DNA of 64,000 nucleotides from NCBI GenBank assembly GCA_937902925.1, contig CALFNN010000055.1:1-64000 (forward strand). The letters are read 5' to 3'. Below the pieces are notes generated by a model, which was given only the letters and a program-made list of their open reading frames with translations, did not search any database and was not told the origin of the DNA. The stretch's first letter is position 1; every line of letters starts with the position of its first letter. The stretch comes from an uncultured Opitutaceae bacterium (lineage in GTDB: Bacteria; Verrucomicrobiota; Verrucomicrobiia; Opitutales; Opitutaceae). Of the stretch, positions 1-64,000 are shown one piece after another. A program made the translations under genes and the position numbers.

Positions 1-27
1 GCCTTTGCTTTCTTAGTTACCCCAAAA

Positions 28-44
28 CTCCCGCTAGGCGGGAG
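28..44. repeat. short perfect hairpin near the window edge
   Basis: A 7-base stem (CTCCCGC / GCGGGAG) closes on a 3-base loop. On the minus strand it is followed by GTTTTGGGG, so it could be a weak terminator for a gene outside the window. No gene in the window needs it. Confidence 0.4.
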
Positions 45-152
45 AAGTGTTAAACTGAATGAGAAGAGGGATAGTCGGGAACCGACAGCGGTCAACTACA
101 AGTTTTCAAAATCTACCACTTATTTGTCATTTGATTAAATACCAGTTACTTA

Positions 153-1088
153 ATGGCTATCAATTTTCCTACTTCAAAGACGATTCATCGGTGGCGCCCA
201 ACCGCGTGGCTCAAGGTCGCAGGCGACGACGCGGAGATCTTTCTCCAAGGCCAGTTTAGCAACGATCTGCGCGGCCTCGCTGTGGGGGCGGGGGCGGTTT
301 ACGGGCTCTGGCTCGACGTCAAGGGCCGGGTTTTGGCGGACAGTTTTGTCCTTCGCGGCGACGCGGGAAAATCTGCCGGGGCGAACCCTGGGTTCTGGGT
401 CGGCAGCTATTTTTCGGCGGCCACGGTGATTCGCGATCGATTGGAGAGCCATGTGATCGCGGACGACGTGACGATCGAGGACCAGACCGCTTCGTGGGCG
501 GCGGTTTCGCTGTTGGGGCCGGAGGCGGGCAGGCTGGGGGCGGAGCAATATCTCCCGCGAGACGGCGCTTTTTCCTCGCTGGTTTTTTCGGGGCGCAGAA
601 CGCGCGAGGAAAATACCGAATGGGTTTTCCCGATCGCGGCGGGCGAAACTGTGCGCCAGCTGTTCGCCGGCCTCCCGGAGCTCGACGCGACCGCGATGGA
701 GCGGCAGCGGATCGCGGCGGGCATTCCCGCCGTGCCCGCGGATGTGGGGCCGGGCGATTTGCCGAACGAGGGCGGGCTCGACCGCGATGCGATTTCCTAC
801 ACGAAGGGCTGCTACCTTGGCCAGGAGGTGATGGCGCGGCTCAAGTCGATGGGCCGGGTGCGCCGGCGGCTGTTGCGTGTGACGGGAATCGCTTCGGAAT
901 TTCCCGCGCGGCCCGCGGCGCTTTTTCTCGGCGAGCGCAAGGTGGGTGAGTTGCGTTCGGCGGTGAAAGCAGAGTCCGGCGGCTTCACGGGATTGGCGAT
1001 GCTTTCCCTAATGCACTTGGAGCCGGCGGTCAGCCTGGCGTTCGGAGCGAACGGTGAACCGGCGGTGCAACTCGAGGACGGGCCATGA
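153..1088 (+). CDS. ygfZ: YgfZ/GcvT-family folate-binding protein (iron-sulfur cluster maintenance)
   Basis: A 311-residue cytoplasmic protein of the aminomethyltransferase-like fold. The diagnostic YgfZ signature KGCYLGQE lies near residue 218, with its conserved cysteine present. Known members bind folate and support assembly or repair of Fe-S enzymes, including tRNA-modifying ones. The N-terminal part (WLKVAGDDAEIFLQGQFSND) matches the usual start of the domain, and the length fits bacterial YgfZ. The ATG at 153 follows an unusually AT-rich leader (about 95-152). The stop overlaps the start of the next small gene by ATGA, so the two are probably translated together. The family call is firm; the exact substrate protein is unknown. 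Confidence 0.9.
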   Translation: MAINFPTSKTIHRWRPTAWLKVAGDDAEIFLQGQFSNDLRGLAVGAGAVYGLWLDVKGRVLADSFVLRGDAGKSAGANPGFWVGSYFSAATVIRDRLESHVIADDVTIEDQTASWAAVSLLGPEAGRLGAEQYLPRDGAFSSLVFSGRRTREENTEWVFPIAAGETVRQLFAGLPELDATAMERQRIAAGIPAVPADVGPGDLPNEGGLDRDAISYTKGCYLGQEVMARLKSMGRVRRRLLRVTGIASEFPARPAALFLGERKVGELRSAVKAESGGFTGLAMLSLMHLEPAVSLAFGANGEPAVQLEDGP

Positions 1089-1312
1089 CCGAACTGGAGC
1101 AACTCACGCGGCTGTGCGAGCGACTCGGGGCGCCGCCGGCGCAGGCGGCGACGATGGCGGCGCAATTGGCGAAGCGCGCGACCCAACTGGCGGCCGAGCG
1201 CGGCGTCACGCGCGAGGTGGCAATGACGCGGTTGCTCGAGCTGGTGACGAAAGGGCGTGGGGGCGAGGTGCCGGCCGAATTTGCGCCGCCGCCGGTCCCG
1301 CCGGCGACGTGA
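1085..1312 (+). CDS. small Ala-rich helical protein, unknown function
   Basis: A 75-residue protein whose ATG overlaps the stop of the YgfZ-like gene (ATGA), which supports translational coupling. It is almost entirely predicted helix (residues 1-58), rich in Ala, Leu, Glu and Arg, and ends in a Pro-rich tail (PAEFAPPPVPPAT). There is no signal peptide, transmembrane segment or cysteine. I do not recognise the family. The overlap, and codon use in line with its neighbours, are the reasons for calling it real. Confidence 0.6.
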   Translation: MTELEQLTRLCERLGAPPAQAATMAAQLAKRATQLAAERGVTREVAMTRLLELVTKGRGGEVPAEFAPPPVPPAT

Positions 1313-1326
1313 CGGAAATTTTCCGT
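1312..1326. repeat. perfect palindrome ACGGAAA-T-TTTCCGT
   Basis: Seven-base arms around a single T, beginning on the last base of the preceding stop codon and 87 bases before the HU gene. It is AT-rich against a GC-rich background. It could be an operator for the HU gene or the stem of a weak terminator; it has no U-run. Confidence 0.3.
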
Positions 1327-1413
1327 AAAGCGGGAGCCCGCGCGCGGCCGGTGGCGGATTGGGTTTGACCGCGGCGCGCCTCGTTCCTTCGCTCGCGCAA
1401 CGCTCATGCCCCG

Positions 1414-1689
1414 ATGAACAAAGCCGCCTTGGTCGATGAAGTGCAGAAAATCCTGAGCGACGGCACCTCGAGGGCGGCGGCGGAACGGGCGACGGAAGCG
1501 GTGCTCGATGCCGTGAAGCGTGGATTGCGGCGCGACAAGGAAGTCTCGCTCGTCGGGTTCGGCACGTTCGCGGTCGCCGTGCGGCCGGCGCGACGCGGAT
1601 TCAATCCGCACACCCGCCAGCCGATGAAAATCCGCGCCGTAAAGACCGTCCGCTTCCGCGCCGGTGGCGAATTGCGGACGCAGGCGTGA
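1414..1689 (+). CDS. HU-family histone-like DNA-binding protein
   Basis: A 91-residue protein with the full HU/IHF fold: an N-terminal helical dimerisation part (MNKAALVDEVQKILSDG), the core VSLVGFGTFAV near residues 48-58, and the DNA-binding arm with FNPHTRQPMKI near residues 66-76. HU proteins bend and coat DNA as dimers. The sequence does not tell HU from IHF subunits; the arm proline motif is shared. It stands between the YgfZ pair and galactokinase with separate spacing, so it probably has its own promoter. Confidence 0.92.
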   Translation: MNKAALVDEVQKILSDGTSRAAAERATEAVLDAVKRGLRRDKEVSLVGFGTFAVAVRPARRGFNPHTRQPMKIRAVKTVRFRAGGELRTQA

Positions 1690-1765
1690 GCAGCGGAACG
1701 GGGTTGGGTGCGCTTCCGGGTCGACTCGGAGCGAGCGGCGGATTTTCTGACGCGTGCATTCCGCG

Positions 1766-2911
1766 ATGAAATCCTTGCTGCTGGAAAAGTTTCGCACCGC
1801 ATTTGGCCGCGCACCGGAGATCGTGGCCCGCGCGCCGGGCCGGATCGAGTTCATCGGCAACCACACGGACTACAACGGCGGCACGGTGCTCGGAGCGGCC
1901 ATCGATCGCGGGGTCTGGGTCGCGCTGGCGCGCCGGGACGACGGGCGCCGGCGGTTCGCGAGCGACCAGGGCGGCGAAGTGGTGGCGGTCGCCGCCAACC
2001 AGCTCGACAAACTTTCCGGCCCGCACGCTTGGGTGAATTATCCGCTCGGCGTGCTGGTGGCGCTGCGGGACGCGGGCCTGGCGCTGCCGTCCGGTTTCGA
2101 TTACCTGGCGGTCTCCGATCTGCCGACGGGGGCGGGATTGAGCAGCAGTGCGGCGATCGAACTCGCCTCGGGCCTCGCGTTCCTCGCCGCGACCGGCCAG
2201 ACGGTGCCGCGAGAGACGCTGGTGCAGCTCGGGCGCTACGCCGAAAACAAGTTCGTCGGGGTGCCGTGCGGCATTCTCGACCAGGGCGTGTCGGGCTTCG
2301 GGCGGAAGGATCACCTGGTGTTCATCGATTGCCGGGGACCGCGATTCGACACGGTGCCGCTGCCCGCCGGCGCGCACATCTGGATTTTCAACACGCATAC
2401 GAAACACGCGCTGGTCGACGGCCTGTATGCGGCGCGGCATCGCGAGTGCATGGCCGCCGCCCGCGCGTTGGGCGTGGCCCTGCTGGCTGACCTGTCGCCG
2501 GCGGCCCTCGCCGCGGCCGGAAAAAAACTCGACCCGCTCGAAGCCCGGCGGGCGAAGCATATCGTCGAGGAGATTGCCCGCGTCGATGCGACGGTGGTCG
2601 CGCTGCGGGCGGGAGATCTCACGGCAGTGGGCGAGCTGCTGACCGCCTCGCATCGCAGTTCGCAGCACTTGTTCGAGAACAGCACGGCCGAGCTCGATTT
2701 TCTGGTCGACGCGCTGGTCGGGGTGCCCGCGGTTTACGGGGCGCGACTCACCGGTGGCGGATTCGGCGGTGCGGTGATGGCGCTGGCGTCGGGCGATTTC
2801 GGCCCGGCCGATGCGGACGCGGTGAGCGGAGCCTACGCGGGGAAATTTGGCGCCCGGCCCGATGTCCTGCACGCGCAAACGGGGGACGGGGCGATGCGAG
2901 TGGCGCTCTGA
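1766..2911 (+). CDS. galK: galactokinase (GHMP kinase)
   Basis: A 381-residue GHMP kinase that should phosphorylate galactose at C1 in the Leloir pathway. The galactokinase signature PGRIEFIGNHTDYNGG starts near residue 24, the ATP-binding motif PTGAGLSSSAA near residue 120, and the C-terminal motif LTGGGFGGAV near residue 327. In the signature the usual Glu before HTDY (GEHTDY) is Asn, which may affect sugar contacts. The ATG at 1766 is preferred over a GTG at 1754 because it gives the normal family N-terminus. No other gal gene is adjacent. The gene ends 7 bases from the stop of the convergent prepilin peptidase. Confidence 0.9.
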   Translation: MKSLLLEKFRTAFGRAPEIVARAPGRIEFIGNHTDYNGGTVLGAAIDRGVWVALARRDDGRRRFASDQGGEVVAVAANQLDKLSGPHAWVNYPLGVLVALRDAGLALPSGFDYLAVSDLPTGAGLSSSAAIELASGLAFLAATGQTVPRETLVQLGRYAENKFVGVPCGILDQGVSGFGRKDHLVFIDCRGPRFDTVPLPAGAHIWIFNTHTKHALVDGLYAARHRECMAAARALGVALLADLSPAALAAAGKKLDPLEARRAKHIVEEIARVDATVVALRAGDLTAVGELLTASHRSSQHLFENSTAELDFLVDALVGVPAVYGARLTGGGFGGAVMALASGDFGPADADAVSGAYAGKFGARPDVLHAQTGDGAMRVAL

Positions 2912-2918
2912 CGCCGCG

Positions 2919-3830
2919 TTAGAAGAGCACGGAAACCTCGTGCAGCCACGCGTCGACCCACGCGTGGAAATACAGGAAATAGGACGCACCCGCGATCGCG
3001 AGCATCGGTCCGAACGGCACGTGCGCGCCGAAGGCCAGCGCGGTCGGTTCGCCTTCGGGCGTCTCGGACGGGGGCGCGACCGGCGAAGCCTTGCCGGAGA
3101 TTTTCTGCCAGATCCACGCGACGGCGAACCACGCGGTGCCGACCACGGCGCCGCCGAAAATGGAGAACACGGCTCCCTGCCAGCCGCAGAACGCGCCGAT
3201 CGCCCCGACGAATTTCACGTCGCCGAAGCCCATGGCTTCCTTCTTCAAGACCGCCTCGGCGAGGAGCGCGATCCACAGCACAAGGCCGGAACCCACGAGC
3301 AAACCGAGGAGCGAGGCGACGCCGGCGCGCAGGCTATCCGCAAGGAAGAAGCCGGTGGATTCACCATGCAGCGCCGGCACTGCCAGCGAAAGCAGCACCC
3401 CGACGACGCCGAGGCCGAGAGTGAAGACGTCGGGAATGATGAAGTGATCGAGATCGATGAACGTGGCGGCGACGAGTGAACCGAGGAAAATCCAGCCACA
3501 CACGGCAACGGCCGGCGGAAACAGGCACCAGCACGCGCTGAACAGCGCGGCGGTCAGCAGCTCGACGAACGGGTAGCGGAAGGAAAACTTGCGGCCGCAG
3601 CAGCGGGCGCGACCGCGGAGGATCAGCCACGAGAGAACCGGGATGTTGTCATGCCACTTGATCGGCTGGCCGCAGGCACAGTGCGAACCGGGCGAGACGA
3701 TCGACTCCTCCTTGGGCAGCCGGTAGATGACCACATTGAGAAAGCTCCCGACGCAGGCGCCGACGGCGAAGGCCACGAGGGGAAAAAACCACGGAAACGC
3801 GGCGTTAACTTCGACGAAGGAGGCAAACAT
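2919..3830 (-). CDS. pilD: type IV prepilin peptidase / N-methyltransferase (A24 family)
   Basis: A 303-residue polytopic inner-membrane protein that should cleave the leader of type IV pilin-like proteins and methylate the new N-terminus. The N-terminal methyltransferase part has GSFLNVVIYRLP. The catalytic Asp pair lies in DLDHFIIPD and in the GxGD motif GFGDVKFVGAIGAF. The cytoplasmic cysteine region is atypical: it reads HCACG and ARCCG instead of two CxxC pairs. The ATG at 3830 is preferred to a TTG at 3869 because it begins just before the first membrane helix. No pilin genes are nearby. The gene is about 50 bases downstream of aroE on the same strand. Confidence 0.9.
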   Translation of the reverse strand: MFASFVEVNAAFPWFFPLVAFAVGACVGSFLNVVIYRLPKEESIVSPGSHCACGQPIKWHDNIPVLSWLILRGRARCCGRKFSFRYPFVELLTAALFSACWCLFPPAVAVCGWIFLGSLVAATFIDLDHFIIPDVFTLGLGVVGVLLSLAVPALHGESTGFFLADSLRAGVASLLGLLVGSGLVLWIALLAEAVLKKEAMGFGDVKFVGAIGAFCGWQGAVFSIFGGAVVGTAWFAVAWIWQKISGKASPVAPPSETPEGEPTALAFGAHVPFGPMLAIAGASYFLYFHAWVDAWLHEVSVLF

Positions 3831-3878
3831 GGGGTGCCGGATTCCGGGTGCGGAGAATCGGAAAGTCAAACGCCGCGC

Positions 3879-4796
3879 CTAGCCGGCGAGCGCGGCGCGG
3901 GCGGCGGACGCCATCGCGGGTGCCGTTTGGCCCGCGGGCACGCCGCTCCAGATCTCGAGGGATTTCGCGCCCTGGTGCACGAGCATCGCGAGACCGTTGG
4001 CGTGCGGCACGTCCAGCGCCCGGGCGGCGCGCAGCAGCGCGGTCTGCGGGGGATTATAGATCATGTCAAAGACGGCGGCGGGCCGCGGAAGGTCTCGGAG
4101 CTCGACAGGCGTGGGATCGGAGTCGCGCAGGCCGGCGCTGGTGGCGTTGATCACGAGCGCACCCGGCGGCGCGATCGCGCTCCCGCCGAGTTGCTCCAGA
4201 GCGAAGCCGCGGAGCGGAATCCCGCCGGCCAGCGGCGCGAGGATCCCGAGCAACGCGTCGAGGTTGGTGCGCGTGCGATTGACGATGGCGAGCGAGGCGC
4301 AGCGGCGCTGGAGACATTCCACCGCGGCGCCGCGCGCGGCGCCGCCGGCTCCGAGGAGGACGACGTGGGCGCCGCCGAGTTCGCGCCCGAGGGTTTCGCG
4401 GACCGCGGTGGCCAGGCCGTAGCCGTCGGTGTTGAAGCCGCGCCAGCCGCGATCGGTCCGGTGGAGGGTGTTGACGGCGCCGACAGGGCGCGCCGCGGGA
4501 TCGACGGTGGCGACGCGATCGTAGGCGATGACCTTGTGCGGCACGGTGAGATTGACGCCGTGAAATCCCTTCGCGTGCAGCAGGTCGAGGGCGCGGGGCA
4601 GGTCGTCCGGGGGCACGTCGAAGCGAAAATATTTCCAGTCCGCGAAACGCGCGTCCGTTCGCGCGAGAGCGGCGAGGGCGGCGTTGTGCATCGGCGGGCT
4701 GAGCGAGTGTCCGATCGGATGACCGAGGACGGCGAGCGCGGTGCCGGCCGGCGACCACGACTGGAGGTCGTGCAACATGAGGACGGGATCGGTCAT
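3879..4796 (-). CDS. aroE: shikimate dehydrogenase (NADP)
   Basis: A 305-residue cytoplasmic enzyme that reduces 3-dehydroshikimate to shikimate in aromatic amino acid synthesis. The substrate-binding motif GHPIGHSLSPPMHN is at residues 25-38, the catalytic lysine in NLTVPHK at residue 88, GFNTDG near residue 120 for the NADP fold, and the nucleotide-binding GAGGAARG at 149-156. The length is slightly above the usual 270-290 because of a longer N-terminus. The ATG at 4796 is chosen because codons upstream of it code for no recognisable domain. It is flanked by the SirB1-like gene and pilD on the same strand; no functional link is evident. Confidence 0.92.
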   Translation of the reverse strand: MTDPVLMLHDLQSWSPAGTALAVLGHPIGHSLSPPMHNAALAALARTDARFADWKYFRFDVPPDDLPRALDLLHAKGFHGVNLTVPHKVIAYDRVATVDPAARPVGAVNTLHRTDRGWRGFNTDGYGLATAVRETLGRELGGAHVVLLGAGGAARGAAVECLQRRCASLAIVNRTRTNLDALLGILAPLAGGIPLRGFALEQLGGSAIAPPGALVINATSAGLRDSDPTPVELRDLPRPAAVFDMIYNPPQTALLRAARALDVPHANGLAMLVHQGAKSLEIWSGVPAGQTAPAMASAARAALAG

Positions 4797-4881
4797 CGTT
4801 CCCGTTCTCTTAATCGTTCCCGTTCCCGCAGGGCGAGGGAGATTTCGAAAACGAAAGCCGCGGCGGGGACGCGAATGATGG

Positions 4882-5799
4882 CTACGGCTGCACGTGCCGC
4901 TCGTAGGTGGATTCGAATTCCTCGACAAACCCCGCGAAGAGCCGCGCCCGGCCGAGTTCACCGCCCGCCGTGTAGTGGCTGACGAGATTGCGGCAGCTGC
5001 GACAGAGCACCTCGCGCACCGGAGTCGGGGCCAGGTCGCTGAGTTTCGGCACGAAGCTGCCCGAGCGCATCGATTCGAGGACTTCGTCCGCATCGCGAAA
5101 GATCCCGCGTTCAAACGGATCGACGAAGAACGGGAGGTCATCCGTGAAGCAGCCGACGACAAAATGGCTGGGCAGCCCGACCGGTTCGAGCTCGAGCCCG
5201 ACGCGGCCGGCGACCAGCAGATAAACGATGCTGAGCGAGAGCGGGATGCCGGTGCGACGCGCGAGCACCTGGTCGAGGAAGCTGTTCAGGGGATCGGTGT
5301 AGTGCTCGACGTTGCCGTGGAAGCCCCATTCGTGAAAGAGGACGCGATTGATGACGCGGCATTTTTCGCGGGCGCTGGAGGGCTCGGCGATGAGCTCGAG
5401 GCAGCGGGCGGCGATTGCGTCCAGGCTGCGGCAGCAGCCGCCGACATCGAGGTGCGGCTCGACGGTGCGGGCGAGAAGCAGCGAGCCCGTCTCCAACTCG
5501 TAGTTGAGCGAGCGGATGAAGCCGCGGAACTCGGCGACCGGATCCGTGAATTTCAACTCGTCGAGAAACCAAGTCGCGTGGTGGGCGAGCACGCGATTGG
5601 GCCCCCGCGCCACGGCCTGGAGGAACGGTGCGACGGCCGGCCCGACGTGCGCGAAATGAGCGAGCAACGCACGGCGCACCGACGCACTGGGGTCGTCGAG
5701 GAGACTCAGCAGCGCTTCCCGCCGTGCCGCACTGAGTGTTTCCGTTTCCACGGGCCGATGCGAAAAAGATTTCCGGCGCGGCGCAATCTGGAAACGCAC
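4882..5799 (-). CDS. SirB1 / transglutaminase-like family protein
   Basis: A protein of about 305 residues related to the bacterial SirB1/YchA family (transglutaminase-like fold). Conserved stretches are NRVLFHEWGFHGN, NSFLDQVLARRTGIPLSLS and VGLPSHFVVG, in which His and Asp residues of the fold are kept. A HEAT-like stretch occupies the first 70 residues (SLLDDPSASVRRALLAHF). There is no signal peptide, so it is cytoplasmic. The biochemical role of the family is not established. The start is uncertain: the GTG at 5799 gives a basic extension, and another GTG at 5751 would remove 16 residues. Confidence 0.75.
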   Translation of the reverse strand: MRFQIAPRRKSFSHRPVETETLSAARREALLSLLDDPSASVRRALLAHFAHVGPAVAPFLQAVARGPNRVLAHHATWFLDELKFTDPVAEFRGFIRSLNYELETGSLLLARTVEPHLDVGGCCRSLDAIAARCLELIAEPSSAREKCRVINRVLFHEWGFHGNVEHYTDPLNSFLDQVLARRTGIPLSLSIVYLLVAGRVGLELEPVGLPSHFVVGCFTDDLPFFVDPFERGIFRDADEVLESMRSGSFVPKLSDLAPTPVREVLCRSCRNLVSHYTAGGELGRARLFAGFVEEFESTYERHVQP

Positions 5800-5940
5800 G
5801 CGGGTCGGAAAAATACTTCTTGCCGGGTGCGTTTGCGCGGGCGGCCGAAAATTCGGCGCGCGTTGCGCGGCAATCGATCCGGCGAACCCGACGCCGTCCG
5901 GGGCGGCCCGACGGCGGCGCGGGCGGGGATGGGGCCGGCG

Positions 5941-6657
5941 TTACGGGGGAGTGTCGCGCGTGCCAAACAGCGCCGTGCCGACGCGAACCAGCGTGCTGCC
6001 GGCGGCGACGGCAACTTCGAGATCGCCGGTCATGCCCATGGAGAGTTCGCGCAGCGGTGCGCCACCGCGCAGGGCGAGTTCGTCGCGGAGCGCGCGGAGA
6101 CGGACGAACGTCCGCGTGGCGTGGGCGGCGGTCGCCGCGGGGGTGGCGCCGAGCGGCGCGATCGTCATCAAGCCGTCGACCCGGAGATTTTTTTTCGCGA
6201 GGGCGGCATCGAGCAGGCGCGGTGCATCGGAGAGATCGGCGCCGAACTTGGCGGGATCGTGGCCGGCGTTGATCTGGAGAAGGACGGGAAGCGTCCGGCC
6301 GAGCTCGGCGGCGGCGCGATCGAGGTGATCGAGGAGTTTTTCGCCGTCGACGCTTTGCACCCGGTCGAAATGCCGGGCGGCGATCCTGGCCTTGTTGGAT
6401 TGGAGGTGGCCGATGAGCTCCCAGGCGACGGCGGCGGTCGTCCGGGCGCGTTTTTCGACGGCTTCCTGGACCCGATTTTCACCGACGGCGCGCAGGCCGT
6501 AGCGAGCGGCGTAGCCGGCGGCGGCGGCGGGGTGGGTCTTGGTGACGGCGAGCAGCTCGACTTCCCGTGGATCGCGACCCGCGGCGGCGCAGGCGGTGGC
6601 GATCCGCGCGCGGACGGCGTCGGCCCGGCGGACAAATTCCTCGTAAGCGACAAGCAT
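5941..6657 (-). CDS. YggS/PLPBP-family pyridoxal-phosphate-binding protein
   Basis: A 238-residue protein with a single alanine-racemase-like TIM barrel. The PLP lysine is residue 40 in LLAVTKTHP; GENRVQEA and WELIGHLQSNK are the family's other hallmarks, and the C-terminal GMTGDLEVAVAAGSTLVRVGTALFG binds the cofactor phosphate. Members keep PLP and amino acid pools balanced and have no known enzymatic activity. It is transcribed away from the LysR gene, with an 80-base divergent promoter region between them (6658-6737). Confidence 0.92.
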   Translation of the reverse strand: MLVAYEEFVRRADAVRARIATACAAAGRDPREVELLAVTKTHPAAAAGYAARYGLRAVGENRVQEAVEKRARTTAAVAWELIGHLQSNKARIAARHFDRVQSVDGEKLLDHLDRAAAELGRTLPVLLQINAGHDPAKFGADLSDAPRLLDAALAKKNLRVDGLMTIAPLGATPAATAAHATRTFVRLRALRDELALRGGAPLRELSMGMTGDLEVAVAAGSTLVRVGTALFGTRDTPP

Positions 6658-6737
6658 GGCGCGGTGTTAGAAGAACTACTTAAGGGTTTACGACGGAGGG
6701 TAAGCTCATAGTCTTCCGACAACAACGAGCGCTAATC

Positions 6738-7637
6738 ATGCAAATTGAAAACTTTAAAATCTTTGCCGACCTCGTCGAGACGAAGAGCTTTTCGAAGTCG
6801 GCGAAGCTGAATGGCATCACGCAATCGGCGGTGAGCCAGCAGGCGAGGGCGATGGAGCGGCATTTCAAGGCGCTGTTGATCGATCGGAGCCAGAAGCAGT
6901 TCCAACTCACCCGCGAGGGCCAGCGGGTCTACGACTCGGCCAAGGAGATGCTCCACACTTACGAGAAGCTGCTCTCGGAACTGCAGGAGCTGAAGAAGGT
7001 GATCAGCGGCACCATCCGGATCTCCACGATCTACTCGATCGGGCTCCATGAGCTGCCGCCGTTCATCAAGAAGTTCCTGCATGACTTTCCCTCGGTCAAT
7101 GTGCGCGTTGAATACCGGCGCTCGAATCTCGTTTACGAGGATATCCTGCACAACTCGGTGGATTTCGGGCTGGTGGCGTTTCCGGTGAAACAGCGGCAGA
7201 TCGAGGTGCTGCCGTTTCGCAACGACCACCTCGTGCTCATCGCCCACCCGCAACATCCGATCGCGAAGCGGACCGAGGTCGAGATCAAGGAACTGACCGG
7301 GCAGAAGTTCATCGGCTTCGACCCCGACATCCCGACGCGCAAGGCGGTCGACCAGATTTTCCGCGAGAACAAGCTCGAGATCGAGCCGGTCATGGAATTC
7401 GACAACATCGAGACGGTGAAGCGCGCGGTGGAAATCGACCACGGCATCGCGATCGTGCCACAGGCGACCGTGATGCAGGAGGGCAAGCAGGGCACCCTGG
7501 CGGTGTTGCAGTTCAAGGGCCGGGAGTTCACGCGGCCCCTCGCCATCCTGCACCGCAAGGGCCGCGTGCTCACGCCGGCGATGCGAAAGTTCATCGAGAC
7601 CCTCGGCCTCGATCTCCCGGAAATGCGCGATTCCTGA
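6738..7637 (+). CDS. LysR-family transcriptional regulator
   Basis: A 299-residue regulator with an N-terminal winged helix-turn-helix (residues 2-60, with FSKSAKLNGITQSAVSQQ) and a C-terminal periplasmic-binding-protein-like effector domain from about residue 90. Full length and no truncation. It is divergent from the YggS gene, and LysR proteins often control the divergent gene, but nothing in the sequence names the ligand. The effector domain has no obvious cysteine pair, so a redox sensor of the OxyR type is unlikely. The following TlpA-like gene is 67 bases downstream. Confidence 0.9.
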   Translation: MQIENFKIFADLVETKSFSKSAKLNGITQSAVSQQARAMERHFKALLIDRSQKQFQLTREGQRVYDSAKEMLHTYEKLLSELQELKKVISGTIRISTIYSIGLHELPPFIKKFLHDFPSVNVRVEYRRSNLVYEDILHNSVDFGLVAFPVKQRQIEVLPFRNDHLVLIAHPQHPIAKRTEVEIKELTGQKFIGFDPDIPTRKAVDQIFRENKLEIEPVMEFDNIETVKRAVEIDHGIAIVPQATVMQEGKQGTLAVLQFKGREFTRPLAILHRKGRVLTPAMRKFIETLGLDLPEMRDS

Positions 7638-7704
7638 GCCGGACGGAAAACCGGGAAGAGAATTTGCGGCGATGACTCATACCGGGTATACCTGATTCCA
7701 AGGC

Positions 7705-8259
7705 ATGAAACCTCTTCATCTCATTTACGGGCTGACCGCCGTGGCGCTGGTGGCCGGCGCGGCTACTTACGTCAAGCACGCCGACGCGGTCGAGCCGCCG
7801 GCCGCCCCGGCGCCCGCAACGCCGGCACTGGCGGAACTGCCCGACCTCGGTGCGGCGCCGGCTTGGCGGTTGAAGGACGTGGACGGCAACGTCGTCAGTT
7901 CCGAGCAGTTCAAGGGCAAGGTCGTGGTGGTCGATTTTTGGGCGACCTGGTGCGGCCCGTGCCGTGAGGAGATCCCCGGCTACGCCGACCTCCAGCGGAA
8001 GTATGGCAAGGACGGCTTCGCGATCATCGGGGTCTCGATGGATGAGGCCGGGCCGGGCGTGGTGAAGCAGTTTGTGGAAAAATATGGCGTCAACTACCAG
8101 ATCGTCATGAACGACGATGCCGTGACCTCGGCATTTGGCCAGATGGAGGCGATTCCCACCACGTTTCTCATCGATCGCAGCGGGCAGTTGCGCGACCGGA
8201 AAGTGGGCGCGGAGCCGACGGCGGAATACGAGCGAAAAGTGGTGTCGCTGTTGAATTGA
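7705..8259 (+). CDS. TlpA/ResA-like membrane-anchored thioredoxin
   Basis: A 184-residue protein with an N-terminal hydrophobic segment (residues 3-22) that anchors or exports it, then a Pro/Ala-rich linker and a thioredoxin fold from about residue 50. The active site is WATWCGPC with cysteines 83 and 86, and the cis-proline loop is MEAIPTTFLID. TlpA/ResA proteins reduce disulfides in extracytoplasmic proteins, classically apocytochrome c. No cytochrome maturation genes are adjacent. A bidirectional terminator follows at 8369-8400. Confidence 0.88.
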   Translation: MKPLHLIYGLTAVALVAGAATYVKHADAVEPPAAPAPATPALAELPDLGAAPAWRLKDVDGNVVSSEQFKGKVVVVDFWATWCGPCREEIPGYADLQRKYGKDGFAIIGVSMDEAGPGVVKQFVEKYGVNYQIVMNDDAVTSAFGQMEAIPTTFLIDRSGQLRDRKVGAEPTAEYERKVVSLLN

Positions 8260-8368
8260 AGGGACTTGGTGGCGGTCGTGGGTGGCAAATACGCGTGAGC
8301 GCGGCCCCGCCCGGGACTGCCGGGTCTCCGGCGATTTTTCTCCGAGCGGTCGCGCCGGAAAAAAAGAA

Positions 8369-8400
8369 GGGGCCGGCGATAACCCCTTAACGCCGGCCCC
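8369..8400. terminator. bidirectional intrinsic terminator
   Basis: A perfect 10-base stem (GGGGCCGGCG / CGCCGGCCCC) encloses a 12-base loop. It has an A-run upstream (GGAAAAAAAGAA) and a T-run downstream (ACTTTTTCT), so it can work in both directions. It lies between the convergent TlpA-like and GH3-like genes, as expected for a shared terminator. Confidence 0.85.
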
Positions 8401-8513
8401 ACTTTTTCTATTCCGGCTTTGCAGCCGGTTTCACGCTACCCAAAACCCTGCTTTGGGCAGGACGGGATCGATTGAGCACTGCGCGTGCCAGTCCGTGTGA
8501 CTATTTTGCAACG

Positions 8514-10160
8514 TCAATCGACGGCAAAATTCGTGACCTGCGCGAGCTCGTCGGCGACCAGCCGGTCGCTGCGGCAACGGGGCATCTTGTGCTGGCCGCC
8601 CCACTTTCCCCGGTAAGTCAGCCAGTGCCGGAACACTCCCGGCATCACGAGACGGACCGTGGGCGACTCGAGGCCGCCACCCTTCCGTTTGGCGGCGTAG
8701 TCGTCGTTGAGCCGCTGCAACTCGACGTCGAGCTCCGCGGCCATCGGGGGGCCGATCGGCGTTGCAACGGTGCCCGGTTTCAACTCGATCCACCACTCGT
8801 GCCGGCCGCGGTTGGCGCCGGTCAGGGAGTTCGCAAACAGCGGCGCGACGTGAAAGTTCGTGATCGTCCAGTCGTGCCGGCGGCAGACGGCGAGCAGGGC
8901 CTCGGTCAACTCCTTCTCGATGACGTGTTCGCCGAACGCGCTCAACTGGAGTTTGGTGCGCCCCACGTAGATCAGGCGCGGCGGCTCGGTCGAGACGAAC
9001 CGCACCACGTCACCGATCACGTGGCGGACGAGGCCGCCGGGCGTGGTGAGCAGCAAGGCGTAGTCGACGCCCGGCCGCACGCCCTCGAGCGGCACGGCCT
9101 TCGGGCCGAGTTGGTCGAGCCGGGCCTCGTCGAAATCCGTCATCGGCAGAAATTCGAAAAACAGGCCCGCGTCCGTCATCAGCCGCAAACCCGCCACGGC
9201 CTCCGCGTCCTGGGCGGCGATGAAACCCTCGGATGCCGGGTAGACCTCGTGAAACTTGACCGTCGGCCCGAGGACGGTGCGGAGTTCGTCGTAGAACGGC
9301 GCGATCGGCACGCCACCGTGGACGAAGCACTCGAAGTTGGGCCAGAGCCCCTGGAGGTTGGTGACGCGGCGCTTGCCCTCCGACGAATGTTCGCGGAGGG
9401 CGGCGGCCAGGATCAGGACCCAGCTCGGGATCCCCGCGAGCATCGTGATGTCGAGCGTGCTGGCGCGCTTGACGATCGCATCGATCTTGGCGGGCCAGTC
9501 GCCCAACTGCGCGATGGTCGTGCCGGGTTCGTAGAGATGCTTTTCCACCCACGCGGGCAGGTTGAGCGCGGCGATGCCGCTCAGGTCACCCGCGTAGGCC
9601 TCGTTCGGCCCGGCCTCCGGGAGCGCCGTCAGCGCCGTGGAACCCCCGAGAAACAAATGGCGCCCGCGAAAGACGCCGGCGTGTTTTGCGCGCACCGTAT
9701 AATAGAGCAGCGAGTCCAGGCCGGTCTGGCGGAAATGCGCCAGCATCTCCTCGGTGACCGGCAGGTATTTGGTCGCACCGGCGGTGGTGCCCGACGACAC
9801 GGCGAACAACGCGCACCGGCCCGGCCACAGCACACCGGCTTCGCCGCGGCGCATCCGCTCGATCGCCGGCGCGATCTGCTCGTAGGTGCGCGGTGCGATG
9901 CGCGAGCGGAATTTGTCGTAGGCGGTGCCGGCCTCGATGCCCGCGTCCCGCCAGAAGGACGTCGCCGCCAGTTGCGGCACGAGGCCCTTGAACGTGCGCT
10001 GTTGCGCGGCCACGGCACCGCGCTTCCGCCGCAAGCGCCACTCCGCCCGGGCGGTGAGCAGTCCAGCGCCGAACGTATAAAAACTTTTTGGCCAGGCCGG
10101 CATGGCAGCGCGTCGCTGCTCAGGCAGCGCCGCCGGTGACGGAGCCGCAAGCGAATTCAC
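8514..10160 (-). CDS. GH3-family adenylate-forming acyl-acid amido synthetase-like protein
   Basis: A 548-residue member of the GH3 family, known from plant enzymes that join auxin or jasmonate to amino acids via an acyl-adenylate. The phosphate-binding loop SSGTTAGATKYLP is at residues 122-134 and the second nucleotide motif YPASEG at 307-312, followed by the hinge region VIGDVVRFVS. The length equals that of plant members. Bacterial substrates are unknown, so no reaction is assigned. The GTG at 10160 overlaps the stop of the upstream hydrolase (GTGA), implying coupled translation; an ATG at 10103 is the alternative. It ends at the shared terminator. Confidence 0.85.
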   Translation of the reverse strand: MNSLAAPSPAALPEQRRAAMPAWPKSFYTFGAGLLTARAEWRLRRKRGAVAAQQRTFKGLVPQLAATSFWRDAGIEAGTAYDKFRSRIAPRTYEQIAPAIERMRRGEAGVLWPGRCALFAVSSGTTAGATKYLPVTEEMLAHFRQTGLDSLLYYTVRAKHAGVFRGRHLFLGGSTALTALPEAGPNEAYAGDLSGIAALNLPAWVEKHLYEPGTTIAQLGDWPAKIDAIVKRASTLDITMLAGIPSWVLILAAALREHSSEGKRRVTNLQGLWPNFECFVHGGVPIAPFYDELRTVLGPTVKFHEVYPASEGFIAAQDAEAVAGLRLMTDAGLFFEFLPMTDFDEARLDQLGPKAVPLEGVRPGVDYALLLTTPGGLVRHVIGDVVRFVSTEPPRLIYVGRTKLQLSAFGEHVIEKELTEALLAVCRRHDWTITNFHVAPLFANSLTGANRGRHEWWIELKPGTVATPIGPPMAAELDVELQRLNDDYAAKRKGGGLESPTVRLVMPGVFRHWLTYRGKWGGQHKMPRCRSDRLVADELAQVTNFAVD

Positions 10161-11275
10161 GCGGCCAGCCGGGTCTTACCTGATTTTAGCCGGCGGTAGA
10201 ATGCCGCCACCGTCGGCAGGAACTCGAAGTAGTGAAAGATGAGCGAGGCGTGCTGCACCGGTGTCCGGCCGGCGCCGGCGGCAACGATCTCCAGCTCGCC
10301 GCCGGGGAAAAATGCCGCGAGCGCCGTCGCGAACGCCGCGCGCGTCGGGGAGTCCGCGGCGAGCGCCGCGGATTCCTTCTCGGCGTAGAGCACGAGCGCG
10401 GGCGCGGTGCAGAGCGGTTGGCGTGCCGGGCCCGACCAGGCGGAGAGCGGGGGCATTTCCCGCAGCGCCTGCACGCGTTCGCAGGCGCCGGTGGCGCCGA
10501 TTTGCTGGATCGCGCCGAGCACCGCGGCCCGCAGATGCCGCAGTTCGGAGGCGGTCATCAACGTGCGGAGCGCGGTGCGGTTTTGCGCGCCCGCCTCGAA
10601 CATCTTCGCGAAGATCGCCCGCGATTTCTCGATGGCCGTGGGCTCGACGCGCCCGCCGGCATCGAGATAGGGCTTGAGGGCGCGGCCGATGAGCGTCGAC
10701 GGTTTCGGCTCGCCGGGCGTGACGATATCGGCGGCACAGGCCACCGGGCTGACGAACACGAGACCCGCGAGTTCCGGCGACCGGCCGGCGGCCCGGGTGC
10801 GCCGGAGCCACTCCAGCGCCAGCCCGACGCCGAAGCTGACGGCGAAGATGACCGGCCGCTGGCCGTGGATCGCGTTGAGTTCCTCCACCAGGTCGTCGAG
10901 CTGGGCGCAGATCAGCGCCGGCGAAAACCCGTCGCGGGCATAGTTGAAATAGTAAACGCTGCCATGCCGCAGCAGCAGTCCGCGCAGGAGGAAGACCTGC
11001 TCCGTCGAATCCGGCACGAAGCCGCCGAGCACGATGGTCGGCACGCCGCCGAAACGGTGTTCGCGCAGCAGCCCGGCGCGCTGCCGCGGCACGGCGAGTC
11101 CGCGGGCGAGCAGGTCGTCCTGGGCGCGGGTGATGGCGCACAGATGCGGGCGCGGGCGCGGCGGGCGGAGCTTGTAGGCAGTCGAGCGGAAGAAGGTGTG
11201 GACGGGCTGGGGTGGGGCGAAACGCGCGAACGCCACGAAGGCCGACAGGGCGGGGAAGAGGTTGGGCGTGGGCAT
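10157..11275 (-). CDS. alpha/beta-hydrolase-like protein coupled to the GH3 gene
   Basis: A 372-residue protein with an alpha/beta-hydrolase-like order: IVLGGFVPDS as the oxyanion-side strand near residue 82, and the nucleophile elbow FAVSFGVGLALEW with Ser 147. The elbow reads A-x-S-x-G, so the usual first Gly is replaced. A stretch PALVLYAEKESAAL fits the acid loop and VQHASLIFHYF a possible His. The family is not precisely recognised. Its stop overlaps the GH3 start, so both probably act in one pathway, for example making and breaking an acyl-amide or ester (inference). The ATG at 11275 is chosen over a GTG at 11332. Confidence 0.65.
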   Translation of the reverse strand: MPTPNLFPALSAFVAFARFAPPQPVHTFFRSTAYKLRPPRPRPHLCAITRAQDDLLARGLAVPRQRAGLLREHRFGGVPTIVLGGFVPDSTEQVFLLRGLLLRHGSVYYFNYARDGFSPALICAQLDDLVEELNAIHGQRPVIFAVSFGVGLALEWLRRTRAAGRSPELAGLVFVSPVACAADIVTPGEPKPSTLIGRALKPYLDAGGRVEPTAIEKSRAIFAKMFEAGAQNRTALRTLMTASELRHLRAAVLGAIQQIGATGACERVQALREMPPLSAWSGPARQPLCTAPALVLYAEKESAALAADSPTRAAFATALAAFFPGGELEIVAAGAGRTPVQHASLIFHYFEFLPTVAAFYRRLKSGKTRLAA

Positions 11276-11400
11276 GACCCACGACGGCGCGACGTGCGCG
11301 GAGGGTTGGCAAAACGAAAGCACCGCCGTCACCGGAATGTTGCGCGCGCGAAACGCGGGCGTGACTTTCGCGCGGCCTTGCGCGTTTCTCGGTCCGCACC

Positions 11401-12198
11401 ATGCCGCTCCCGCCCGTCATCTTCGAGGACGACTCGCTCATCGCGTTCGACAAGCCGAGCGGGCTGCTCGTCGCGCCCGACCGCTGGGACAAATCCCGCG
11501 AGAATCTCATGGATCTCGTGCACGCGAAAATGGGTCACGGCGTGGCCAACGTCCACCGCCTCGATGCCGACACGAGCGGCCTGTTGTTGTGCGCGAAGAC
11601 GAAGCCGGCGCTCGATTTCCTCAGCGGCCAGTTTCAATCGAAAACCGTCATGAAAAAATACCATGCCGTGGTCGTGGTGCTGCCCGCCGACGAGGCGATG
11701 AAGGTGGTGGCGCCGGTCCGCGATGCCGCGGGCGCGCTGCCGGACGCGTTCACGGTCGAACTCGCGCTCGGGGAGGACGAGCGGCAGAAGGGCCGGATGC
11801 GGGTCTTCAAGGGCCGCGGGGGCAAGGAGTGCACGACGGAATTCCGCACGCTCGAGCGGTTCGGGCGATTCGCGTTCGTCGAGTGCCGGCCGCTCACGGG
11901 CCGCACGCACCAGTTGCGGGTGCATCTCGCCGCGGCTGGGGCGCCGATCCTGAACGATCCGTTCTATGGCAACCCCGATATCAAGCTCCTCCTGTCGGAG
12001 CTGAAACGTCGTTACAAGGGGCGCGACGAGGAGAAGCCGCTGATCGCGCGGCTCGCGCTCCACGCGAGCGGACTGACCCTGAAGCATCCGGCGACGCGCG
12101 AACCATGCACGCTGCTCGCGCCGCTGCCACATGAGTTCGAGGTGGCGCTGAAATATCTGCGCAAGTTCGCCCCGCGGGGCCCGACGAGGGCGTTCTGA
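11401..12198 (+). CDS. RluA-family RNA pseudouridine synthase
   Basis: A 265-residue enzyme that isomerises uridine to pseudouridine in RNA. The catalytic motif HRLDADTSG is at residues 52-60 with Asp 55, preceded by the conserved DKPSGLL, and the C-terminal motif GRTHQLRVHLAA is present. It lacks an S4 RNA-binding domain, like RluA and TruC. The exact RNA target cannot be read from the sequence. It is divergent from the GH3/hydrolase pair, with about 125 bases between starts. Confidence 0.9.
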   Translation: MPLPPVIFEDDSLIAFDKPSGLLVAPDRWDKSRENLMDLVHAKMGHGVANVHRLDADTSGLLLCAKTKPALDFLSGQFQSKTVMKKYHAVVVVLPADEAMKVVAPVRDAAGALPDAFTVELALGEDERQKGRMRVFKGRGGKECTTEFRTLERFGRFAFVECRPLTGRTHQLRVHLAAAGAPILNDPFYGNPDIKLLLSELKRRYKGRDEEKPLIARLALHASGLTLKHPATREPCTLLAPLPHEFEVALKYLRKFAPRGPTRAF

Positions 12199-12208
12199 CC
12201 GCGCGCAG

Positions 12209-12238
12209 TGTCCCAATCGGCGGGCGTGCCGCTATTAA
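12209..12238 (+). promoter_or_regulatory. promoter-like element TGTCCC-N18-TATTAA
   Basis: TGTCCC and TATTAA are separated by 18 bases, and the second hexamer is preceded by GC. The same element with the same spacing lies before the genes at 37677 (minus), 37822 and 39927. It is 51 bases upstream of the start at 12290, a normal distance for a -10 region. Confidence 0.6.
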
Positions 12239-12289
12239 CTACGTGTTGCCGTGGCGCGGCCGAACCGTGTCCGGCGCCATCTCCGCCCC

Positions 12290-13522
12290 ATGAAAACCCG
12301 CCTCCTTCGTTATTTTCTTCTGGCTGCGTTCGCCGGCGGCCTGGTCCTGCCCGCGTTTGCCCAGGCCAAAAAGAAACGCAACGCCGACGGTCGCGTCGAT
12401 CTCGAGAGCGAGATGCCGGCTGACGCGCACCGGTTGAAGCTGGGCGACGCCGCGCCGGATTTTTCGCTCAAGGGGGTCGACGGCAAAACCTACTCGCTGG
12501 CGGATTTCAAGGATGTGCCCGCCCTCATGGTCGTGTTTCTCTCGAATCATTGCCCGTATTCGCACGCCGCGGAGACGCGGCTCCTGCCCCTCGCGCGCGA
12601 GTTTGCCGGCAAGGGTCTCGCAGTCGTCGCCATCAATCCCAACAGCCCCGAGAGCGTCGCCGTCTCCGAGCTGGGTTACAGCAAATACAACGACAGCTAC
12701 GGGGAGATGATCCTCTACGCGAAGGAGCAGGGCTTTCCCTTTCCCTACCTCTATGACGGCGACACCCAGCAGACCGCCAGGAATTACGGCTGCCTCGCGA
12801 CGCCCCACGTCTTCCTGTTCGATCGCGCGCGCCGGCTCCGCTATGCCGGTCGCGTCGACGACTCGCGTTTCGAGGAGGTGAAGACCGTCACGTCCTTCGA
12901 CGCGCGGAACGCCGTCGTCGAGCTGCTCGCCGGCAAACCGGTCACGGTCGCGACCACGATCGTCGTCGGGTGCGCGACGAAATGGAATTCGAACCGGGCC
13001 GAGATCGCGCAGGCCGACGAAAAATGGAAGAGCGAGCCGGTGAAACTGGCCGACATCGACGCGGCCGGCGTCGCCGCGCTGGCGAAGAACGCCACCAACC
13101 GCCTCCGCCTGATCAACGTCTGGGCCACGTGGTGTGCGCCGTGCGTCGCGGAATTTCCCGAACTGGTTGCGCTCTCCCGCCGGCTCGGCAACCGCGACTT
13201 CGAGCTGGTCACGGTCAGCCTGGACGACCCGAAAATGGCCCCGCAGGCGAAGGCGTTCCTCGAGCGACAGCACGCCGCGCCGCCCGGCCGGCTCAAGCGC
13301 CTGCTCGCGGTCGAGGGCCGCGATGCCGTCAACTATCTCTACACCGGCGCGAGCACCGACGCGCTCGTGCAGGCGCTCGATCCCGCGTGGCCCGGCCCGT
13401 TGCCGCACACGGTCGTCATCGCACCCGGCGGGAAGATCGTCTACCGGCACAACGGCGCCGTGGATCCGGCGGAACTGCTGGCGAAAATCATCGCCGAGCT
13501 TGGGCCCTACTACACGCCCTAG
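12290..13522 (+). CDS. exported protein with two thioredoxin-fold domains (peroxiredoxin-like + TlpA-like)
   Basis: A 410-residue protein with a cleavable signal peptide (residues 1-25, ending LPAFAQA). The first domain, about residues 48-215, is redoxin-like with a single peroxidatic-type cysteine in NHCPYSHA (Cys 88). The second, about 255-405, is TlpA-like with active site WATWCAPC (Cys 282 and 285). Such a layout could let the second domain reduce the first in one periplasmic protein (inference). The ATG at 12290 matches the signal peptide. An upstream promoter-like element is at 12209. No partner genes are evident. Confidence 0.85.
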   Translation: MKTRLLRYFLLAAFAGGLVLPAFAQAKKKRNADGRVDLESEMPADAHRLKLGDAAPDFSLKGVDGKTYSLADFKDVPALMVVFLSNHCPYSHAAETRLLPLAREFAGKGLAVVAINPNSPESVAVSELGYSKYNDSYGEMILYAKEQGFPFPYLYDGDTQQTARNYGCLATPHVFLFDRARRLRYAGRVDDSRFEEVKTVTSFDARNAVVELLAGKPVTVATTIVVGCATKWNSNRAEIAQADEKWKSEPVKLADIDAAGVAALAKNATNRLRLINVWATWCAPCVAEFPELVALSRRLGNRDFELVTVSLDDPKMAPQAKAFLERQHAAPPGRLKRLLAVEGRDAVNYLYTGASTDALVQALDPAWPGPLPHTVVIAPGGKIVYRHNGAVDPAELLAKIIAELGPYYTP

Positions 13523-13641
13523 GTGCGGAAAAAAGTCTTCCGGTGCGGGTTTCGCGCATCGACACGCGCGGCCGGCGTATTTTTCATGCGGGTCCCCTCG
13601 CGCGTCGTCCGCGCTTCCACGTTTTCTTTGCTCTTGCTCGC

Positions 13642-14697
13642 ATGACCGCTCCCGTCTCCTCCGCCCCCCTCGGTTTCGGCATCGTCGGCCTCGGCATGAT
13701 CGCCGAGTTTCACGCCCAGGCCATCGCGGCATTGTCGGGCGCGAAACTCGTCGGCATCGCGTCGCGCAACGCCGACAAGGTCCACGCCTTCGCCGCGAAG
13801 CACCAGGTGGCGTTTCCCACGACCGACATTGCCGCGCTCGTGGCGCGGCCCGACATCGACATCGTGTGCATCACGACGCCAAGCGGCGCGCATCTGGAGC
13901 CATCGCTCGCGGCGATCCGGGCGGGGAAACATCTCGTCATCGAGAAGCCCATCGAGATCACCACGGCGCGCACCGACGAGATTCTCCGCGCCGCCGACGC
14001 GAAGGGCGTGCGCATCGCGCCGATTTTCCAGGGCCGTTTCGGCGACGGCGCCCGCACGGTGAAGGCCGCGATCGACGCCGGCCGCCTCGGGCGCCTCGTG
14101 CTCGCGAGCAACTACGTGAAGTGGCACCGCACGGCGCAGTATTACACCCCACCGCGCGGGCTGCAGGCCAACGACGGCGGCGGCGCCGTCATCAACCAGG
14201 CGATCCACGGGCTCGACCTGCTCCTGTGGTTCGTCGGGATGCCGGCGGAGGTTTTCGCCTGGAAAACCCGCCGCGTCCATACCGGGATCGAGGTCGAGGA
14301 TACCGCGTGCGCCGCACTCAAATTTGCCAGCGGTGCGCTGGGCGCCTTCGAGGCCAGCACGGCGCTGTGGCCCGGCTGGTCGCGGCGTCACGAGATCTGC
14401 GGCGAGCACGGCTCCATCGTGCTCGAGGACGATCGCATTGCGAAATGGGAGTTCCGCGAGGCCCGCCCCGAGGACGGCGCCATCCGCGCCGCGCAGTCGA
14501 ACGCGCTCGGCTCCGGCGCGAGCAATCCCGGCGCGATCAGCATCGAGGGGCACCGCCGCCAGTTGCAGGATTTCGTCGACGCGTTGCGCGAAGGCCGCGC
14601 GCCCGCGCTCGACGGCCACGAAGGCCGGAAGGCGGTCGCGTTCGTCAATGCGATCTACGACTCCGCCGAGCGTGGCGTGCCCGTGAAGCTGGCCTGA
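13642..14697 (+). CDS. Gfo/Idh/MocA-family NAD(P)-dependent sugar dehydrogenase
   Basis: A 351-residue two-domain oxidoreductase. The Rossmann part starts with GIVGLGMIAEFHA near residue 13, and the catalytic EKP motif (VIEKPIEIT) lies near residues 101-103. The C-terminal alpha/beta domain includes GGGAVINQAIHGLDLLLWF, with the conserved His. Family members oxidise sugars, inositols or sugar phosphates. There is no Tat signal, so it is cytoplasmic. The MFS transporter starts 13 bases after its stop, which suggests that the substrate is imported by that transporter. The substrate is unknown. Confidence 0.9.
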   Translation: MTAPVSSAPLGFGIVGLGMIAEFHAQAIAALSGAKLVGIASRNADKVHAFAAKHQVAFPTTDIAALVARPDIDIVCITTPSGAHLEPSLAAIRAGKHLVIEKPIEITTARTDEILRAADAKGVRIAPIFQGRFGDGARTVKAAIDAGRLGRLVLASNYVKWHRTAQYYTPPRGLQANDGGGAVINQAIHGLDLLLWFVGMPAEVFAWKTRRVHTGIEVEDTACAALKFASGALGAFEASTALWPGWSRRHEICGEHGSIVLEDDRIAKWEFREARPEDGAIRAAQSNALGSGASNPGAISIEGHRRQLQDFVDALREGRAPALDGHEGRKAVAFVNAIYDSAERGVPVKLA

Positions 14698-14710
14698 AAC
14701 CAAACCCCCT

Positions 14711-16060
14711 ATGACCCCTGATTCCCCTCCGCAACCCTGGTGGCGCTCGTTCAGCCGCGCGCACTGGTTTGTCTTCATCGTGGCGGCGCTCGCGTGGCTC
14801 TTCGACTGCTTCGACCAGCAGGTCTTCAACCTCACGCGGGGCGGCGCGATGGACGCGCTGCTCGCCGACAAGACGAAGGCGACGGAATACGGCTCCTACA
14901 CGACTTCGGTCTTCCTGATCGGCTGGTCGATCGGCGGGCTGATCTTCGGGGCATTGGGCGACCGGTTCGGCCGGGCGCGCATGCTCACCTGGACCATCCT
15001 GCTCTATTCGCTGAGCACCGGCCTGAACGCGTTCTCGACCGGGTTCACCGACTTCTGCGTTTACCGGTTCATCACGGGACTCGGGGTCGGCGGCGTGTTC
15101 GGGCTGGCGGTGGCGCTCGTGGCGGATTCGGTGCCGGATCACACGCGCGCTCCCGCGCTCGGCCTGCTGCAGGCGCTGTCGACGTGGGGAAATCTCGCCG
15201 CCGGCGGCGCCGGCATGGCGATCGGGGCGCTCGGTCGGCAACACCTGCTCCCGTTCGGCTTCGCGCCGTGGCAGGCGCTGTTCCTCGTCGGCGCGATTCC
15301 CGCGCTGCTCTCCGTGTTCGTGTTGACGAAGCTGAAGGAGCCGGAGAAGTGGGTGCATGCCCGCGCCGAGGGCAAGAAGACCGGCGTCCAGTTCGGCTCC
15401 TACGCCACGCTGTTGTGGCATCCCAAATGGCGGAAGAACGCCTGGATCGGCCTGATCGCGTGCACCGCGGGCATCATCGGGTTGTGGGGCATCGGCAATT
15501 TTCACCCGCAGATCGTCGGCGACATCATCGCGCGCGGCGCCGTGGCGCGCGGCTTGACGGGCGAGGCGCTCGCCGGCGAGAAAGCCTACTGGCAGGCGAC
15601 CGGCTTGTTGCTCCAGAATGTCGGCGGCTTCCTCGGCATGCTCACGCTGGCCAAACTGGCGCAGACCCAGGGGCGGAAATTTGCCTTCGGACTCGCGCTG
15701 CTGTTGTCGTTCCTCTCGACGGTGCTCGTTTTCAAATTCATGCGCGAGCGCGACCAGATGTATTGGATGCTCCCGATCATGGGCTTCGGGCAACTCTCGG
15801 TCTTCGGCGTGTATGCGGTTTATTTGCCCGAACTCTTCCCCATCAGCCTGCGCAGCACAGGCACGAGTTTCTGCTACAACGTCGGCCGGATGGTCGCGGC
15901 CACGGCGCCGTTCACGGTCGGCCGGATCACGAAAAGTCTCGGCGGCAACATCGAGGGCTTCCGGACCGCCGGCCTGTGGATGAGCCTCGTGCTCCTGATC
16001 GGCATCGTCGTGCTGCCGCTGCTCCCCGAGACGAAGGACCGGCCGCTGCCGGACGAGTGA
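14711..16060 (+). CDS. MFS transporter (sugar/organic acid)
   Basis: A 449-residue permease with 12 predicted transmembrane helices in two halves and a central cytoplasmic loop (about residues 212-236). The first-loop MFS signature GDRFGRARM is present, and YLPELFPISLRSTGTSFCYN in the second half matches the sugar/acid porter branch. It forms a two-gene unit with the upstream dehydrogenase, so it probably imports that enzyme's substrate or precursor. The gene converges on the leftward gene at 16117 with a 56-base gap that shows no clear terminator. Confidence 0.88.
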   Translation: MTPDSPPQPWWRSFSRAHWFVFIVAALAWLFDCFDQQVFNLTRGGAMDALLADKTKATEYGSYTTSVFLIGWSIGGLIFGALGDRFGRARMLTWTILLYSLSTGLNAFSTGFTDFCVYRFITGLGVGGVFGLAVALVADSVPDHTRAPALGLLQALSTWGNLAAGGAGMAIGALGRQHLLPFGFAPWQALFLVGAIPALLSVFVLTKLKEPEKWVHARAEGKKTGVQFGSYATLLWHPKWRKNAWIGLIACTAGIIGLWGIGNFHPQIVGDIIARGAVARGLTGEALAGEKAYWQATGLLLQNVGGFLGMLTLAKLAQTQGRKFAFGLALLLSFLSTVLVFKFMRERDQMYWMLPIMGFGQLSVFGVYAVYLPELFPISLRSTGTSFCYNVGRMVAATAPFTVGRITKSLGGNIEGFRTAGLWMSLVLLIGIVVLPLLPETKDRPLPDE

Positions 16061-16116
16061 GGCGGGATTGGCAGCTTTGGAAGGAATAATCGCACCAGAC
16101 GGACGGAAGAGAGCGA

Positions 16117-17376
16117 TCACCCGCCAGTCGGACGACGCACGATCGTTGGGACACCGGCTCCGAAACTCTGGAGTGCGCGCAACCAAATGCCGCCGGTCTG
16201 CCGATAAGCGTCCGCACCGGGCGCGCCGAGGAGTTTGGTGAGCGCGGCATTCGTTTCGTTGACGAGTGCTTGCGTGGCGGTGCGCGCAGCCGTCGGATCG
16301 GCGGCGGCCTGCATGATTGCCTGCGCCCGCTGCTGGGTGGACTGCTGGAGGGCGTAGGTGGCCGCCGCGTTGTCCGCCGGCAGGTTGAAATGATTCACGA
16401 TCTCCACCGCCGCACGGTAGCCGATGTCCTGGCCTCGTTGGAATTCGGCAAAACGTGCGTCGCCGAGGATCGCGCGATATTGTTCGTTGAGCGCGCTCTG
16501 GTCGGCCGCGCGTTGCGCGGGGCTCACGGGAGTTCCGATGGCTCCGGCGCCAGTCTTTGCGTCCGCGACGCTGCGAACGTCATACATGGCCCGGAATTCC
16601 GCCTCGGTCGGCTGGAACGCCGTCATTTTCCGGCGGAGGGCCAGGGCGGACGGTGAGAGATTCAGGTCGTAGAGTTCCAGTTCCTCGGGCGTAAGGATTT
16701 TGGCGAGGTCCGCGCGTTTCTCCCGCTCCAGCAGGGCGAGGCTTTCAGGATTGTTGCCCCCCGAAGTCGCGGCGTTGCGGGCAATGGCCGCGTAGTCGTT
16801 GTCGAGGTCGGCGACGCGTTCGATCTTGTCTTCCGGCAGGAAGCCGAGCCGCCGATGCGCCAGGGTCAATTGCGGGAGCGGGGGAATCGCGCCGCTGAAA
16901 ACGTCCTTGGTCTCGGGCAGATTTTTTGCGTCGAGGTCGTCGAGGGCCTTCTCCCACGCGAGATTCTCGGCTCTCGATTCCGTGCGCCAGAAGGGGCGGT
17001 CGATGGCCGCTCGCAGCAGAGCGTAGCGCTTCTCCTTCGTGGTATCGCCGAGCTCCCAGATGACCATATCGCGAATGAATTTTTCCGGAAACCCGTCATG
17101 GCGAAGTGCGGCCACCAGCGCCTTAGGATCGCCGCTCTTCAACGCGGCCGCGAGCGGTGCGTCCAGCACGGGCGGGATTGAAGTCGTGGCGCCGGCTGCG
17201 CGATCCGGGGTGGAGGCGGCGCCAGCCGCTTGGCCGGTTTTCGTCGCCACGCCGGCTTCAGATGCCCGGTGGGCCGGAAGGGAATCGGCCGCGGGAAACG
17301 TGCGTTGCCAGTAGAGGTAACCGAGCGCCGCGTTGGCGACGAGCGATACGCAGGCAAGGATGGTCGGGGCTTTCAT
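16117..17376 (-). CDS. single-pass membrane protein, partner of the membrane-tethered sigma factor upstream
   Basis: A 419-residue protein with one N-terminal transmembrane helix (about residues 3-18, TILACVSLVANAALGY) and a large, mostly helical outer domain. That domain resembles the C-terminal half of the sigma fusion encoded just upstream: both have a KRADLAKILTPEELELYD-type segment (KDLRQILTPEEFDQYD in the sigma), a PSEEEFRALF / PTEAEFRAMY segment, a LGD-RFA segment, and end with WLRALQ / WLRSLE. The gap to the sigma stop is 31 bases, so they form one transcript. I recognise no named domain. It probably contacts or modulates the sigma ectodomain (inference). Confidence 0.7.
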   Translation of the reverse strand: MKAPTILACVSLVANAALGYLYWQRTFPAADSLPAHRASEAGVATKTGQAAGAASTPDRAAGATTSIPPVLDAPLAAALKSGDPKALVAALRHDGFPEKFIRDMVIWELGDTTKEKRYALLRAAIDRPFWRTESRAENLAWEKALDDLDAKNLPETKDVFSGAIPPLPQLTLAHRRLGFLPEDKIERVADLDNDYAAIARNAATSGGNNPESLALLEREKRADLAKILTPEELELYDLNLSPSALALRRKMTAFQPTEAEFRAMYDVRSVADAKTGAGAIGTPVSPAQRAADQSALNEQYRAILGDARFAEFQRGQDIGYRAAVEIVNHFNLPADNAAATYALQQSTQQRAQAIMQAAADPTAARTATQALVNETNAALTKLLGAPGADAYRQTGGIWLRALQSFGAGVPTIVRRPTGG

Positions 17377-17407
17377 GTGGTTTTGGAAATGGGGTTGGTG
17401 TTGCGCG

Positions 17408-19363
17408 TCAGAACCGCGGTGGCGATGGACGCTCAAGGCTTCGCAGCCAGGCGCCGGCGGATCGCTTGTAGCCATCGAGACCCGCGGGCGTGAGCAAGGG
17501 GGTGAGTTGTTCGTTTGCGGTTTGCGCGAGCTGCCGAAGCTGGACGGCCTGCTGCTCCGGCGTCTGATTCGGCGTGGCGTGTATCGCCGCCTCGCGAGCG
17601 AGCGTGTCGCGCTGGATTTGGTAGACGGCCATGGCGTTTTCCGTGGGCAAATTGAGTTGTTGTGCGATCATATACGCCTCCTGGTAGCCGCGGTCCGAGG
17701 CGATCTCGTAGACGGCGAACCGCGTGTCACCAAGGGCTGACTTGATCTGGGCATTCAGGGTTTGTTGCGCCTGCTGCACCTCCGCTGGCGGCAGGGTGGT
17801 CGATCCGATGCGAAACTTGTCGTCGAAGGCGGATTTCAGGGTGAACAGCGCGCGAAACTCCTCCTCGCTGGGATTAAACTCCGGGAGCTGCCGGATGGCC
17901 ACGGCGACCGGAGAAGTGCGGAAATCATACTGATCGAATTCCTCCGGGGTGAGGATTTGGCGCAAGTCCTTCTCCCGTTCCTTATCGAGCAGCGCCAACC
18001 GTTCGACATCCCACGGCATGCGCATCGTCGACTGCGATAAGAGCTGCTGCCGCATCTGGCTGTAGTCGGCGTCCAACGCCTCAATGCGGTCCTGTTTTTC
18101 GACCGATAAAGGACCGTAAGCGCGACTGAGCGTCAGGCTGTGATACTCGCCTTCCTCGGGAAAGAGGTCCCGGAGAATTTTAGCCCGGGCGAGCTGACTT
18201 TCGCCAAATGCCGCGACTAGTGTGGCCGAGGGTGACGTGGACTCGGTCGTTTTCCAATACGGCGGTGGGGGCGAGGCCTTGATTGCCGCGACCCGCTTCA
18301 GGTTGTCGTGATTGCGCAGCAGGGCGACCACCGCACCGCGGGCGGCGGCCCGAGAAAACCCGGCGGCGAGCAGGTTGGCGGCGAAAGTTGCCGGGTCGTC
18401 GGAGAGGAGCCGCTCGAACGTCGTCCCACCCGATTTGAATTTTGGCGCGACCCCCGCCAGCCCGGATCCATCTGCCGCGGAGCGGGCGGGAGTCCCCGCG
18501 ACTTGGCCTCCGTTCAGGCTGGAGCCCATTGCCGTGGGGCCGTCGGAGCCCCGCCGTTCAAGCCGAACGCCGGGAGGCTGCCGGTTCGCCAGGCCGGCGA
18601 TGAACAGCGCGTTGGCGGCAAGCGACACGACGATGAGTGCGGCGAGGGACATGGATTTTACAGTGCTCATGAGATTCAGAAGGGTGAGGGTTGCGAACGT
18701 GCCGCCGGCCGTCACGCCCGCGGTGACGGCGGCGCTCGTGACGCCTACGGCGAGGCCCGTGGGCGCGGCGGTGACGGCCTGTTCGGTCAGGATCGCGGCG
18801 AAGGCTGCGCTGCTGGAGCGGATGCCGCGGCAGGCGAGGAGGCCGTGGAGTTTGTCGAGGGCGCGCTCGACGCGCATGCGAGCGGCGTTTTCCGAAAGGC
18901 CGAGTTTGGCGCCCACCTCCGCGAACGGGCGGCGCTCAAAAAACCGGAACACGATGGCGTCGCGATCGGTGCGGGCGAGTTCATGCATGGCGTCGTCCAG
19001 CACGGGCCGGATGTGTTTCCAGTCGGCCGGGGCCGCGGTTTCCGTGGTCATGTCATGCATGGTTTGCGCCTCCTGTTCCCGCTCTCGCCGGCGGACTTCC
19101 GAGCGGACGACCTTGCAGGCGATATTATGGGCGGTCGTGTAGAGCCAGCCCGCCAGAACCCGCCGGTCGGCCGGAGGGGGAGGCTGGGCCGCCAGCTTGA
19201 TGAACACCGCCTGGGTGACGTCTTTCGCCAGATGCGTGTCGCCATTGAGTTTTCGCAACGCGGCCGAGTAGACGAGGTCGACATAGCGCTTCACCAATTC
19301 CGCGAACGCCTCGTCCGAGCGGTCCTCGGCGTAGCGCCGCAGCAGTTCCAGGTCATCAGACAT
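17408..19363 (-). CDS. membrane-tethered ECF sigma factor, long ectodomain (paralog A)
   Basis: A 651-residue fusion. Residues 1-180 form an ECF sigma factor: region 2 (ELVKRYVDLVYSAALRKL, DVTQAVF) and region 4 (ARTDRDAIVFRFFERRPFAE, LSENAARMRVERALDKL). An Ala-rich linker follows (about 181-230), then one transmembrane helix (about 238-258) introduced by LMSTVK, then a roughly 390-residue helical domain predicted to be periplasmic. The ATG at 19363 aligns exactly with the starts of four paralogs in the window (M-x-DD/ED-x-x-LL-R-RY). It is divergent from paralog B. A conserved two-part element lies 10 bases before the start. The ectodomain is longer than in the other paralogs and belongs to a separate subtype. 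Confidence 0.85.
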   Translation of the reverse strand: MSDDLELLRRYAEDRSDEAFAELVKRYVDLVYSAALRKLNGDTHLAKDVTQAVFIKLAAQPPPPADRRVLAGWLYTTAHNIACKVVRSEVRRREREQEAQTMHDMTTETAAPADWKHIRPVLDDAMHELARTDRDAIVFRFFERRPFAEVGAKLGLSENAARMRVERALDKLHGLLACRGIRSSSAAFAAILTEQAVTAAPTGLAVGVTSAAVTAGVTAGGTFATLTLLNLMSTVKSMSLAALIVVSLAANALFIAGLANRQPPGVRLERRGSDGPTAMGSSLNGGQVAGTPARSAADGSGLAGVAPKFKSGGTTFERLLSDDPATFAANLLAAGFSRAAARGAVVALLRNHDNLKRVAAIKASPPPPYWKTTESTSPSATLVAAFGESQLARAKILRDLFPEEGEYHSLTLSRAYGPLSVEKQDRIEALDADYSQMRQQLLSQSTMRMPWDVERLALLDKEREKDLRQILTPEEFDQYDFRTSPVAVAIRQLPEFNPSEEEFRALFTLKSAFDDKFRIGSTTLPPAEVQQAQQTLNAQIKSALGDTRFAVYEIASDRGYQEAYMIAQQLNLPTENAMAVYQIQRDTLAREAAIHATPNQTPEQQAVQLRQLAQTANEQLTPLLTPAGLDGYKRSAGAWLRSLERPSPPRF

Positions 19364-19373
19364 CGGGGTGGGT

Positions 19374-19409
19374 TTGAGATAGACCCCGCCGGATGCGGAA
19401 TCACACAAA
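19374..19409 (-). promoter_or_regulatory. sigma-fusion promoter element, copy A
   Basis: On the minus strand TTTGTGTGATTC is followed after 16 bases by TATCTCAA, ending 10 bases before the ATG at 19363. It is the most divergent of five copies but keeps the exact spacing. It is probably an ECF-type -35/-10 pair. Confidence 0.5.
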
Positions 19410-19503
19410 AAAGGGACCGCGATTGGCAGCGGCGGCAATTCACCCGCCTGCCATCGTGCGTGGATAGCGAAAGATGGGATGGCGGGTAACGGCTCCGGTT
19501 TTT

Positions 19504-19539
19504 TTTGTTCGGTTTGGAAATCGGCGGGGGTTGTGGATT
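19504..19539 (+). promoter_or_regulatory. sigma-fusion promoter element, copy B
   Basis: TTTGTTCGGTTT, a 16-base spacer, then TGTGGATT, 17 bases before the ATG at 19557. The first block is identical in copies B, C, D and E. Confidence 0.6.
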
Positions 19540-19556
19540 GATTGGAAACGACCGCC

Positions 19557-21194
19557 ATGCCCGACGATGCCCAACTGCTCCGCCGTTACGCCGAGGAGAA
19601 ATCCGAGGCGGCATTCGCGGAGTTGGTGCGGCGGCATCTCGATCTCGTCCACTCGGCGGCCTTGCGGCTGGTGGGCGGCGATGCGCACCGGGCGCAGGAT
19701 GTAACCCAGATTGTTTTCCACGTGCTGGCCCGCAAGGCGCCCAAGCTCATCCGTCATCCAGTGCTCGCCGGCTGGCTCTACACCGCCACGCACCACGCGG
19801 CGACGAAGGTCGTGCGCGCCGAGTGGCGCCGCCATGTCCGCGAACAGGGGGCCCATGCCATGAACGAACTGCTCGCCGCCGCCGCCCCCGCCACCGACTG
19901 GGACCATGTGCGGCCCGTGCTCGACACCGCCATGCGCGAGTTGAACGACCGCGACCGCGAAGCGGTGCTGCTGCGTTTTTTTGAGCGCCGGACGTTCGCC
20001 GACATCGGCGGGGCGCTGGGCCTGACCGAGGACGCCGCGCGGATGCGCGTCGAGCGCGCCCTCGACAAACTGCATGCGCTGTTGTCCCGCCGCGGCGTCA
20101 CGTCGACCGCCGCCGCCCTGAGTGCCGTGCTTTCGACCGAGGCGGTGTCCGCCGCTCCCGCCGGCATGATGGCGGTGGTGTGCAACGCGGCAATGGTGCA
20201 GACGGCGGTCACCGGTGGCGGCGTGACGGCGGGTCTGCTGACTTTTATGAGCACGACAAAATTCGGCGCGATCGTCGCGGTGGCCTTCGCGATTCTGGCG
20301 GCGGGCACCGCCACGCGCGAAGCGCTGGCCAGTCGCGAGGCGAGAGCCTCGCTGGAGGCGGCCCAAGCCAACTATGCGGCGCAGAACGCGCGATTGCGCG
20401 GCTTGGAGCAGCAGGTGCAGGTGGCTGAGCAGTCGCGGGCGCAACTGGAGCAGACGGTGGCTGAAGCCCGGACGGCCCAGGCCGCCGAGGTGAAACGCGC
20501 CGCGGAGAGCGTGCGGGTGACGGCGCAGGGGGCCAAGGGCTACGTGCCGGGCGCCGCCGATCTTGCCCGGGGCGCGGCGTTCCTTGCGGAGCATCCCGAC
20601 GTGAAGCAGGCGTTGCTCGATCGCTCGCGCGCGCGGGTCGACTCGCGGTTTCGACCGCTCTACCGGGAATTGAATCTCACGCCCGCGCAGATCGCACAAT
20701 TCGAGACGCTGTTGATCGAGGGCGAAGGCGTCAACATGACCGCGGCGGACGGCAGCCCGCTGATCCTCCGGCCGGGCACCGGGATGACACGCGACGAAAT
20801 GGAGCGTGGGGTGCACGAGCTGCTGGGCGACGCCGGTTACCAGCAATACCAGGAGGCAAACCGCCTCGGCAACTCGCGTGGCTTCACGTTGCAGGTGGCG
20901 GGTGCCCTGTATTTCACGGACACGCCGCTGGACGTGCAACAGGCCGACCAGTTGACCCGGCTCGTCGACGGCGCTCGCAGCACCAGTCGCCAGCAACGCG
21001 GCAGCGGCGGCGACTACTGGACCACCCTGCTCGCCCAGGCCGGGGGATTTCTTTCCGCGCCCCAGCTCGAGGTCCTGGCCGGGTTTCAGCAGCAGGAGCA
21101 ATATCAACGCGAGCTCACGCAGGCGCTCCAGAACTCCTCGAAGAACTGGTCGCTCCCCGGCTGGGGAGCGGACCCGAAAAAACCCGTCAAATGA
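19557..21194 (+). CDS. membrane-tethered ECF sigma factor (paralog B)
   Basis: A 545-residue fusion. The ECF domain spans residues 1-180 (region 2 with HLDLVHSAALRLVGGDAH; region 4 with DRDREAVLLRFFERRTFADI and LTEDAARMRVERALDKL). RRGVTSTAAAL opens the Ala-rich linker. A transmembrane helix at about 236-254 (after FMSTTK) is followed by a Gln/Glu/Ala-rich coiled coil (255-320) and a helical outer domain: FLAEHPDVKQALLDR, LTPAQIAQFETLL, LLGDAGYQQYQ, LYFTDTPLDVQQADQL. Sigma in the cytoplasm with the C-terminus outside is the expected topology. Its stop overlaps the next gene by ATGA. No separate anti-sigma gene is present. Confidence 0.88.
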   Translation: MPDDAQLLRRYAEEKSEAAFAELVRRHLDLVHSAALRLVGGDAHRAQDVTQIVFHVLARKAPKLIRHPVLAGWLYTATHHAATKVVRAEWRRHVREQGAHAMNELLAAAAPATDWDHVRPVLDTAMRELNDRDREAVLLRFFERRTFADIGGALGLTEDAARMRVERALDKLHALLSRRGVTSTAAALSAVLSTEAVSAAPAGMMAVVCNAAMVQTAVTGGGVTAGLLTFMSTTKFGAIVAVAFAILAAGTATREALASREARASLEAAQANYAAQNARLRGLEQQVQVAEQSRAQLEQTVAEARTAQAAEVKRAAESVRVTAQGAKGYVPGAADLARGAAFLAEHPDVKQALLDRSRARVDSRFRPLYRELNLTPAQIAQFETLLIEGEGVNMTAADGSPLILRPGTGMTRDEMERGVHELLGDAGYQQYQEANRLGNSRGFTLQVAGALYFTDTPLDVQQADQLTRLVDGARSTSRQQRGSGGDYWTTLLAQAGGFLSAPQLEVLAGFQQQEQYQRELTQALQNSSKNWSLPGWGADPKKPVK

Positions 21195-22150
21195 CCATGC
21201 ACCCGCGAACCACCATCATCGTTGTCGCCACCGTCGTCGTCGCCGGGGCCCTCGGAGTCGTCTGGACCGCGAGCCAGGCGCGGCGCGACACGGAATCGTC
21301 GGTCGTCGAGCTCGCGCGAAAAAACGACGCGGTGATCCGCGAGGTTCAAAGCCTGCAGTCACGCCTCGCCAGCATCGAAAGCGACCGGGCGACGTTGCAG
21401 GCGAAACTCACGGAGCGGCCAAAAGTCCCGGCCGCGGCGTCCACCTCCGGCGGCCAGGCCCCGGTGGCGGCAGGCCGGCCGAATCCGATGGAGGTGATCA
21501 TGCAGGACCCGAAGTTGCAGAATTCGTTCTTCGCCGCGCAGCGGGCGACGCTTGCGACGCGCTATGGTCCGCTCTTCCGCCGGCTCGGGCTGAACCCGGC
21601 GCAGATCGGGCAGTTCGAGGACATCATGATCAAGCGGGAGGAAACCGAGATGGACCTGATGGCCGCGGCGCAAGCGCAACACCTGCCGCCTGACAGCCCC
21701 GAGCTCGCGACCCTGCGAAAGCAATCCGAGGACGAGACGACCGCGGCCGCAGCCGCCTTGCTCGGCCCCGCGGACTACGCGCAGTGGCAGGGCTACGAGC
21801 GGACGGCGGGCGTCCGCGGCGTCGTGCAGAATTTCGCCGGCGCCGCCGTGCTGGAGGCGATGCCGCTCACGGCGCAGCAAGCCGACCAGCTCACGCAGAT
21901 TCTGGCCGAGACCAGCGCCCGCTACGGGAACGGCGGCAACGCCGACTACAACGATATCGACTGGACGACGGCCGACCGGCGGCTGGCGGGTGTGCTCTCC
22001 GAGGCGCAGTTGAAACTCTTTCAGCAGATCGAGCCGCTGGGCGGAGGGCCCTCGCGATTCGGGGCGCGGCTGGGGATCGCGTTCGGCCAGGCGATGAAGG
22101 CGGACGGCGCCGGGTCCGCCGCTCCCGGCGGGAAACAACCGGGCGGCTGA
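21191..22150 (+). CDS. single-pass membrane partner of sigma paralog B
   Basis: A 319-residue protein translationally coupled to the sigma fusion (ATGA overlap). An N-terminal transmembrane helix (about residues 8-26) is followed by a short coiled coil (NDAVIREVQSLQSRLASIES) and a helical outer domain. Signature segments are RYGPLFRRLGLNPAQIGQFE, ALLGPADYAQWQGYERT, MPLTAQQADQLTQILAET, GNGGNADYNDIDW and LFQQIEPLGGG. The FRRLGL-PAQI-QFE segment matches YRELNLTPAQIAQFE in the ectodomain of its sigma partner, so the two outer domains are homologous. No enzymatic motif is visible. A second ATG lies two codons in. The 3' end carries a strong terminator. Confidence 0.75.
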   Translation: MTMHPRTTIIVVATVVVAGALGVVWTASQARRDTESSVVELARKNDAVIREVQSLQSRLASIESDRATLQAKLTERPKVPAAASTSGGQAPVAAGRPNPMEVIMQDPKLQNSFFAAQRATLATRYGPLFRRLGLNPAQIGQFEDIMIKREETEMDLMAAAQAQHLPPDSPELATLRKQSEDETTAAAAALLGPADYAQWQGYERTAGVRGVVQNFAGAAVLEAMPLTAQQADQLTQILAETSARYGNGGNADYNDIDWTTADRRLAGVLSEAQLKLFQQIEPLGGGPSRFGARLGIAFGQAMKADGAGSAAPGGKQPGG

Positions 22151-22166
22151 GCGGCACTTTTTTTTT
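22118..22166 (+). terminator. intrinsic terminator of the paralog B pair
   Basis: GCCGCTC pairs with GAGCGGC, with an inner CCGG/CCGG pairing, followed two bases later by nine T residues (22158-22166). The stem overlaps the stop codon at 22150. It ends the sigma B / partner transcript. Confidence 0.85.
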
Positions 22167-22421
22167 GCTGCAGGCGCGTTCGGTTTTCACCCCGGCGGGT
22201 GTTAAAGGATGTGAACAGTGAGGATGGAGGCGCCATCGATTCGGTTTGAGCCTTGAGGCCCGCTGGCGGCGTGACGGTTCAGCATAGGTTCTCCGGGGTC
22301 ACGCACGCCGGCGGGTTTCGGGGCGCGGTCAGAGGCGTCGGGTCGCTTCGCAGGGAGCCGGGGCCGGCGACCCGGCTACAACATGCGTGCGGTGGTTCCG
22401 ACAAAGCGTCTGATGCGATTC
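22167..22421. other. non-coding stretch between terminator and next sigma gene
   Basis: The gap between the two genes is 315 bases. Apart from the terminator at its left end and promoter element C at its right end, I see only a region of uneven composition with a short direct echo of TTCGGTTT (near 22189 and 22230). No open frame has good coding character and there is no RNA gene that I recognise. Confidence 0.5.
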
Positions 22422-22457
22422 TTTGTTCGGTTTGAGTTCCGGCGCCGACTATGGTGT
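22422..22457 (+). promoter_or_regulatory. sigma-fusion promoter element, copy C
   Basis: TTTGTTCGGTTT, a 16-base spacer, then TATGGTGT, 8 bases before the ATG at 22466. If the second block is a -10 element, the transcript is nearly leaderless. Confidence 0.6.
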
Positions 22458-22465
22458 GAAACGCC

Positions 22466-24013
22466 ATGGTCGAAGATGCCAAACTGCTCCGCCGCTATGC
22501 CACGGAGAAATCCGAGGAGGCATTTGCCGCGTTGGTGCAGCGGCACCTCGATCTTGTCTATTCCGCGGCGCTGCGGCGGCTCGGTGGCGACGCCCATGCG
22601 GCGGCGGATGTGGCGCAGCAGGTTTTCACGGCGCTCGCGCGGCAGGCGCCGGCACTGGCGCGGGGGGTCGTGCTGCCCGGCTGGCTCTACGCCACGACGC
22701 GCAACGTGGCCGTCGATTTCATCCGCACCGAGCAGCGCCGGCGGGCGCGCGAACAGGAGGCCCAAACCATGCAAGAACTCATCTCGCCGCCGGCACCGGC
22801 GATCGCTTGGGAGCAACTGCGCCCGGTGCTCGATGCGGCGATGGACGAACTCGGCGGCCGTGATCGCGAGGCGGTGCTGCTGCGGTTTTTCTCGCGGCGG
22901 CCATTTGCAGAGATCGGAAGTGCCCTGAGGGTGAGCGAAGATGCGGCGCGAATGCGGGTGGAGCGGGCACTTGCCAAACTGCATGCGCTGCTGACGCGGC
23001 GCGGGGTGACGTCGACGAGCGCGGCGCTGGCGGCGGCGTTGACGGAGCAGGCCGCGATCGCGGCGCCTGCGGGGCTGGCTGCGAGCGTGGCCGGCGAGGC
23101 GGTAATATCGGTGAGTGTCGCTGCCGGATCGGCGGCTGCCTCGGGGTCAAGCGTAGGAGCTTTGGCCGGATTCATTCATTTTATGAGCGCTTCGAAACTG
23201 TCGATCGGCATTGTTGGGCTGGTATTGATTGTCACGTTGGGCGGCGCGTTGCACGAGATTCGAGCTGGTCAGTTGATCGAAAGTGCAGTCGCGGCGGCGA
23301 AGCTCGAAAACGAAAAACTCGCCGCCAGGCTGCGCACGCGGAGCCAGCAAGGCGCGACCGCGACCGCCGCAATGACAACGGTTCGCAGCGCGGCGTTGCG
23401 CGGGCCGCTGCCGCAATCCGTCGTCGCGCGGAATCAAAGGGAAACAGAGACAAATGCCTATCTGGCGAGGCATCCCGAACTCCGCGATGCCCTCCGCCGT
23501 GAACTTCGAGCGACGGTCGCGGGCAGATATGGGTCCTTCTTTCGGGCACATCAGCTTTCTCCGATCCAGATCGAGCGTTTCCTTGATCTGGCAGGGCCCA
23601 TGTTTGGGATGGGCTATCGCTTTGTGGGAACGAATGGCGCGTCGCTTCAATATGGCCCGCCGAACAGCGAGCGCGCCGCCGCGCGAAAAGAATTGCAGGC
23701 CATGCTGGGTGAGGACGGGTTTCGCGATTTGACCACCTTGTTCGAAGCGGGATTGCAGGTGATCAAGATTCCGACCGAGCTGGCTGGCGCGCTCTACTAC
23801 ACGCCGACGCCGTTGACTGCCGAGCAGGCGGACCGCTTGCAACGGATTTTGCGCGACCGGCAGGTGCGTCCGGATCCAACTTCGCCGATGGGACTCGATT
23901 GGAATGCCATCGTCAGCGATGCGGCGGAAATCTTGACCGAGCCACAGATGATGATGCTGAAGCAGCTCCGGACGCAGGAAGAGACCTACCAAGCCCTCTA
24001 TACGACGTGGTGA
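22466..24013 (+). CDS. membrane-tethered ECF sigma factor (paralog C)
   Basis: A 515-residue fusion built like paralog B. The ECF domain is residues 1-180 (HLDLVYSAALRRLGGDAH; GRDREAVLLRFFSRRPFAEI; VSEDAARMRVERALAKL), the linker opens with RRGVTSTSAAL, and the transmembrane helix is about residues 244-262 after FMSASK. The outer domain keeps YLARHPELRDALRREL, FRAHQLSPIQIERFLDL, MLGEDGFRDL and LYYTPTPLTAEQADRLQRIL. The coiled-coil part is shorter and less charged than in B. The stop overlaps a GTG start of the partner gene (GTGA). Confidence 0.88.
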   Translation: MVEDAKLLRRYATEKSEEAFAALVQRHLDLVYSAALRRLGGDAHAAADVAQQVFTALARQAPALARGVVLPGWLYATTRNVAVDFIRTEQRRRAREQEAQTMQELISPPAPAIAWEQLRPVLDAAMDELGGRDREAVLLRFFSRRPFAEIGSALRVSEDAARMRVERALAKLHALLTRRGVTSTSAALAAALTEQAAIAAPAGLAASVAGEAVISVSVAAGSAAASGSSVGALAGFIHFMSASKLSIGIVGLVLIVTLGGALHEIRAGQLIESAVAAAKLENEKLAARLRTRSQQGATATAAMTTVRSAALRGPLPQSVVARNQRETETNAYLARHPELRDALRRELRATVAGRYGSFFRAHQLSPIQIERFLDLAGPMFGMGYRFVGTNGASLQYGPPNSERAAARKELQAMLGEDGFRDLTTLFEAGLQVIKIPTELAGALYYTPTPLTAEQADRLQRILRDRQVRPDPTSPMGLDWNAIVSDAAEILTEPQMMMLKQLRTQEETYQALYTTW

Positions 24014-24948
24014 AAGCGAGGACCATTTCTTTGTTCGCCGCGCTGGTTGTGGTGGCGGCGTCGCTGGCGATCTGGATTTGCGCCGCACGAACGAGGCGCG
24101 ACGCAGACGAGGCCCTGGGCCTGCTCCACGCGAAGCGAGCGGCACTGGTGAAAGAAATTGGGGAGGCCGAACGCCCCCGTTCGGCGGTCGAGCGTGTGCC
24201 CGCGCCAGCAGCAAAGTTGCCCACCGCGGGAATGGTGGCAACGTCGCCGCCGTCGGTGCTCCAGAAGGAGCCTTCGCCGCCGAATCGAGTGCTGGCCGAT
24301 GCGATGGCGAGCGATCCTAAGGTGCAGATGCTCTGGTTGCAACGGACGCGGGCCAAGGCGGTTCTCGCCTACGACGAATTCTTTCACCGACAGAATCTGT
24401 CTCCGTCGCAGATCGAACGATTTCTCGAAAACAAAATGCGGTTCGAGGAACTGGATTTGGATTTGGAGAATGCGACGGCTGGCGGCGACGCCGCTGGAAA
24501 GAACGCCGCGAAAACGCTGCGCCAGCGCGGGAAAGCGGACTACGAAACTGCACAGCAGGCGGCCATCGGGCGCGAAGACTACGAAGCGTTGCTGGAATAT
24601 GATCGCACTGCCTGGGTGCGGAATGTCGTCGTCAACGCGCTGGCGGGGGGAGCCGCGGTCGCCGGGGTGCCCTTGACGGCGGAGCAGGGTGCCCGACTGC
24701 TAGTGGCGGCGTTGGCGGCAACGGGCAACGATTCCGCAGCGCGTGGCGAGCAATTGGTGCGAGAGATCGATTGGGAGATGCTCGACGCGCAGGCGCAACG
24801 GGTTCTGACGCCGGAACAGTTCGCCTTTTTCCGCAACGCGGCGCCACCAACCGGATATCGGTCGCGTTGGGATTACCAAATCGCCGCCGCCGTTGCGCGC
24901 GCCCAGGAGGCTGAAGGGGAGAAAAGTCCATCGAAGCCGAGCCAGTAG
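24010..24948 (+). CDS. single-pass membrane partner of sigma paralog C
   Basis: A 312-residue protein starting at GTG 24010 (GTGA overlap with the sigma stop) or at the GTG one codon earlier. An N-terminal transmembrane helix covers about residues 5-23, then a helical outer domain with SDPKVQMLWLQRTRAKAVL, FHRQNLSPSQIERFLENK, GREDYEALLEYDRTAWVRNV, VPLTAEQGARLLVAAL and LTPEQFAFFRNAAPPTGYR. These segments align in order with the partner proteins at 21191 and 33858. No known domain or catalytic residues can be named. Coupled expression with the sigma suggests direct interaction in the periplasm. Confidence 0.72.
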   Translation: MKARTISLFAALVVVAASLAIWICAARTRRDADEALGLLHAKRAALVKEIGEAERPRSAVERVPAPAAKLPTAGMVATSPPSVLQKEPSPPNRVLADAMASDPKVQMLWLQRTRAKAVLAYDEFFHRQNLSPSQIERFLENKMRFEELDLDLENATAGGDAAGKNAAKTLRQRGKADYETAQQAAIGREDYEALLEYDRTAWVRNVVVNALAGGAAVAGVPLTAEQGARLLVAALAATGNDSAARGEQLVREIDWEMLDAQAQRVLTPEQFAFFRNAAPPTGYRSRWDYQIAAAVARAQEAEGEKSPSKPSQ

Positions 24949-25086
24949 AGTGGCGCACCGCGATAACCGAGCTGCGGTGGTGAGCCGACGATCGATCTTG
25001 TTGTCCCGCCAGTGCCGACGGCGACGCGAAGGCAGTCGCGTTTCGGGTGACCGGCGTCCATGGTTTGAGGCGAAGCCTATTCGCCA

Positions 25087-26073
25087 ATGATCAAGAACGG
25101 CCTCATCCTCCTGCTCACGCTCGTGGCGATTGGCGCCACGGTGTTCGCGTGGCGGCAGCAGCAGGAACTCGCCGTGCTGCGCGCGGCGGCGATGGACACG
25201 ACGGAACGCGCCGACTTCCAAAAGCGGATGTGGGATTCGGAAAAACGCGCGCGATTGCTCCAGACGCAGCTTGACGCCATTCGCAGCCACGCCGCCGAGT
25301 CGGGCGATCTCGCGGTGACCGTGCCCGCCGGCGCCGCACCCGCCGGCAATCCGCAAAACCGGATGATCAGCGATGCGGTCAACGGCTGGCTCAATGTGAT
25401 GAACGACCCGGAGGCGCAGCGGCTGATGGCGCAGCAGCAGCGCGCGCAGATCAGCAGCCGCTACGCCGGGCTGTTTCGCGCGCTCGGCCTGCCGCCGGAC
25501 AAGCTCGCCCAGTTCAAGGAACTGCTCCTCGAGAAACAGACCGTGCGCAACGACGTGTTGCTGGCGGCGACGCAGCAGGGGATCAACCCGATGGCGAACC
25601 CGCAGGAATTCCGGCGGCTCGAAAATTCGATGCAGGATGAGATCGACGCGAAGATCAAAACCACGCTCGGGCCCGACGGGTTTTCCGATTTCCAAACCTA
25701 CCAGCAGACGCAGGGACGGCGCGGCGTCGTTGACCAACTGCAGCAATCGTTGAGCTACACGGCGTCGCCGCTTTCCGCCGCGCAGTCGGACCAGTTGGTC
25801 GAGATCCTCGGCCGCACGGGTCCGGCGGGCACGGCCACCGCCGGGAGTCCGAACAACAACACGGTGACGGATGCGACGATCGCGGCGGCGCAGGGCGTGT
25901 TGTCGCCGCCGCAGGTTCAGGCGTTGCAGGAAATCCAGCAGCAGCAGCAGGCGGGCGCGGAGCTGCAGAAGATGATGCGGCAGGGGCAGGGCGGAGGGCC
26001 GATGGGCGGACTGCCGGGCGCGCTGAACGGCGCGGGTGGAATGCTGCCTGGTCGCGGCGTGCCGGGGGGATGA
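25087..26073 (+). CDS. orphan paralog of the sigma-partner membrane proteins
   Basis: A 328-residue protein with an N-terminal transmembrane helix (about residues 3-21), a short coiled coil and the same helical outer domain as the sigma partners: MNDPEAQRLMAQQQRAQ, RYAGLFRALGLPPDKLAQFK, LGPDGFSDFQTYQQTQGRRG, ASPLSAAQSDQLVEILG and VLSPPQVQALQEIQ. The C-terminus is Gln-rich, then a Gly/Pro/Met tail. It has no sigma gene of its own; it lies 138 bases after the paralog C pair on the same strand and may be co-expressed with it or serve several sigma fusions. The function is unknown. Confidence 0.72.
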   Translation: MIKNGLILLLTLVAIGATVFAWRQQQELAVLRAAAMDTTERADFQKRMWDSEKRARLLQTQLDAIRSHAAESGDLAVTVPAGAAPAGNPQNRMISDAVNGWLNVMNDPEAQRLMAQQQRAQISSRYAGLFRALGLPPDKLAQFKELLLEKQTVRNDVLLAATQQGINPMANPQEFRRLENSMQDEIDAKIKTTLGPDGFSDFQTYQQTQGRRGVVDQLQQSLSYTASPLSAAQSDQLVEILGRTGPAGTATAGSPNNNTVTDATIAAAQGVLSPPQVQALQEIQQQQQAGAELQKMMRQGQGGGPMGGLPGALNGAGGMLPGRGVPGG

Positions 26074-26098
26074 TGAGGTGTTGTCGTTGGGACCATTT

Positions 26099-26185
26099 GC
26101 GGAGAACGGACCTCCCGGTCCGTCTCGATAAATTGGCCATCAGGACGGCGCGCAGACGGAACGGACCGGGAGGTCCGTTCTCCGC
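26099..26185. repeat. 25-base perfect inverted repeat (REP-like element)
   Basis: The arms 26099-26123 and 26161-26185 are perfect inverted copies, 37 bases apart; each arm contains the small palindrome GGACCTCCCGGTCC, giving a branched hairpin. It lies between two same-strand genes and could be a REP/MITE-like element or a structured terminator. No transposase and no flanking target duplication are visible. Confidence 0.75.
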
Positions 26186-26331
26186 CAAGTTTGTAAATCC
26201 GAAAGGACGATGGTAGTTAGCGGCGAAGGCCGTTGCGCCAAAGATCGATGTGGTCCTGTTCACGGTGGCAAAGGCCGCAAAACGGCGTTTGCCACGGCGC
26301 GGTTCTCCTTGTTTGTCTGCGGGCCGAACCC

Positions 26332-28074
26332 ATGGATGACCCCACGCCAGCCGCCGGATTTCGCAAAGGCCTGACGAGCTACGGTGACCGCGAGTTCTCG
26401 GCGTTTCTGCGCAAGGCGTTCATCAAGGGCGCGGGTTATTCGGATGACGCGCTGACACGGCCGATCGTCGGCATCGTCAACACCGCGAGCGGTTACAATC
26501 CGTGCCATGGCAACGCGGTGGCGCTGCTCGAGGCGGTGAAACGTGGCGTGATGCTCGCGGGCGGACTGCCGGTGGAGTTCCCGACCATCTCCATCCACGA
26601 GAGCTTCGCGCATCCGACGAGCATGTTTCTGCGGAACCTCATGGCGATGGACACCGAGGAGATGATCCGCGCGCAGCCGATGGACGCGGTGGTGTTGATC
26701 GGCGGCTGCGACAAGACGGTCCCGGCGCAGTTGATGGGCGCGGCGTCGGCGGGCGTGCCGGCAATCCAGCTCGTGACCGGCCCGATGTTGACCGGCTCGC
26801 ACGAGGGGACGCGCGTCGGCGCGTGCACGGACTGCCGGCGATATTGGGGGAATTTTCGGGCGGGTGAGATCGACGAGGCGGAAATCGGCCGCGTCAACGA
26901 CCAGCTCGTCCCGAGCGTGGGCACCTGCTCGGTCATGGGCACGGCGAGCACGATGGCCTGCATCGCCGAGGCGCTCGGGATCATGCTGCCGGGCGGTGCG
27001 TCCGCGCCGGCGGTGACGGCGGACCGGATGCGCGTGGCGGAAAAGACCGGCGCGACGGCGGTGGCGATGATCGGGCGGCAACTGGCGCCCGAAAAAATCC
27101 TGACACCGCGCGCGTTCGAAAATGCGCTGCGTGTCCTGCTGGCGATCGGCGGCTCGACGAACGGGCTGATTCACCTTGCGGCGATCGCGGGGCGGCTCGG
27201 GATCGCGATCGATCTCGATGCGTTTGACCGGATGGGACGTGAGACGCCGGTGCTCGTCGACCTGAAACCTTCGGGCGGCGGCTACATGGAGGACTTTCAC
27301 CGCGCGGGAGGAATGGCCGCGGTCCTGCGCGAGCTGCGGCCGTTGCTGCATCTCGATGCGCTCACCGTGACCGGCCGGACGCTCGGGGAGGAACTGGACG
27401 CGGCGAGGCCGGCGTTTGTGCAGGAAATTGTGCGGAGTCGCGAGCGGCCGGTCTTCGCCGGCGGCGGCATCGCGGTGCTGCGGGGGAACCTCGCGCCGGG
27501 CGGTGCGATCATCAAGCAGGCGGCGGCGTCGCCGGAGTTGCTCGAACACGAGGGCCGCGCGGTGGTGTTCGAGAACGCGGAAGATATGGCGCGGTGGATC
27601 GACGATCCCGCGCTGGACGTGAGCGCGACGGATGTGCTCGTGTTGAAAAACATCGGGCCGATCGGCGCGCCGGGAATGCCGGAGGCGGGATTGATTCCAA
27701 TTCCGAGGAAACTCGCGCGGCAGGGCGTAAAGGACATGGTGCGGATTTCCGACGGCCGGATGAGCGGGACGGCGGCGGGGACGATCGTGCTGCACGTGAC
27801 ACCCGAGTCGGCGGCGGGCGGACCGCTCGCGGCGGTGCGGACGGGCGACCGGATCCGGCTGAGTGTGGCGCAGCGGACGATTTCGCTGCTCGTGAGCGAG
27901 GCGGAGGTCGCGGCGCGGCTGGCGAAGACGGTGCGCGTCGAGCCGGCCGTGACGGAGCGGGGCTACCGGAAATTATTCCTGCGCAGCGTGACGCAGGCGG
28001 ACCAGGGCTGCGATTTCGATTTCCTGCGCGCGACCGAGTGCAAGCACCGCGTGCCGGGAGAGAAGACGGGCTGA
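26332..28074 (+). CDS. IlvD/Edd-family sugar-acid (pentonate-type) dehydratase
   Basis: A 580-residue Fe-S dehydratase. The three cluster-binding cysteines are in NPCHGN (about 58), GGCDKT (about 126) and GTCSVMGTAST (about 199). The length and the N-terminus (FRKGLTSYGD) match arabonate/xylonate-type dehydratases more than IlvD, and GGSTNGLIHL, GGCDKTVPAQLMG and ISDGRMSGTAAGT are family hallmarks. It probably converts a C5 or C6 aldonate to the 2-keto-3-deoxy acid. The ATG at 26332 is chosen over upstream starts, which add an unrelated extension. It converges with an AraC regulator, suggesting substrate-controlled expression. Confidence 0.88.
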   Translation: MDDPTPAAGFRKGLTSYGDREFSAFLRKAFIKGAGYSDDALTRPIVGIVNTASGYNPCHGNAVALLEAVKRGVMLAGGLPVEFPTISIHESFAHPTSMFLRNLMAMDTEEMIRAQPMDAVVLIGGCDKTVPAQLMGAASAGVPAIQLVTGPMLTGSHEGTRVGACTDCRRYWGNFRAGEIDEAEIGRVNDQLVPSVGTCSVMGTASTMACIAEALGIMLPGGASAPAVTADRMRVAEKTGATAVAMIGRQLAPEKILTPRAFENALRVLLAIGGSTNGLIHLAAIAGRLGIAIDLDAFDRMGRETPVLVDLKPSGGGYMEDFHRAGGMAAVLRELRPLLHLDALTVTGRTLGEELDAARPAFVQEIVRSRERPVFAGGGIAVLRGNLAPGGAIIKQAAASPELLEHEGRAVVFENAEDMARWIDDPALDVSATDVLVLKNIGPIGAPGMPEAGLIPIPRKLARQGVKDMVRISDGRMSGTAAGTIVLHVTPESAAGGPLAAVRTGDRIRLSVAQRTISLLVSEAEVAARLAKTVRVEPAVTERGYRKLFLRSVTQADQGCDFDFLRATECKHRVPGEKTG

Positions 28075-28160
28075 GGACAAGCGGATCTGGTTGAAGGAGG
28101 AAGCCAGGAGGCCAGGAGAAATCCCGGAAGGAGCGAGGCCGGCCGGTCCCCTGCGGCCGC

Positions 28161-29027
28161 TCACGCGCTCATCGTGCGGTCGGCGGCGCGGGCGCAGAAC
28201 TCACGGACGGGGACGACGCCCGGCGGGAGCGGCTTGGCATAGCCGGCGACGAGGCGCTTCCGCCAGTGAGTGGGCGTGAAATGGTGCGCGCGCCGGTATT
28301 CGCGGCAGAAATGGGCGGCGTTGGCGTAGCCGCAGTGGCGCGCGACGTCCTCCAGCGTATGATCCGTGCGGCTCATCAATTCGTTGGCTTTCTCGATGCG
28401 GATGCGGCCGAACGCGGTCTTGGGGCTGATGTGCCGCACCTGCATGAAGAGCCGGCGCAGGTGGCTGATCGAGATATGCGTGGCCTCGGCCACCTCTTTC
28501 ACCGACGGCCGGCGGGCGACGTGCTCGGCATACCAGGAGAGGGCGCGGCCGACCTTGAAATTGGCCAGGTCGGGCAGGGCCGGCGGCTGGCTCTTGGCGT
28601 GGTCGGCGAGCGCAAGCGCGGCGAGGTCCATCAGCCGCCCCTGAAAGCAGATCGGGCTGAGGAGATTGGGTTCGCAGAAATGGGGCTCGAGCTCGGTGGC
28701 GATCGCCTTCAGCCGGACGATGTCGGCATCGGTGAGTTTTTTCGCGAACCAGCCGCGCTCGCGCGTGATTTCATCGAGCGGATAGGGCGCGGTGCCGAAG
28801 TGAAAGACGATGCGGTGAAACGTGTGCCGGCCGTCGTCGGCCCAGGCGTGGGAGCATTCGGGGGCGCAGACCCAGAGGGTTTTTTCCACGAGCGCGGGGC
28901 GCTCGCCATCGTGGAACACCGGGCCGCACCGCCCCGCGATGACCGCGTAGAATTCCCAATTCGTGCGCGTGTTGCACACCATCGAATTCTTCCAACGAAT
29001 GCGGCCATTGGCGTAGTAACGCAGCAT
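28161..29027 (-). CDS. AraC-family transcriptional regulator
   Basis: A 288-residue regulator. The N-terminal half has a cupin-like ligand domain (WEFYAVIAGRCGPVFHDGE, then HTFHRIVFHFG). The C-terminal double helix-turn-helix is complete: VKEVAEATHISISHLRRLF and LEDVARHCGYANAAHFCREY, ending with FTPTHWRK. The ATG at 29027 is preferred because upstream codons give no domain. It sits between the sugar-acid dehydratase (convergent) and a TonB receptor (same strand, upstream), so it may sense a sugar or sugar acid. Confidence 0.9.
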   Translation of the reverse strand: MLRYYANGRIRWKNSMVCNTRTNWEFYAVIAGRCGPVFHDGERPALVEKTLWVCAPECSHAWADDGRHTFHRIVFHFGTAPYPLDEITRERGWFAKKLTDADIVRLKAIATELEPHFCEPNLLSPICFQGRLMDLAALALADHAKSQPPALPDLANFKVGRALSWYAEHVARRPSVKEVAEATHISISHLRRLFMQVRHISPKTAFGRIRIEKANELMSRTDHTLEDVARHCGYANAAHFCREYRRAHHFTPTHWRKRLVAGYAKPLPPGVVPVREFCARAADRTMSA

Positions 29028-29122
29028 GGCGGGTGGGGGTTGCGCCAAGGCTGGGCGTGCCACCCCGCAACACAAGACGTGCGGAGCCTGCCAGTCAGGC
29101 CGGGGCCGGTCGCAAACCGAAA

Positions 29123-29160
29123 CCGGACGGCGCGACGACCGGTGCCGTCGCGCCGTCCGG
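29123..29160 (-). terminator. intrinsic terminator of the TonB receptor gene
   Basis: A perfect 15-base stem (29123-29137 with 29146-29160) has an 8-base loop ACCGGTGC. Reading leftward it begins just after the receptor stop at 29165 and is followed by GGTTTCGGTTT, a weak U-rich tail. Confidence 0.75.
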
Positions 29161-29164
29161 CGGA

Positions 29165-31552
29165 TCAGAATTTATAGGTGAACGACGAGCGCAGGGAGCG
29201 CGGATCGCCGACGTAGAGCGAATTGCGGTTCAAGGCGGCCTGGATGTAATCCTGGTTCATCAGGTTCACGATCGTGAGGCGTGCGGTCCACGTGGGCGTG
29301 CGATAGCTGAAGCCCAGGTTGTAGATGGTGCGGCCCGCCACCTTGAAGCTGGGTTGCTGGGGCACGAATTTCACGGCGCCGGGGAGCGGCTTCGTCGTGG
29401 TGTAGGCCGGGTTGACCTGGTCGCCGGGCGCCTCGCCCTTGTAATCGATCCCGAAGTTCACGCCGAAACCGGAGAACATGCCCTCGGTGAAGCGGTAGTC
29501 GACATAGCCGGCGCCGCTCTGGTCGGCGACGGCGCGATACTTCACGTCGAACGGCTGGCGCAGCCGAAAGTCGGTGTAGTTGCCGATGAGCGTGAGGTTC
29601 TTGCTGAGCGCGTAGCTGAGCTCGACCTCCCAGCCCTTCGACGTGAGGTCGAGGTAGAGCGGGTTGGGCAGCGCCGCGGCGCCGGCGAAATCGCCCTGTG
29701 CGACCAGCACGTAGTATTGGCTGTTGGGCGCGGCGTAGTTCGCCTGCGTGATGTCGAAATAGGAGATCGACGAGGTGAACGTGTTGTCGAGGAAGTTGAG
29801 CTTGATGCCGTATTCCTTCTGGTTGCCCTCGGCGACCTTGGCGGGGATGATCGTGCCGGCGCTGAGCGAGCCGGGCATGGTGCCGCCGGTGGTGTTGTAG
29901 CCGTAGAAGAGGGAGACCTCCTTGATCGGCTTGATCACGACCCCGAACGTCTCGGCGTTGCTGGTGCGCGAGTAGGTCAGCGGGGCGCCGGCGACGAGGC
30001 CGACGCCGGAATTGTCGGTGCGGTCGAGATCGCCGTTGAAATGGGAGTAGCCGCCGGAGAGCTGGAGGCGGCCGCTCCACAGGCTGACGTTTTCGTAGGC
30101 GAAGAACTGGAGGTCGGTCTGCTCGCCGACCTTGTCGGTGCCGCCGTTGGCCGCGGTCGGCTGCTGGAAGGCATAGCCGCCGTAGGTGATCGAGCCGAGC
30201 GACGCCGCGCTGACGGGCAGGCGTGCGGCCGCCGGGTAGGACTTGAAGTGGACCTTCGACTTGTTGCCGGCGAAGCCGGCGATCGTGGTGGACTTGAAGA
30301 GGTCGTTGTCGAACCGCATCGCCCAGTCATTCTTGATGTGCGACTCGGTGTATTCGAGGTAAACGCGGCCCTGGTTGCGGGTGTAAACCCACGTGGACGG
30401 CGTCGCGATCGGCGTGGTGACCGAAGTCGCGACGGCGGTGGCGCCGGAGTTATCGACGGTCCAGACGACGCCCGGTTCGTAGAGGCCGGTGTTGGGATTG
30501 CGCGTGCCGCCGCCGCCGCCGGGCAGGCCGGCGATCGAGGCGTTGGTGCCGCCGATGTCCGAGCGAATGACATGGTCCGCCATCACCTGGAGCCGGGAGG
30601 TGAGATGGCTGCCCCACGTCGAGAGGAGTTCGCCGCTGGCGCGCTCGGTGGCGCGGTGCCGGGTGTCGGTGTCGTCGCCGAACGACCAGTTGCGCGGCAG
30701 GCCCTCGGCGACGCGAGCGTAGTCGTTGCTGCCGACGCGGGGATCGAGCGGGATGCCGCTGTCGTTGGTCTCGCGGTTTTGCACGACCTCGCCCTTGAGC
30801 GTCAGTTTCTGCCCGGGGGTGAGCTGGATCGAATACGACGGCGCGAAGATATAGCCGTTGCGATACTTCGCCATCTGGTAGCCCTCGCTGCGCCAGTAGC
30901 CGGCGATGACGCGGGCGGCTTGCTTGCCATCGGCGGTGAGGACGCGATTGACGTCGAAACTCGCGCCCGTGCCGAAGTAGGTGGCGAGTTCGAGGGTCGT
31001 GCTCGCCTGGTTCTTGCCGATGGGCGATTTCGTGATCGGGTTCATCTGCCCGCCGGGGCTGCCGCCGGGCACGAGGATCGCATTCGGACCCTTGATGATC
31101 TCGATGCGCTCGATGTTATACGGCGCGAGCGTCATGCTGTAGCCATCCTGGCCGGAGATTTCCGTGCCGTCGATGAACTCGTGCGACACCTGGTAGCCGC
31201 GGATCTGGTAGCGGTCGCTTCCCATGGTGAGCGACGACTCGGTGATGGGCGTCACGTATTTCGCGACGTCGAGCATCTTCTGGCCCATGGAGTCCTGGAT
31301 GAGGTCGCTCGTCACGACCGAGATCGTCTGCGGGATGTCCTGGATCGGCATCGCCACGCGCGACGCCGAGAGCGCCTGGCTCGACTGGTAGGGGTTGACG
31401 GCGTTTTCGGTGATCGTGAACTGCGGGAGCGCAATCGTCTCGTCTTTGTCTTTGGCCGGGGCGGTGGCCTGGCCGAATGCCGCGGGGCCCGCGCCCAGCA
31501 GGAGGGCGAGGGACACGGCACGAAGGATAGCGGGGTTATGGTAGTTTTGCAT
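29165..31552 (-). CDS. TonB-dependent outer-membrane receptor
   Basis: A 795-residue receptor with a signal peptide (residues 1-28, ending AAFGQA), a plug domain (about 50-195, with DIPQTISVVTSDLIQD, RYQIRGYQVSHEFIDG, IERIEIIKGPNAILVPGG) and a C-terminal 22-strand barrel ending in the typical aromatic residue (SFTYKF). It resembles FecA/FhuA-type siderophore receptors, though in this group such receptors also import oligosaccharides. A TonB-box-like stretch ETIALPQFTITE precedes the plug. There is no N-terminal signalling domain, so it does not drive an ECF sigma by the FecI route. The substrate is unknown. Confidence 0.92.
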   Translation of the reverse strand: MQNYHNPAILRAVSLALLLGAGPAAFGQATAPAKDKDETIALPQFTITENAVNPYQSSQALSASRVAMPIQDIPQTISVVTSDLIQDSMGQKMLDVAKYVTPITESSLTMGSDRYQIRGYQVSHEFIDGTEISGQDGYSMTLAPYNIERIEIIKGPNAILVPGGSPGGQMNPITKSPIGKNQASTTLELATYFGTGASFDVNRVLTADGKQAARVIAGYWRSEGYQMAKYRNGYIFAPSYSIQLTPGQKLTLKGEVVQNRETNDSGIPLDPRVGSNDYARVAEGLPRNWSFGDDTDTRHRATERASGELLSTWGSHLTSRLQVMADHVIRSDIGGTNASIAGLPGGGGGTRNPNTGLYEPGVVWTVDNSGATAVATSVTTPIATPSTWVYTRNQGRVYLEYTESHIKNDWAMRFDNDLFKSTTIAGFAGNKSKVHFKSYPAAARLPVSAASLGSITYGGYAFQQPTAANGGTDKVGEQTDLQFFAYENVSLWSGRLQLSGGYSHFNGDLDRTDNSGVGLVAGAPLTYSRTSNAETFGVVIKPIKEVSLFYGYNTTGGTMPGSLSAGTIIPAKVAEGNQKEYGIKLNFLDNTFTSSISYFDITQANYAAPNSQYYVLVAQGDFAGAAALPNPLYLDLTSKGWEVELSYALSKNLTLIGNYTDFRLRQPFDVKYRAVADQSGAGYVDYRFTEGMFSGFGVNFGIDYKGEAPGDQVNPAYTTTKPLPGAVKFVPQQPSFKVAGRTIYNLGFSYRTPTWTARLTIVNLMNQDYIQAALNRNSLYVGDPRSLRSSFTYKF

Positions 31553-31833
31553 GGTTCGAGGAGCGGAGGAATTCAGCGCGGCGGGACGCGGTCCCGGTGG
31601 GAGTTGGTCAACGCCGCGCGTGCGGTGGCAGGGACAGGGGAAACATGAGTGCGGTGCGATCCGAAGGTGCAGGAATCGCCCGGGGTGTTGGTTCTAGAAA
31701 CGCGCGCGCCCATGGGGCGTAAAGCGGCGAAACCGCTCGGGTTGTTGCACAATCCGCTCACGCGAGTTTGGCGGGGCCGGTGGGGCCGCCGTTCTGCGAT
31801 TGCGGGAGGTGCGCGCCCGCGACACCGTAAATC
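31553..31833. other. divergent upstream region, no gene
   Basis: About 280 bases between the divergent TonB receptor and DUF983 genes. It must hold both promoters, but I can pick neither the TGTCC/TATTA nor the TTTGTTCGGTTT element in it. A weak small hairpin (AGCGG/CCGCT, near 31722) is the only structure seen. Confidence 0.4.
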
Positions 31834-32235
31834 ATGAACGTGACCCGCCGCCAGATTGTCACCCGTGGCCTCGCCGGGCATTGTCCCAATTGCGGCGGGC
31901 ATGCGCTGTTCCACGCCGGGGCGCGGTTCAAGATCAACGAGCGGTGTCCGGACTGCGGGATGAAGCTGGACCGCGGCGACGGATTCTTCCTCGGGCCTTT
32001 TGTGATCAATTACACGGTGACGGTCGCCGTCTTCATCGTTCCGGTCGTGCTGCTCGGGGTGCTGGGGGTGATCGCCAAACTCGCGGCGGTCGCCCTCATC
32101 GTCGCCGGCGCGATCGTCATTCCGATTCTCCTCTACCGCCGGTCATGGAGCTGGTGGCTGATGGCATATTTTTATTTCCTGCCGCAGAAGCTGCCGAAAA
32201 ACCATGACGAGCAGCACGAGGACGAAGAGGAGTAG
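31834..32235 (+). CDS. DUF983-family zinc-ribbon membrane protein
   Basis: A 133-residue protein with an N-terminal zinc ribbon made of CPNCG (residues 17-21) and CPDCG (residues 40-44), followed by two transmembrane helices (about 56-80 and 84-102) and an acidic His/Glu tail. This is the DUF983 layout; the family's role is not established. It ends 68 bases before sigma paralog D, whose promoter element begins 27 bases after this stop. Its expression is probably separate from the sigma. Confidence 0.85.
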   Translation: MNVTRRQIVTRGLAGHCPNCGGHALFHAGARFKINERCPDCGMKLDRGDGFFLGPFVINYTVTVAVFIVPVVLLGVLGVIAKLAAVALIVAGAIVIPILLYRRSWSWWLMAYFYFLPQKLPKNHDEQHEDEEE

Positions 32236-32262
32236 AACAACCGCGAGTTCGGGTCGAAAAAC

Positions 32263-32298
32263 TTTGTTCGGTTTTTGGGCCGGCGGTTGCCATAGAGC
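32263..32298 (+). promoter_or_regulatory. sigma-fusion promoter element, copy D
   Basis: TTTGTTCGGTTT, a 16-base spacer, then CATAGAGC, only 4 bases before the ATG at 32303. A transcript starting 6-8 bases after the second block would begin at or near the start codon. Confidence 0.6.
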
Positions 32299-32302
32299 AA
32301 TC

Positions 32303-33874
32303 ATGCCGGATGATGCCACGCTGCTTCGCCGCTACGCCACGGAACGCGCCGAGGACGCGTTTGCGGAGCTGGTGCGCCGGCACGTCGATGGCGTCTATTC
32401 CGCCGCGCTGCGGCGGGTCGGCGGCGATGCGCACCTAGCGGAGGATGTGACGCAGCAGGTTTTCGTGGCGCTCGCGCGAAAAGCGGCCGCGCTGGTCGGC
32501 CACCCGGTGTTGAGCGCGTGGCTTTATCGCACCACGCGCAACGAGGCGGCCAACTTGGTGCGCCACGAACGCCGCCGGAAACGGCGCGAACTGGAGGCTG
32601 GAACCATGGAAGAACTACTCGCGCCGACGAATACCCGTGCCGACTGGAGCCGGGTGGCGCCCGTGCTCGACGCGGCGATCGACGAATTGAACGAGCGCGA
32701 CCGCGAGGCGATCTTGCTGCGCTTTGTCGACCGCCTGGGCTTTTCGGAAATGGGCGCGGCCCTGCGACTGACCGAAGACGCCGCGCGGATACGAGTGAAG
32801 CGCTCGCTGGAGAAGCTACGTGTGCTGCTCACCCAGCGTGGCGTGACGTCGACGGGCACTGCACTTGGGCTGGCGTTGGCAAACCACGCGCTGGCGGCGG
32901 CTCCGTCGGGGCTCGCCGCCAGCGTGACCGGCTCCGTGGCGCTCTCGGCCAATGCCGCCACGTCACCGGTGGTCGCTTTTCTTCAACTCATGAGCGCTTC
33001 AAAAATTGCCCTAACTGTCGCCGGGACGCTGCTCGTTCTCGCGGTGGGAATTGCCACTCGAGAATCCTCGAACCGCCGTGCTGCCGAGGCTGCACTGAAT
33101 GCGGCCGATCAGAGTTATGTGGCGCAAATTGCGAAGCAGCGTGCGTTGGAGCAGCGCGCCCAGGCGTCGGAGCGGGATGCGGCTCAACTTCGGGAGACCA
33201 TCGACGAGACGCGCACGAAGGAGGCTGGCTCGATGGCGCGAACCGCGTTGGAGGCGCAGGCTCCCAAGGCGGCGCCAGCTTGGGATCCGGTTGCGGAGGG
33301 ACAGGCGTTTCTTGCGCGCCATCCAGAGGTGAAAAAGGCTCTCATCGAACGCGCCAAGGCCTCTGTGCGGTTCCGGTTCGGCCAGCTCTACGCGTCGCTC
33401 GGACTCACAACCGAGCAAATCGATCAGTTCGAAACCTTGATGAGCGGGGCCGCGGCGACCAGCGGGGCATTTGGGCCGAATGGCCAACAGTTGGCGCTCA
33501 AAGCGGGTCCGGACATTCCGGAAGAGGAGATTGTCACGCGCTTGCACGCACTTTTGGGCGAAGAAGGGTTCCAACAATTTCAGAAGTTTGGTCAGGTGGC
33601 CCCGGCACGCGACCTCACAGTGCAGGTTGCCAGCGACCTGAGTTTCACGGATTCGCCACTGACACCGCAACAGGCGGAACAGCTACAGCAAATATTGGCC
33701 GGCGGCCGCGCGGAGCGGCGCGGGTCCCAGACCAGCCGGTTCGATCGGAGCGCCGTTATCGCCAGAGCGAAGAGTGTTCTATCGGCGCCCCAACTTGTGG
33801 TGCTGGACGGTGCGTTGGCAAAAACCCAGCTCCAGCAGACGATCAATCATATGATCAATGCATCCGGCAAATAA
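32303..33874 (+). CDS. membrane-tethered ECF sigma factor (paralog D)
   Basis: A 523-residue fusion. The ECF domain is residues 1-180 (HVDGVYSAALRRVGGDAH; ERDREAILLRFVDRLGFSEM; LTEDAARIRVKRSLEKL), the linker starts with QRGVTSTGTAL, the transmembrane helix is about 235-251 after LMSASK, and a coiled coil runs to about 320 (EQRAQASERDAAQLRETIDE). The outer domain has FLARHPEVKKALIERAK, YASLGLTTEQIDQFETLM, LLGEEGFQQFQKFG and LSFTDSPLTPQQAEQLQQIL. It is closest to paralog B. Its end overlaps the partner gene by 17 bases. Confidence 0.88.
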   Translation: MPDDATLLRRYATERAEDAFAELVRRHVDGVYSAALRRVGGDAHLAEDVTQQVFVALARKAAALVGHPVLSAWLYRTTRNEAANLVRHERRRKRRELEAGTMEELLAPTNTRADWSRVAPVLDAAIDELNERDREAILLRFVDRLGFSEMGAALRLTEDAARIRVKRSLEKLRVLLTQRGVTSTGTALGLALANHALAAAPSGLAASVTGSVALSANAATSPVVAFLQLMSASKIALTVAGTLLVLAVGIATRESSNRRAAEAALNAADQSYVAQIAKQRALEQRAQASERDAAQLRETIDETRTKEAGSMARTALEAQAPKAAPAWDPVAEGQAFLARHPEVKKALIERAKASVRFRFGQLYASLGLTTEQIDQFETLMSGAAATSGAFGPNGQQLALKAGPDIPEEEIVTRLHALLGEEGFQQFQKFGQVAPARDLTVQVASDLSFTDSPLTPQQAEQLQQILAGGRAERRGSQTSRFDRSAVIARAKSVLSAPQLVVLDGALAKTQLQQTINHMINASGK

Positions 33875-34853
33875 CCGTGTGGGCCTGAGGGCGCTTATCG
33901 TTGTCGTCGTCACCGCGATTCTCGTGGTGGCCGCTGGAAGCGCGTGGCGCAACGTGCGGTTGGCACGCGCTGCAAACGCCGCACTCGTTGTCGTCGAGCG
34001 GAAGCGAGCCGCCGCAGGCGAGGCGGTCCGGGGCGTTGAAGTTCGATTCGCCGAGGCGGAAAAGAACCGGGTGAAGTTGCAGGCCGAATTCGACCGTCGG
34101 CAAAAGACGAAAGGCTCCATGACGGGAGCGGCTGCGTCGCGGCCGCACGATCCGGCCACGCTAATGGAGCAGTTGCGCGCAATGATCCAAAAGCAGCAGG
34201 AAGCGGAAAAGGATCCGAGGATCCAGTTACTGCAGCTTGCCGTCCGCCGGGCAAAAATGGCGGCGACCTTTGGCCTGCTGTTCCGGACGCTCGGGCTCAT
34301 GCCCGGGCAAATCGAGAAATTTGAAGACAATGCCACCAGACGAGAGGAGCAGCAGATGGATCTTTGGGCCGTCATGCATGAGCAGGGTTTGACGCTGCAA
34401 GACCCCGCGCTCGCCAAGCTCTTCTTGGAAATCGAGCCCGAGTATCAGGCGGCTCAAAAGGAGCTGCTGGGGGAAGCGGGCTATCGTAAATTTCAGGCTT
34501 ACGAGCGTGTGGCGTCCATGCGGGACACGGTGAGCCGCTTCGCAGGAGTGGCGACGGTGATGGGAATGCCCTTCACGTCGTCGCAGGCAGGGCAGCTCGC
34601 GCAAATTCTGGCGGGCGCGAGCAACAGCTACCGGAAAGGTGGGAAAGCCGATGCCTTTTCAGTCAATTGGTCGCTCGTTGACAAACAAGCGGAGGCGATT
34701 CTTTCCGATTCACAAATGACCCTGATCAAGACGATCGAGCCGGGAGGCGAGGGGGGCCGGTTTGAGAGCGAGTGGAACAAGCTCATGATTCAAGCACAGA
34801 ATGACGACAGGGCGAACGGGTCGGCATCCGCGGTGCCGGGCCCGGGCGGATAG
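33858..34853 (+). CDS. single-pass membrane partner of sigma paralog D
   Basis: A 331-residue protein whose start lies 17 bases inside the end of sigma D. An N-terminal transmembrane helix (about residues 10-28) leads into a coiled coil (about 40-85) and the shared outer domain: EKDPRIQLLQLAVRRAKMAA, FRTLGLMPGQIEKFEDN, LLGEAGYRKFQAYERV, MPFTSSQAGQLAQILAGAS, YRKGGKADAFSVNW and IKTIEPGGEGGRF. The order and spacing match the partner at 21191 best. The C-terminal tail is Gly/Pro/Ser-rich. No function beyond sigma partnership can be inferred. Confidence 0.75.
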   Translation: MHPANNRVGLRALIVVVVTAILVVAAGSAWRNVRLARAANAALVVVERKRAAAGEAVRGVEVRFAEAEKNRVKLQAEFDRRQKTKGSMTGAAASRPHDPATLMEQLRAMIQKQQEAEKDPRIQLLQLAVRRAKMAATFGLLFRTLGLMPGQIEKFEDNATRREEQQMDLWAVMHEQGLTLQDPALAKLFLEIEPEYQAAQKELLGEAGYRKFQAYERVASMRDTVSRFAGVATVMGMPFTSSQAGQLAQILAGASNSYRKGGKADAFSVNWSLVDKQAEAILSDSQMTLIKTIEPGGEGGRFESEWNKLMIQAQNDDRANGSASAVPGPGG

Positions 34854-34883
34854 CCGTTGCCGGGACGAGCGGGCCGACAATTC

Positions 34884-34919
34884 TTTGTTCGGTTTTCGCG
34901 GGGGTGGCCATTATGGGGT
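34884..34919 (+). promoter_or_regulatory. sigma-fusion promoter element, copy E
   Basis: TTTGTTCGGTTT, a 16-base spacer, then TATGGGGT, 10 bases before the ATG at 34930. Both blocks are close to the consensus. Confidence 0.6.
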
Positions 34920-34929
34920 AGAAAATACC

Positions 34930-36408
34930 ATGATGGACGATGCCGAGTTGCTCAGCCGCTATGCCGGGACGCATGCCGAGGAGGCGTTCGCGGAGCTCGT
35001 GCAGCGGCACGTCAATCTCGTCTACCGCGCGGCGTTGCGGCAGCTCGGCGGCGATGCGCACGGGGCGCAGGAGGTGGCGCAGGCGGTGTTCACGCTGCTC
35101 GCGCGCAAGGCGGGGTCGCTGACGGGGCACACGAGTCTCGCGGGGTGGCTTTACTCGACCACGCATTTCACCGTCCGCGACCTGCGGCGCGGCGAGCGGC
35201 GCCGGCTGGCGCGCGAACAGGAGGCCTTCACCATGCAGGAACTCGCCACGGATTCCGTTTCGGCCGCCGACTGGGAACGGCTGCGGCCGGTGCTCGACGA
35301 CGCGATGCAAGGCCTCGGCGACGCCGACCGGGAGGCGCTGCTGCTGCGGTTCTTCGAGGAGAAACCGTTTGCCGAGGTGGGCGAGAAGCTCGCGGTTTCG
35401 GAAGACGCCGCCCGGATGCGCGTCGAGCGGGCGCTCGACAAGTTGCATGGGTTGCTCGCGAAGCGCGGCGTGACGTCGACTGCCGCGGCGGTCGGGCTGA
35501 TGCTGGCCAACGAGGCGAGCGTCGCGGCACCGGCCGGGCTGGCGGCGGCGGTGACCGGTTCGGCCCTCGCGGGCGCGGCGACCGCCGCGGGCGGCGGAGC
35601 GATCGTGGCGGCGAAAGTTTTCACTTTTATGAGCACAACGAAAATCATGGCGGGAGTCGCCGGCGTCATCGCCGTGGCGGCGACGGCGGTCACGTGGCAG
35701 CAACGGCAGGCGAATGCGGAGCTGCGCACCGAAATCGGCGCACTGCGCGAACAAACGGCGGCCGTGACGACGCTCCGCGCGGAGAACCAGCGCCTGGTGG
35801 CGGCAAAGAACGCCGGTGACGACACGGCCCGGGCCGAGCACGAGGAACTCGTGCAACTGCGCGCGGCCCGGGACGCGTTTCGGAAGCGGCTGGCGCAGGG
35901 GGTGGCGAGCGGCCAGGCGGTGGCGCCGGCGACGGCTACGACCGCCGCGCCGGGCGACGGGTTGAAACCGGGCATGGTGTCGGTGGACGTGTTACAGGAC
36001 GTCGGTCGGGATACACCGCGGGCGGCGGCGCAGAGCATGATGGCGGCGGCGCAACGCGGCGAGGTCGACAAGGCGGCGAGCTGCCTGACCTTCGATCCGG
36101 CGGAGCGGGCGAAGCTGGAGGCGTTCATCGCGACGCTGCCCGAAAACCTGCGCGAAAAATATCGCTCGCCCGAGGTGATGATGGCGTCGGTGATTTCAGG
36201 CAGCCCGAAGCCGGTCTCGGGTGTGAAATTGCTCAGCGAAACGCGGCCCGACGCCGACACCGCGGTGCAGGAAGTGCAGGTGCAATACCAGAGCGGCGAG
36301 GTGCGGCAGGACGAAATCACCTTCCGGCGCGACACCGACGGTTGGAAACAGGTGGTCTCACCCGCGATGGTGGACCGCGTGGTCGCCTACTTCAAAGGGA
36401 AGCAGTAG
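34930..36408 (+). CDS. membrane-tethered ECF sigma factor with a different outer domain (paralog E)
   Basis: A 492-residue fusion. The ECF domain (1-181: HVNLVYRAALRQLGGDAH; DADREALLLRFFEEKPFAEV; VSEDAARMRVERALDKL), the linker (KRGVTSTAAAV) and the transmembrane helix (about 238-256 after FMSTTK) match the other paralogs, followed by a coiled coil (about 257-315). The C-terminal domain differs: TPRAAAQSMMAAAQRGEVDK and a beta-rich end (QVQYQSGEVRQDEITFRRD) suggest an NTF2/SnoaL-like or DUF4878-like fold. There is no partner gene after it. Starts at 34930 and 34933 (adjacent ATGs) are equally possible. Confidence 0.85.
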   Translation: MMDDAELLSRYAGTHAEEAFAELVQRHVNLVYRAALRQLGGDAHGAQEVAQAVFTLLARKAGSLTGHTSLAGWLYSTTHFTVRDLRRGERRRLAREQEAFTMQELATDSVSAADWERLRPVLDDAMQGLGDADREALLLRFFEEKPFAEVGEKLAVSEDAARMRVERALDKLHGLLAKRGVTSTAAAVGLMLANEASVAAPAGLAAAVTGSALAGAATAAGGGAIVAAKVFTFMSTTKIMAGVAGVIAVAATAVTWQQRQANAELRTEIGALREQTAAVTTLRAENQRLVAAKNAGDDTARAEHEELVQLRAARDAFRKRLAQGVASGQAVAPATATTAAPGDGLKPGMVSVDVLQDVGRDTPRAAAQSMMAAAQRGEVDKAASCLTFDPAERAKLEAFIATLPENLREKYRSPEVMMASVISGSPKPVSGVKLLSETRPDADTAVQEVQVQYQSGEVRQDEITFRRDTDGWKQVVSPAMVDRVVAYFKGKQ

Positions 36409-36483
36409 TCGCGGTTCCGGACGGTTCGCTGCGGTGCCACGGGCGAATCGTTCGACCGAATGCGAGCGGGTGCCCGCGACGAT

Positions 36484-37677
36484 TCAAGGTTTCGCCGTTA
36501 CGACGGCCGGCAGGCCCACGGCGCCGATGTCGCCATGCGTGAGCGTTTCCCAGACCATCTGGTTGAGGTCGGCGCCAGTAGGGCGATTGGTCGGGAGAAC
36601 CCGGGCCATCATCGGGAGCGCGAGGCCGAGGCGGTTGTGGAAGTGATTGTAGGCGATTTCCCAAGTGGGCTCGAGGTTGAACTCGAGATATTGTGGCGGC
36701 TTCGCGTGGTTCGGGGCGAGGAACTGCGCCTGGTATTCCATCGCGGCGGTGATGCGCGCGGCTTGTTCCGCGTAGAGGTCGAGACCCTGCTGGCGGGCGG
36801 TCTCGGCGGCGTCGACCATCGAGGCGAAGGTCATGTTGGCGTGGTGGGGATCGCGGGCGGTCTCCTGCAGCAGGCCGTCGACGAGCGGAGGCAGGTGGCC
36901 CTTGTTGCTCCAAGGCGCGGACGTTGGCAGCCCGCTCGGCGGCGCGATGGGCGAGGGGCCGTCGGATTTCAGGTAGATGTAGGCCGGGACGCGGCCGCGC
37001 CACATCCGGACGCCGTCGGCGAAGAGAATGCGGTCGTCGTTGAAGACGCCGATGGCGATCAACGCGTCGGCCATCGCGAGTTCCTTGTTCCCGTTTTCGT
37101 CGCAGCCGTCGATGAGCGACGGCACGTATTGCTTCACGAGCATGGCTTGGAAGCGCGCGACGTCCTCCTTCGTCCAAAAATCGCTCGTGTAGCGGATGAT
37201 TTCCGCGGCGCGCGGCCAGACGGAGGCGGCCCAGGCGGCCTGCACGGGGCCGTTGTCGTTGGTGTGGCCGCCGGTGAGCGTGCCGGCCCACGCGTTCATG
37301 ATGCGGATCGTGTTGCGCGCGTATTTTTCGTTGCCGGTGACGACCCAGGCGAGGGCCTGCGAGTAGGCGGCGGTGGCGTCGCGACGCTCGTCCTTGCAGC
37401 CGAGGTCGGGTCGCGAATATGAGCCGCACTCGATGGTCGCGCGGGGACTGGGTGCATAGTTCAGGTCGGCGAGCGGGCTCTGGAGCAATGCGGCAAATGC
37501 CGTTTTCTGCGGCTCGATGCCGTCGTGGACGCGTTGCTTGATGAGATCGAGCTGCGCGCGGTTCAGCAAGACGCCGGGATGAATGAATGGCGTGTGAGAC
37601 GGGTCGTTTTTGGCCGAGGCCGGCGAGACAAGACAGCCGGCGAGGAGGGCGAGCAGGAGCAGGGTGGGAAGGCGCAT
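36484..37677 (-). CDS. alginate-lyase-family exported protein
   Basis: A 397-residue protein with a signal sequence that contains a lipobox-like LAGC (residues 12-15), so it is probably a lipoprotein, although SASA-type cleavage nearby is possible. The body is an alpha/alpha toroid of the alginate lyase domain (PF05426-like): the N-terminal FIHPGVLLNRAQLDLIKQRV and the catalytic-region motif NDNGPVQAAWAASVW, followed by ENGNKELAMADALIAIGVF. In characterised lyases Asn, His, Arg and Tyr in these regions abstract the C5 proton of uronates; NGNKELA supplies an Asn, but I cannot confirm the full set. It is divergent from the TIM-barrel gene. Confidence 0.82.
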   Translation of the reverse strand: MRLPTLLLLALLAGCLVSPASAKNDPSHTPFIHPGVLLNRAQLDLIKQRVHDGIEPQKTAFAALLQSPLADLNYAPSPRATIECGSYSRPDLGCKDERRDATAAYSQALAWVVTGNEKYARNTIRIMNAWAGTLTGGHTNDNGPVQAAWAASVWPRAAEIIRYTSDFWTKEDVARFQAMLVKQYVPSLIDGCDENGNKELAMADALIAIGVFNDDRILFADGVRMWRGRVPAYIYLKSDGPSPIAPPSGLPTSAPWSNKGHLPPLVDGLLQETARDPHHANMTFASMVDAAETARQQGLDLYAEQAARITAAMEYQAQFLAPNHAKPPQYLEFNLEPTWEIAYNHFHNRLGLALPMMARVLPTNRPTGADLNQMVWETLTHGDIGAVGLPAVVTAKP

Positions 37678-37692
37678 GGGGATTTATTTCAA

Positions 37693-37722
37693 GTAATAGC
37701 CCCGCGGGCGGAGTTTGGGACA
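37693..37722 (-). promoter_or_regulatory. promoter-like element TGTCCC-N18-TATTAC (minus strand)
   Basis: Reading leftward, TGTCCC and TATTAC are separated by 18 bases and the second hexamer is preceded by GC. It lies 15 bases before the alginate-lyase-like gene, back to back with the plus-strand copy at 37767. Confidence 0.6.
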
Positions 37723-37766
37723 GCGCGGGCCGGGCGCGCGGAATTTCCGACGCTCCGCCGGCGGTC

Positions 37767-37796
37767 TGTCCCAATCGTGCGGGCCCGCGCTATTAC
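37767..37796 (+). promoter_or_regulatory. promoter-like element TGTCCC-N18-TATTAC (plus strand)
   Basis: Identical hexamers and spacing to the minus-strand copy, 25 bases before the ATG at 37822. The two -35 blocks face away from each other, 44 bases apart, as in a divergent promoter. Confidence 0.65.
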
Positions 37797-37821
37797 CCGG
37801 GCACAACCCCTTTTTGTCCCC

Positions 37822-38823
37822 ATGAGTGAATCCTACCCTCGTCGTGATTTTTTGAAACGTGCCGCGCTGTTCCCGCTCGCGGTCGCCGCGGGCTCCACGC
37901 TCGGCGGGCTGCCCGCGCTGGCCGAGGTCGAGCCGATCAAGCGCGTCGGCGGAGCGCAGCTCAAGGTGTCGTGCAACGCCTACTCGTTCGCCAAGCAACT
38001 GGGCACCGGGGGCAAGGGGCCGCTGAGCCTCGTGGCGTTTGCCGAGTTTTGCGCCAAGGCGGAATTCGACGCGATCGATCCCACCGGTTATTATTTCCCG
38101 GGCTATGAGAAGAACGGCCTGGGCGTGCCGACGGACAAGTTGATCTTCGAGCTGAAGCGGCGCTGCTTCGACCTCGGGCTGGGCATCAGCGGCACCGGCA
38201 TCGGCAACAACTTCACGATCGCGGACAAGGCCGCACGCGACCTCGACGTGCAGCGCATCAGGAAGTGGATCGAAGTCGCCGCGAAGCTCGGTGCTCCGGT
38301 GCTGCGCGTCTTCGCCGACACCCAGATGCGGGCGGAAACCTGGCAATCGGTGTCCAAGGGCGCGAAGCGCGACGACGTGGAGAAATGGATCGCGGACGAT
38401 ATCCGCGCGTGCGCCGACTACGGCGGCAGGTTCGGCGTCATCATCGGCGTGCAGAACCACGGCGATTTCGTCCGGACTGCCGACGATCAAATCGCGCTCA
38501 TCCGGCGCATCGACTCGCCCTGGTGCGGGGCGATCGTCGACACGGGCTACTTCAAGGCGGACGATCCTTATGCGGAGATGGCGAAGGCCGCGCCCTACGC
38601 GGTGAACTGGCAGGTCAAGCAGGGCACCGAGGGTGTCGAAAACGAGGCGTCCGCCCCGATCGATCTGATCCGGTTGCTCAAGATCGTCCGGGCCTCGGGT
38701 TACCGCGGCTACCTGCCGATCGAGATCCTTTCGTCCCGCGGCGGCACGGCGCCCAAGGATCCCTACAAGGTCGTGCCGGAGTTTCTCGCCGAGGTGCGGC
38801 AGGCCATCGCCGCCACCGCCTGA
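37822..38823 (+). CDS. Tat-exported sugar isomerase/epimerase-like TIM-barrel protein
   Basis: A 333-residue protein with a Tat signal (RRDFLKRAALFPLAVAAG, residues 7-24) and a TIM barrel of the xylose-isomerase-like / AP endonuclease 2 fold. Barrel strands with metal or substrate residues are visible in FDAIDPTGYYFPGY, GVIIGVQNHGDF, GAIVDTGYF and GYLPIEIL, supplying His, Asp and Glu typical of the family. It is probably a periplasmic enzyme acting on a sugar. The DUF1080 gene starts 11 bases later, so they form one operon, possibly for oxidised (3-keto) sugars. Confidence 0.83.
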   Translation: MSESYPRRDFLKRAALFPLAVAAGSTLGGLPALAEVEPIKRVGGAQLKVSCNAYSFAKQLGTGGKGPLSLVAFAEFCAKAEFDAIDPTGYYFPGYEKNGLGVPTDKLIFELKRRCFDLGLGISGTGIGNNFTIADKAARDLDVQRIRKWIEVAAKLGAPVLRVFADTQMRAETWQSVSKGAKRDDVEKWIADDIRACADYGGRFGVIIGVQNHGDFVRTADDQIALIRRIDSPWCGAIVDTGYFKADDPYAEMAKAAPYAVNWQVKQGTEGVENEASAPIDLIRLLKIVRASGYRGYLPIEILSSRGGTAPKDPYKVVPEFLAEVRQAIAATA

Positions 38824-38834
38824 AATCCAACGTC

Positions 38835-39803
38835 ATGAAACGACTCATCCTTTTGTTCGCGATTCTGGCCACGGGCGCGTCGGCGCTGGCCGCCGTCGAA
38901 GAGTTGATCGACAGCCGATACCGGCCGGCCCAACCGGATGCGGTGAGGGGCGACTGGCAGGGCGCGCCCGGCTACGTCGCCCAAGTCATCCCGGCCGGTG
39001 ACGGCAAATACCAGGCCAACATCTTCGCCGCGTTCGACGAACCCGATGCGAAGCCGATCGCCGTCATGAAGGGCGCCGCGGACGCGCTGGACGGCAACGG
39101 CTGGAGCGGTGCGATTGGCGCGGATCGTTTCAAGGCGGCGAAAGGAAACGCGAATTTCGATTTACAGCACGTCACGCGCACGCCACCGACGCTCGGGGCG
39201 AAGCCGCCCGCGGGCGCGGTCGTGCTGTTCGATGGGAGGAACCTGGACGCGTGGGCGGACAAGAAAGGGAAGGAGTGGCTCGTCGAGGGCGGCCCGGCGC
39301 CGTGGAAAATCGTCGACGGGGCGCTGGAGGTCGTGCCGGGCACCGGCGGCGGAATCATTTCGCACCGGAAATTCGGCGACTGCCACCTGCACGTCGAGTT
39401 TCGCACGCTCGGGGCGCCGTCGAACACGGGCGTCTACCTCGAGACGCGTTACGAAGCGAACATCAACGAAACCTACGGCGCGCTCGAGGGCACGCCGAAC
39501 GGCGGCTTCGACAATTCCACGCCGAAAACCGCGAAGCCGCGGGTCCGCGCCTCGCGCCCGCCGCTGGAATGGCAGACGTTCGACATCGACTTCCAGGCGC
39601 CGCGCTTCGACGCCGCGGGGAGCAAGACCGCGTCCGCCCGCGTGACGCTGTGGCTGAACGGCGTGAAGCTTTACAACGACCAGGAACTTAATCCGCCCAC
39701 GGGTGCCGCCGGCCGCCTCGGCGAGGCCCCGACCGGACCGCTGATGTTGCAGGAGCACGGGATGCCCGCGCAGTTCCGCAACATCTGGCTCGTGGAAAAA
39801 TAA
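38835..39803 (+). CDS. DUF1080 (3-keto-disaccharide hydrolase-like) exported protein
   Basis: A 322-residue protein with a signal peptide (residues 1-19, ending ASALAA). Residues about 120-322 form the DUF1080 jelly roll: VVLFDGRNLDAW at its start, then GGIISHRKFGDCHLHVEFRT, SNTGVYLETRYE, the central NETYGALEG and WQTFDIDFQAPRFD. Some DUF1080 proteins cleave 3-keto-glycosides. The first 100 residues form a smaller unassigned domain. It follows the TIM-barrel gene closely. The ATG at 38835 fits the signal peptide. Confidence 0.85.
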   Translation: MKRLILLFAILATGASALAAVEELIDSRYRPAQPDAVRGDWQGAPGYVAQVIPAGDGKYQANIFAAFDEPDAKPIAVMKGAADALDGNGWSGAIGADRFKAAKGNANFDLQHVTRTPPTLGAKPPAGAVVLFDGRNLDAWADKKGKEWLVEGGPAPWKIVDGALEVVPGTGGGIISHRKFGDCHLHVEFRTLGAPSNTGVYLETRYEANINETYGALEGTPNGGFDNSTPKTAKPRVRASRPPLEWQTFDIDFQAPRFDAAGSKTASARVTLWLNGVKLYNDQELNPPTGAAGRLGEAPTGPLMLQEHGMPAQFRNIWLVEK

Positions 39804-39833
39804 AAATCCGACCGAAGCCCACCCGCGCGACCC

Positions 39834-39863
39834 TGTCCGAAAAATCATCCGTTACGCTATTAC
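39834..39863 (+). promoter_or_regulatory. promoter-like element TGTCCG-N18-TATTAC
   Basis: The fourth copy of the TGTCC/TATTA element, with the same 18-base spacing and GC before TATTAC. It lies 63 bases before the EF-hand gene at 39927 and may drive the EF-hand/TonB operon. Confidence 0.6.
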
Positions 39864-39926
39864 CCCTCACGAGCCCGTCACCCGCGCGGGCGCGCCCAAC
39901 CCAAACCCCACGTCGGAAATCCCTCC

Positions 39927-40259
39927 ATGAAGCACACCCTTTTCATTGCCGGCAGTCTTGGCCTGATCGCGCTGGCGGCGCCCGCCTGGGCGCTCGGCCC
40001 GAAGGCGACGATCTTCGCGAAATACGACACGAACAAGAACGGCGTCATCGATGGCGACGAGATCGCCGCCGTCCGCCAGGCCTTCGCCGCCGACCCCAAG
40101 GGTCAATTCGCCAGTTACGACAAGGATCGCGACGGCAAGCTGAGCGACGCCGAGATCGCCGCGATCAAACCGCCCGGCGCGAAAGGTGGCGGCGGCAAGT
40201 CGAAGGATCCCGCGGCGAAGAAAAAATCCGTCACCGAAAAGCAGCCGGAAGGCAAGTAA
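39927..40259 (+). CDS. small exported EF-hand calcium-binding protein (copy 1)
   Basis: A 110-residue protein with a signal peptide (1-22, ending APAWA) and two EF-hand loops, DTNKNGVIDGDE (about 32-43) and DKDRDGKLSDAE (about 64-75), each with Asp/Asn/Asp at positions 1, 3 and 5 and Glu at 12. The tail is Lys/Gly/Pro-rich. It should be periplasmic and bind two calcium ions. It is followed 80 bases later by a TonB receptor and, beyond that, by a second copy at 42674. The role is unknown; calcium-dependent glycan binding is one possibility. Confidence 0.9.
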   Translation: MKHTLFIAGSLGLIALAAPAWALGPKATIFAKYDTNKNGVIDGDEIAAVRQAFAADPKGQFASYDKDRDGKLSDAEIAAIKPPGAKGGGGKSKDPAAKKKSVTEKQPEGK

Positions 40260-40339
40260 CGCCCGTCCCCGCCGCGTCCGTCCGACGCCTTTTCCCTGGA
40301 TAGAAACACACCCAACCCTGCAACCAGCCCTCCAACCCC

Positions 40340-42583
40340 ATGAACACGCTACGCCGCTTCTTTTTCACCCTGATGGCAGCGGGCCTGACCGCGAGCCCGG
40401 CCCTTCGGGCCCAGACTCCACCAACCAACGCCACCGGCAATCGGGCCGCGACCGACGAAGCCATCCAGTTGTCGGAATTCACCGTCAAGGAAAGCACCGA
40501 CACTCCCTACATCGCCTCCGAGAGCATCACCGGCACGCGGGTGGCGACGAAGATCGCGGACCTGCCGTATGCCGTCAGCGTCATCACGAGCGAGTTCATG
40601 AACGACTTCGACATCTTCAGCCTGACGGACGACCTCAACGGCGTGGCGGCGTCGTTGAACAACGTGAGCGACGAGGGCACCTACAGCCTCCGCGGCCTGA
40701 CGACGAACAACAATTTTTACCTGCGCAACGGCTTCTACCGTCTCGGCATGGTGGACCGCGTGAACACCGATCGCATCGAGGTCATCAAGGGCCCCAACGC
40801 CGCGCTCTACGGCGCGACCAACCCCGCCGGCATGATCAACATCGTCAGCAAGGCGCCCAAGCCCCAGCCCTATCAAGACCTCACGCTCACGCTCGGCCCC
40901 TATGGCCGGCACCGGGTCGAATTCAACGTCAACCAGCCGCTGGGCTCGGTGGGCGGCGTCAGCTTTTACAACCTGCTCAGTGTCCAGGGCACCAACGCCA
41001 ACACCCCGGCGGCGGCGCCGGCGAGCAGCCAGAACCGGATCGTCGACGACACTCTGGCGGCCAAGTTCAAGGACGGCAGCACGCTCACGGCTGAATACGA
41101 GTGGTCGCAGGTGAACGTGGTGCCCGGCTATTCGGCGTCGATCCCGTTTGAGAGCCTCGCCGACGGCAAGACGCTCACGGCCGTGATGCGACCGGACTTG
41201 GTGAACTTCAATCAGGATGGACCCAACGCCTACAAGAACCGGTCTTCCTACTCGGCCTACCTCACCTACGAAAAGCGCTACAATTCGATCTGGTCGAGCC
41301 GCGTCAACGGCTACTGGTATCGCCGGCCGGAGATTCAGTTCAACGTCAGCTCCAGCTCGACGTTCAATCCCTTCACCAGCACGTTTCCGGCCCGCTCCGT
41401 CCAGATGGACGAGCTGAACCAGGACGGCGGCGCGTTTCAGATCGACACGCTGGCGCAATATGCGCTCCTCGATGGCCGGGTGAAAAGCCGGACGCTCTTC
41501 ACCGTCGATTATTCCCAGAACTGGCGCATGCGGGAAGTCTGGGGCTACAACACGAAGCTCTATTCGGTGCCCGCCCTGTCGATCGCCAACCCCGACTATA
41601 CCGTGCCGCCGTTCAGCGCGTTCAACATCGTCACCCGCTACGACAAGACCCGCGCGGACACGCTGGGCTTTTTCGTCAGCCAGCAAATGCGGGCCCTCAA
41701 CGACCGCTTGATCAGCTTCATCAGCCTGCGCCACGACGACGTCACCTATAATTTCAATTTTGGCGATCAGTTCAACACGGGCGGCTCGAAGCCCGGCAGC
41801 CTGAAGACGGCCGGCCAGGTGCTGCACTACAAGAGCCGGGCATGGTCGCCGGCGGTCGGCGTGAACTACAAGCTGACGAAGAATGTCGCCTACTACACCA
41901 GCTACAGCCAGTCGTTCGCGCCGCAACTGCAGGTGGCCAAGCTCGGCACGCCGCCGTTGAACAACGAACGCGCGAAAGGGTTCGACTACGGCTTCAAGTT
42001 CGGGCTGCTCGACAGCAAACTCCAGTTCACGGCGGGCGGGTTCTATATCGATCGCACCGGCGTCAAGGCGACCGTCAAGGACCCGGTCACCGGTCTGACC
42101 GACACCGTGGCCGCCGGCTCGCAAAACGCCAAGGGTTGCGAAATCGAGGGCTCGTGGCGCGCCAGCAACAACCTTACCGTGCTGGCCAACTACAGTTACA
42201 CCAACGCGAAGATCACCTACAACGGCACGGCGGTCACCGATGTCGGCCAGGTGCCCGCCGGCGTGCCGACCGACCAGGCCTTCCTGGCCGTGGCCTACCG
42301 CTTCACCGGCGCACTCTCCGGCCTGAGCTGGCACCCCAGCGTGAACTACACCGGCGTGTCCTTGCCGAACTCAACCCAGACCGACGTCACCCGCAACATC
42401 GACGCGCCCAGCAATGTCATCGTCAACATGGGCGTCAGTTACGCCTGGAAACAAGAGGACGGGCATTTGAAGCATACGATCCGGCTGAGCGTGAAAAATC
42501 TGCTGAACCGCGATTATCAGACGCCGGGCGGAAATCTCGGCCTGGGCCGCGGGTTCTACTTTGCTTATTCGCTGAACCATTGA
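40340..42583 (+). CDS. TonB-dependent outer-membrane receptor flanked by EF-hand genes
   Basis: A 747-residue receptor: signal peptide (1-23), a TonB-box-like IQLSEFTVKE just before the plug, a plug domain (about 55-180, with IADLPYAVSVITSEFMNDF, TYSLRGLTTNNNFYLRNG, RIEVIKGPNAALYGATNPAG) and a 22-strand barrel ending in FYFAYSLNH. The C-terminal aromatic signature is shifted, with His as the last residue, which is unusual for barrel insertion signals. Neighbouring EF-hand, DUF1080 and ECF/FecR genes suggest a glycan or sugar-derivative substrate rather than iron (inference). Confidence 0.92.
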   Translation: MNTLRRFFFTLMAAGLTASPALRAQTPPTNATGNRAATDEAIQLSEFTVKESTDTPYIASESITGTRVATKIADLPYAVSVITSEFMNDFDIFSLTDDLNGVAASLNNVSDEGTYSLRGLTTNNNFYLRNGFYRLGMVDRVNTDRIEVIKGPNAALYGATNPAGMINIVSKAPKPQPYQDLTLTLGPYGRHRVEFNVNQPLGSVGGVSFYNLLSVQGTNANTPAAAPASSQNRIVDDTLAAKFKDGSTLTAEYEWSQVNVVPGYSASIPFESLADGKTLTAVMRPDLVNFNQDGPNAYKNRSSYSAYLTYEKRYNSIWSSRVNGYWYRRPEIQFNVSSSSTFNPFTSTFPARSVQMDELNQDGGAFQIDTLAQYALLDGRVKSRTLFTVDYSQNWRMREVWGYNTKLYSVPALSIANPDYTVPPFSAFNIVTRYDKTRADTLGFFVSQQMRALNDRLISFISLRHDDVTYNFNFGDQFNTGGSKPGSLKTAGQVLHYKSRAWSPAVGVNYKLTKNVAYYTSYSQSFAPQLQVAKLGTPPLNNERAKGFDYGFKFGLLDSKLQFTAGGFYIDRTGVKATVKDPVTGLTDTVAAGSQNAKGCEIEGSWRASNNLTVLANYSYTNAKITYNGTAVTDVGQVPAGVPTDQAFLAVAYRFTGALSGLSWHPSVNYTGVSLPNSTQTDVTRNIDAPSNVIVNMGVSYAWKQEDGHLKHTIRLSVKNLLNRDYQTPGGNLGLGRGFYFAYSLNH

Positions 42584-42673
42584 CCGACCGGCGCTTTCGC
42601 CCGAAAAATCCACCACGGAACCCCGCTCGCCCAACGCGGCGCCGTCGACCCCGAGTCCCTCCCGCAACTATTC

Positions 42674-43003
42674 ATGAAGAAAACCATCCTGCTCCTCGCC
42701 GCTCTCGCGCTGGTCGCGCCCGCGGTCTCATTCGCCGCCAAGGCCGACGGCTCGAAGGCCAAGGCGATCGCCAAATACGACACCAACAAGAACGGCAAGA
42801 TCGACGGCGACGAGATCGTCGCGCTCCGCAAGGATTTCGACGCCGACCCGAAGGGCGACCTCGCGCGGTTCGACACCAACAAGGACGGCAAGCTCAGCGA
42901 CGAGGAAATCGCCGCGATCGTGCCCGGCTCCGGCAAGAAAGGCGACAAGGCCGGAAAGAAATCCGGCGGCAAGAAGAAGACGGAGAAGCCCGCCGAGAAT
43001 TGA
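42674..43003 (+). CDS. small exported EF-hand calcium-binding protein (copy 2)
   Basis: A 109-residue paralog of the protein at 39927. A signal peptide (1-21) precedes two EF-hand loops, DTNKNGKIDGDE (about 35-46) and DTNKDGKLSDEE (about 67-78), and a Lys/Gly-rich tail. The two loops and the DADPKGDLARFD / AADPKGQFASYD linker are close to copy 1, so they come from a duplication that now brackets the TonB receptor gene. It lies between that receptor and an ECF sigma gene on the same strand. Confidence 0.9.
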   Translation: MKKTILLLAALALVAPAVSFAAKADGSKAKAIAKYDTNKNGKIDGDEIVALRKDFDADPKGDLARFDTNKDGKLSDEEIAAIVPGSGKKGDKAGKKSGGKKKTEKPAEN

Positions 43004-43087
43004 GCGCCCGCCCGCGCCGGTTGGCCGCCCCCGCCGCCGGCTGCACCGCCCCGAACCGTCCTGCCGCCGCCCTGTTTGCCCAGCCCG

Positions 43088-43657
43088 ATGACACCCAGTG
43101 AATTGACCCTCGCCATGTCCACCCCGGGCCTCGATGAAGCCGACAGCCGCAAGCGGCTCATGGCGCTGATGACGCGCCACCAGCGGCAGGTCTTCGCCTA
43201 CATCTACACCCTGGTGCCCGACCGCCACGACGCGGAGGATCTGTTGCAGGAGACGAGCCTCGTCATCTGCGAGAAATTCGACGAATTCCGGCCGGGCACC
43301 GACTTCGTGGCGTGGGCCTGCCAGATCGCGTGGTGGCGCATCCGCTACTCGCGGCAAAAGTTTGCGCGCGCGAAAGTCATCTTCGACCAGGAAGTGCTCG
43401 ATGCCGTGGCGCAGACCGCGGGCGAGATGGCGCCGGAGCTCGACGAACGCCACGAGGCGCTCGCCGGCTGCCTCAAGAAACTGCCGCCGCGCGATCGCGA
43501 ACTCGTCCTGACGCGCTACGAGCCCGGCAGCGGCGTGGCCGAGGCCGCGCGTCGCTCGGGCCGCTCGATGGACGCCGCCTACAAGGCGCTCAACCGGCTG
43601 CGCAAACTTTTGCACGACTGCGTCACGAACCAACTGGCGAATGGAGATGCCGCATGA
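43088..43657 (+). CDS. ECF sigma factor (planctomycete/verrucomicrobial FecR-linked type)
   Basis: A 189-residue soluble ECF sigma factor. Region 2 has RQVFAYIYTLVPDRHDAEDLLQ and FVAWACQIAWWRIR; region 4 has LPPRDRELVLTRYEPG and the helix-turn-helix SMDAAYKALNRLRKLL. This is the subgroup often annotated as Rhodopirellula/Verrucomicrobium-type sigma factor, regularly paired with a FecR-LamG gene as here. The ATG at 43088 is chosen over an upstream TTG (43076). Its stop overlaps the FecR start (ATGA). It has no transmembrane extension, unlike the five fusions at 17-36 kb. Confidence 0.9.
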   Translation: MTPSELTLAMSTPGLDEADSRKRLMALMTRHQRQVFAYIYTLVPDRHDAEDLLQETSLVICEKFDEFRPGTDFVAWACQIAWWRIRYSRQKFARAKVIFDQEVLDAVAQTAGEMAPELDERHEALAGCLKKLPPRDRELVLTRYEPGSGVAEAARRSGRSMDAAYKALNRLRKLLHDCVTNQLANGDAA

Positions 43658-45261
43658 AACTCACCGATGCCGAAATCCTCGAACTCAACGAACTGTGCGG
43701 CGCCGTCGTCGACGGCACCCTCACCGACGCGCAGAAGGAGCGGCTTTCCCGCTGGCTGAAAACCTCGGTCGAGGCACGGCGGTTCTACGTGCGCGCACTG
43801 GGCCAGTCCGCGAGCCTGCACACCTACGCGAGCGAAATCCACGCGGAAGCGCCGGATGGGGTGGCGCCGGTGGCCCGCCCTGTCATTCGCGTGAGCTGGT
43901 GGTGGGTGGCGAGCTCGCTGGCGGCGGCGTGCGTGGTCGTGGCGGTCTGGCTGGCGGCCGGCCGGACTCCGCCGGTGGCGCCGGCGGCGTTGCCGGCCGG
44001 CGACTCAGTTGCACGGATCACGGCGGCGAAGGACTCGCGCTGGGCGGACGGAGCCGTGGCCATTCACCCCGGCGACCACGTGCGCAAGGGTCAGCGGCTC
44101 GAACTCGACACGGGCCTGGCGGAAATCACTTTTGACTCGGGCGCACGCGTCGTGCTCGTGGGGCCGGCGTCGCTCGACGTGAACTCCGCGTGGGACGGCA
44201 CGCTGCGCCACGGCACGCTCAAGGCGACCGTGCCGCCGCAGGCGATCGGCTTCCGCATTTCCAACCCCGCGGTCGAGGTCGTCGATCTCGGCACCGAATT
44301 CACGATGATCGCCGACGGCCAGGGTGCCGCCGACGTGCTCGTGCTCAAGGGCGAGGTCGAGGCGGCGCCGCGCGCCGTCGTCGACGAGGATTCGATCCTG
44401 CTCCGTGCCAAGGAATCGCGGCGGTTCGCGGCGGACGGCGTGTCGGAGGTGAGCGACAGCGAGCAAAAGTTCGCGCGGTTCACGCAGCCGCTGACGCTCG
44501 ATCGTTTCGCGCCGGCGATCCACTACGTGCACTGGTCGTTCGACGAGGCCGGCGGCGGGGTGCTGCGCGCCGGCCCGGCCCAGCGCGGCTACGACGCGCA
44601 ACTGGCCGTGTCCGACGCCGCCGAACTCGCGGCCAGCCGGACGGCGGGGCATCGCGGGCGGGCGGTGCATTTCGACGGCCGGGTTTATGCGAAGGCGAAG
44701 TTCCCCGGCATCTCGGGCAGTGCACCGCGCACGGTCGCCTTTTGGGTGCGGGTGCCGGAGGACGCGCAACTCTCGGACGCGTTCACGATGGTCGCGTGGG
44801 GCACCAACGTGCCCAAGCTCCGCTCGCGCCCCGTGCACATCAACTGGAACCGCAATCCCGCCGAGGGGCCGCTCGGCGCCCTCCGCACCGACTTCGGCGG
44901 CGGCAGCGTGACGGGCACGACCTCGCTGCGCGACGGGCGCTGGCACCACGCCGCGGTCTCCTTCGCGCCGGGCGACGATCCCGACACGCCGGTGCAGGTG
45001 AAGCTTTACGTGGACGGCAAGCTGGAGAGCAGCACGGTCACGCCCGGCAAAATCCACGCGCCCGCCGGTCGCGACGACCCCGCGCTCACGGACTTCGTCT
45101 GGCTGGGCTGCCGGATCGGCAACGGCGGGCCGCGGCAGGATCGTTTCCGCGGCGACATCGACGACCTCTTCATCGCCGACCGCGGGCTGGAGCCGAACGA
45201 AATCGTGGCGTTGATGAACGACAACCGGCTGCCGGTCTCCGCGCTGGTCTCCAATCCCTGA
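43654..45261 (+). CDS. FecR / LamG-domain membrane protein (probable anti-sigma sensor)
   Basis: A 535-residue protein. The N-terminal cytoplasmic part (1-80, TDAEILELNELCGAVVDGTL) is the presumed sigma-binding region, then a transmembrane helix (about 82-101), a FecR domain (about 125-250, with GLAEITFDSGARVVLVGPAS and AVEVVDLGTEFTM) and a C-terminal concanavalin-like LamG domain (about 330-525, with HWSFDEAGGGVL, RTVAFWVRVPE, DGRWHHAAVSF, IDDLFIADRGL). LamG domains commonly bind sugars. Coupled to the ECF sigma by ATGA overlap, it should hold the sigma and respond to a periplasmic glycan (inference). Confidence 0.9.
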   Translation: MKLTDAEILELNELCGAVVDGTLTDAQKERLSRWLKTSVEARRFYVRALGQSASLHTYASEIHAEAPDGVAPVARPVIRVSWWWVASSLAAACVVVAVWLAAGRTPPVAPAALPAGDSVARITAAKDSRWADGAVAIHPGDHVRKGQRLELDTGLAEITFDSGARVVLVGPASLDVNSAWDGTLRHGTLKATVPPQAIGFRISNPAVEVVDLGTEFTMIADGQGAADVLVLKGEVEAAPRAVVDEDSILLRAKESRRFAADGVSEVSDSEQKFARFTQPLTLDRFAPAIHYVHWSFDEAGGGVLRAGPAQRGYDAQLAVSDAAELAASRTAGHRGRAVHFDGRVYAKAKFPGISGSAPRTVAFWVRVPEDAQLSDAFTMVAWGTNVPKLRSRPVHINWNRNPAEGPLGALRTDFGGGSVTGTTSLRDGRWHHAAVSFAPGDDPDTPVQVKLYVDGKLESSTVTPGKIHAPAGRDDPALTDFVWLGCRIGNGGPRQDRFRGDIDDLFIADRGLEPNEIVALMNDNRLPVSALVSNP

Positions 45262-45283
45262 CCGTCGCGCCACCTAACACGTC

Positions 45284-46327
45284 ATGCTCCGCCTCCGCCG
45301 CGCACCCGCCTGTCTCGCACTCGCCGCGCTGGCCGTCGCGATCCTGCCACCCGCGCGGGCCGCCGCGCCGGCGGGGGCGACGAAAAAAATCCTTTTCTTC
45401 ACCAAGAGTTCGAATTTCGAGCACCAAGTCATCAAGGAGCGCAACGGCCATCCCAGCTTTGCGGCGCAGGTGCTGCAGTCGCTCGGTCCGGCGCACGGCA
45501 TCGAGTTTGTGTGCTCGAAGGACGGCTCGCTCTTCACGCCGGACTACCTCGCGCAATTCGACGCGTTGCTGTTCTACACGAGCGGCAATCTCCTCGAACG
45601 CGGCAAGGACGGCAATCCACCGATGACGCCCGCGGGAAAACAGGCGCTGCTCGACGCGATCCGCCACGGCAAGGGCTTCATCGGGACGCACGCGGCGGCC
45701 GACACGTTTCACCCGGGCGAGACTGCGGAGACGAACACGAACCAGGCGCGCACGTGGCGCTACCGGGTGCTGGGCGACAAGGCCGATCCCTACACGCAGA
45801 TGATCGGGGGCGAGTTGATCATCCACGGCTGCCAGCAGCTCGCCACCGTCCGCGTGGTCGACCCGCAGTTTCCCGGTTTCGCCCGCTACGCGCCGGGCTT
45901 CGAGGCGCAGGAGGAATGGTATTCGATGACGAACTTTGCGCCCGACCTGCACGTGCTGCTGGTGCTCGACACCGCGACGATGCGAAACCCGTATCCCGAC
46001 GAGCCCAACTGGCCGCCGGCCGGCTGGGACACGCCGTATAAGCGGCCGCCTTATCCGGTGGCGTGGGCGCACCGCTACGGCGAGGGCCGGGTGTTCTTCA
46101 CCGCGATGGGGCACAGCGAGGAGACCTGGCGCAATCCGCGGTTCCAGGAAATGCTGCTGGGCGGCATCGATTGGGCGCTCGGCCGCTCGGACGCCGCGGT
46201 GCTTCCGAATCTCGCGAGCGTCGCGCCGCGGGCCGCTGACCTTCCGCCCGTCTCCGCCCCCGTCGCCGGGCTGCCACCCGCGCTCAAGGCCAAGGAATCT
46301 CAAACTCCCGGTCATACTTACCCATGA
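45284..46327 (+). CDS. exported ThuA-domain protein
   Basis: A 347-residue protein with a signal peptide (1-27, ending PPARAA) and a ThuA (trehalose-utilisation-like) glutamine-amidotransferase-like fold: KKILFFTKSSNFEHQVI, FDALLFYTSGNLLE, GKGFIGTHAAADTFH, and AWAHRYGEGRVFFTAMGHSEETW near the end. ThuA proteins accompany sugar oxidation and DUF1080 genes in this phylum, but their activity is not settled. It starts 22 bases after the FecR-LamG stop and overlaps the following VOC gene by ATGA, so it belongs to the same transcript. Confidence 0.88.
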   Translation: MLRLRRAPACLALAALAVAILPPARAAAPAGATKKILFFTKSSNFEHQVIKERNGHPSFAAQVLQSLGPAHGIEFVCSKDGSLFTPDYLAQFDALLFYTSGNLLERGKDGNPPMTPAGKQALLDAIRHGKGFIGTHAAADTFHPGETAETNTNQARTWRYRVLGDKADPYTQMIGGELIIHGCQQLATVRVVDPQFPGFARYAPGFEAQEEWYSMTNFAPDLHVLLVLDTATMRNPYPDEPNWPPAGWDTPYKRPPYPVAWAHRYGEGRVFFTAMGHSEETWRNPRFQEMLLGGIDWALGRSDAAVLPNLASVAPRAADLPPVSAPVAGLPPALKAKESQTPGHTYP

Positions 46328-47337
46328 AACCAAACCGAATCTTTTTTGCGGTCGTCGCCACGACCGTGCTGGCGTTTGCGCCGGGGCGCGCGGAGGAGGC
46401 GGGTTCCGCACCTGCGCCGAAGCGGCCGCGCATCATCGGTATTTCACACGCGGCGTTTTATGTCAGCGACATGGCAAAGGCGCGGGCGTTCTACGAGGAC
46501 TTCCTGGGCTTCGCCTCGCCGTTTTCCATCCCGCGCAAGAATCCCGCCGAGCATCTCGTCTGGATCAAGATCAACGACCGCCAGACCGTTGAACTTTTTC
46601 CCGGCTCCGAGGTCGCGCCGGACTCCGACCGCCTCTACCACATCGCGCTCGAAGTCGATGACGCAGAGGCGATGCGCGTCTACCTGAAGTCGAGGGGCGT
46701 CGCAGTGCCCGACAAGACGCCGGTCGGGAAAATCGGCAACGCGAACTACTTCATCAAGGATCCGAACGGCAACATCGTCGAGATTGTCCAGTATCTGCCG
46801 GAGGGCTGGACGGTGCGGGAGAAGGGAAAATTCCTGCCCGACACGCGGATTTCCGTGCGCATGAGCCACGTCGGCGTGATGATCGGCGAGTTTGATGCCT
46901 CGATGAAATTCTACGGCGACATCCTCGGCTGCAAAGAAATCTGGCGCGGCAGCGCGGGCGGAAAAAAGTTGAGCTGGGTCAACCTGAAGCTGCCCGACAG
47001 CGACGACTATCTCGAATTCATGCTCTACGACAAATACCCGTCGCTCGACCGGCTGCACACGCTCCACCACATCTGTCTCGAGGTGCCGGACGTCGCGAAG
47101 GCCGGCGCGATTCTCGCGGGCCGTCCGTTGCCGGAGGGCTGCAAGCCGCCGACCGAGATGAAGGTCGGCGTGAACGGCAAGCGGCAGATCAACTACTACG
47201 ATCCCGACGGCACGCGCGTCGAGATCATGGAGCCGGGCACCTTTGACGGGAAACCGCGCCCGCCGTCGGACGCGCCGCCGCCGGTGGCCGAGCCGAAGCC
47301 CGCCGCGGTAACGACGCCGGCGTCCGCGAAGGCGTGA
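46324..47337 (+). CDS. exported protein with two VOC (glyoxalase/dioxygenase-fold) modules
   Basis: A 337-residue protein with a signal peptide (1-23). The first VOC module spans about 38-165 (GISHAAFYVSDMAKARAFYE, HIALEVDDAEAMRVYL, NYFIKDPNGNIVEIVQYLP), the second about 178-305 (SHVGVMIGEFDASMKFYGDI, HHICLEVPDVAKAGAIL, YYDPDGTRVEIMEP). His and Glu at the expected metal positions (SHAAFY, EIVQ; SHVGVM, EIME) suggest bound metal. The tail is Pro/Ala-rich. Coupled to ThuA by ATGA overlap. The export of a VOC protein is uncommon. The reaction is unknown. Confidence 0.85.
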   Translation: MKPNRIFFAVVATTVLAFAPGRAEEAGSAPAPKRPRIIGISHAAFYVSDMAKARAFYEDFLGFASPFSIPRKNPAEHLVWIKINDRQTVELFPGSEVAPDSDRLYHIALEVDDAEAMRVYLKSRGVAVPDKTPVGKIGNANYFIKDPNGNIVEIVQYLPEGWTVREKGKFLPDTRISVRMSHVGVMIGEFDASMKFYGDILGCKEIWRGSAGGKKLSWVNLKLPDSDDYLEFMLYDKYPSLDRLHTLHHICLEVPDVAKAGAILAGRPLPEGCKPPTEMKVGVNGKRQINYYDPDGTRVEIMEPGTFDGKPRPPSDAPPPVAEPKPAAVTTPASAKA

Positions 47338-47469
47338 ACGGAGTCGGGGCGTCGACGACACGCGCCGCGAGCGAGGTCGGCGCCCTTCGGTGACGGTCGA
47401 CCCGCGAAGCGACGCGGCGATTTGAACGGGATTGCAGCACGCAGGTTGTCCCCGTGCTATGTTGGCGGC

Positions 47470-47919
47470 GTGAAGAAACGACCGGCCATACCCCGCCTCG
47501 ACGGCGGACCGCAGACCATCCTGCTCGTCGAGGATGTCGAGCGCGCGCTGGCGTTTTACCGCGACAACCTGCTCCTCGCCCAGAAGGACGGCGATGCGGG
47601 ACGCTACGCCGAACTGGATCCCGGTGACGGCGGCACGCTCCTGCTGGTGAAACGCGAGGGCTCGATCGCGCCGATGACGGCGGGCCGGGCGGCAAAGGAC
47701 AAGGCGACGCTGACGTTTGGCATCCCGACCGAGGGATACGAGACCTGGAAAAAGTGGCTCGCCAACCGCGAGGTGCCGATCGAGCACGAGACCCGCTGGG
47801 TGCACGGCGGCCGCAGCCTCTATGTGCGCGATCCCGACGGCTGGCGGCTGGAATTCAAGACGCCGCCGGTCCTGTCGCCGCCGCCCCCGTCGCCGCCCAA
47901 GCCGCGGGACGACAGTTGA
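47470..47919 (+). CDS. VOC-family protein
   Basis: A 149-residue cytoplasmic protein with one VOC module: ILLVEDVERALAFYRDNLLL, a middle strand LTFGIPTEGYETWKKWL, and SLYVRDPDGWRLEFKTPP. The metal positions are incomplete (the first His is Leu/Val-like), so it may not bind metal. The tail is Pro-rich (PPPPSPPKPRDDS). It starts with GTG at 47470. The upstream 132-base gap separates it from the ThuA transcript. Confidence 0.78.
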   Translation: MKKRPAIPRLDGGPQTILLVEDVERALAFYRDNLLLAQKDGDAGRYAELDPGDGGTLLLVKREGSIAPMTAGRAAKDKATLTFGIPTEGYETWKKWLANREVPIEHETRWVHGGRSLYVRDPDGWRLEFKTPPVLSPPPPSPPKPRDDS

Positions 47920-47921
47920 GC

Positions 47922-47956
47922 GTCCCGCGGGCGGGACAATTTCCGCGGGGGAAATT
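47922..47956. repeat. two abutting perfect hairpins
   Basis: GTCCCGC-GG-GCGGGAC (47922-47937) is followed without gap by AATTTCC-GCGGG-GGAAATT (47938-47956). They lie between the VOC stop and the Hsp20 start at 48043. They could be a terminator without a U-run or operator sites for heat-shock control; neither is the CIRCE sequence. Confidence 0.5.
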
Positions 47957-48042
47957 GCAAGCGTTGCGGAGCGGGGACGGCGTTTTCCGGATAGGATGAC
48001 CGGGAAGCCGGGGAACCGGTGACGCCCGAAACGGCCACAACC

Positions 48043-48531
48043 ATGAACGCATTGATCACCGATGAAAACCAACCCTGGCTGCCGGGCGGCACGTCGGGCC
48101 GGTTCGCCCCGGTCTTCGCCATCGAGTCGTTCCGCCCCGGCGATTTCGAGGGCAGGTTTGCGATCGAGGAATGGGCGCCGCGGATCGACCGCAGGGAAAA
48201 CGAGTGCGAACTCTTGCTGCAGGCCGCCGTGCCGGAGATGAAGCGGCTGGAAGTTCGGATCTCGGAGGAGGACGGCGCACTGACAATTTCCGGCGAACGC
48301 CGGTTCGAGGCAAAGGAGCAGGCCGGCGGCAGCCGGCGGGAATACGGCCATTTCTGGCGGAGTTTCGTGATCCCCGAACGCACGAGGGGGGCGACAGTGT
48401 CCGCCGCGTTTGCCGACGGCGTCCTGCAGGTGCGGGTCCCGAAGGGCGCGCCAACCGGATCCGACGACGAACCAGCCGGCGTCGCGGATGCTCCCGGTGC
48501 CGGGACGGGCGCCGGGGACCGCCCGGACTAG
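48043..48531 (+). CDS. Hsp20/alpha-crystallin-family small heat-shock protein
   Basis: A 162-residue protein with a central alpha-crystallin domain (about 46-140): WAPRIDRRENECELLLQAAVP, VRISEEDGALTISGERR, then FWRSFVIPERTRGATVSAAF and ADGVLQVRVPKG. Small Hsps hold unfolding proteins in large oligomers. The C-terminal I-x-I anchor is replaced by an Asp/Gly/Ala-rich tail. It is a single gene with two hairpins about 90 bases upstream that may mediate regulation. Confidence 0.82.
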   Translation: MNALITDENQPWLPGGTSGRFAPVFAIESFRPGDFEGRFAIEEWAPRIDRRENECELLLQAAVPEMKRLEVRISEEDGALTISGERRFEAKEQAGGSRREYGHFWRSFVIPERTRGATVSAAFADGVLQVRVPKGAPTGSDDEPAGVADAPGAGTGAGDRPD

Positions 48532-48610
48532 GATTCATTTCGTGCCCGCGGGGCGAGGCGCCTCGGGAGGCCGCATCCGGTGCGCCAAGGCGGCGCGGCG
48601 GATTCGATGC

Positions 48611-49366
48611 CTACCGCAGTTTCGCCAAAGCCTCACGGGCACGCCGCCAGGCTTCCTCGTCGTATTTCTCTCGGCGCGGCAGCGCGAGCGCTTCCTGAAA
48701 GGCCCGCCGGGCGGCGTCGGGCTGGCCGTCGGCCAGGAGCGCGAAACCGAGCTCCACGCGATGAGCGGGCAGCCCGGGCGAAAGCGCGACGGCCCGCCGG
48801 AGCTGACGCACGGCCTCCGCGGTCGAGGCGTCGGGCAGGCCGCCATAGACGAGGCGCACGAGCCAGCGCGTGGTGGGGCCGAGCGAAGCGACCTCGTAGT
48901 TCCAGCGGCCGAGGACGTGGTGGGCGTAGGCGTAGTCGGGGTCGAGCGCGAGCGCCTCGTCGGCGTAGCGTTTCACGAGGCGGGAGTATTCGATCTTCGG
49001 GCGGGTGCCGGCATAGGCCGCGAGCTTGCCGTAGCAAATCGCGAGCGACAGGACGTTGACGGGATCGCGGGGCGCGAGCGCCGCGGCCTGCCGGGCGCAG
49101 TCGAGGGCCGCGGTGCAGAGGCGCTTCTTTTCCGCGAGGTCCGCGGTATCGAGCGTGAGATCGGAATACTGGCGCGACAGCTTTTGCAGGATGAACGGGT
49201 CGTTGGGGTGCGCCGCGCCGGCCTGGAGAAAAAGTTGCAGCGCAGCCTTCGAGTCGAACCGCGCCTCGGCGGCGAGGGCGGCGGCGACGAGCGGGTCCGG
49301 GGCGGCGGCCGGTTGGCCGGCGAGACCGGCGGCGAGCGCGAGGAAGATCGGAACCAGGCGGCGCAT
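48611..49366 (-). CDS. exported TPR protein resembling the RMDN (FAM82) family
   Basis: A 251-residue protein with a signal peptide (1-21) and four to five TPR-like helix pairs. The segment ALALDPDYAYAHHVLGRWNY followed by EVASLG and GLPDASTAEAVRQLRRAV recalls the HLLGRW-E-AS signature of eukaryotic regulator-of-microtubule-dynamics (RMDN) proteins. Bacterial homologs have no known role. It is a single gene on the minus strand; its divergent neighbour is a VOC gene. The ATG at 49366 fits the signal peptide. Confidence 0.72.
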   Translation of the reverse strand: MRRLVPIFLALAAGLAGQPAAAPDPLVAAALAAEARFDSKAALQLFLQAGAAHPNDPFILQKLSRQYSDLTLDTADLAEKKRLCTAALDCARQAAALAPRDPVNVLSLAICYGKLAAYAGTRPKIEYSRLVKRYADEALALDPDYAYAHHVLGRWNYEVASLGPTTRWLVRLVYGGLPDASTAEAVRQLRRAVALSPGLPAHRVELGFALLADGQPDAARRAFQEALALPRREKYDEEAWRRAREALAKLR

Positions 49367-49419
49367 GGTAAAATTGAAACGAACTGGCGGCGGTGGCGGT
49401 TGCATGTTCTTTTGCGGGG

Positions 49420-49851
49420 ATGAATCCGGTTGCGGTGCCGCCGATCCACGGCGTGGTGGAGACGATTCTCTACACGGACGATTTGCCGCGGGCGGTCGCG
49501 TTCTATCGCGAGGTGCTGGGGCTGGCGCCGATGACGGGCGATCCGGCGCGGTTCCAGGCGTTCGACTCGGGGTGCAGCCGCGTGCTGCTGCTGTTCAAAC
49601 GGGGCGCGACGCTCGCGCCGACGCCGGTTCCCGGCGGAGTGATTCCGCCGCACGACGGAACCGGACCGCAGCACATCGCGTTTGCGATCGACGCGGAAAG
49701 TCTTGGCGCCTGGCACCAGCGGCTGATGGCGCGCGGGGTCGCGATCGAGAGCGGGGCGAGTTGGGGACGCGGTGGACGAAGCCTGTTCTTCCGCGATCCC
49801 GACGGGCACCTCGTGGAGCTGGTCACGCCGGGAATCTGGGCGAATTACTGA
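49420..49851 (+). CDS. VOC-family glyoxalase-like protein
   Basis: A 143-residue cytoplasmic VOC protein: HGVVETILYTDDLPRAVAFY, PQHIAFAIDAESLGAWHQRL, SLFFRDPDGHLVELVTPG. The His of PQHIAF and the Glu of LVELV sit at metal positions, so a divalent metal site is likely. It resembles bleomycin-resistance/glyoxalase-type proteins and is more canonical than the one at 47470. The ATG at 49420 is chosen; an upstream start would add nine residues. Confidence 0.85.
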   Translation: MNPVAVPPIHGVVETILYTDDLPRAVAFYREVLGLAPMTGDPARFQAFDSGCSRVLLLFKRGATLAPTPVPGGVIPPHDGTGPQHIAFAIDAESLGAWHQRLMARGVAIESGASWGRGGRSLFFRDPDGHLVELVTPGIWANY

Positions 49852-49926
49852 GTCGGGCAAACCGGTTTCGCGCAGAACCCGCTTGGCAGGACCGACCAGG
49901 TGGGCACTCTCCGGTTTTGCTGCCCC

Positions 49927-51957
49927 ATGAAACTCGCCGATGTCCTGCGCCTTACCAAGAACAACTACGCGCTCGATCTTTTTACGCCAGCTACGCTCAC
50001 CTACGTCCAGAGTCTGCTGTTCTGGAAAAACGATCGTCCTCATCTCAAGTGTCAGGTGCGTGGCAAGGATGTCCAGGCGAAGCCCGAGGAGATCGTTCGC
50101 CAGCTCTGGATTCACCGGCTTACCGCTTACGAGAAATATCCGTTGGCACGCCTCGCGGTTGAAGTTCCCATCACATTTGGTCGAGACACCTCCAAGCGTG
50201 CCGACCTGGTCGTGTTCGATGACGACCGGCCGACCGTTCCCTAAATCATCAGCGAGCTGAAGCAGCCGACGGCGAAAGGCGGCAAGGAGCAGCTCAAATC
50301 CTACGGTCATGCCACCGGCGCCCCGCTGGCTTGTTGGAGCGACGGCCGGCAGGCCATCGTCTGGCACCGAAAAAATCCGAACTACTTCGTCGAGATTCCG
50401 CTGCTGCCGTCGGCCACACAGACGATTCACGATGTCGCCGACCAGCCGTGGACGGTCGATACCCTCGTCGCGAAGGAGAAGGAGCGCGAGAAGCTCGGTC
50501 TCTCCGCCCGCTCCCTCAAGCAGCGCATCCTCGACATGGAGGATGAGGTGCTCGCGAATGCCGGAGTCGATGTCTTCGAGGAGGTTTTCAAGCTCATCTT
50601 CACAAAACTCTACGATGAACTCTTCTGTTATCGCGGCGACTACCCGCACATCCGCTTTCGCAACACCAACACGGCTTCCCAGCTCAAGGCCAACCTCCAG
50701 GCGCTCTTCGACGAGGCCGACGCCAAATGGGAAGGCGTCTTCGCTCCCGGCGAAAAGCTGAAGCTCACGCCCGATCACCTCGCCGTCTGCGTCGGCTCGC
50801 TCGAAGAATACAAACTCTTCAACAGTGACCTCGACATCGTCGACGAGGCCTTCGAATACCTCGTCAACAAGTCCGCGAAGGGGGAGAAGGGCCAGTATTT
50901 CACGCCGCGCTGGGTCATCGACCTTTGCGTGAAGATGCTCAACCCGCGCGAGGAGGAGACGCTCATCGACACGGCCTGCGGCTCCGCCGGGTTCACGATG
51001 CATGCCATCTTTCATGTGTGGGATGCGATCCGCCGCGACGAAGGCCGGCCCGGCTCAGATCTCTTCACCATGGAGAAGAAGGGCCGGCGTTATGAAAAAT
51101 ACGTGCAGGAAAAAGTCTTCGGTATCGACTTTGACGAGCGCTCGGTGCGCGTCGCCCGCTGTCTCAATCTCATCGCCGGCGACGGCCAGACGAACGTCCT
51201 CCACCTCAACACGCTCGACTACCGCAAGTGGGACGAAACCGTGAAGGAGAAGGCATGGCAGGACACCTATTTCGAGGGTTGGAAGAAACTCCGTCGCCAG
51301 CTCGCCGACAAGAAGGGCGCAGACTATCGCGCGTTCGGCTTCGACGTGCTCCTCGCCAATCCGCCCTTCGCCGGCGACATCAAGCAGACCGACATGCTCT
51401 CGTCCTACGAGCTGGCGCACAAGGTCGCCAAGGACGGCGGTCAGGGGAAACTCGAGAGCGCCGTCGGCCGCGACCTGCTCTTCATCGAGCGCAACCTCGA
51501 CTTCCTCAAGCCCGGCGGCCGCATGGCGGTCGTCCTCCCGCAGGGCCGCTTCAACAACGCGAGCGAGGAGCGCGTCCGCCGCTGGATCGCGGAGCGCTGC
51601 CGGCTGCTCGCGGTCGTCGGCCTGCATCCCAACACTTTCAAGCCCCACACCGGCACCAAGACCTCCGTCCTCTTCGTGCAAAAGTGGAACGACGATCCCG
51701 CCGCCGGCCCGCCCTGTCCGCGGCTCGACGACTACCCGATTTTCTTCGCCACGCAGCGGCTCGCCTCGAAGGACAACAGCGGCGAGAAACTCGTCGCCCG
51801 CCGGGCCGATGGCGGCTTTGCCCGCGATGCGCACGGCCACTGGGTGGTGCAGCACGATTTTTTCAGCGTCGAACTCGACGACGGCACCCACACCGCGCCC
51901 GGCATCGCCGAGGCCTTCGCCGAATTCGCGAAGAAGGAGAAACTGGGTTTTTTCTGA
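49927..51957 (+). pseudogene. BcgI-like fused restriction nuclease / N6-adenine methyltransferase, interrupted by an in-frame TAA
   Basis: One continuous reading frame of 677 codons, broken by a TAA at 50242-50244 (codon 106). Residues 1-125 are a type I HsdR-N-like PD-(D/E)xK nuclease domain: KPEEIVRQLWIHRL, RADLVVFD (Asp 93) and, after the stop, ELKQ (Glu 110, Lys 112). The stop therefore separates the catalytic Asp from Glu-x-Lys. The rest is an N6-adenine methyltransferase with TACGSAGF (about 349) and the NPPF motif (about 477). Fused nuclease-methylase next to an S gene and no helicase is the type IIB (BcgI) layout. An ATG at 50536 could restart translation and yield a methylase without nuclease. 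Confidence 0.8.
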
Positions 51958-53378
51958 GCAGCCCCTTCGATAGCGCGAAATACAAGGCGCTGTTGAAGGG
52001 GCTGGATGCCACGGAGCTGAAGCTGAGCGAAGTCTGCCGCGACAACGAGAAGCTGCGGATCGACGACGGCTTTTTCAGCAAGCTCGTGGTCCTTACCCAG
52101 CGCCGGATCGAAGCGATGCCCCACGTTCGCCTCGGCGCGGCAGCAAACGTCGTTCGTAAGGGAATCTTCGACATCAACGCGGACGCTTATACTCCGACTG
52201 GCGTTCCGTTCGTGCGCATCACTAACTTGAGGATGGGGCTGATCGCTTCGGACGACCTCGCATTCATTCCGCCTGCAATTCACGCGGCGGAGCACAAGAC
52301 GGCTCTTCGTCGTGGCGACATCGTGCTGTCGAAAACAGCCTATCCTGCAGCTTCGTGGGTGAATTTGCCGGAGTGCAATACCAGTCAGGACACCGTCGCA
52401 GTTCGGCTTTCTGCGGCTGGCCGCAAGCAACTTCGATCGGGCGCAGTCGTGGCGTTTTTCAATTCCCGGCACGGTCTTGCGTTGATGGGGCGACAGTTTC
52501 AGGGCAACGTTCAATTGCACCTCTCGCTGCCGGATGCAAAAAAGCTCCCGATTCCAATTTTTAGCGATGCGCTACAGAAGCGACTGGAGTCGTCGCTGAT
52601 TGAGGCAGACGTGCTGATTGTGCAGTCGGAAGATCGCCTTGCCGCTGCCGAGCAAACCCTCCTGCGCGCGCTCGGCTTGGAAAACTGGCGACCGCCCGAG
52701 CCGCTGACCTACACGCGTCGAGCCTCCGAAGTCGTCACGGCCCACCGGATCGATGCCGAGTATTTCGCTCCACGTGTGTCTGATCTATTCAAGCATCTCG
52801 GCTTGGGTGGACAGACCGTGCGCGATGTCGCGCCGGCACGTTGCGAAAATTTTGCACCCGCGGGCCTCGGCGAATTCGACTACCTCGAAATCGGCTCCCT
52901 GCGTTCCGACGGCACGATCACCGGCGAGCGCTTGCTCAAGTCCGACGCGCCAAGTCGCGCGACGTGGTTTGTCCACGCCGGCGATGTTGTCACGTCCACC
53001 GTCCGTCCACTCCGACGGCTCAGCGCGATCATCGCGCCGGAGCAGGACGGCTTCGTGGCCTCCTCGGGTTTTCTTGTGCTCGAACCGCAGACCGTGCCCG
53101 CCGAAGTGCTCCTCACGTTCCTGCGTCTGCCGCCGGTCTGCGAGTTGATGGATCTGCACACGAGCGCGAGCCTCTATCCCGCGATTTCAGAACGCGACTT
53201 GTTGAACCTGCCGTTTCCAAAACTCCCGACAAGGACGTGCGACGCCATCGTGCAAGCCGTTCGCTCCGCTCACGCTGCCCGCCGCGAAGCACAGTCGCTA
53301 CTCGCGCGTGCCCAGCATGCCGTCGAAATCGCCATCGAACAAGACGAGAAAACGGCGCTGGCCCACCTCGCCGGTTGA
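51954..53378 (+). CDS. restriction-modification specificity (S) subunit
   Basis: About 474 residues with two target-recognition domains: the first from GFFSKLVVLTQRRIEAMPHV to a coiled coil ending LLRALGLENW, the second from RIDAEYFAPRVSDLF to the last helix. Each half ends in a long helix (LESSLIEADVLIVQSEDRLA; AARREAQSLLARAQHAVE), as in HsdS and BcgI B subunits, which choose the bipartite DNA site. No ATG or GTG lies near the expected start; a CTG at 51954 overlaps the methylase stop, a TTG is at 51993, and a T-TTT-TTC slippery heptamer just before the stop could instead produce an M-S fusion by -1 frameshifting. Confidence 0.82.
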   Translation: MSSPFDSAKYKALLKGLDATELKLSEVCRDNEKLRIDDGFFSKLVVLTQRRIEAMPHVRLGAAANVVRKGIFDINADAYTPTGVPFVRITNLRMGLIASDDLAFIPPAIHAAEHKTALRRGDIVLSKTAYPAASWVNLPECNTSQDTVAVRLSAAGRKQLRSGAVVAFFNSRHGLALMGRQFQGNVQLHLSLPDAKKLPIPIFSDALQKRLESSLIEADVLIVQSEDRLAAAEQTLLRALGLENWRPPEPLTYTRRASEVVTAHRIDAEYFAPRVSDLFKHLGLGGQTVRDVAPARCENFAPAGLGEFDYLEIGSLRSDGTITGERLLKSDAPSRATWFVHAGDVVTSTVRPLRRLSAIIAPEQDGFVASSGFLVLEPQTVPAEVLLTFLRLPPVCELMDLHTSASLYPAISERDLLNLPFPKLPTRTCDAIVQAVRSAHAARREAQSLLARAQHAVEIAIEQDEKTALAHLAG

Positions 53379-53453
53379 GTGTGGAAGCCAGCGCGGGGTG
53401 CAGGATTGCAACGTGGGGCTTGTCACTCGGGCACCGCTCGCTAGGGTGCAGGC

Positions 53454-53678
53454 ATGAGCGCGACAGAATTGCTTGAACACGTCCGGGCGATGCCCGCGCG
53501 CGAGCGGCAGAAGTTTGTGGTGGCGGTGCTGGCTTTGCAGGAACGGCGTCCGGTCTCGCCGGCGCGCAAGGCGCGGCGGGTGCGCTGGCCGAATGTCGAA
53601 GGGCGCGCACGGCGCATTTTCGGCGGGAGGGCGCTGCCGAATCTGGTGCTGATGGAGCGTGCAGAGGCGACCCGTTGA
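53454..53678 (+). CDS. probable antitoxin of a PIN-type toxin pair
   Basis: A 74-residue basic protein (ATELLEHVRAMPARERQKFVVA, then ARKARRVRWPNVEGRARRIF) preceding a PIN-domain toxin; its stop lies 5 bases before that gene's ATG. The N-terminal helical stretch resembles small antitoxin DNA-binding or dimerisation parts; the C-terminal half would wrap the toxin. The antitoxin family is not recognised, so the call rests on gene order and size. It sits beside the restriction-modification genes, a typical place for such pairs. Confidence 0.7.
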   Translation: MSATELLEHVRAMPARERQKFVVAVLALQERRPVSPARKARRVRWPNVEGRARRIFGGRALPNLVLMERAEATR

Positions 53679-53683
53679 GTGGA

Positions 53684-54118
53684 ATGCCCTGCTACGCGGA
53701 CAGCAGCTTTCTCGTGTCCTGCTACATCGCGGATGCCAATGCGGCCCAGGCCCGGGACTATCTTTCGCGCACGGGCGCGCCGTTGATTTTCACTTTGCTG
53801 CATGCGCTGGAGGTCCGGAACGCCTTTGAGCTGGGAGTGTTTCGCGGTCTCTTCACTCCAACGGAAGCGCGGGCGGCGGCGAAAAATCTCCAGGACGATC
53901 TCCGTTCGTCCCGGCTGGTGGAAACGCGGGTGAATTGGGCCGCGGCTTTCCGGTTCGCAACCCGTTTTGGCGAACAGCACTCGGCCGAGACGGGCACGCG
54001 CAGCCTGGATATCCTGCATGTGGCGGCGGCGAAATTACTGCGCGCCCCCGGGTTTGTTTCGTTCGATGAGCGGCAACGAAAGCTCGCGGCGTTGGTTGGC
54101 TTGTCGATCGAAGCGTGA
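53684..54118 (+). CDS. PIN-domain (VapC-like) toxin ribonuclease
   Basis: A 144-residue PIN domain: the first acidic residue in CYADSSFLVSCY (Asp 5), a middle Glu in LHALEVRNAF, and the C-terminal Asp residues in SLDILHVAAAKLL and FVSFDERQRKLA. The spacing fits metal-dependent RNases of VapBC modules. The ATG at 53684 is preferred; a TTG at 53675 overlapping the antitoxin stop is possible. It is translationally linked with the upstream antitoxin. Confidence 0.85.
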   Translation: MPCYADSSFLVSCYIADANAAQARDYLSRTGAPLIFTLLHALEVRNAFELGVFRGLFTPTEARAAAKNLQDDLRSSRLVETRVNWAAAFRFATRFGEQHSAETGTRSLDILHVAAAKLLRAPGFVSFDERQRKLAALVGLSIEA

Positions 54119-54124
54119 TGCGCT

Positions 54125-55135
54125 TCAGGGGCGGCGGAAGAGATAGTGGCTGACGAGCCATTCGCGGCCGCCGCGATAACCCCAGAGTTCGGCGCAGCTC
54201 AGGTAGAAAACGCGCCAGTAGGCCCACCATTTGGCCGCGTGCTGACGGCCATACGCGGCGGCGAACAGCGGCAGGATGTCGGCGCGGTGGGCGTCCATGT
54301 TTTGCAGCCAGTGCTCGGCGGTGCGCTGGTAGTGGGTGCCGTCGACCCGCCAGTCGGCGACGAGTTGCAGGTCGTCCTGAAACCGGGTGAGCAAATCGTG
54401 GGCCGGCATCTGGCCGCCGGTGAAAAAATACCGGGCCATCCAGTCCGACGGCCCCGCGGCGACGAAGTGGTAGGACAGGCGCGCGTGGGTGAAGATATGG
54501 ACGAACAGCAGGCCGCCGGGCTTGAGCCAGCGCGCGACGTTGCCGAGAAGGCGCGGGTAGTTTTTCATGTGCTCGAACATCTCGATCGAGACCACGCGGT
54601 CGAACTGCGCGGGCGCGGCGTCGAAGGCGTTCATGTCGCACGTGAGGATGCGAAGATTGGCGAGGCCGCGCCGCCGGGCCGCGGCGTCGATGTATTCCTT
54701 CTGGGTTTTCGAATTCGAAACGCCGGTGATTTCCGCGCGGGGAAACCGCTCCGCCAGCCAGAGCGAGAGCGAACCCCAGCCGCAGCCGAGCTCGAGGATG
54801 CGCTGGCCGTCGGCGAGCCGGCCGCGTTCCGCGTAGAGCGCGAGCATGGCCTCCTCGGCCTGGTCGAGCGTCTCGGTGCCGGTGGGGTAGAGACACCCGG
54901 AATACTTGAGCCGCCGGCCGAGGCAGCGCTGATAAAACGGCGTCGGGACCTCGTAGTGCTGCTCGTTCGCGGCGCGGGTGTTTTCGGCGACGGGGCGAGT
55001 CCGCAGGTCGGCGGCGTAGGTGTCGGGGTCGTAACGGGAGGACTCCTCGCGGAGGCGTTGCGCGAGGAGCCGGCGGATGCCGAGGCGGATGGCCCAGTCC
55101 GGCAGGAGATTTTTTTCGAGGAGAGTATCGATCAT
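54125..55135 (-). CDS. SAM-dependent methyltransferase, CFA-synthase / coclaurine-N-methyltransferase-like
   Basis: A 336-residue class I methyltransferase of the CFA-synthase superfamily without the long N-terminal domain. The SAM site is ILELGCGWGSLSLWLAERFP (about 114-133), followed by ITGVSNSKTQKEYI and the post-motif FDRVVSIEMFEHMKNYPRLL. The N-terminal NEQHYEVPTPFYQRCLG is family-typical. It is the last gene of the leftward lipid operon and overlaps the upstream DUF1295 gene by ATGA. The substrate is unknown; a second methyl transfer on a modified fatty acid is plausible. Confidence 0.88.
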   Translation of the reverse strand: MIDTLLEKNLLPDWAIRLGIRRLLAQRLREESSRYDPDTYAADLRTRPVAENTRAANEQHYEVPTPFYQRCLGRRLKYSGCLYPTGTETLDQAEEAMLALYAERGRLADGQRILELGCGWGSLSLWLAERFPRAEITGVSNSKTQKEYIDAAARRRGLANLRILTCDMNAFDAAPAQFDRVVSIEMFEHMKNYPRLLGNVARWLKPGGLLFVHIFTHARLSYHFVAAGPSDWMARYFFTGGQMPAHDLLTRFQDDLQLVADWRVDGTHYQRTAEHWLQNMDAHRADILPLFAAAYGRQHAAKWWAYWRVFYLSCAELWGYRGGREWLVSHYLFRRP

Positions 55136-55926
55136 GCGGTGGGTTGCTGCGGGAACCATGGCACGAAGGCGCTCGTGGTCCGCTGGTAGCGGCGATAGGC
55201 GTCGCCGCGGCTGCGGATGCTTTGCTCCTCGGTCATGGGTATGCCTGTTACGCGCAGGAGCAGAAAAAGGATGCTGGCCGGGCCGAGAATCGCGATCCAG
55301 CCCCAGGGCGAGGCGAGGGCGAAGACGAAGTAGGCGACCCAGACGAGCCACTCGAAAAAATAGTTCGGATGCCGGCTGTAGCGCCAGAGGCCGCGGTCGC
55401 AGACGCGACCCTGGTTGGCGGGGTCGCGTTTGAATGCCGCCAGTTCGCGGTCGGCGCGCGCCTCGCCGGCGAGGGCGAGGAGCCACAGGGCGGCGCCGGC
55501 GATCTCGGTGCCGTGCAGCACGGGTGCGGGATTGAGGCAGGCGACGAGGAAAGCGACGCCGAGCGCGACAACCGACACGGCCTGCAACTGGAAAAAACCG
55601 AACATCCGCGGCGCGAAACTCGCGGCCCAGTCCCGGCGAAGCTGCCGGTAGCGTCCGTCCTCGGCGGGGTGATGGCGCAGCACGCGAATGAAGAGGTGGG
55701 TGCCAAGCCGCAGGCTCCAGACGACGGCCATGGCGCCGATGAGCGCGCGGCGGACCGGCCAGCCGGGACCGCGGAGCGCGTCGAAGGTGGCGAGCGCGCC
55801 GAAGGCGTAGGACCACGCGATGTCGACGATGCCGTAGTTGTCGATCCGGCGCGCGACGAGGTAGAGCGCCGCAAAGCTGACGCAAAGTCCGCCGAGTGCG
55901 AGGAGCACGAGCGGCGCCGCGGTCAT
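55132..55926 (-). CDS. DUF1295 (steroid 5-alpha-reductase-like) membrane protein
   Basis: A 264-residue polytopic protein with about six or seven transmembrane helices. The C-terminal GLWRYSRHPNYFFEWLVWVA and RGDAYRRYQRTTSAFVPWFP are hallmarks of the DUF1295 / isoprenylcysteine methyltransferase-like superfamily. It probably binds a pyridine cofactor or SAM near RHPNYF. It overlaps both neighbours by ATGA, so it is expressed stoichiometrically with them. In other bacteria such proteins accompany CFA-type lipid methyltransferases. Confidence 0.88.
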   Translation of the reverse strand: MTAAPLVLLALGGLCVSFAALYLVARRIDNYGIVDIAWSYAFGALATFDALRGPGWPVRRALIGAMAVVWSLRLGTHLFIRVLRHHPAEDGRYRQLRRDWAASFAPRMFGFFQLQAVSVVALGVAFLVACLNPAPVLHGTEIAGAALWLLALAGEARADRELAAFKRDPANQGRVCDRGLWRYSRHPNYFFEWLVWVAYFVFALASPWGWIAILGPASILFLLLRVTGIPMTEEQSIRSRGDAYRRYQRTTSAFVPWFPQQPTA

Positions 55927-56471
55927 GGGATCGGGTGGTCCCGGTTTTTTTCCGCGGCGAGCTTGGCGGCGGCAGCCACGCGGACGCGGTTGGCCTCGCG
56001 GAGGATCGGCAAGGAGACGTAGAAGACCGCGGTGCCCCAGAACGGGGCGAGGACCGCCCAGACGACGCAGGCGTGCATGGCCGCCACGCTGAAGTCGTGC
56101 AGAAACTGGATCGGGTGCTCGGTGAGGAGCTCCCGCATGGCACGGAATTCGAAACGGGAATGCGTGGCGCTGAAGATTCGCTCACCCCACTTCAGCGAGG
56201 CGACGATGAACCAGATGTGCAGCGGCGTGCAGAGATAGTTCACCGCCTGGATGATCGGCTGGTTGAGCTTCAGGAAAATCCCCACGATGAGACAGAGCAG
56301 CGTGGTCGTGCCGAGGAGCGGAAACATCGCGATCGAACTGCCGATGGCGACAGTCAGGGCGATTTTCTCGGGGGTGATGCCCTGGGTGAGCTGGTGCAGA
56401 ACGGGATCGAGCACCCGACGTTGCCAGAAGGTGCGCTTCGGTTCGGCGGAGGGGAGGTTCGGATCGGGCAC
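55923..56471 (-). CDS. DUF2062-family membrane protein
   Basis: A 182-residue protein starting at GTG 56471, since no ATG fits the family start. The DUF2062 core is GITPEKIALTVAIGSSIAMF and PLLGTTTLLCLIVGIFLKLN, followed by NQPIIQAVNYLCTPLHIWFI: four predicted membrane helices. The family's function is unknown. Its stop overlaps the start of the DUF1295 gene (ATGA). It is 56 bases downstream of the DUF1475 gene. Confidence 0.82.
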   Translation of the reverse strand: MPDPNLPSAEPKRTFWQRRVLDPVLHQLTQGITPEKIALTVAIGSSIAMFPLLGTTTLLCLIVGIFLKLNQPIIQAVNYLCTPLHIWFIVASLKWGERIFSATHSRFEFRAMRELLTEHPIQFLHDFSVAAMHACVVWAVLAPFWGTAVFYVSLPILREANRVRVAAAAKLAAEKNRDHPIP

Positions 56472-56527
56472 GGGAGAAAAGGCATACCACAGATTCCGCG
56501 GATGGGAAGCCGGGTTGCGACGGATTT

Positions 56528-56935
56528 TCAACCGCGGGGCAAAGCGAACAGAATCAACGCGATTCCGCACGCGGCGAGCGCCGGACCGAGCCACCCGGGG
56601 CCGGGGTGGCGCCGGGTCAGGACGTCGGCGAGCCGGCCGGCGGGCGGGAATCGAAAAAGTTCCGCGAGGCAGTAGGCCGACATGGCGATGTTGCCGAGGA
56701 GCATGATGGCGACAAACCATGCGGCGCGGGCGAGCCAGGATGTCTGCTTGTAGCACACCCAGACGAAGAAGGTCGTGAATCCCCAGTAGGTGTCGAACGT
56801 CGTGGCGATGAACCAGGGATGCGCGAACACGTCGCGCGGCACGGCGAAGAGCGGGCAGCGCAGGCTCGCCCACGTCGTGACCCAAAGCATGGAGGCGAGC
56901 ACCACGAGAAAAAGGGCGCGGAGGAAAAGGAGCAT
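56528..56935 (-). CDS. DUF1475-like small membrane protein
   Basis: A 135-residue protein with four predicted transmembrane helices. The second has TFDTYWGFTTFFVWVCYKQT, followed by WFVAIMLLGNIAMSAYCLAE; both resemble the DUF1475 family. It is in the middle of the lipid operon, so it may help move or channel lipids. The N-terminal helix LFLRALFLVVLASML may act as an uncleaved signal. Confidence 0.7.
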   Translation of the reverse strand: MLLFLRALFLVVLASMLWVTTWASLRCPLFAVPRDVFAHPWFIATTFDTYWGFTTFFVWVCYKQTSWLARAAWFVAIMLLGNIAMSAYCLAELFRFPPAGRLADVLTRRHPGPGWLGPALAACGIALILFALPRG

Positions 56936-56992
56936 GAAACGGAAGGAGGGGCGTTCGCCCGGGATGGCGGAACGAGCCGCCGGGAACGATGC

Positions 56993-58306
56993 TCACCGGC
57001 GGAGATTGTTCGGGCGCGAATGGACGGTCTGGACGACGGAGATGTTGCGCATCGCGAAGGCCGCCTCGCAGTAGCAGAGATAGTAGGTCCATTTGCGGAT
57101 GAAGCGGTCGTCGAAGCCGAGGGCGCGGACTTCGTCGAGACGCGCCCGGAAGCTGTCGTGCCAGAGCCGGAGCGTGCGGGCGTAGTCGTGGCCGAAATCC
57201 TCGACGCCCTGCACGACGAAGCCGCCGGCGCGGGCGAGGAGGTGGTTGACGCGATTCAGGGAAAGCAGGAGCGAGCCGGGGAAAATGTGCTTCTGGATGA
57301 AATCGACGCCGCGCCGGAGTTCGTCGTAGCGGGAGTCAGGACAAGTGATGAACTGCGCGGCGAAGAGGCCGTCGGGTTTCAGGAGACGGTCGATGCTCGC
57401 GCAGAAGCCGGGCAGGTAACGGTGGCCGACGGCCTCCATCATCTCGATGGAGACGATTTTGTCGTAGCGGCCGGTCAGGTCGCGATAGTCGCGGAGCACC
57501 ACCTCGATCCGGCCGGCGAGGCCGGCGGCCGCGATGCGCCGGCGGGCGAGGTCGAATTGCTGCCGCGAAATCGTGGCCGTGGTGACGCGGCAGCCGTGGG
57601 TTTGCGCGGCGTGGAGCGACCATCCGCCCCAGCCGGTGCCGATCTCGAGCACGTGGTCGCCGGGGGCGAGGCGGAGCTTGCGGCAGAGGGACTCATTTTT
57701 CTCGCGCTGGGCCTCCGCGAGCGAGAGGTCGGGCGCACGGGCGGGCCACATCGCGGCGGAATACATCAGCGATGGATCGAGAAACAATGCGAAGAAATCG
57801 TTCGAGAGATCGTAGTGCTCGCGGATATTGCGGCGCGCGGTCTCGCGGGTGTTGGGGCGGAGGACGTGGCCGAGGCGGTTGGCAAAACGCAGGAGATTGA
57901 GCGTCCAGGACGATGCGCGCGACCGGGCGGAGCCGGAGAGGGTCGGGGCGTGGTCGAGGTTGAGGATGAACCAGGCGACGACCGCGGCGATATTGGGCGT
58001 CTCCCAGTCGCCATCGATGAAAGACTCGGCAAACCCGATGTCGCCCGCGAGGACGCATTTTTTGAAGAACGCCTCGCGGCGCACGCGGATGTGGGCGGTG
58101 GCGGGCAGGCCGGGCGGGAGCGGGCGCGCGGACGCATCGGGTTGAGCACCGGCCTCGAAGCGGTCGCCGTCGGGCAGATCGACGCGGAGGTGGCCGCGGT
58201 GCAGGCGCGAAAAGGCCCGCAGCACCGCGGCGCGGGCGAGGGACGGCTTGATGGCGGCGACGAATGTGGCGTCGGCGGACGAATGGGCGGCTTGGTCGTG
58301 GCTCAT
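56993..58306 (-). CDS. cyclopropane-fatty-acyl-phospholipid synthase family protein
   Basis: A 437-residue enzyme of full CFA-synthase length. The N-terminal domain (about 1-130) includes FAESFIDGDWETPNIAAVVA; the catalytic part has NIREHYDLSNDFFALFLDPS, the SAM motif VLEIGTGWGGWSLHAA and FDLARRRIAAAGL, then IVSIEMMEAVGHRYLPGF. The C-terminus has the expected FRARLDEVRALGFDDRFIRK. Family members add a methylene or methyl group to double bonds of phospholipid acyl chains. The ATG overlaps the stop of DUF1365 (ATGA), a linkage seen in many bacteria. Confidence 0.9.
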   Translation of the reverse strand: MSHDQAAHSSADATFVAAIKPSLARAAVLRAFSRLHRGHLRVDLPDGDRFEAGAQPDASARPLPPGLPATAHIRVRREAFFKKCVLAGDIGFAESFIDGDWETPNIAAVVAWFILNLDHAPTLSGSARSRASSWTLNLLRFANRLGHVLRPNTRETARRNIREHYDLSNDFFALFLDPSLMYSAAMWPARAPDLSLAEAQREKNESLCRKLRLAPGDHVLEIGTGWGGWSLHAAQTHGCRVTTATISRQQFDLARRRIAAAGLAGRIEVVLRDYRDLTGRYDKIVSIEMMEAVGHRYLPGFCASIDRLLKPDGLFAAQFITCPDSRYDELRRGVDFIQKHIFPGSLLLSLNRVNHLLARAGGFVVQGVEDFGHDYARTLRLWHDSFRARLDEVRALGFDDRFIRKWTYYLCYCEAAFAMRNISVVQTVHSRPNNLRR

Positions 58307-59160
58307 GCGGCGTCGGTGGTGCGGGCGATCGACGGATGCGGGCGATACAAGTCGCGCTGCTCGCCGGGCCGCGCGGCCTTGGCGAACCATGGCGCACGTT
58401 TCAACCAGAGGCGGAACGCATGCCAGTGAATCAGGGAAATGATGCGCAGCGTGATGAAGGGATATTTCAGCGTGAACCACGCGAGCCGCGCGCCGGTGAA
58501 CTCGCGGCGCGTGCCGGCGAGCGTGCTGGCGAGCGTGCGTTCGGTCCCGACGTAGTCGTCGATCTGGATGGACAGGAGGTCGGCGGGCGTGCGGAGGGTA
58601 AAGGCGAAGTCCACGTCGACGTCGGAATAGGGCGAGACGTAGAAATGCTTCGGCACCCGGACACGGAACTCGCCGGGCCGGGCCTGGGTCGCCGGGCCGA
58701 GCAGGTAGGGCTTCATTTCCCTGAAGGTGTTGGTCACCTCGGCGAGCGCGGCGACGGGCCGGCCGGTGCGGTCGGAGCAGAAATAAAACGAGACGGGATT
58801 GAACAGATAGCCGGCGACACGCGGCAGCGTGACGAGCACGACGCGACCGCCCGCGAGATCGATGCCGTGACCGGCGAGATGGGCGACGACGCGTTGTTTC
58901 AGCGAAACGGAAGGGTCACGTATTGCGTGACACTTTCCGCCGGGCGTTGGGGCATGGAGCCGCTCGCCGGTCGGGAGATAATCGGCTTCGCGGAACGAGT
59001 AGAGGTTGGCGCGATTGACGGAAAAGAGCGGAAGCCCGCGGGGAAGCGCGGCGAGTTCGTCGAGGTCGAGCGCGAAGAGAAAGATCCGGTAAAGAAACCG
59101 GTGGGGCCGCGGCGAAAAACGCGCGTGCATGACGTGGCATTCGTAGAGGCAGGAATTCAT
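58303..59160 (-). CDS. DUF1365-family protein
   Basis: A 285-residue protein with the DUF1365 signatures CHVMHARFSPRPHRFLYRIF at the start, then PVSFYFCSD, EVTNTFREMKPY and KHFYVSPYSDVDVDF. It is the first gene of the leftward operon and overlaps the CFA synthase. DUF1365 usually lies between a FAD amine-oxidase-like gene and a CFA gene; here the region upstream switches strand and no such oxidoreductase is present. The biochemical role is unsettled. Confidence 0.9.
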   Translation of the reverse strand: MNSCLYECHVMHARFSPRPHRFLYRIFLFALDLDELAALPRGLPLFSVNRANLYSFREADYLPTGERLHAPTPGGKCHAIRDPSVSLKQRVVAHLAGHGIDLAGGRVVLVTLPRVAGYLFNPVSFYFCSDRTGRPVAALAEVTNTFREMKPYLLGPATQARPGEFRVRVPKHFYVSPYSDVDVDFAFTLRTPADLLSIQIDDYVGTERTLASTLAGTRREFTGARLAWFTLKYPFITLRIISLIHWHAFRLWLKRAPWFAKAARPGEQRDLYRPHPSIARTTDAA

Positions 59161-59366
59161 GCGCGGGCGCTGGACGGTTGGAACACATCCCTGCTACGGG
59201 CCGGGACGCGCGGTGGATGCCGGGAATGCGACGGAGACGGAGGGCGAACCGGGAGGACGGGCGCGGCGGACGGCCGGGAGAGAATTTGAAGGACAATCGG
59301 CCGGGACGGTGTTACGCGAAGGGAGTCTGGTCCCCTGGCGCGCCGGGCGCCCCAACGCGAAACAAC

Positions 59367-59720
59367 ATGCCCCCTTCTCCTGAAGAACCGGACGATCCCC
59401 TCGACCCCCTGCTCGACCGCTGGGGGGGCGGCGTGCCGCCGGCGCCCCGGCAACTGACGGCGGAGGTCTGGCGACGGATTGCCGCCGCGGAGACGCCGGC
59501 GGCGCCGCCGCGCTGGACCGAGCGGCTCAACGCCATGTTTGCGCGGCCATCCTTTGCCGCGGCGTTTGTGACGGCGTGCACGCTGCTCGGCTTGTTTCTC
59601 GCGGAGGTGAAGACCTCGCGGCAACAGGCGGAGGACGGCGCGCAACTCGCCCAAAGCTACCTCCGGCTGATCGATCCGCTGCTCACCGCCGAGGCCGCGC
59701 CCGTCGCGGCAAAGCCATGA
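59367..59720 (+). CDS. single-pass membrane anti-sigma-like protein (CnrY-like position)
   Basis: A 117-residue protein: an acidic Pro-rich cytoplasmic part (1-65, LDPLLDRWGGGVPPAPRQLT), a transmembrane helix (about 70-88, AAAFVTACTLLGLFLAEVK) and a short outer tail. Its stop overlaps the start of the sensor gene (ATGA), and an ECF sigma follows that. By gene order (anti-sigma, sensor, sigma) it takes the place of CnrY. The sequence is too divergent for a direct family match. Confidence 0.68.
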   Translation: MPPSPEEPDDPLDPLLDRWGGGVPPAPRQLTAEVWRRIAAAETPAAPPRWTERLNAMFARPSFAAAFVTACTLLGLFLAEVKTSRQQAEDGAQLAQSYLRLIDPLLTAEAAPVAAKP

Positions 59721-60175
59721 AACGCACGCTGCTCGTCCTCCTGCTCGGCCTCGCGTGCGGCGTGGGCGCGCACTTTGCGTGGCTGGCGCGACACCAGCGG
59801 GTGCGGACCGATGATCTCGCGACCCAGCTCGCGTGGATGAAATCCAACCTGCACCTCAGTGACCGGCAGCTTGCGCGCCTGCGGGTGCTGCACGAGCAGT
59901 CGGCGCCACAGCTGCTTGCGCTGGCGGCCCAGGTGGCCGGGATGAAGGACGAACTGGCGGCCTTCGAACGCCAGCGGCAGACGGGCGGCCGGATCGATTT
60001 TCTCGACTTCGCGCGCTTCGTCGACCAGCGCCGGGCGCTGGACCGGGCCTGCCGCGACTCCATGCGCTCGCTGGTGGCGCAGGCAGCGGATGTGATGACG
60101 CCTCCGCAGCGGGAGCATTATCTCAACCTGCTCGAACCCGCGCTGAAAACCGACCGCGCGACCGCCCTCCCTTGA
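59717..60175 (+). CDS. periplasmic sensor protein of the CnrX / CpxP-like metal-resistance fold
   Basis: A 152-residue protein with an N-terminal anchor (about 4-22) and a four-helix-hook domain. LHLSDRQLARLRVLHEQSAP and DVMTPPQREHYLNLLEPALK are typical of the heavy-metal sensor / Spy-CpxP superfamily. His residues in HLSD, LHEQ and EHYL could bind metal, but the full CnrX site cannot be confirmed. It overlaps the upstream gene and touches the ECF sigma downstream. Confidence 0.8.
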   Translation: MKRTLLVLLLGLACGVGAHFAWLARHQRVRTDDLATQLAWMKSNLHLSDRQLARLRVLHEQSAPQLLALAAQVAGMKDELAAFERQRQTGGRIDFLDFARFVDQRRALDRACRDSMRSLVAQAADVMTPPQREHYLNLLEPALKTDRATALP

Positions 60176-60789
60176 ATGCCGCGACTGCGTGCTTCCCGGT
60201 GAACGACGCGCCCGCCACCGACCTGGCCGACCTGCAGGCGTTGCAAGACGGCGACGATACGGCGCTCAACCGGCTCATCGTCCGTTGGGAACGGCGGCTC
60301 TTCGGGTTCGCCTGGCGTTACGTGCGCAACCGCGCCGACGCGCAGGATCTCGTGGCGACGCTCTTCGTCCGGCTTTACCAACAACGCGGCCGGTTGCGGA
60401 GCGACACAAACGTGCCGGCGTGGCTCTTCACGACGCTCACGAACCTCTGCCACAACCATCATCGCTGGCGCCGGCGGCATCCCGCGCTGAGCCTGGACGC
60501 AGAGGAAGGCGGGCGGGAGGAAAGCCTGGCGCTGCCGGCCGACGCGCCGCTGCCCGGGCCGGCGTTGGAATTGCAGGAGGCGCTCGCGGCACTGGGCGCG
60601 GCGATCGACGGGCTGCCGCCGGACCTGAAGGCGACGCTGCTGCTGCATCACTACGAGAGGTTGTCCTACCGGGAAATCGCGGAGATCACCGGATGCTCGG
60701 AAGGTGGAGTGGACACGCGGTTGTGCCGGGCGCGGGCCCGGCTGCGGGCCGCGCTCGGGGCCCTGCCGACACCGCCGGCGCCGGCCTGA
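60172..60789 (+). CDS. ECF sigma factor of the sensor/anti-sigma operon (CnrH-like position)
   Basis: A 205-residue sigma factor. Region 2 has LIVRWERRLFGFAWRYVRNR, DAQDLVATLFVRLYQ and VPAWLFTTLTNLCHNHHR; region 4 has LPPDLKATLLLHHYERLSYR and CSEGGVDTRLCRARARL. The frame opens at a TTG (60172) that overlaps the sensor stop, or at a GTG (60199); the ATG at 60176 is out of frame. It is last in the operon, as in cnrYXH. It has no membrane extension. Probable targets are the operon itself and perhaps the divergent lipid genes. Confidence 0.88.
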   Translation: MNAATACFPVNDAPATDLADLQALQDGDDTALNRLIVRWERRLFGFAWRYVRNRADAQDLVATLFVRLYQQRGRLRSDTNVPAWLFTTLTNLCHNHHRWRRRHPALSLDAEEGGREESLALPADAPLPGPALELQEALAALGAAIDGLPPDLKATLLLHHYERLSYREIAEITGCSEGGVDTRLCRARARLRAALGALPTPPAPA

Positions 60790-60802
60790 ACGGCGGCGAC
60801 GT

Positions 60803-61558
60803 TTACTTTTTTCCGGGCTGGAAGGTGAAAACCTGCTCGATGCGCGCGAGCACCGGGCGCCCGGCGCGGGTGGGCGGCTCGAACCGCCATTGCGCCACCG
60901 CCGCGACGGCCGAGGCGCCGAGCAGCGGATGGCTGGCCGCGGTCACGAGTGGAATGCGGGTGCGGCCCGATTCATCGACGTAGAATTCGACCGTGGCGGT
61001 GCCCGCGATGCCGCGGTCGGACCAGTCCGCAGGGTAAACCGGCGGCACGACGTGCGTCGGTGTCGGGATGCGGTCGAGGCGTTGCAGGCTTTCGGCGCCG
61101 TAAGCCGGCGGGTCGCCGGGGAGCGCCGGCTCCGCGTTGGTCGCGGGCAGACGCTTCTCGATCGCGACGGGACCGTTGACGACAAAGCTGAAGCTGATGT
61201 CGCCGACCACGCCGACGGACTCGCCGTGCTCCCGGGCGGGTTCGTAGCGCCACGCCCGGGCGGTGCGCAAAGCCTCGTCGCCGAAAGCGCGATGCGAACT
61301 CGCGACGACCAGCGCATCGAGGAGCGCGCCGTTCGCGGCGATGCTGACACGGACTCGGGCCTCGCCGTGCGTGACACCGTCGTGCAGCAGGCGCGGCGGA
61401 AAGACGGCGGGGGTTGTCTGGTGGATTTTCCATGGCGCATTTGCGGGAGCGGCGGCGGGCGGTTCGGCGGCGTGGACCAGGACAAGCGCCGCGCCGGCGA
61501 GGGTGAGGAAGCGGGCGCGACGGGCGGATATTTTCACGGCGAGTGGGGTGCCCGGCAT
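60803..61558 (-). CDS. exported protein with two TonB C-terminal-like domains
   Basis: A 251-residue protein with an N-terminal hydrophobic segment (about 10-29) and two TonB-C domains: about 50-115 (AVFPPRLLHDGVTHGEARVR, ARAWRYEPA) and about 165-245 (VVPPVYPADWSDRGIAGTAT, AVAQWRFEPP). The short linker has no long Pro-rich spacer, so it may not span the periplasm like a classical TonB. It sits between the ECF operon (convergent, 13 bases) and a TonB receptor gene on the same strand, so it may serve that receptor. Confidence 0.82.
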   Translation of the reverse strand: MPGTPLAVKISARRARFLTLAGAALVLVHAAEPPAAAPANAPWKIHQTTPAVFPPRLLHDGVTHGEARVRVSIAANGALLDALVVASSHRAFGDEALRTARAWRYEPAREHGESVGVVGDISFSFVVNGPVAIEKRLPATNAEPALPGDPPAYGAESLQRLDRIPTPTHVVPPVYPADWSDRGIAGTATVEFYVDESGRTRIPLVTAASHPLLGASAVAAVAQWRFEPPTRAGRPVLARIEQVFTFQPGKK

Positions 61559-61710
61559 CACCGTGGCACGACGCGGGCGATTGTGCGGAGTTGCGCTGCG
61601 GGTCGTCGAGTTTCATCTCGGTGGGGCCGCAGGGGATGGACCGGCCGCCATGAGCGAGAACCGTCGCGCCGGCGAGCGGCCGTGTCCCGCACCGCGCGTG
61701 AAAACGAAAA

Positions 61711-61742
61711 CGCGCCCCGCGACGCGGAGCCGGTGGGGCGCG
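61711..61742 (-). terminator. intrinsic terminator of the last TonB receptor
   Basis: An 8-base stem CGCGCCCC / GGGGCGCG with a 16-base loop. Reading leftward, TTTTCGTTTT follows at once. It lies 26 bases past the receptor stop. Confidence 0.75.
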
Positions 61743-61768
61743 GAAGGGGTGAAGGCGGAAGCGCGGAC

Positions 61769-64000
61769 TTAGAAGCTGCCCTTGAGGCCGACGGTGTATT
61801 GCACGCCGAATTCCTGGCGCATGTTGGTCCGGGACCAGCTCGGGGAGGTGGGACCGTAGGTCTGGGCGTCCTGGACGACGTTGGTCAGATTGCGGGCGTT
61901 GAGGAACAGGCCGATCTTTTCGTTGTAGCGATAGGCGAAGTTCACGTCGGTGTAGATGCGGGGCTTGAAGTAACCGAAGAACCCGTTGTCGGTATGCGCC
62001 GTGCCGCCGTAGGTGATGGAGGATTGCGTGAGCCGCTGGCGGCCGCGGTAGTTCCAGTTGACCTGCGCGCTGAATTTTTTTGCGCCATACTTGAGGCCCC
62101 AGCTTCCGCTCACGGGGATGAAGTTGCTGAAGTCCGCGAGGGTGGAACCCTCGAGGTGCATCTGCTGGCCGTTGGCGTAGACTGTGAAATTATGCACCCA
62201 GGCCGGGAGCCTTTCCGCGTCGAGCACCTGCGAGTAATTGAACTCCACGCCGGTGACGCGCGCGGCGCCGACGTTGAACGCCGCCGAGACGCTGGCCCCG
62301 GCCGTCACGTAAGCCTGGGCGTCCGCGATGCCGAGCTCGTTGAGCCGGTCGAGCGTGGCGGGTTGCGCGACGCTGGCGCCGACGAAATTGCTGAAATCCT
62401 TGCGGAACGCGCCGACGGAGAAGACGCCGGTCTTCGTGAAGTAATATTCGAGCGACACGTCATACGAATTCGTCTGTGTCGGTTGGAGCGACGAGTTGAT
62501 TGTGGTGATTACATACGGTCCCGCGGCGGTGAGATCCGGGAGTTGGGTGGACGGGATGAGGTTGCCGAGATCGGGGCGGCCGATCGATTTGGCGTAGGCG
62601 GCGCGGGCAACGATGTTGTCGGTGACGTTGAAGGAGGCATCGAGGGAGGGATAGCTGCCCTGGTAGCCGGTCGAGCGCCGCTCGCCGCGTTCCGTGTATT
62701 GCGCTTTGGCGCGGGCGACGAGGTCGGGGTTGAGCACGCGCTGGCCGGCGGAGTTCGTGAGGTAGCCGGCGGCCGGATCGAATTTCACGCCGGCGCCCTG
62801 GTCCTGGGTCCGCTCGAAACGGACGCCACCGGTGAGGCGCAGGCGGTTGTTGCCCGAGCGGGCGTCGGCCATGACGTAGGCGGCCGAGATGACCTCGCGA
62901 AAATAAGCGGAGGCGTTGGCGGGGAGGATGACGGGGTTGGCGACGTTCGCGAGCGTCCAATACTCCGGATGGGCCTTGAAGAGGCTGTAGACGCGGGTGG
63001 GATCGGGAAACGGCACTTGCGGCGTGCCATAGAGGAACGGGCCGCCGGCGTATTGCGGGTCGGCGATGTCGTAGCGGCCGGCGTTGTCGTCGGCGGTGTT
63101 GGCGACGCCGTCGGGGCCGACGAAGTTCCATGCGCCGCGGTTCTGCGATTGGATGTCGCGCGTTTCCTCCTGGAGATTGAGGCCTGCCTTGAGCGCGAGG
63201 GGAAAGGAGAGGCCGAGATCGCGTCGGGCGTTGACGCGGGCGGTCTTGAAAACGTCCGCGGAATCCAGCGGGGCGAAGGTGGCGCTGGTAATGTTGTAGT
63301 TCGCGGGGTTCGAGAGATCGATCGGAGTCGTGCCGGTCGAGTCGAGCACGGTGATTTTCGTCGGCATCAGGTAACTGCCGGCGCGGATGCCGGCGTAGTT
63401 GACGGTCGGGCTCGAGGCGGCGGGCGAGGCCGGATTGCCGCGGAGCGTCAGCGTGGGATTGATGAAGCCGTTCTGCTCGTCGTGGTAGTGGTTCGACGCA
63501 TGGGAGAAGGCGAAGCCGCCGTCGATCTTCCAGACGGGGCCCGTGTGGCGCCAGCTCGCGTCGGCGGCGTAGGTGTAGCCGTATTTGCGGCGGAAGGAAG
63601 TGCCGCCGAGGACGACGGAGCCCTTGCCGAGCGCGCCGTTGACGAAATCGTCGCTGAAGTCGCGCGGCGCGGTCCCGCCGACGTTGTAGGTCACGGGCCG
63701 GTTGCCGAAAAACGCGTCGTAGAAATTCCACTGGGCGCCGACCGAAACGATGTCGGTGGCGGACAGGCGCAGGTCGACGGTGCCGCTGACGGACTGGCGG
63801 TGGTTGTTTTTCGGGCCGTCCTGCACCTGGTAGTTGCGGAGGTAGGGATTCTCCGGGCTCGCCACCGGACCCGCGATGCCGGCGGCCGGCGAGACGGCGA
63901 CGGCGGTATTGGGCGCGTAGTTGGGCTGCGTGCGGTGCTGCGGGTAGAAAATGTTCGACTCGAGCACCGCGAACGTGACGCCGAGGTTTTTGGAAATCGG
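61769..64000 (-). CDS. TonB-dependent receptor, 3' part (gene continues beyond the window)
   Basis: The last 743 residues of a large receptor; the frame stays open to base 64000 with no convincing start, so the N-terminal signal and plug lie outside. The visible part is a beta-barrel with long loops (NIFYPQHRTQPNYAPNTAVA, DGFSDD-type turns, YTYAADASWRHTGPVWKIDG) and ends in VQYTVGLKGSF with the C-terminal Phe for barrel assembly. The loops and length resemble the large TonB-Xanth-Caul / oligosaccharide receptor group more than siderophore receptors. A terminator follows at 61711-61742. Confidence 0.9.
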   Translation of the reverse strand, partial: PISKNLGVTFAVLESNIFYPQHRTQPNYAPNTAVAVSPAAGIAGPVASPENPYLRNYQVQDGPKNNHRQSVSGTVDLRLSATDIVSVGAQWNFYDAFFGNRPVTYNVGGTAPRDFSDDFVNGALGKGSVVLGGTSFRRKYGYTYAADASWRHTGPVWKIDGGFAFSHASNHYHDEQNGFINPTLTLRGNPASPAASSPTVNYAGIRAGSYLMPTKITVLDSTGTTPIDLSNPANYNITSATFAPLDSADVFKTARVNARRDLGLSFPLALKAGLNLQEETRDIQSQNRGAWNFVGPDGVANTADDNAGRYDIADPQYAGGPFLYGTPQVPFPDPTRVYSLFKAHPEYWTLANVANPVILPANASAYFREVISAAYVMADARSGNNRLRLTGGVRFERTQDQGAGVKFDPAAGYLTNSAGQRVLNPDLVARAKAQYTERGERRSTGYQGSYPSLDASFNVTDNIVARAAYAKSIGRPDLGNLIPSTQLPDLTAAGPYVITTINSSLQPTQTNSYDVSLEYYFTKTGVFSVGAFRKDFSNFVGASVAQPATLDRLNELGIADAQAYVTAGASVSAAFNVGAARVTGVEFNYSQVLDAERLPAWVHNFTVYANGQQMHLEGSTLADFSNFIPVSGSWGLKYGAKKFSAQVNWNYRGRQRLTQSSITYGGTAHTDNGFFGYFKPRIYTDVNFAYRYNEKIGLFLNARNLTNVVQDAQTYGPTSPSWSRTNMRQEFGVQYTVGLKGSF

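Follow-up and report, generated by a model that had tools for sequence, protein, structure and literature searches.

Membrane-anchored ECF sigma factors with matched single-pass partners and a recognition-helix-linked promoter element in the Opitutaceae

Why would a bacterium carry, side by side, several ECF sigma factors that end in a membrane helix and an outer domain, most of them followed by a gene for a further membrane protein? The question is raised by a 64,000-nt stretch of DNA (hereafter the window) from a member of the Opitutaceae, a family of soil and water bacteria. Five such sigma-TM genes (S1–S5) lie in it. Each product contains Pfam Sigma70_r2 and r4 domains, an Ala-rich linker, the juxtamembrane motif [FL]MS[TA][TSV]K and one strong hydrophobic helix, followed by a C-terminal domain of 230–400 residues. 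Pfam and hydropathy analyses thus confirmed the architecture proposed in a preliminary description of the locus. Its statement that the sigma domain ends in RRG, CRG or QRG and that the linker opens with a VTST-like sequence holds in general; the exceptions are S5, which ends in KRG, and S1, whose linker opens with IRSS. The proteins have regions 2 and 4 without region 3, as is characteristic of ECF (sigma70 group 4) factors, with PF04542, PF04545 and PF08281 above cut-off and 56–79 bits for the sigma70-ECF model TIGR02937 (cut-off 42.9).

As the starts of several listed reading frames had been set too far upstream, corrected coordinates are given throughout. S1 (17408..19363, minus strand, 651 aa) carries an outer domain of type A, homologous to that of its single-pass partner P1 (16117..17376, minus strand), which was recognised by its hydrophobic helix, this homology and an AlphaFold model. 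The two genes are 31 bp apart. S2 (19557..21194), S3 (22466..24013) and S4 (32303..33874), all on the plus strand, carry type-B domains by homology, and their genes overlap those of single-pass type-B partners: P2 (21191..22150, plus strand) at an ATGA shared with the sigma stop, P3 (24007..24948, plus strand), which has a GTG start, by 7 bp, and P4 (33858..34853, plus strand) by 17 bp. The earlier observation that four of the sigma genes precede a gene for a single-pass membrane protein, three of them overlapping it, was borne out, and hydropathy gives P1–P4 one N-terminal hydrophobic helix each. S5 (34930..36408, plus strand) has no partner. Its outer domain is assigned to the DUF4878-like type C by clustering of the tail, the DUF4878 match itself (7e-4) lying below the curated cut-off.

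A second single-pass type-B protein, P3b (25087..26073, plus strand), is encoded 3′ of P3 and falls into a conserved standalone clade of the type-B tree, not into the partner clade. In the related sequence L112 a member of this clade is flanked by genes for DNA topoisomerase I and a class-II aldolase, and L113 and L115 show a similar arrangement around the standalone type-B gene; in the genome studied here a member sits instead behind S3–P3. Between the S3 and S4 operons the window also encodes a TonB-dependent receptor with a Plug domain (29165–31552, minus strand), adjoining an IlvD-type dehydratase gene.

Two ectodomain families therefore make up the window pairs, type A in S1 and P1 and type B in S2, S3, S4, P2, P3, P3b and P4, with the DUF4878-like domain of S5 as a third. 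By sequence comparison, the homology of the sigma and partner outer domains is beyond chance (phmmer 1e-47 for S1 and P1). No Pfam or NCBIfam model matched types A and B, no PDB relative was found by sequence, and a Foldseek search of the PDB with AlphaFold models of P2 and P1 gave no significant fold match. Both models are all-helical and confident (pLDDT 89.6 for P2 and 84.9 for P1). In the P2 model the membrane helix continues into one long helix that ends at residue 75; a juxtamembrane coiled coil would be expected to look like this. LTxxQ-like motifs had prompted us to consider type B as a Spy/CpxP/CnrX periplasmic sensor, and this candidate was rejected because no Pfam LTXXQ or metal-sensor, PDB-sequence or fold match was found. 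Profile comparison of A with B gave an hhalign probability of 76 over 80 columns and of 11 with other rows, so that the two are perhaps weakly homologous. The profiles of two further families, E and D, are related (probability 89); the remaining family profiles are mutually unrelated, A and B perhaps excepted.

In other genomes, long frames of type-A genes appeared to contain N-terminal sigma domains. These candidates were rejected, as their 5′ parts resemble non-coding read-through ahead of a plain MK-start membrane protein, and S1 is consequently the only sigma-A fusion seen. Type-A single-pass proteins are also encoded in tandem, by as many as four successive genes, where no sigma factor is present (C70:171077-176364 of the genome studied here (L039), L122, L137 and L126).

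How general is this arrangement? A profile of region 4, linker and membrane helix was used to search 61 genomes of the same Opitutae family, the tails of the unique proteins found were clustered into families, and the gene directly downstream was then examined. The search recovered 105 sigma-TM proteins in 28 of the 61 genomes, with the highest count, 25, in the genome studied here. Their tails represent about 20 kinds of outer domain: B (32), TonB-C (18), E (12), C (9), D (4), c4 (4), ExbD (2), SLBB (1), A (1) and others. Type B is present in 53 of the 61 genomes; outside the family, a phylum sample contained scattered genes only. Those relatives that bear a name are MAGs of Opitutae and other Verrucomicrobiota, and a scan of genome contigs returned records of this kind only.

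Several of the sigma-TM loci deserve mention in their own right. TonB-C, ExbD or SLBB tails are exemplified by L033:11009-12589, L145, L144:4402-5925, L041:4884-6689 and L035:9213-10505, in which components of the TonB/Tol and polysaccharide-export machinery appear to be joined to a sigma factor. In three genomes (L040:2944-4512, L218:3455-5086 and L224:692-2521), members of the c7 subfamily have downstream a conserved gene of flotillin-like appearance (KVGPNEV motif) and no matched partner. A sigma-B gene in L087 (4105-5924) is apparently split by a frameshift, with the sigma and B parts in different frames and the partner retained. Elsewhere in the genome studied here (C102:39000-78000), ten sigma-TM genes of several promoter classes form two clusters about 20 kb apart on a single contig.

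A recognised single-pass partner is encoded directly downstream of 55 of the 105 sigma-TM proteins, and of 21 of the 32 with type-B tails, so the placement of partner genes is not random with respect to the fusions. The partner shares the domain kind of its sigma in 38 cases (B-B 21/32, C-C 7/9, E-E 6/12, and one each of A-A, D-D, c4-c4 and c20-c20), which cover five or more kinds with no relation to one another (B/A, C, E/D, c4 and c20). Same-family neighbours thus number 38 of 56, against a maximum of 22 in 20,000 shuffles that ignore shared ancestry; the 56 comprise the 55 partners and one probable artefact. A 'TonB' neighbour at L033:15798 and a (c99,TonB) pair were excluded as partners, since they resemble split genes or artefacts of the reading frame. 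Across the census, partner starts cluster at a 4-bp ATGA overlap with the sigma stop.

The earlier proposal of a partner with a homologous ectodomain stands for these 38 cases and fails for others: a type-C single-pass partner follows 14 of the 18 TonB-C sigmas, both ExbD sigmas (together 16/20) and one c15 sigma. No recognised partner accompanies about half of the sigma-TM genes, which means that the architecture can do without one. Pairing is common, not obligatory, and the paired pattern is more general than it had first seemed from the window.

The topology of these proteins was assigned by hydropathy only. The sigma domain must lie in the cytoplasm. TonB-C, ExbD and SLBB domains act in the periplasm, and since they occupy the tail position of the same sigma-linker-TM chassis, the tail of the sigma-TM proteins is most likely periplasmic. 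The positive-inside rule is of no help, because positive charges follow the helix in both sigma and partner. We consider it very unlikely that the C-terminal domain is cytoplasmic, through a hydrophobic helix that does not span the membrane or an Ala-rich linker that spans it too. Some linker segments do reach Kyte-Doolittle values of 1.5–1.8; the second helix, however, is the stronger in most proteins and common to nearly all, and such a topology would place periplasm-acting domains in the cytoplasm.

If tail and partner are both periplasmic, have they evolved together? In a quick tree of 96 type-B domains with moderate support, most domains of paired sigmas and most partner domains form separate groups with mirrored subgroups. 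The mirror-tree correlation is r = 0.76–0.82 (permutation p 5e-5, ancestry not corrected). Fitch label changes number 4 for type B against a shuffled minimum of 11, and 3 for type C against a minimum of 4; for type E they are not fewer than in shuffled data. On the evidence of these trees, type-B sigma and partner domains co-evolve.

Additionally, one genome (L089) encodes a single 733-aa protein of the order sigma-TM-B-B. Its first B domain falls into the paired-sigma clade and its second among the partners, and the fusion implies that both lie on the same side of the membrane. This natural fusion argues for a physical association of sigma and partner domains. Together with the mirrored trees and the TonB-C, ExbD and SLBB domains in ectodomain position, it lends support to the earlier idea of a sensing pair, with both outer domains on one side of the membrane.

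The same data bear on the possibility that the partner is the first output gene of an autoregulated operon, a periplasmic envelope protein derived from the sigma ectodomain that never touches the sigma. Such domains do exist as standalone genes and tandem arrays without a sigma, and both genes would be driven by the upstream promoter. The mirrored trees, the sigma-B-B fusion and the agreement of domain kind in five or more unrelated families are nevertheless unexpected of an unrelated product, and we regard this explanation as unlikely.

What, then, would such a receptor control? Most sigma-TM genes are preceded by an element of the form TTTTGTNCGGTTT-N6-(C)GGCGGC-NNN-TA(T), with its TGT usually 37–47 nt before the ATG. 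In the window it precedes S2 (19505..19533), S3 (22423..22451, no mismatches), S4 (32264..32292) and S5 (34885..34913, no mismatches), all on the plus strand and with T as the variable −35 base. The S1 element (19380..19408, minus strand) reads TTGTGTGATT-N7-GGCGGGG-TCTA and belongs to the G class. An orphan promoter-like site with three mismatches (22176-22204), perhaps a relic, lies in the P2–S3 interval and is not immediately followed by a sigma gene.

Six sites with at most three mismatches occur in the window, against 0.25 expected. Across the 6-Mb genome the composite pattern occurs 16 times when up to two mismatches are allowed, and 15 of these sites immediately precede sigma-TM genes; exact −35 sites number 17, only two of which lie elsewhere than at sigma-TM genes. 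Recovery of these genes is expected, as the pattern was derived from them; what is informative is the scarcity of other sites and the match between protein residue and promoter base. A wider regulon was considered and rejected, since exact −35 sites away from sigma-TM genes are no more frequent than those of a reversed-pattern control.

The match concerns the region-4 recognition helix, S-E-x1-A-A-x2-x3-R, whose residues are tracked by the variable −35 base. T goes with Asp at x1 in 28 of 28 cases and G with Asn in 26 of 26 (Fisher p 5e-16, ancestry not corrected). Likewise, C goes with Lys at x3 in 10 of 11 cases and TGTCGGAT with Gln-Lys in 8 of 8. In the window, S2–S5 combine T with Asp and S1 combines G with Asn. 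The tree contains 12 residue changes and 12 base changes; well-supported branches hold only 3 of the 12 independent D/N switches, and these three residue-base pairs are all concordant. This match, read from sequence, is strong evidence for autoregulation of the sigma-TM genes, and the promoter code is the best support we have for functional sigmas that each activate their own operon. Element and helix covariation together indicate, at the computational level, an autoregulated ECF-type promoter.

Membrane-tethered (TM-fused) ECF sigmas are already known. Planctomycetes have the ECF01-Gob type, with a C-terminal membrane helix; it shares with the present proteins an ECF sigma domain, an Ala-rich linker, one membrane helix and a variable outer domain, and the group is not known to have a coupled partner with a matching domain. 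In the RseA/RseB/sigmaE and CnrYXH systems, paired single-pass or periplasmic proteins sense the envelope and control an ECF sigma. There a soluble sigma is held by a separate anti-sigma, whereas here the sigma itself is the membrane receptor. Full-text literature searches returned no description of matched downstream partners, this promoter code or this Opitutae group; their coverage of work on ECF classification and specificity is incomplete, which makes this weak evidence.

The actinobacterial groups ECF48, ECF52 and ECF53 (e.g. SCO4117) combine an ECF sigma with a C-terminal membrane helix and an extracytoplasmic region, and release by proteolysis has been proposed for them (PMC8999054). 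In these groups a zinc-finger anti-sigma-like domain separates the sigma part from the membrane helix; in contrast, Pfam scans of the five window sigmas and of further sigma-TM proteins detected no such domain. IutY of Pseudomonas putida (ECF243) unites sigma, membrane helix and periplasmic signalling part in one polypeptide (PMC8999054). IutY has a fused anti-sigma and a siderophore signal, whereas Pfam found no FecR-type anti-sigma domain in the Opitutae sigmas or partners scanned; some of the relatives carry TonB-C or ExbD.

It is a real, if tentative, possibility that the partner is an RseB-like negative regulator which covers the sigma ectodomain and guards it against site-1 cleavage until a ligand removes it. 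Close adjacency, separate co-evolving clades and co-expression would suit a dedicated inhibitor, and Prc and RseP activate IutY, a sigma fused to its anti-sigma, by cleaving it (PMC8999054). Against this, Pfam recognised no RseB, FecR or anti-sigma domain, and roughly half of the sigma-TM genes lack a recognised partner. Somewhat more doubtful is a sigma that remains tethered and, with no proteolysis, becomes active at the membrane through a change of conformation. Whatever the ectodomain, the linker and the [FL]MS..K motif are conserved; known TM-fused ECF sigmas, however, are freed by proteolysis or predicted to be (PMC8999054). By analogy with IutY and the proposals for ECF48/52/53, the sigma is probably released by proteolysis.

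We favour, with somewhat better than even confidence, the view that every locus forms a transmembrane signalling operon complete in itself, in which a sigma-receptor and its coupled partner perceive an envelope signal that leads to sigma release and positive autoregulation. In the product of the first gene, the Ala-rich linker would lead from a cytoplasmic ECF sigma domain into a single membrane helix, and this in turn into a coiled coil and a sensor domain in the periplasm. The single-pass product of the second, translationally coupled gene would hold its own periplasmic domain beside that of the sigma, in what is most likely a heteromer. In response to an envelope signal this assembly would change or come apart, and the sigma domain would turn active, most likely after cleavage of the membrane anchor of the sigma itself. 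Once free, it would bind a dedicated promoter of the ECF type immediately 5′ of the sigma gene, raising the expression of sigma and partner and possibly of other sigma-TM genes of the same −35 class. The data speak for the architecture and the coupling of the genes, for matched pairing and co-evolution, for sigma-promoter covariation and, in the natural fusion, for a same-side topology; the physical heteromer, the ligand, inhibition by tethering and proteolysis are inferred.

The chances seem to us evenly balanced that the loci represent a general receptor-sigma class. Many unrelated periplasmic domains would have been swapped into one sigma-linker-TM chassis and repeatedly stabilised as two-gene, matched heteromeric receptors, each with its own promoter through the −35/recognition-helix code, giving many parallel self-activating circuits per cell. 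TonB-C and ExbD are parts of the machinery that powers outer-membrane uptake, and domain swapping that includes them would make sensing inputs guessable. The −35 code would give directly testable predictions of sigma-promoter pairs, useful for orthogonal regulators. For these bacteria, the findings suggest a two-part receptor wired straight to the transcription switch that turns on its own operon: a layout without a separate anti-sigma, in which the transcription factor would itself be the transmembrane receptor, accompanied by a matched co-receptor.
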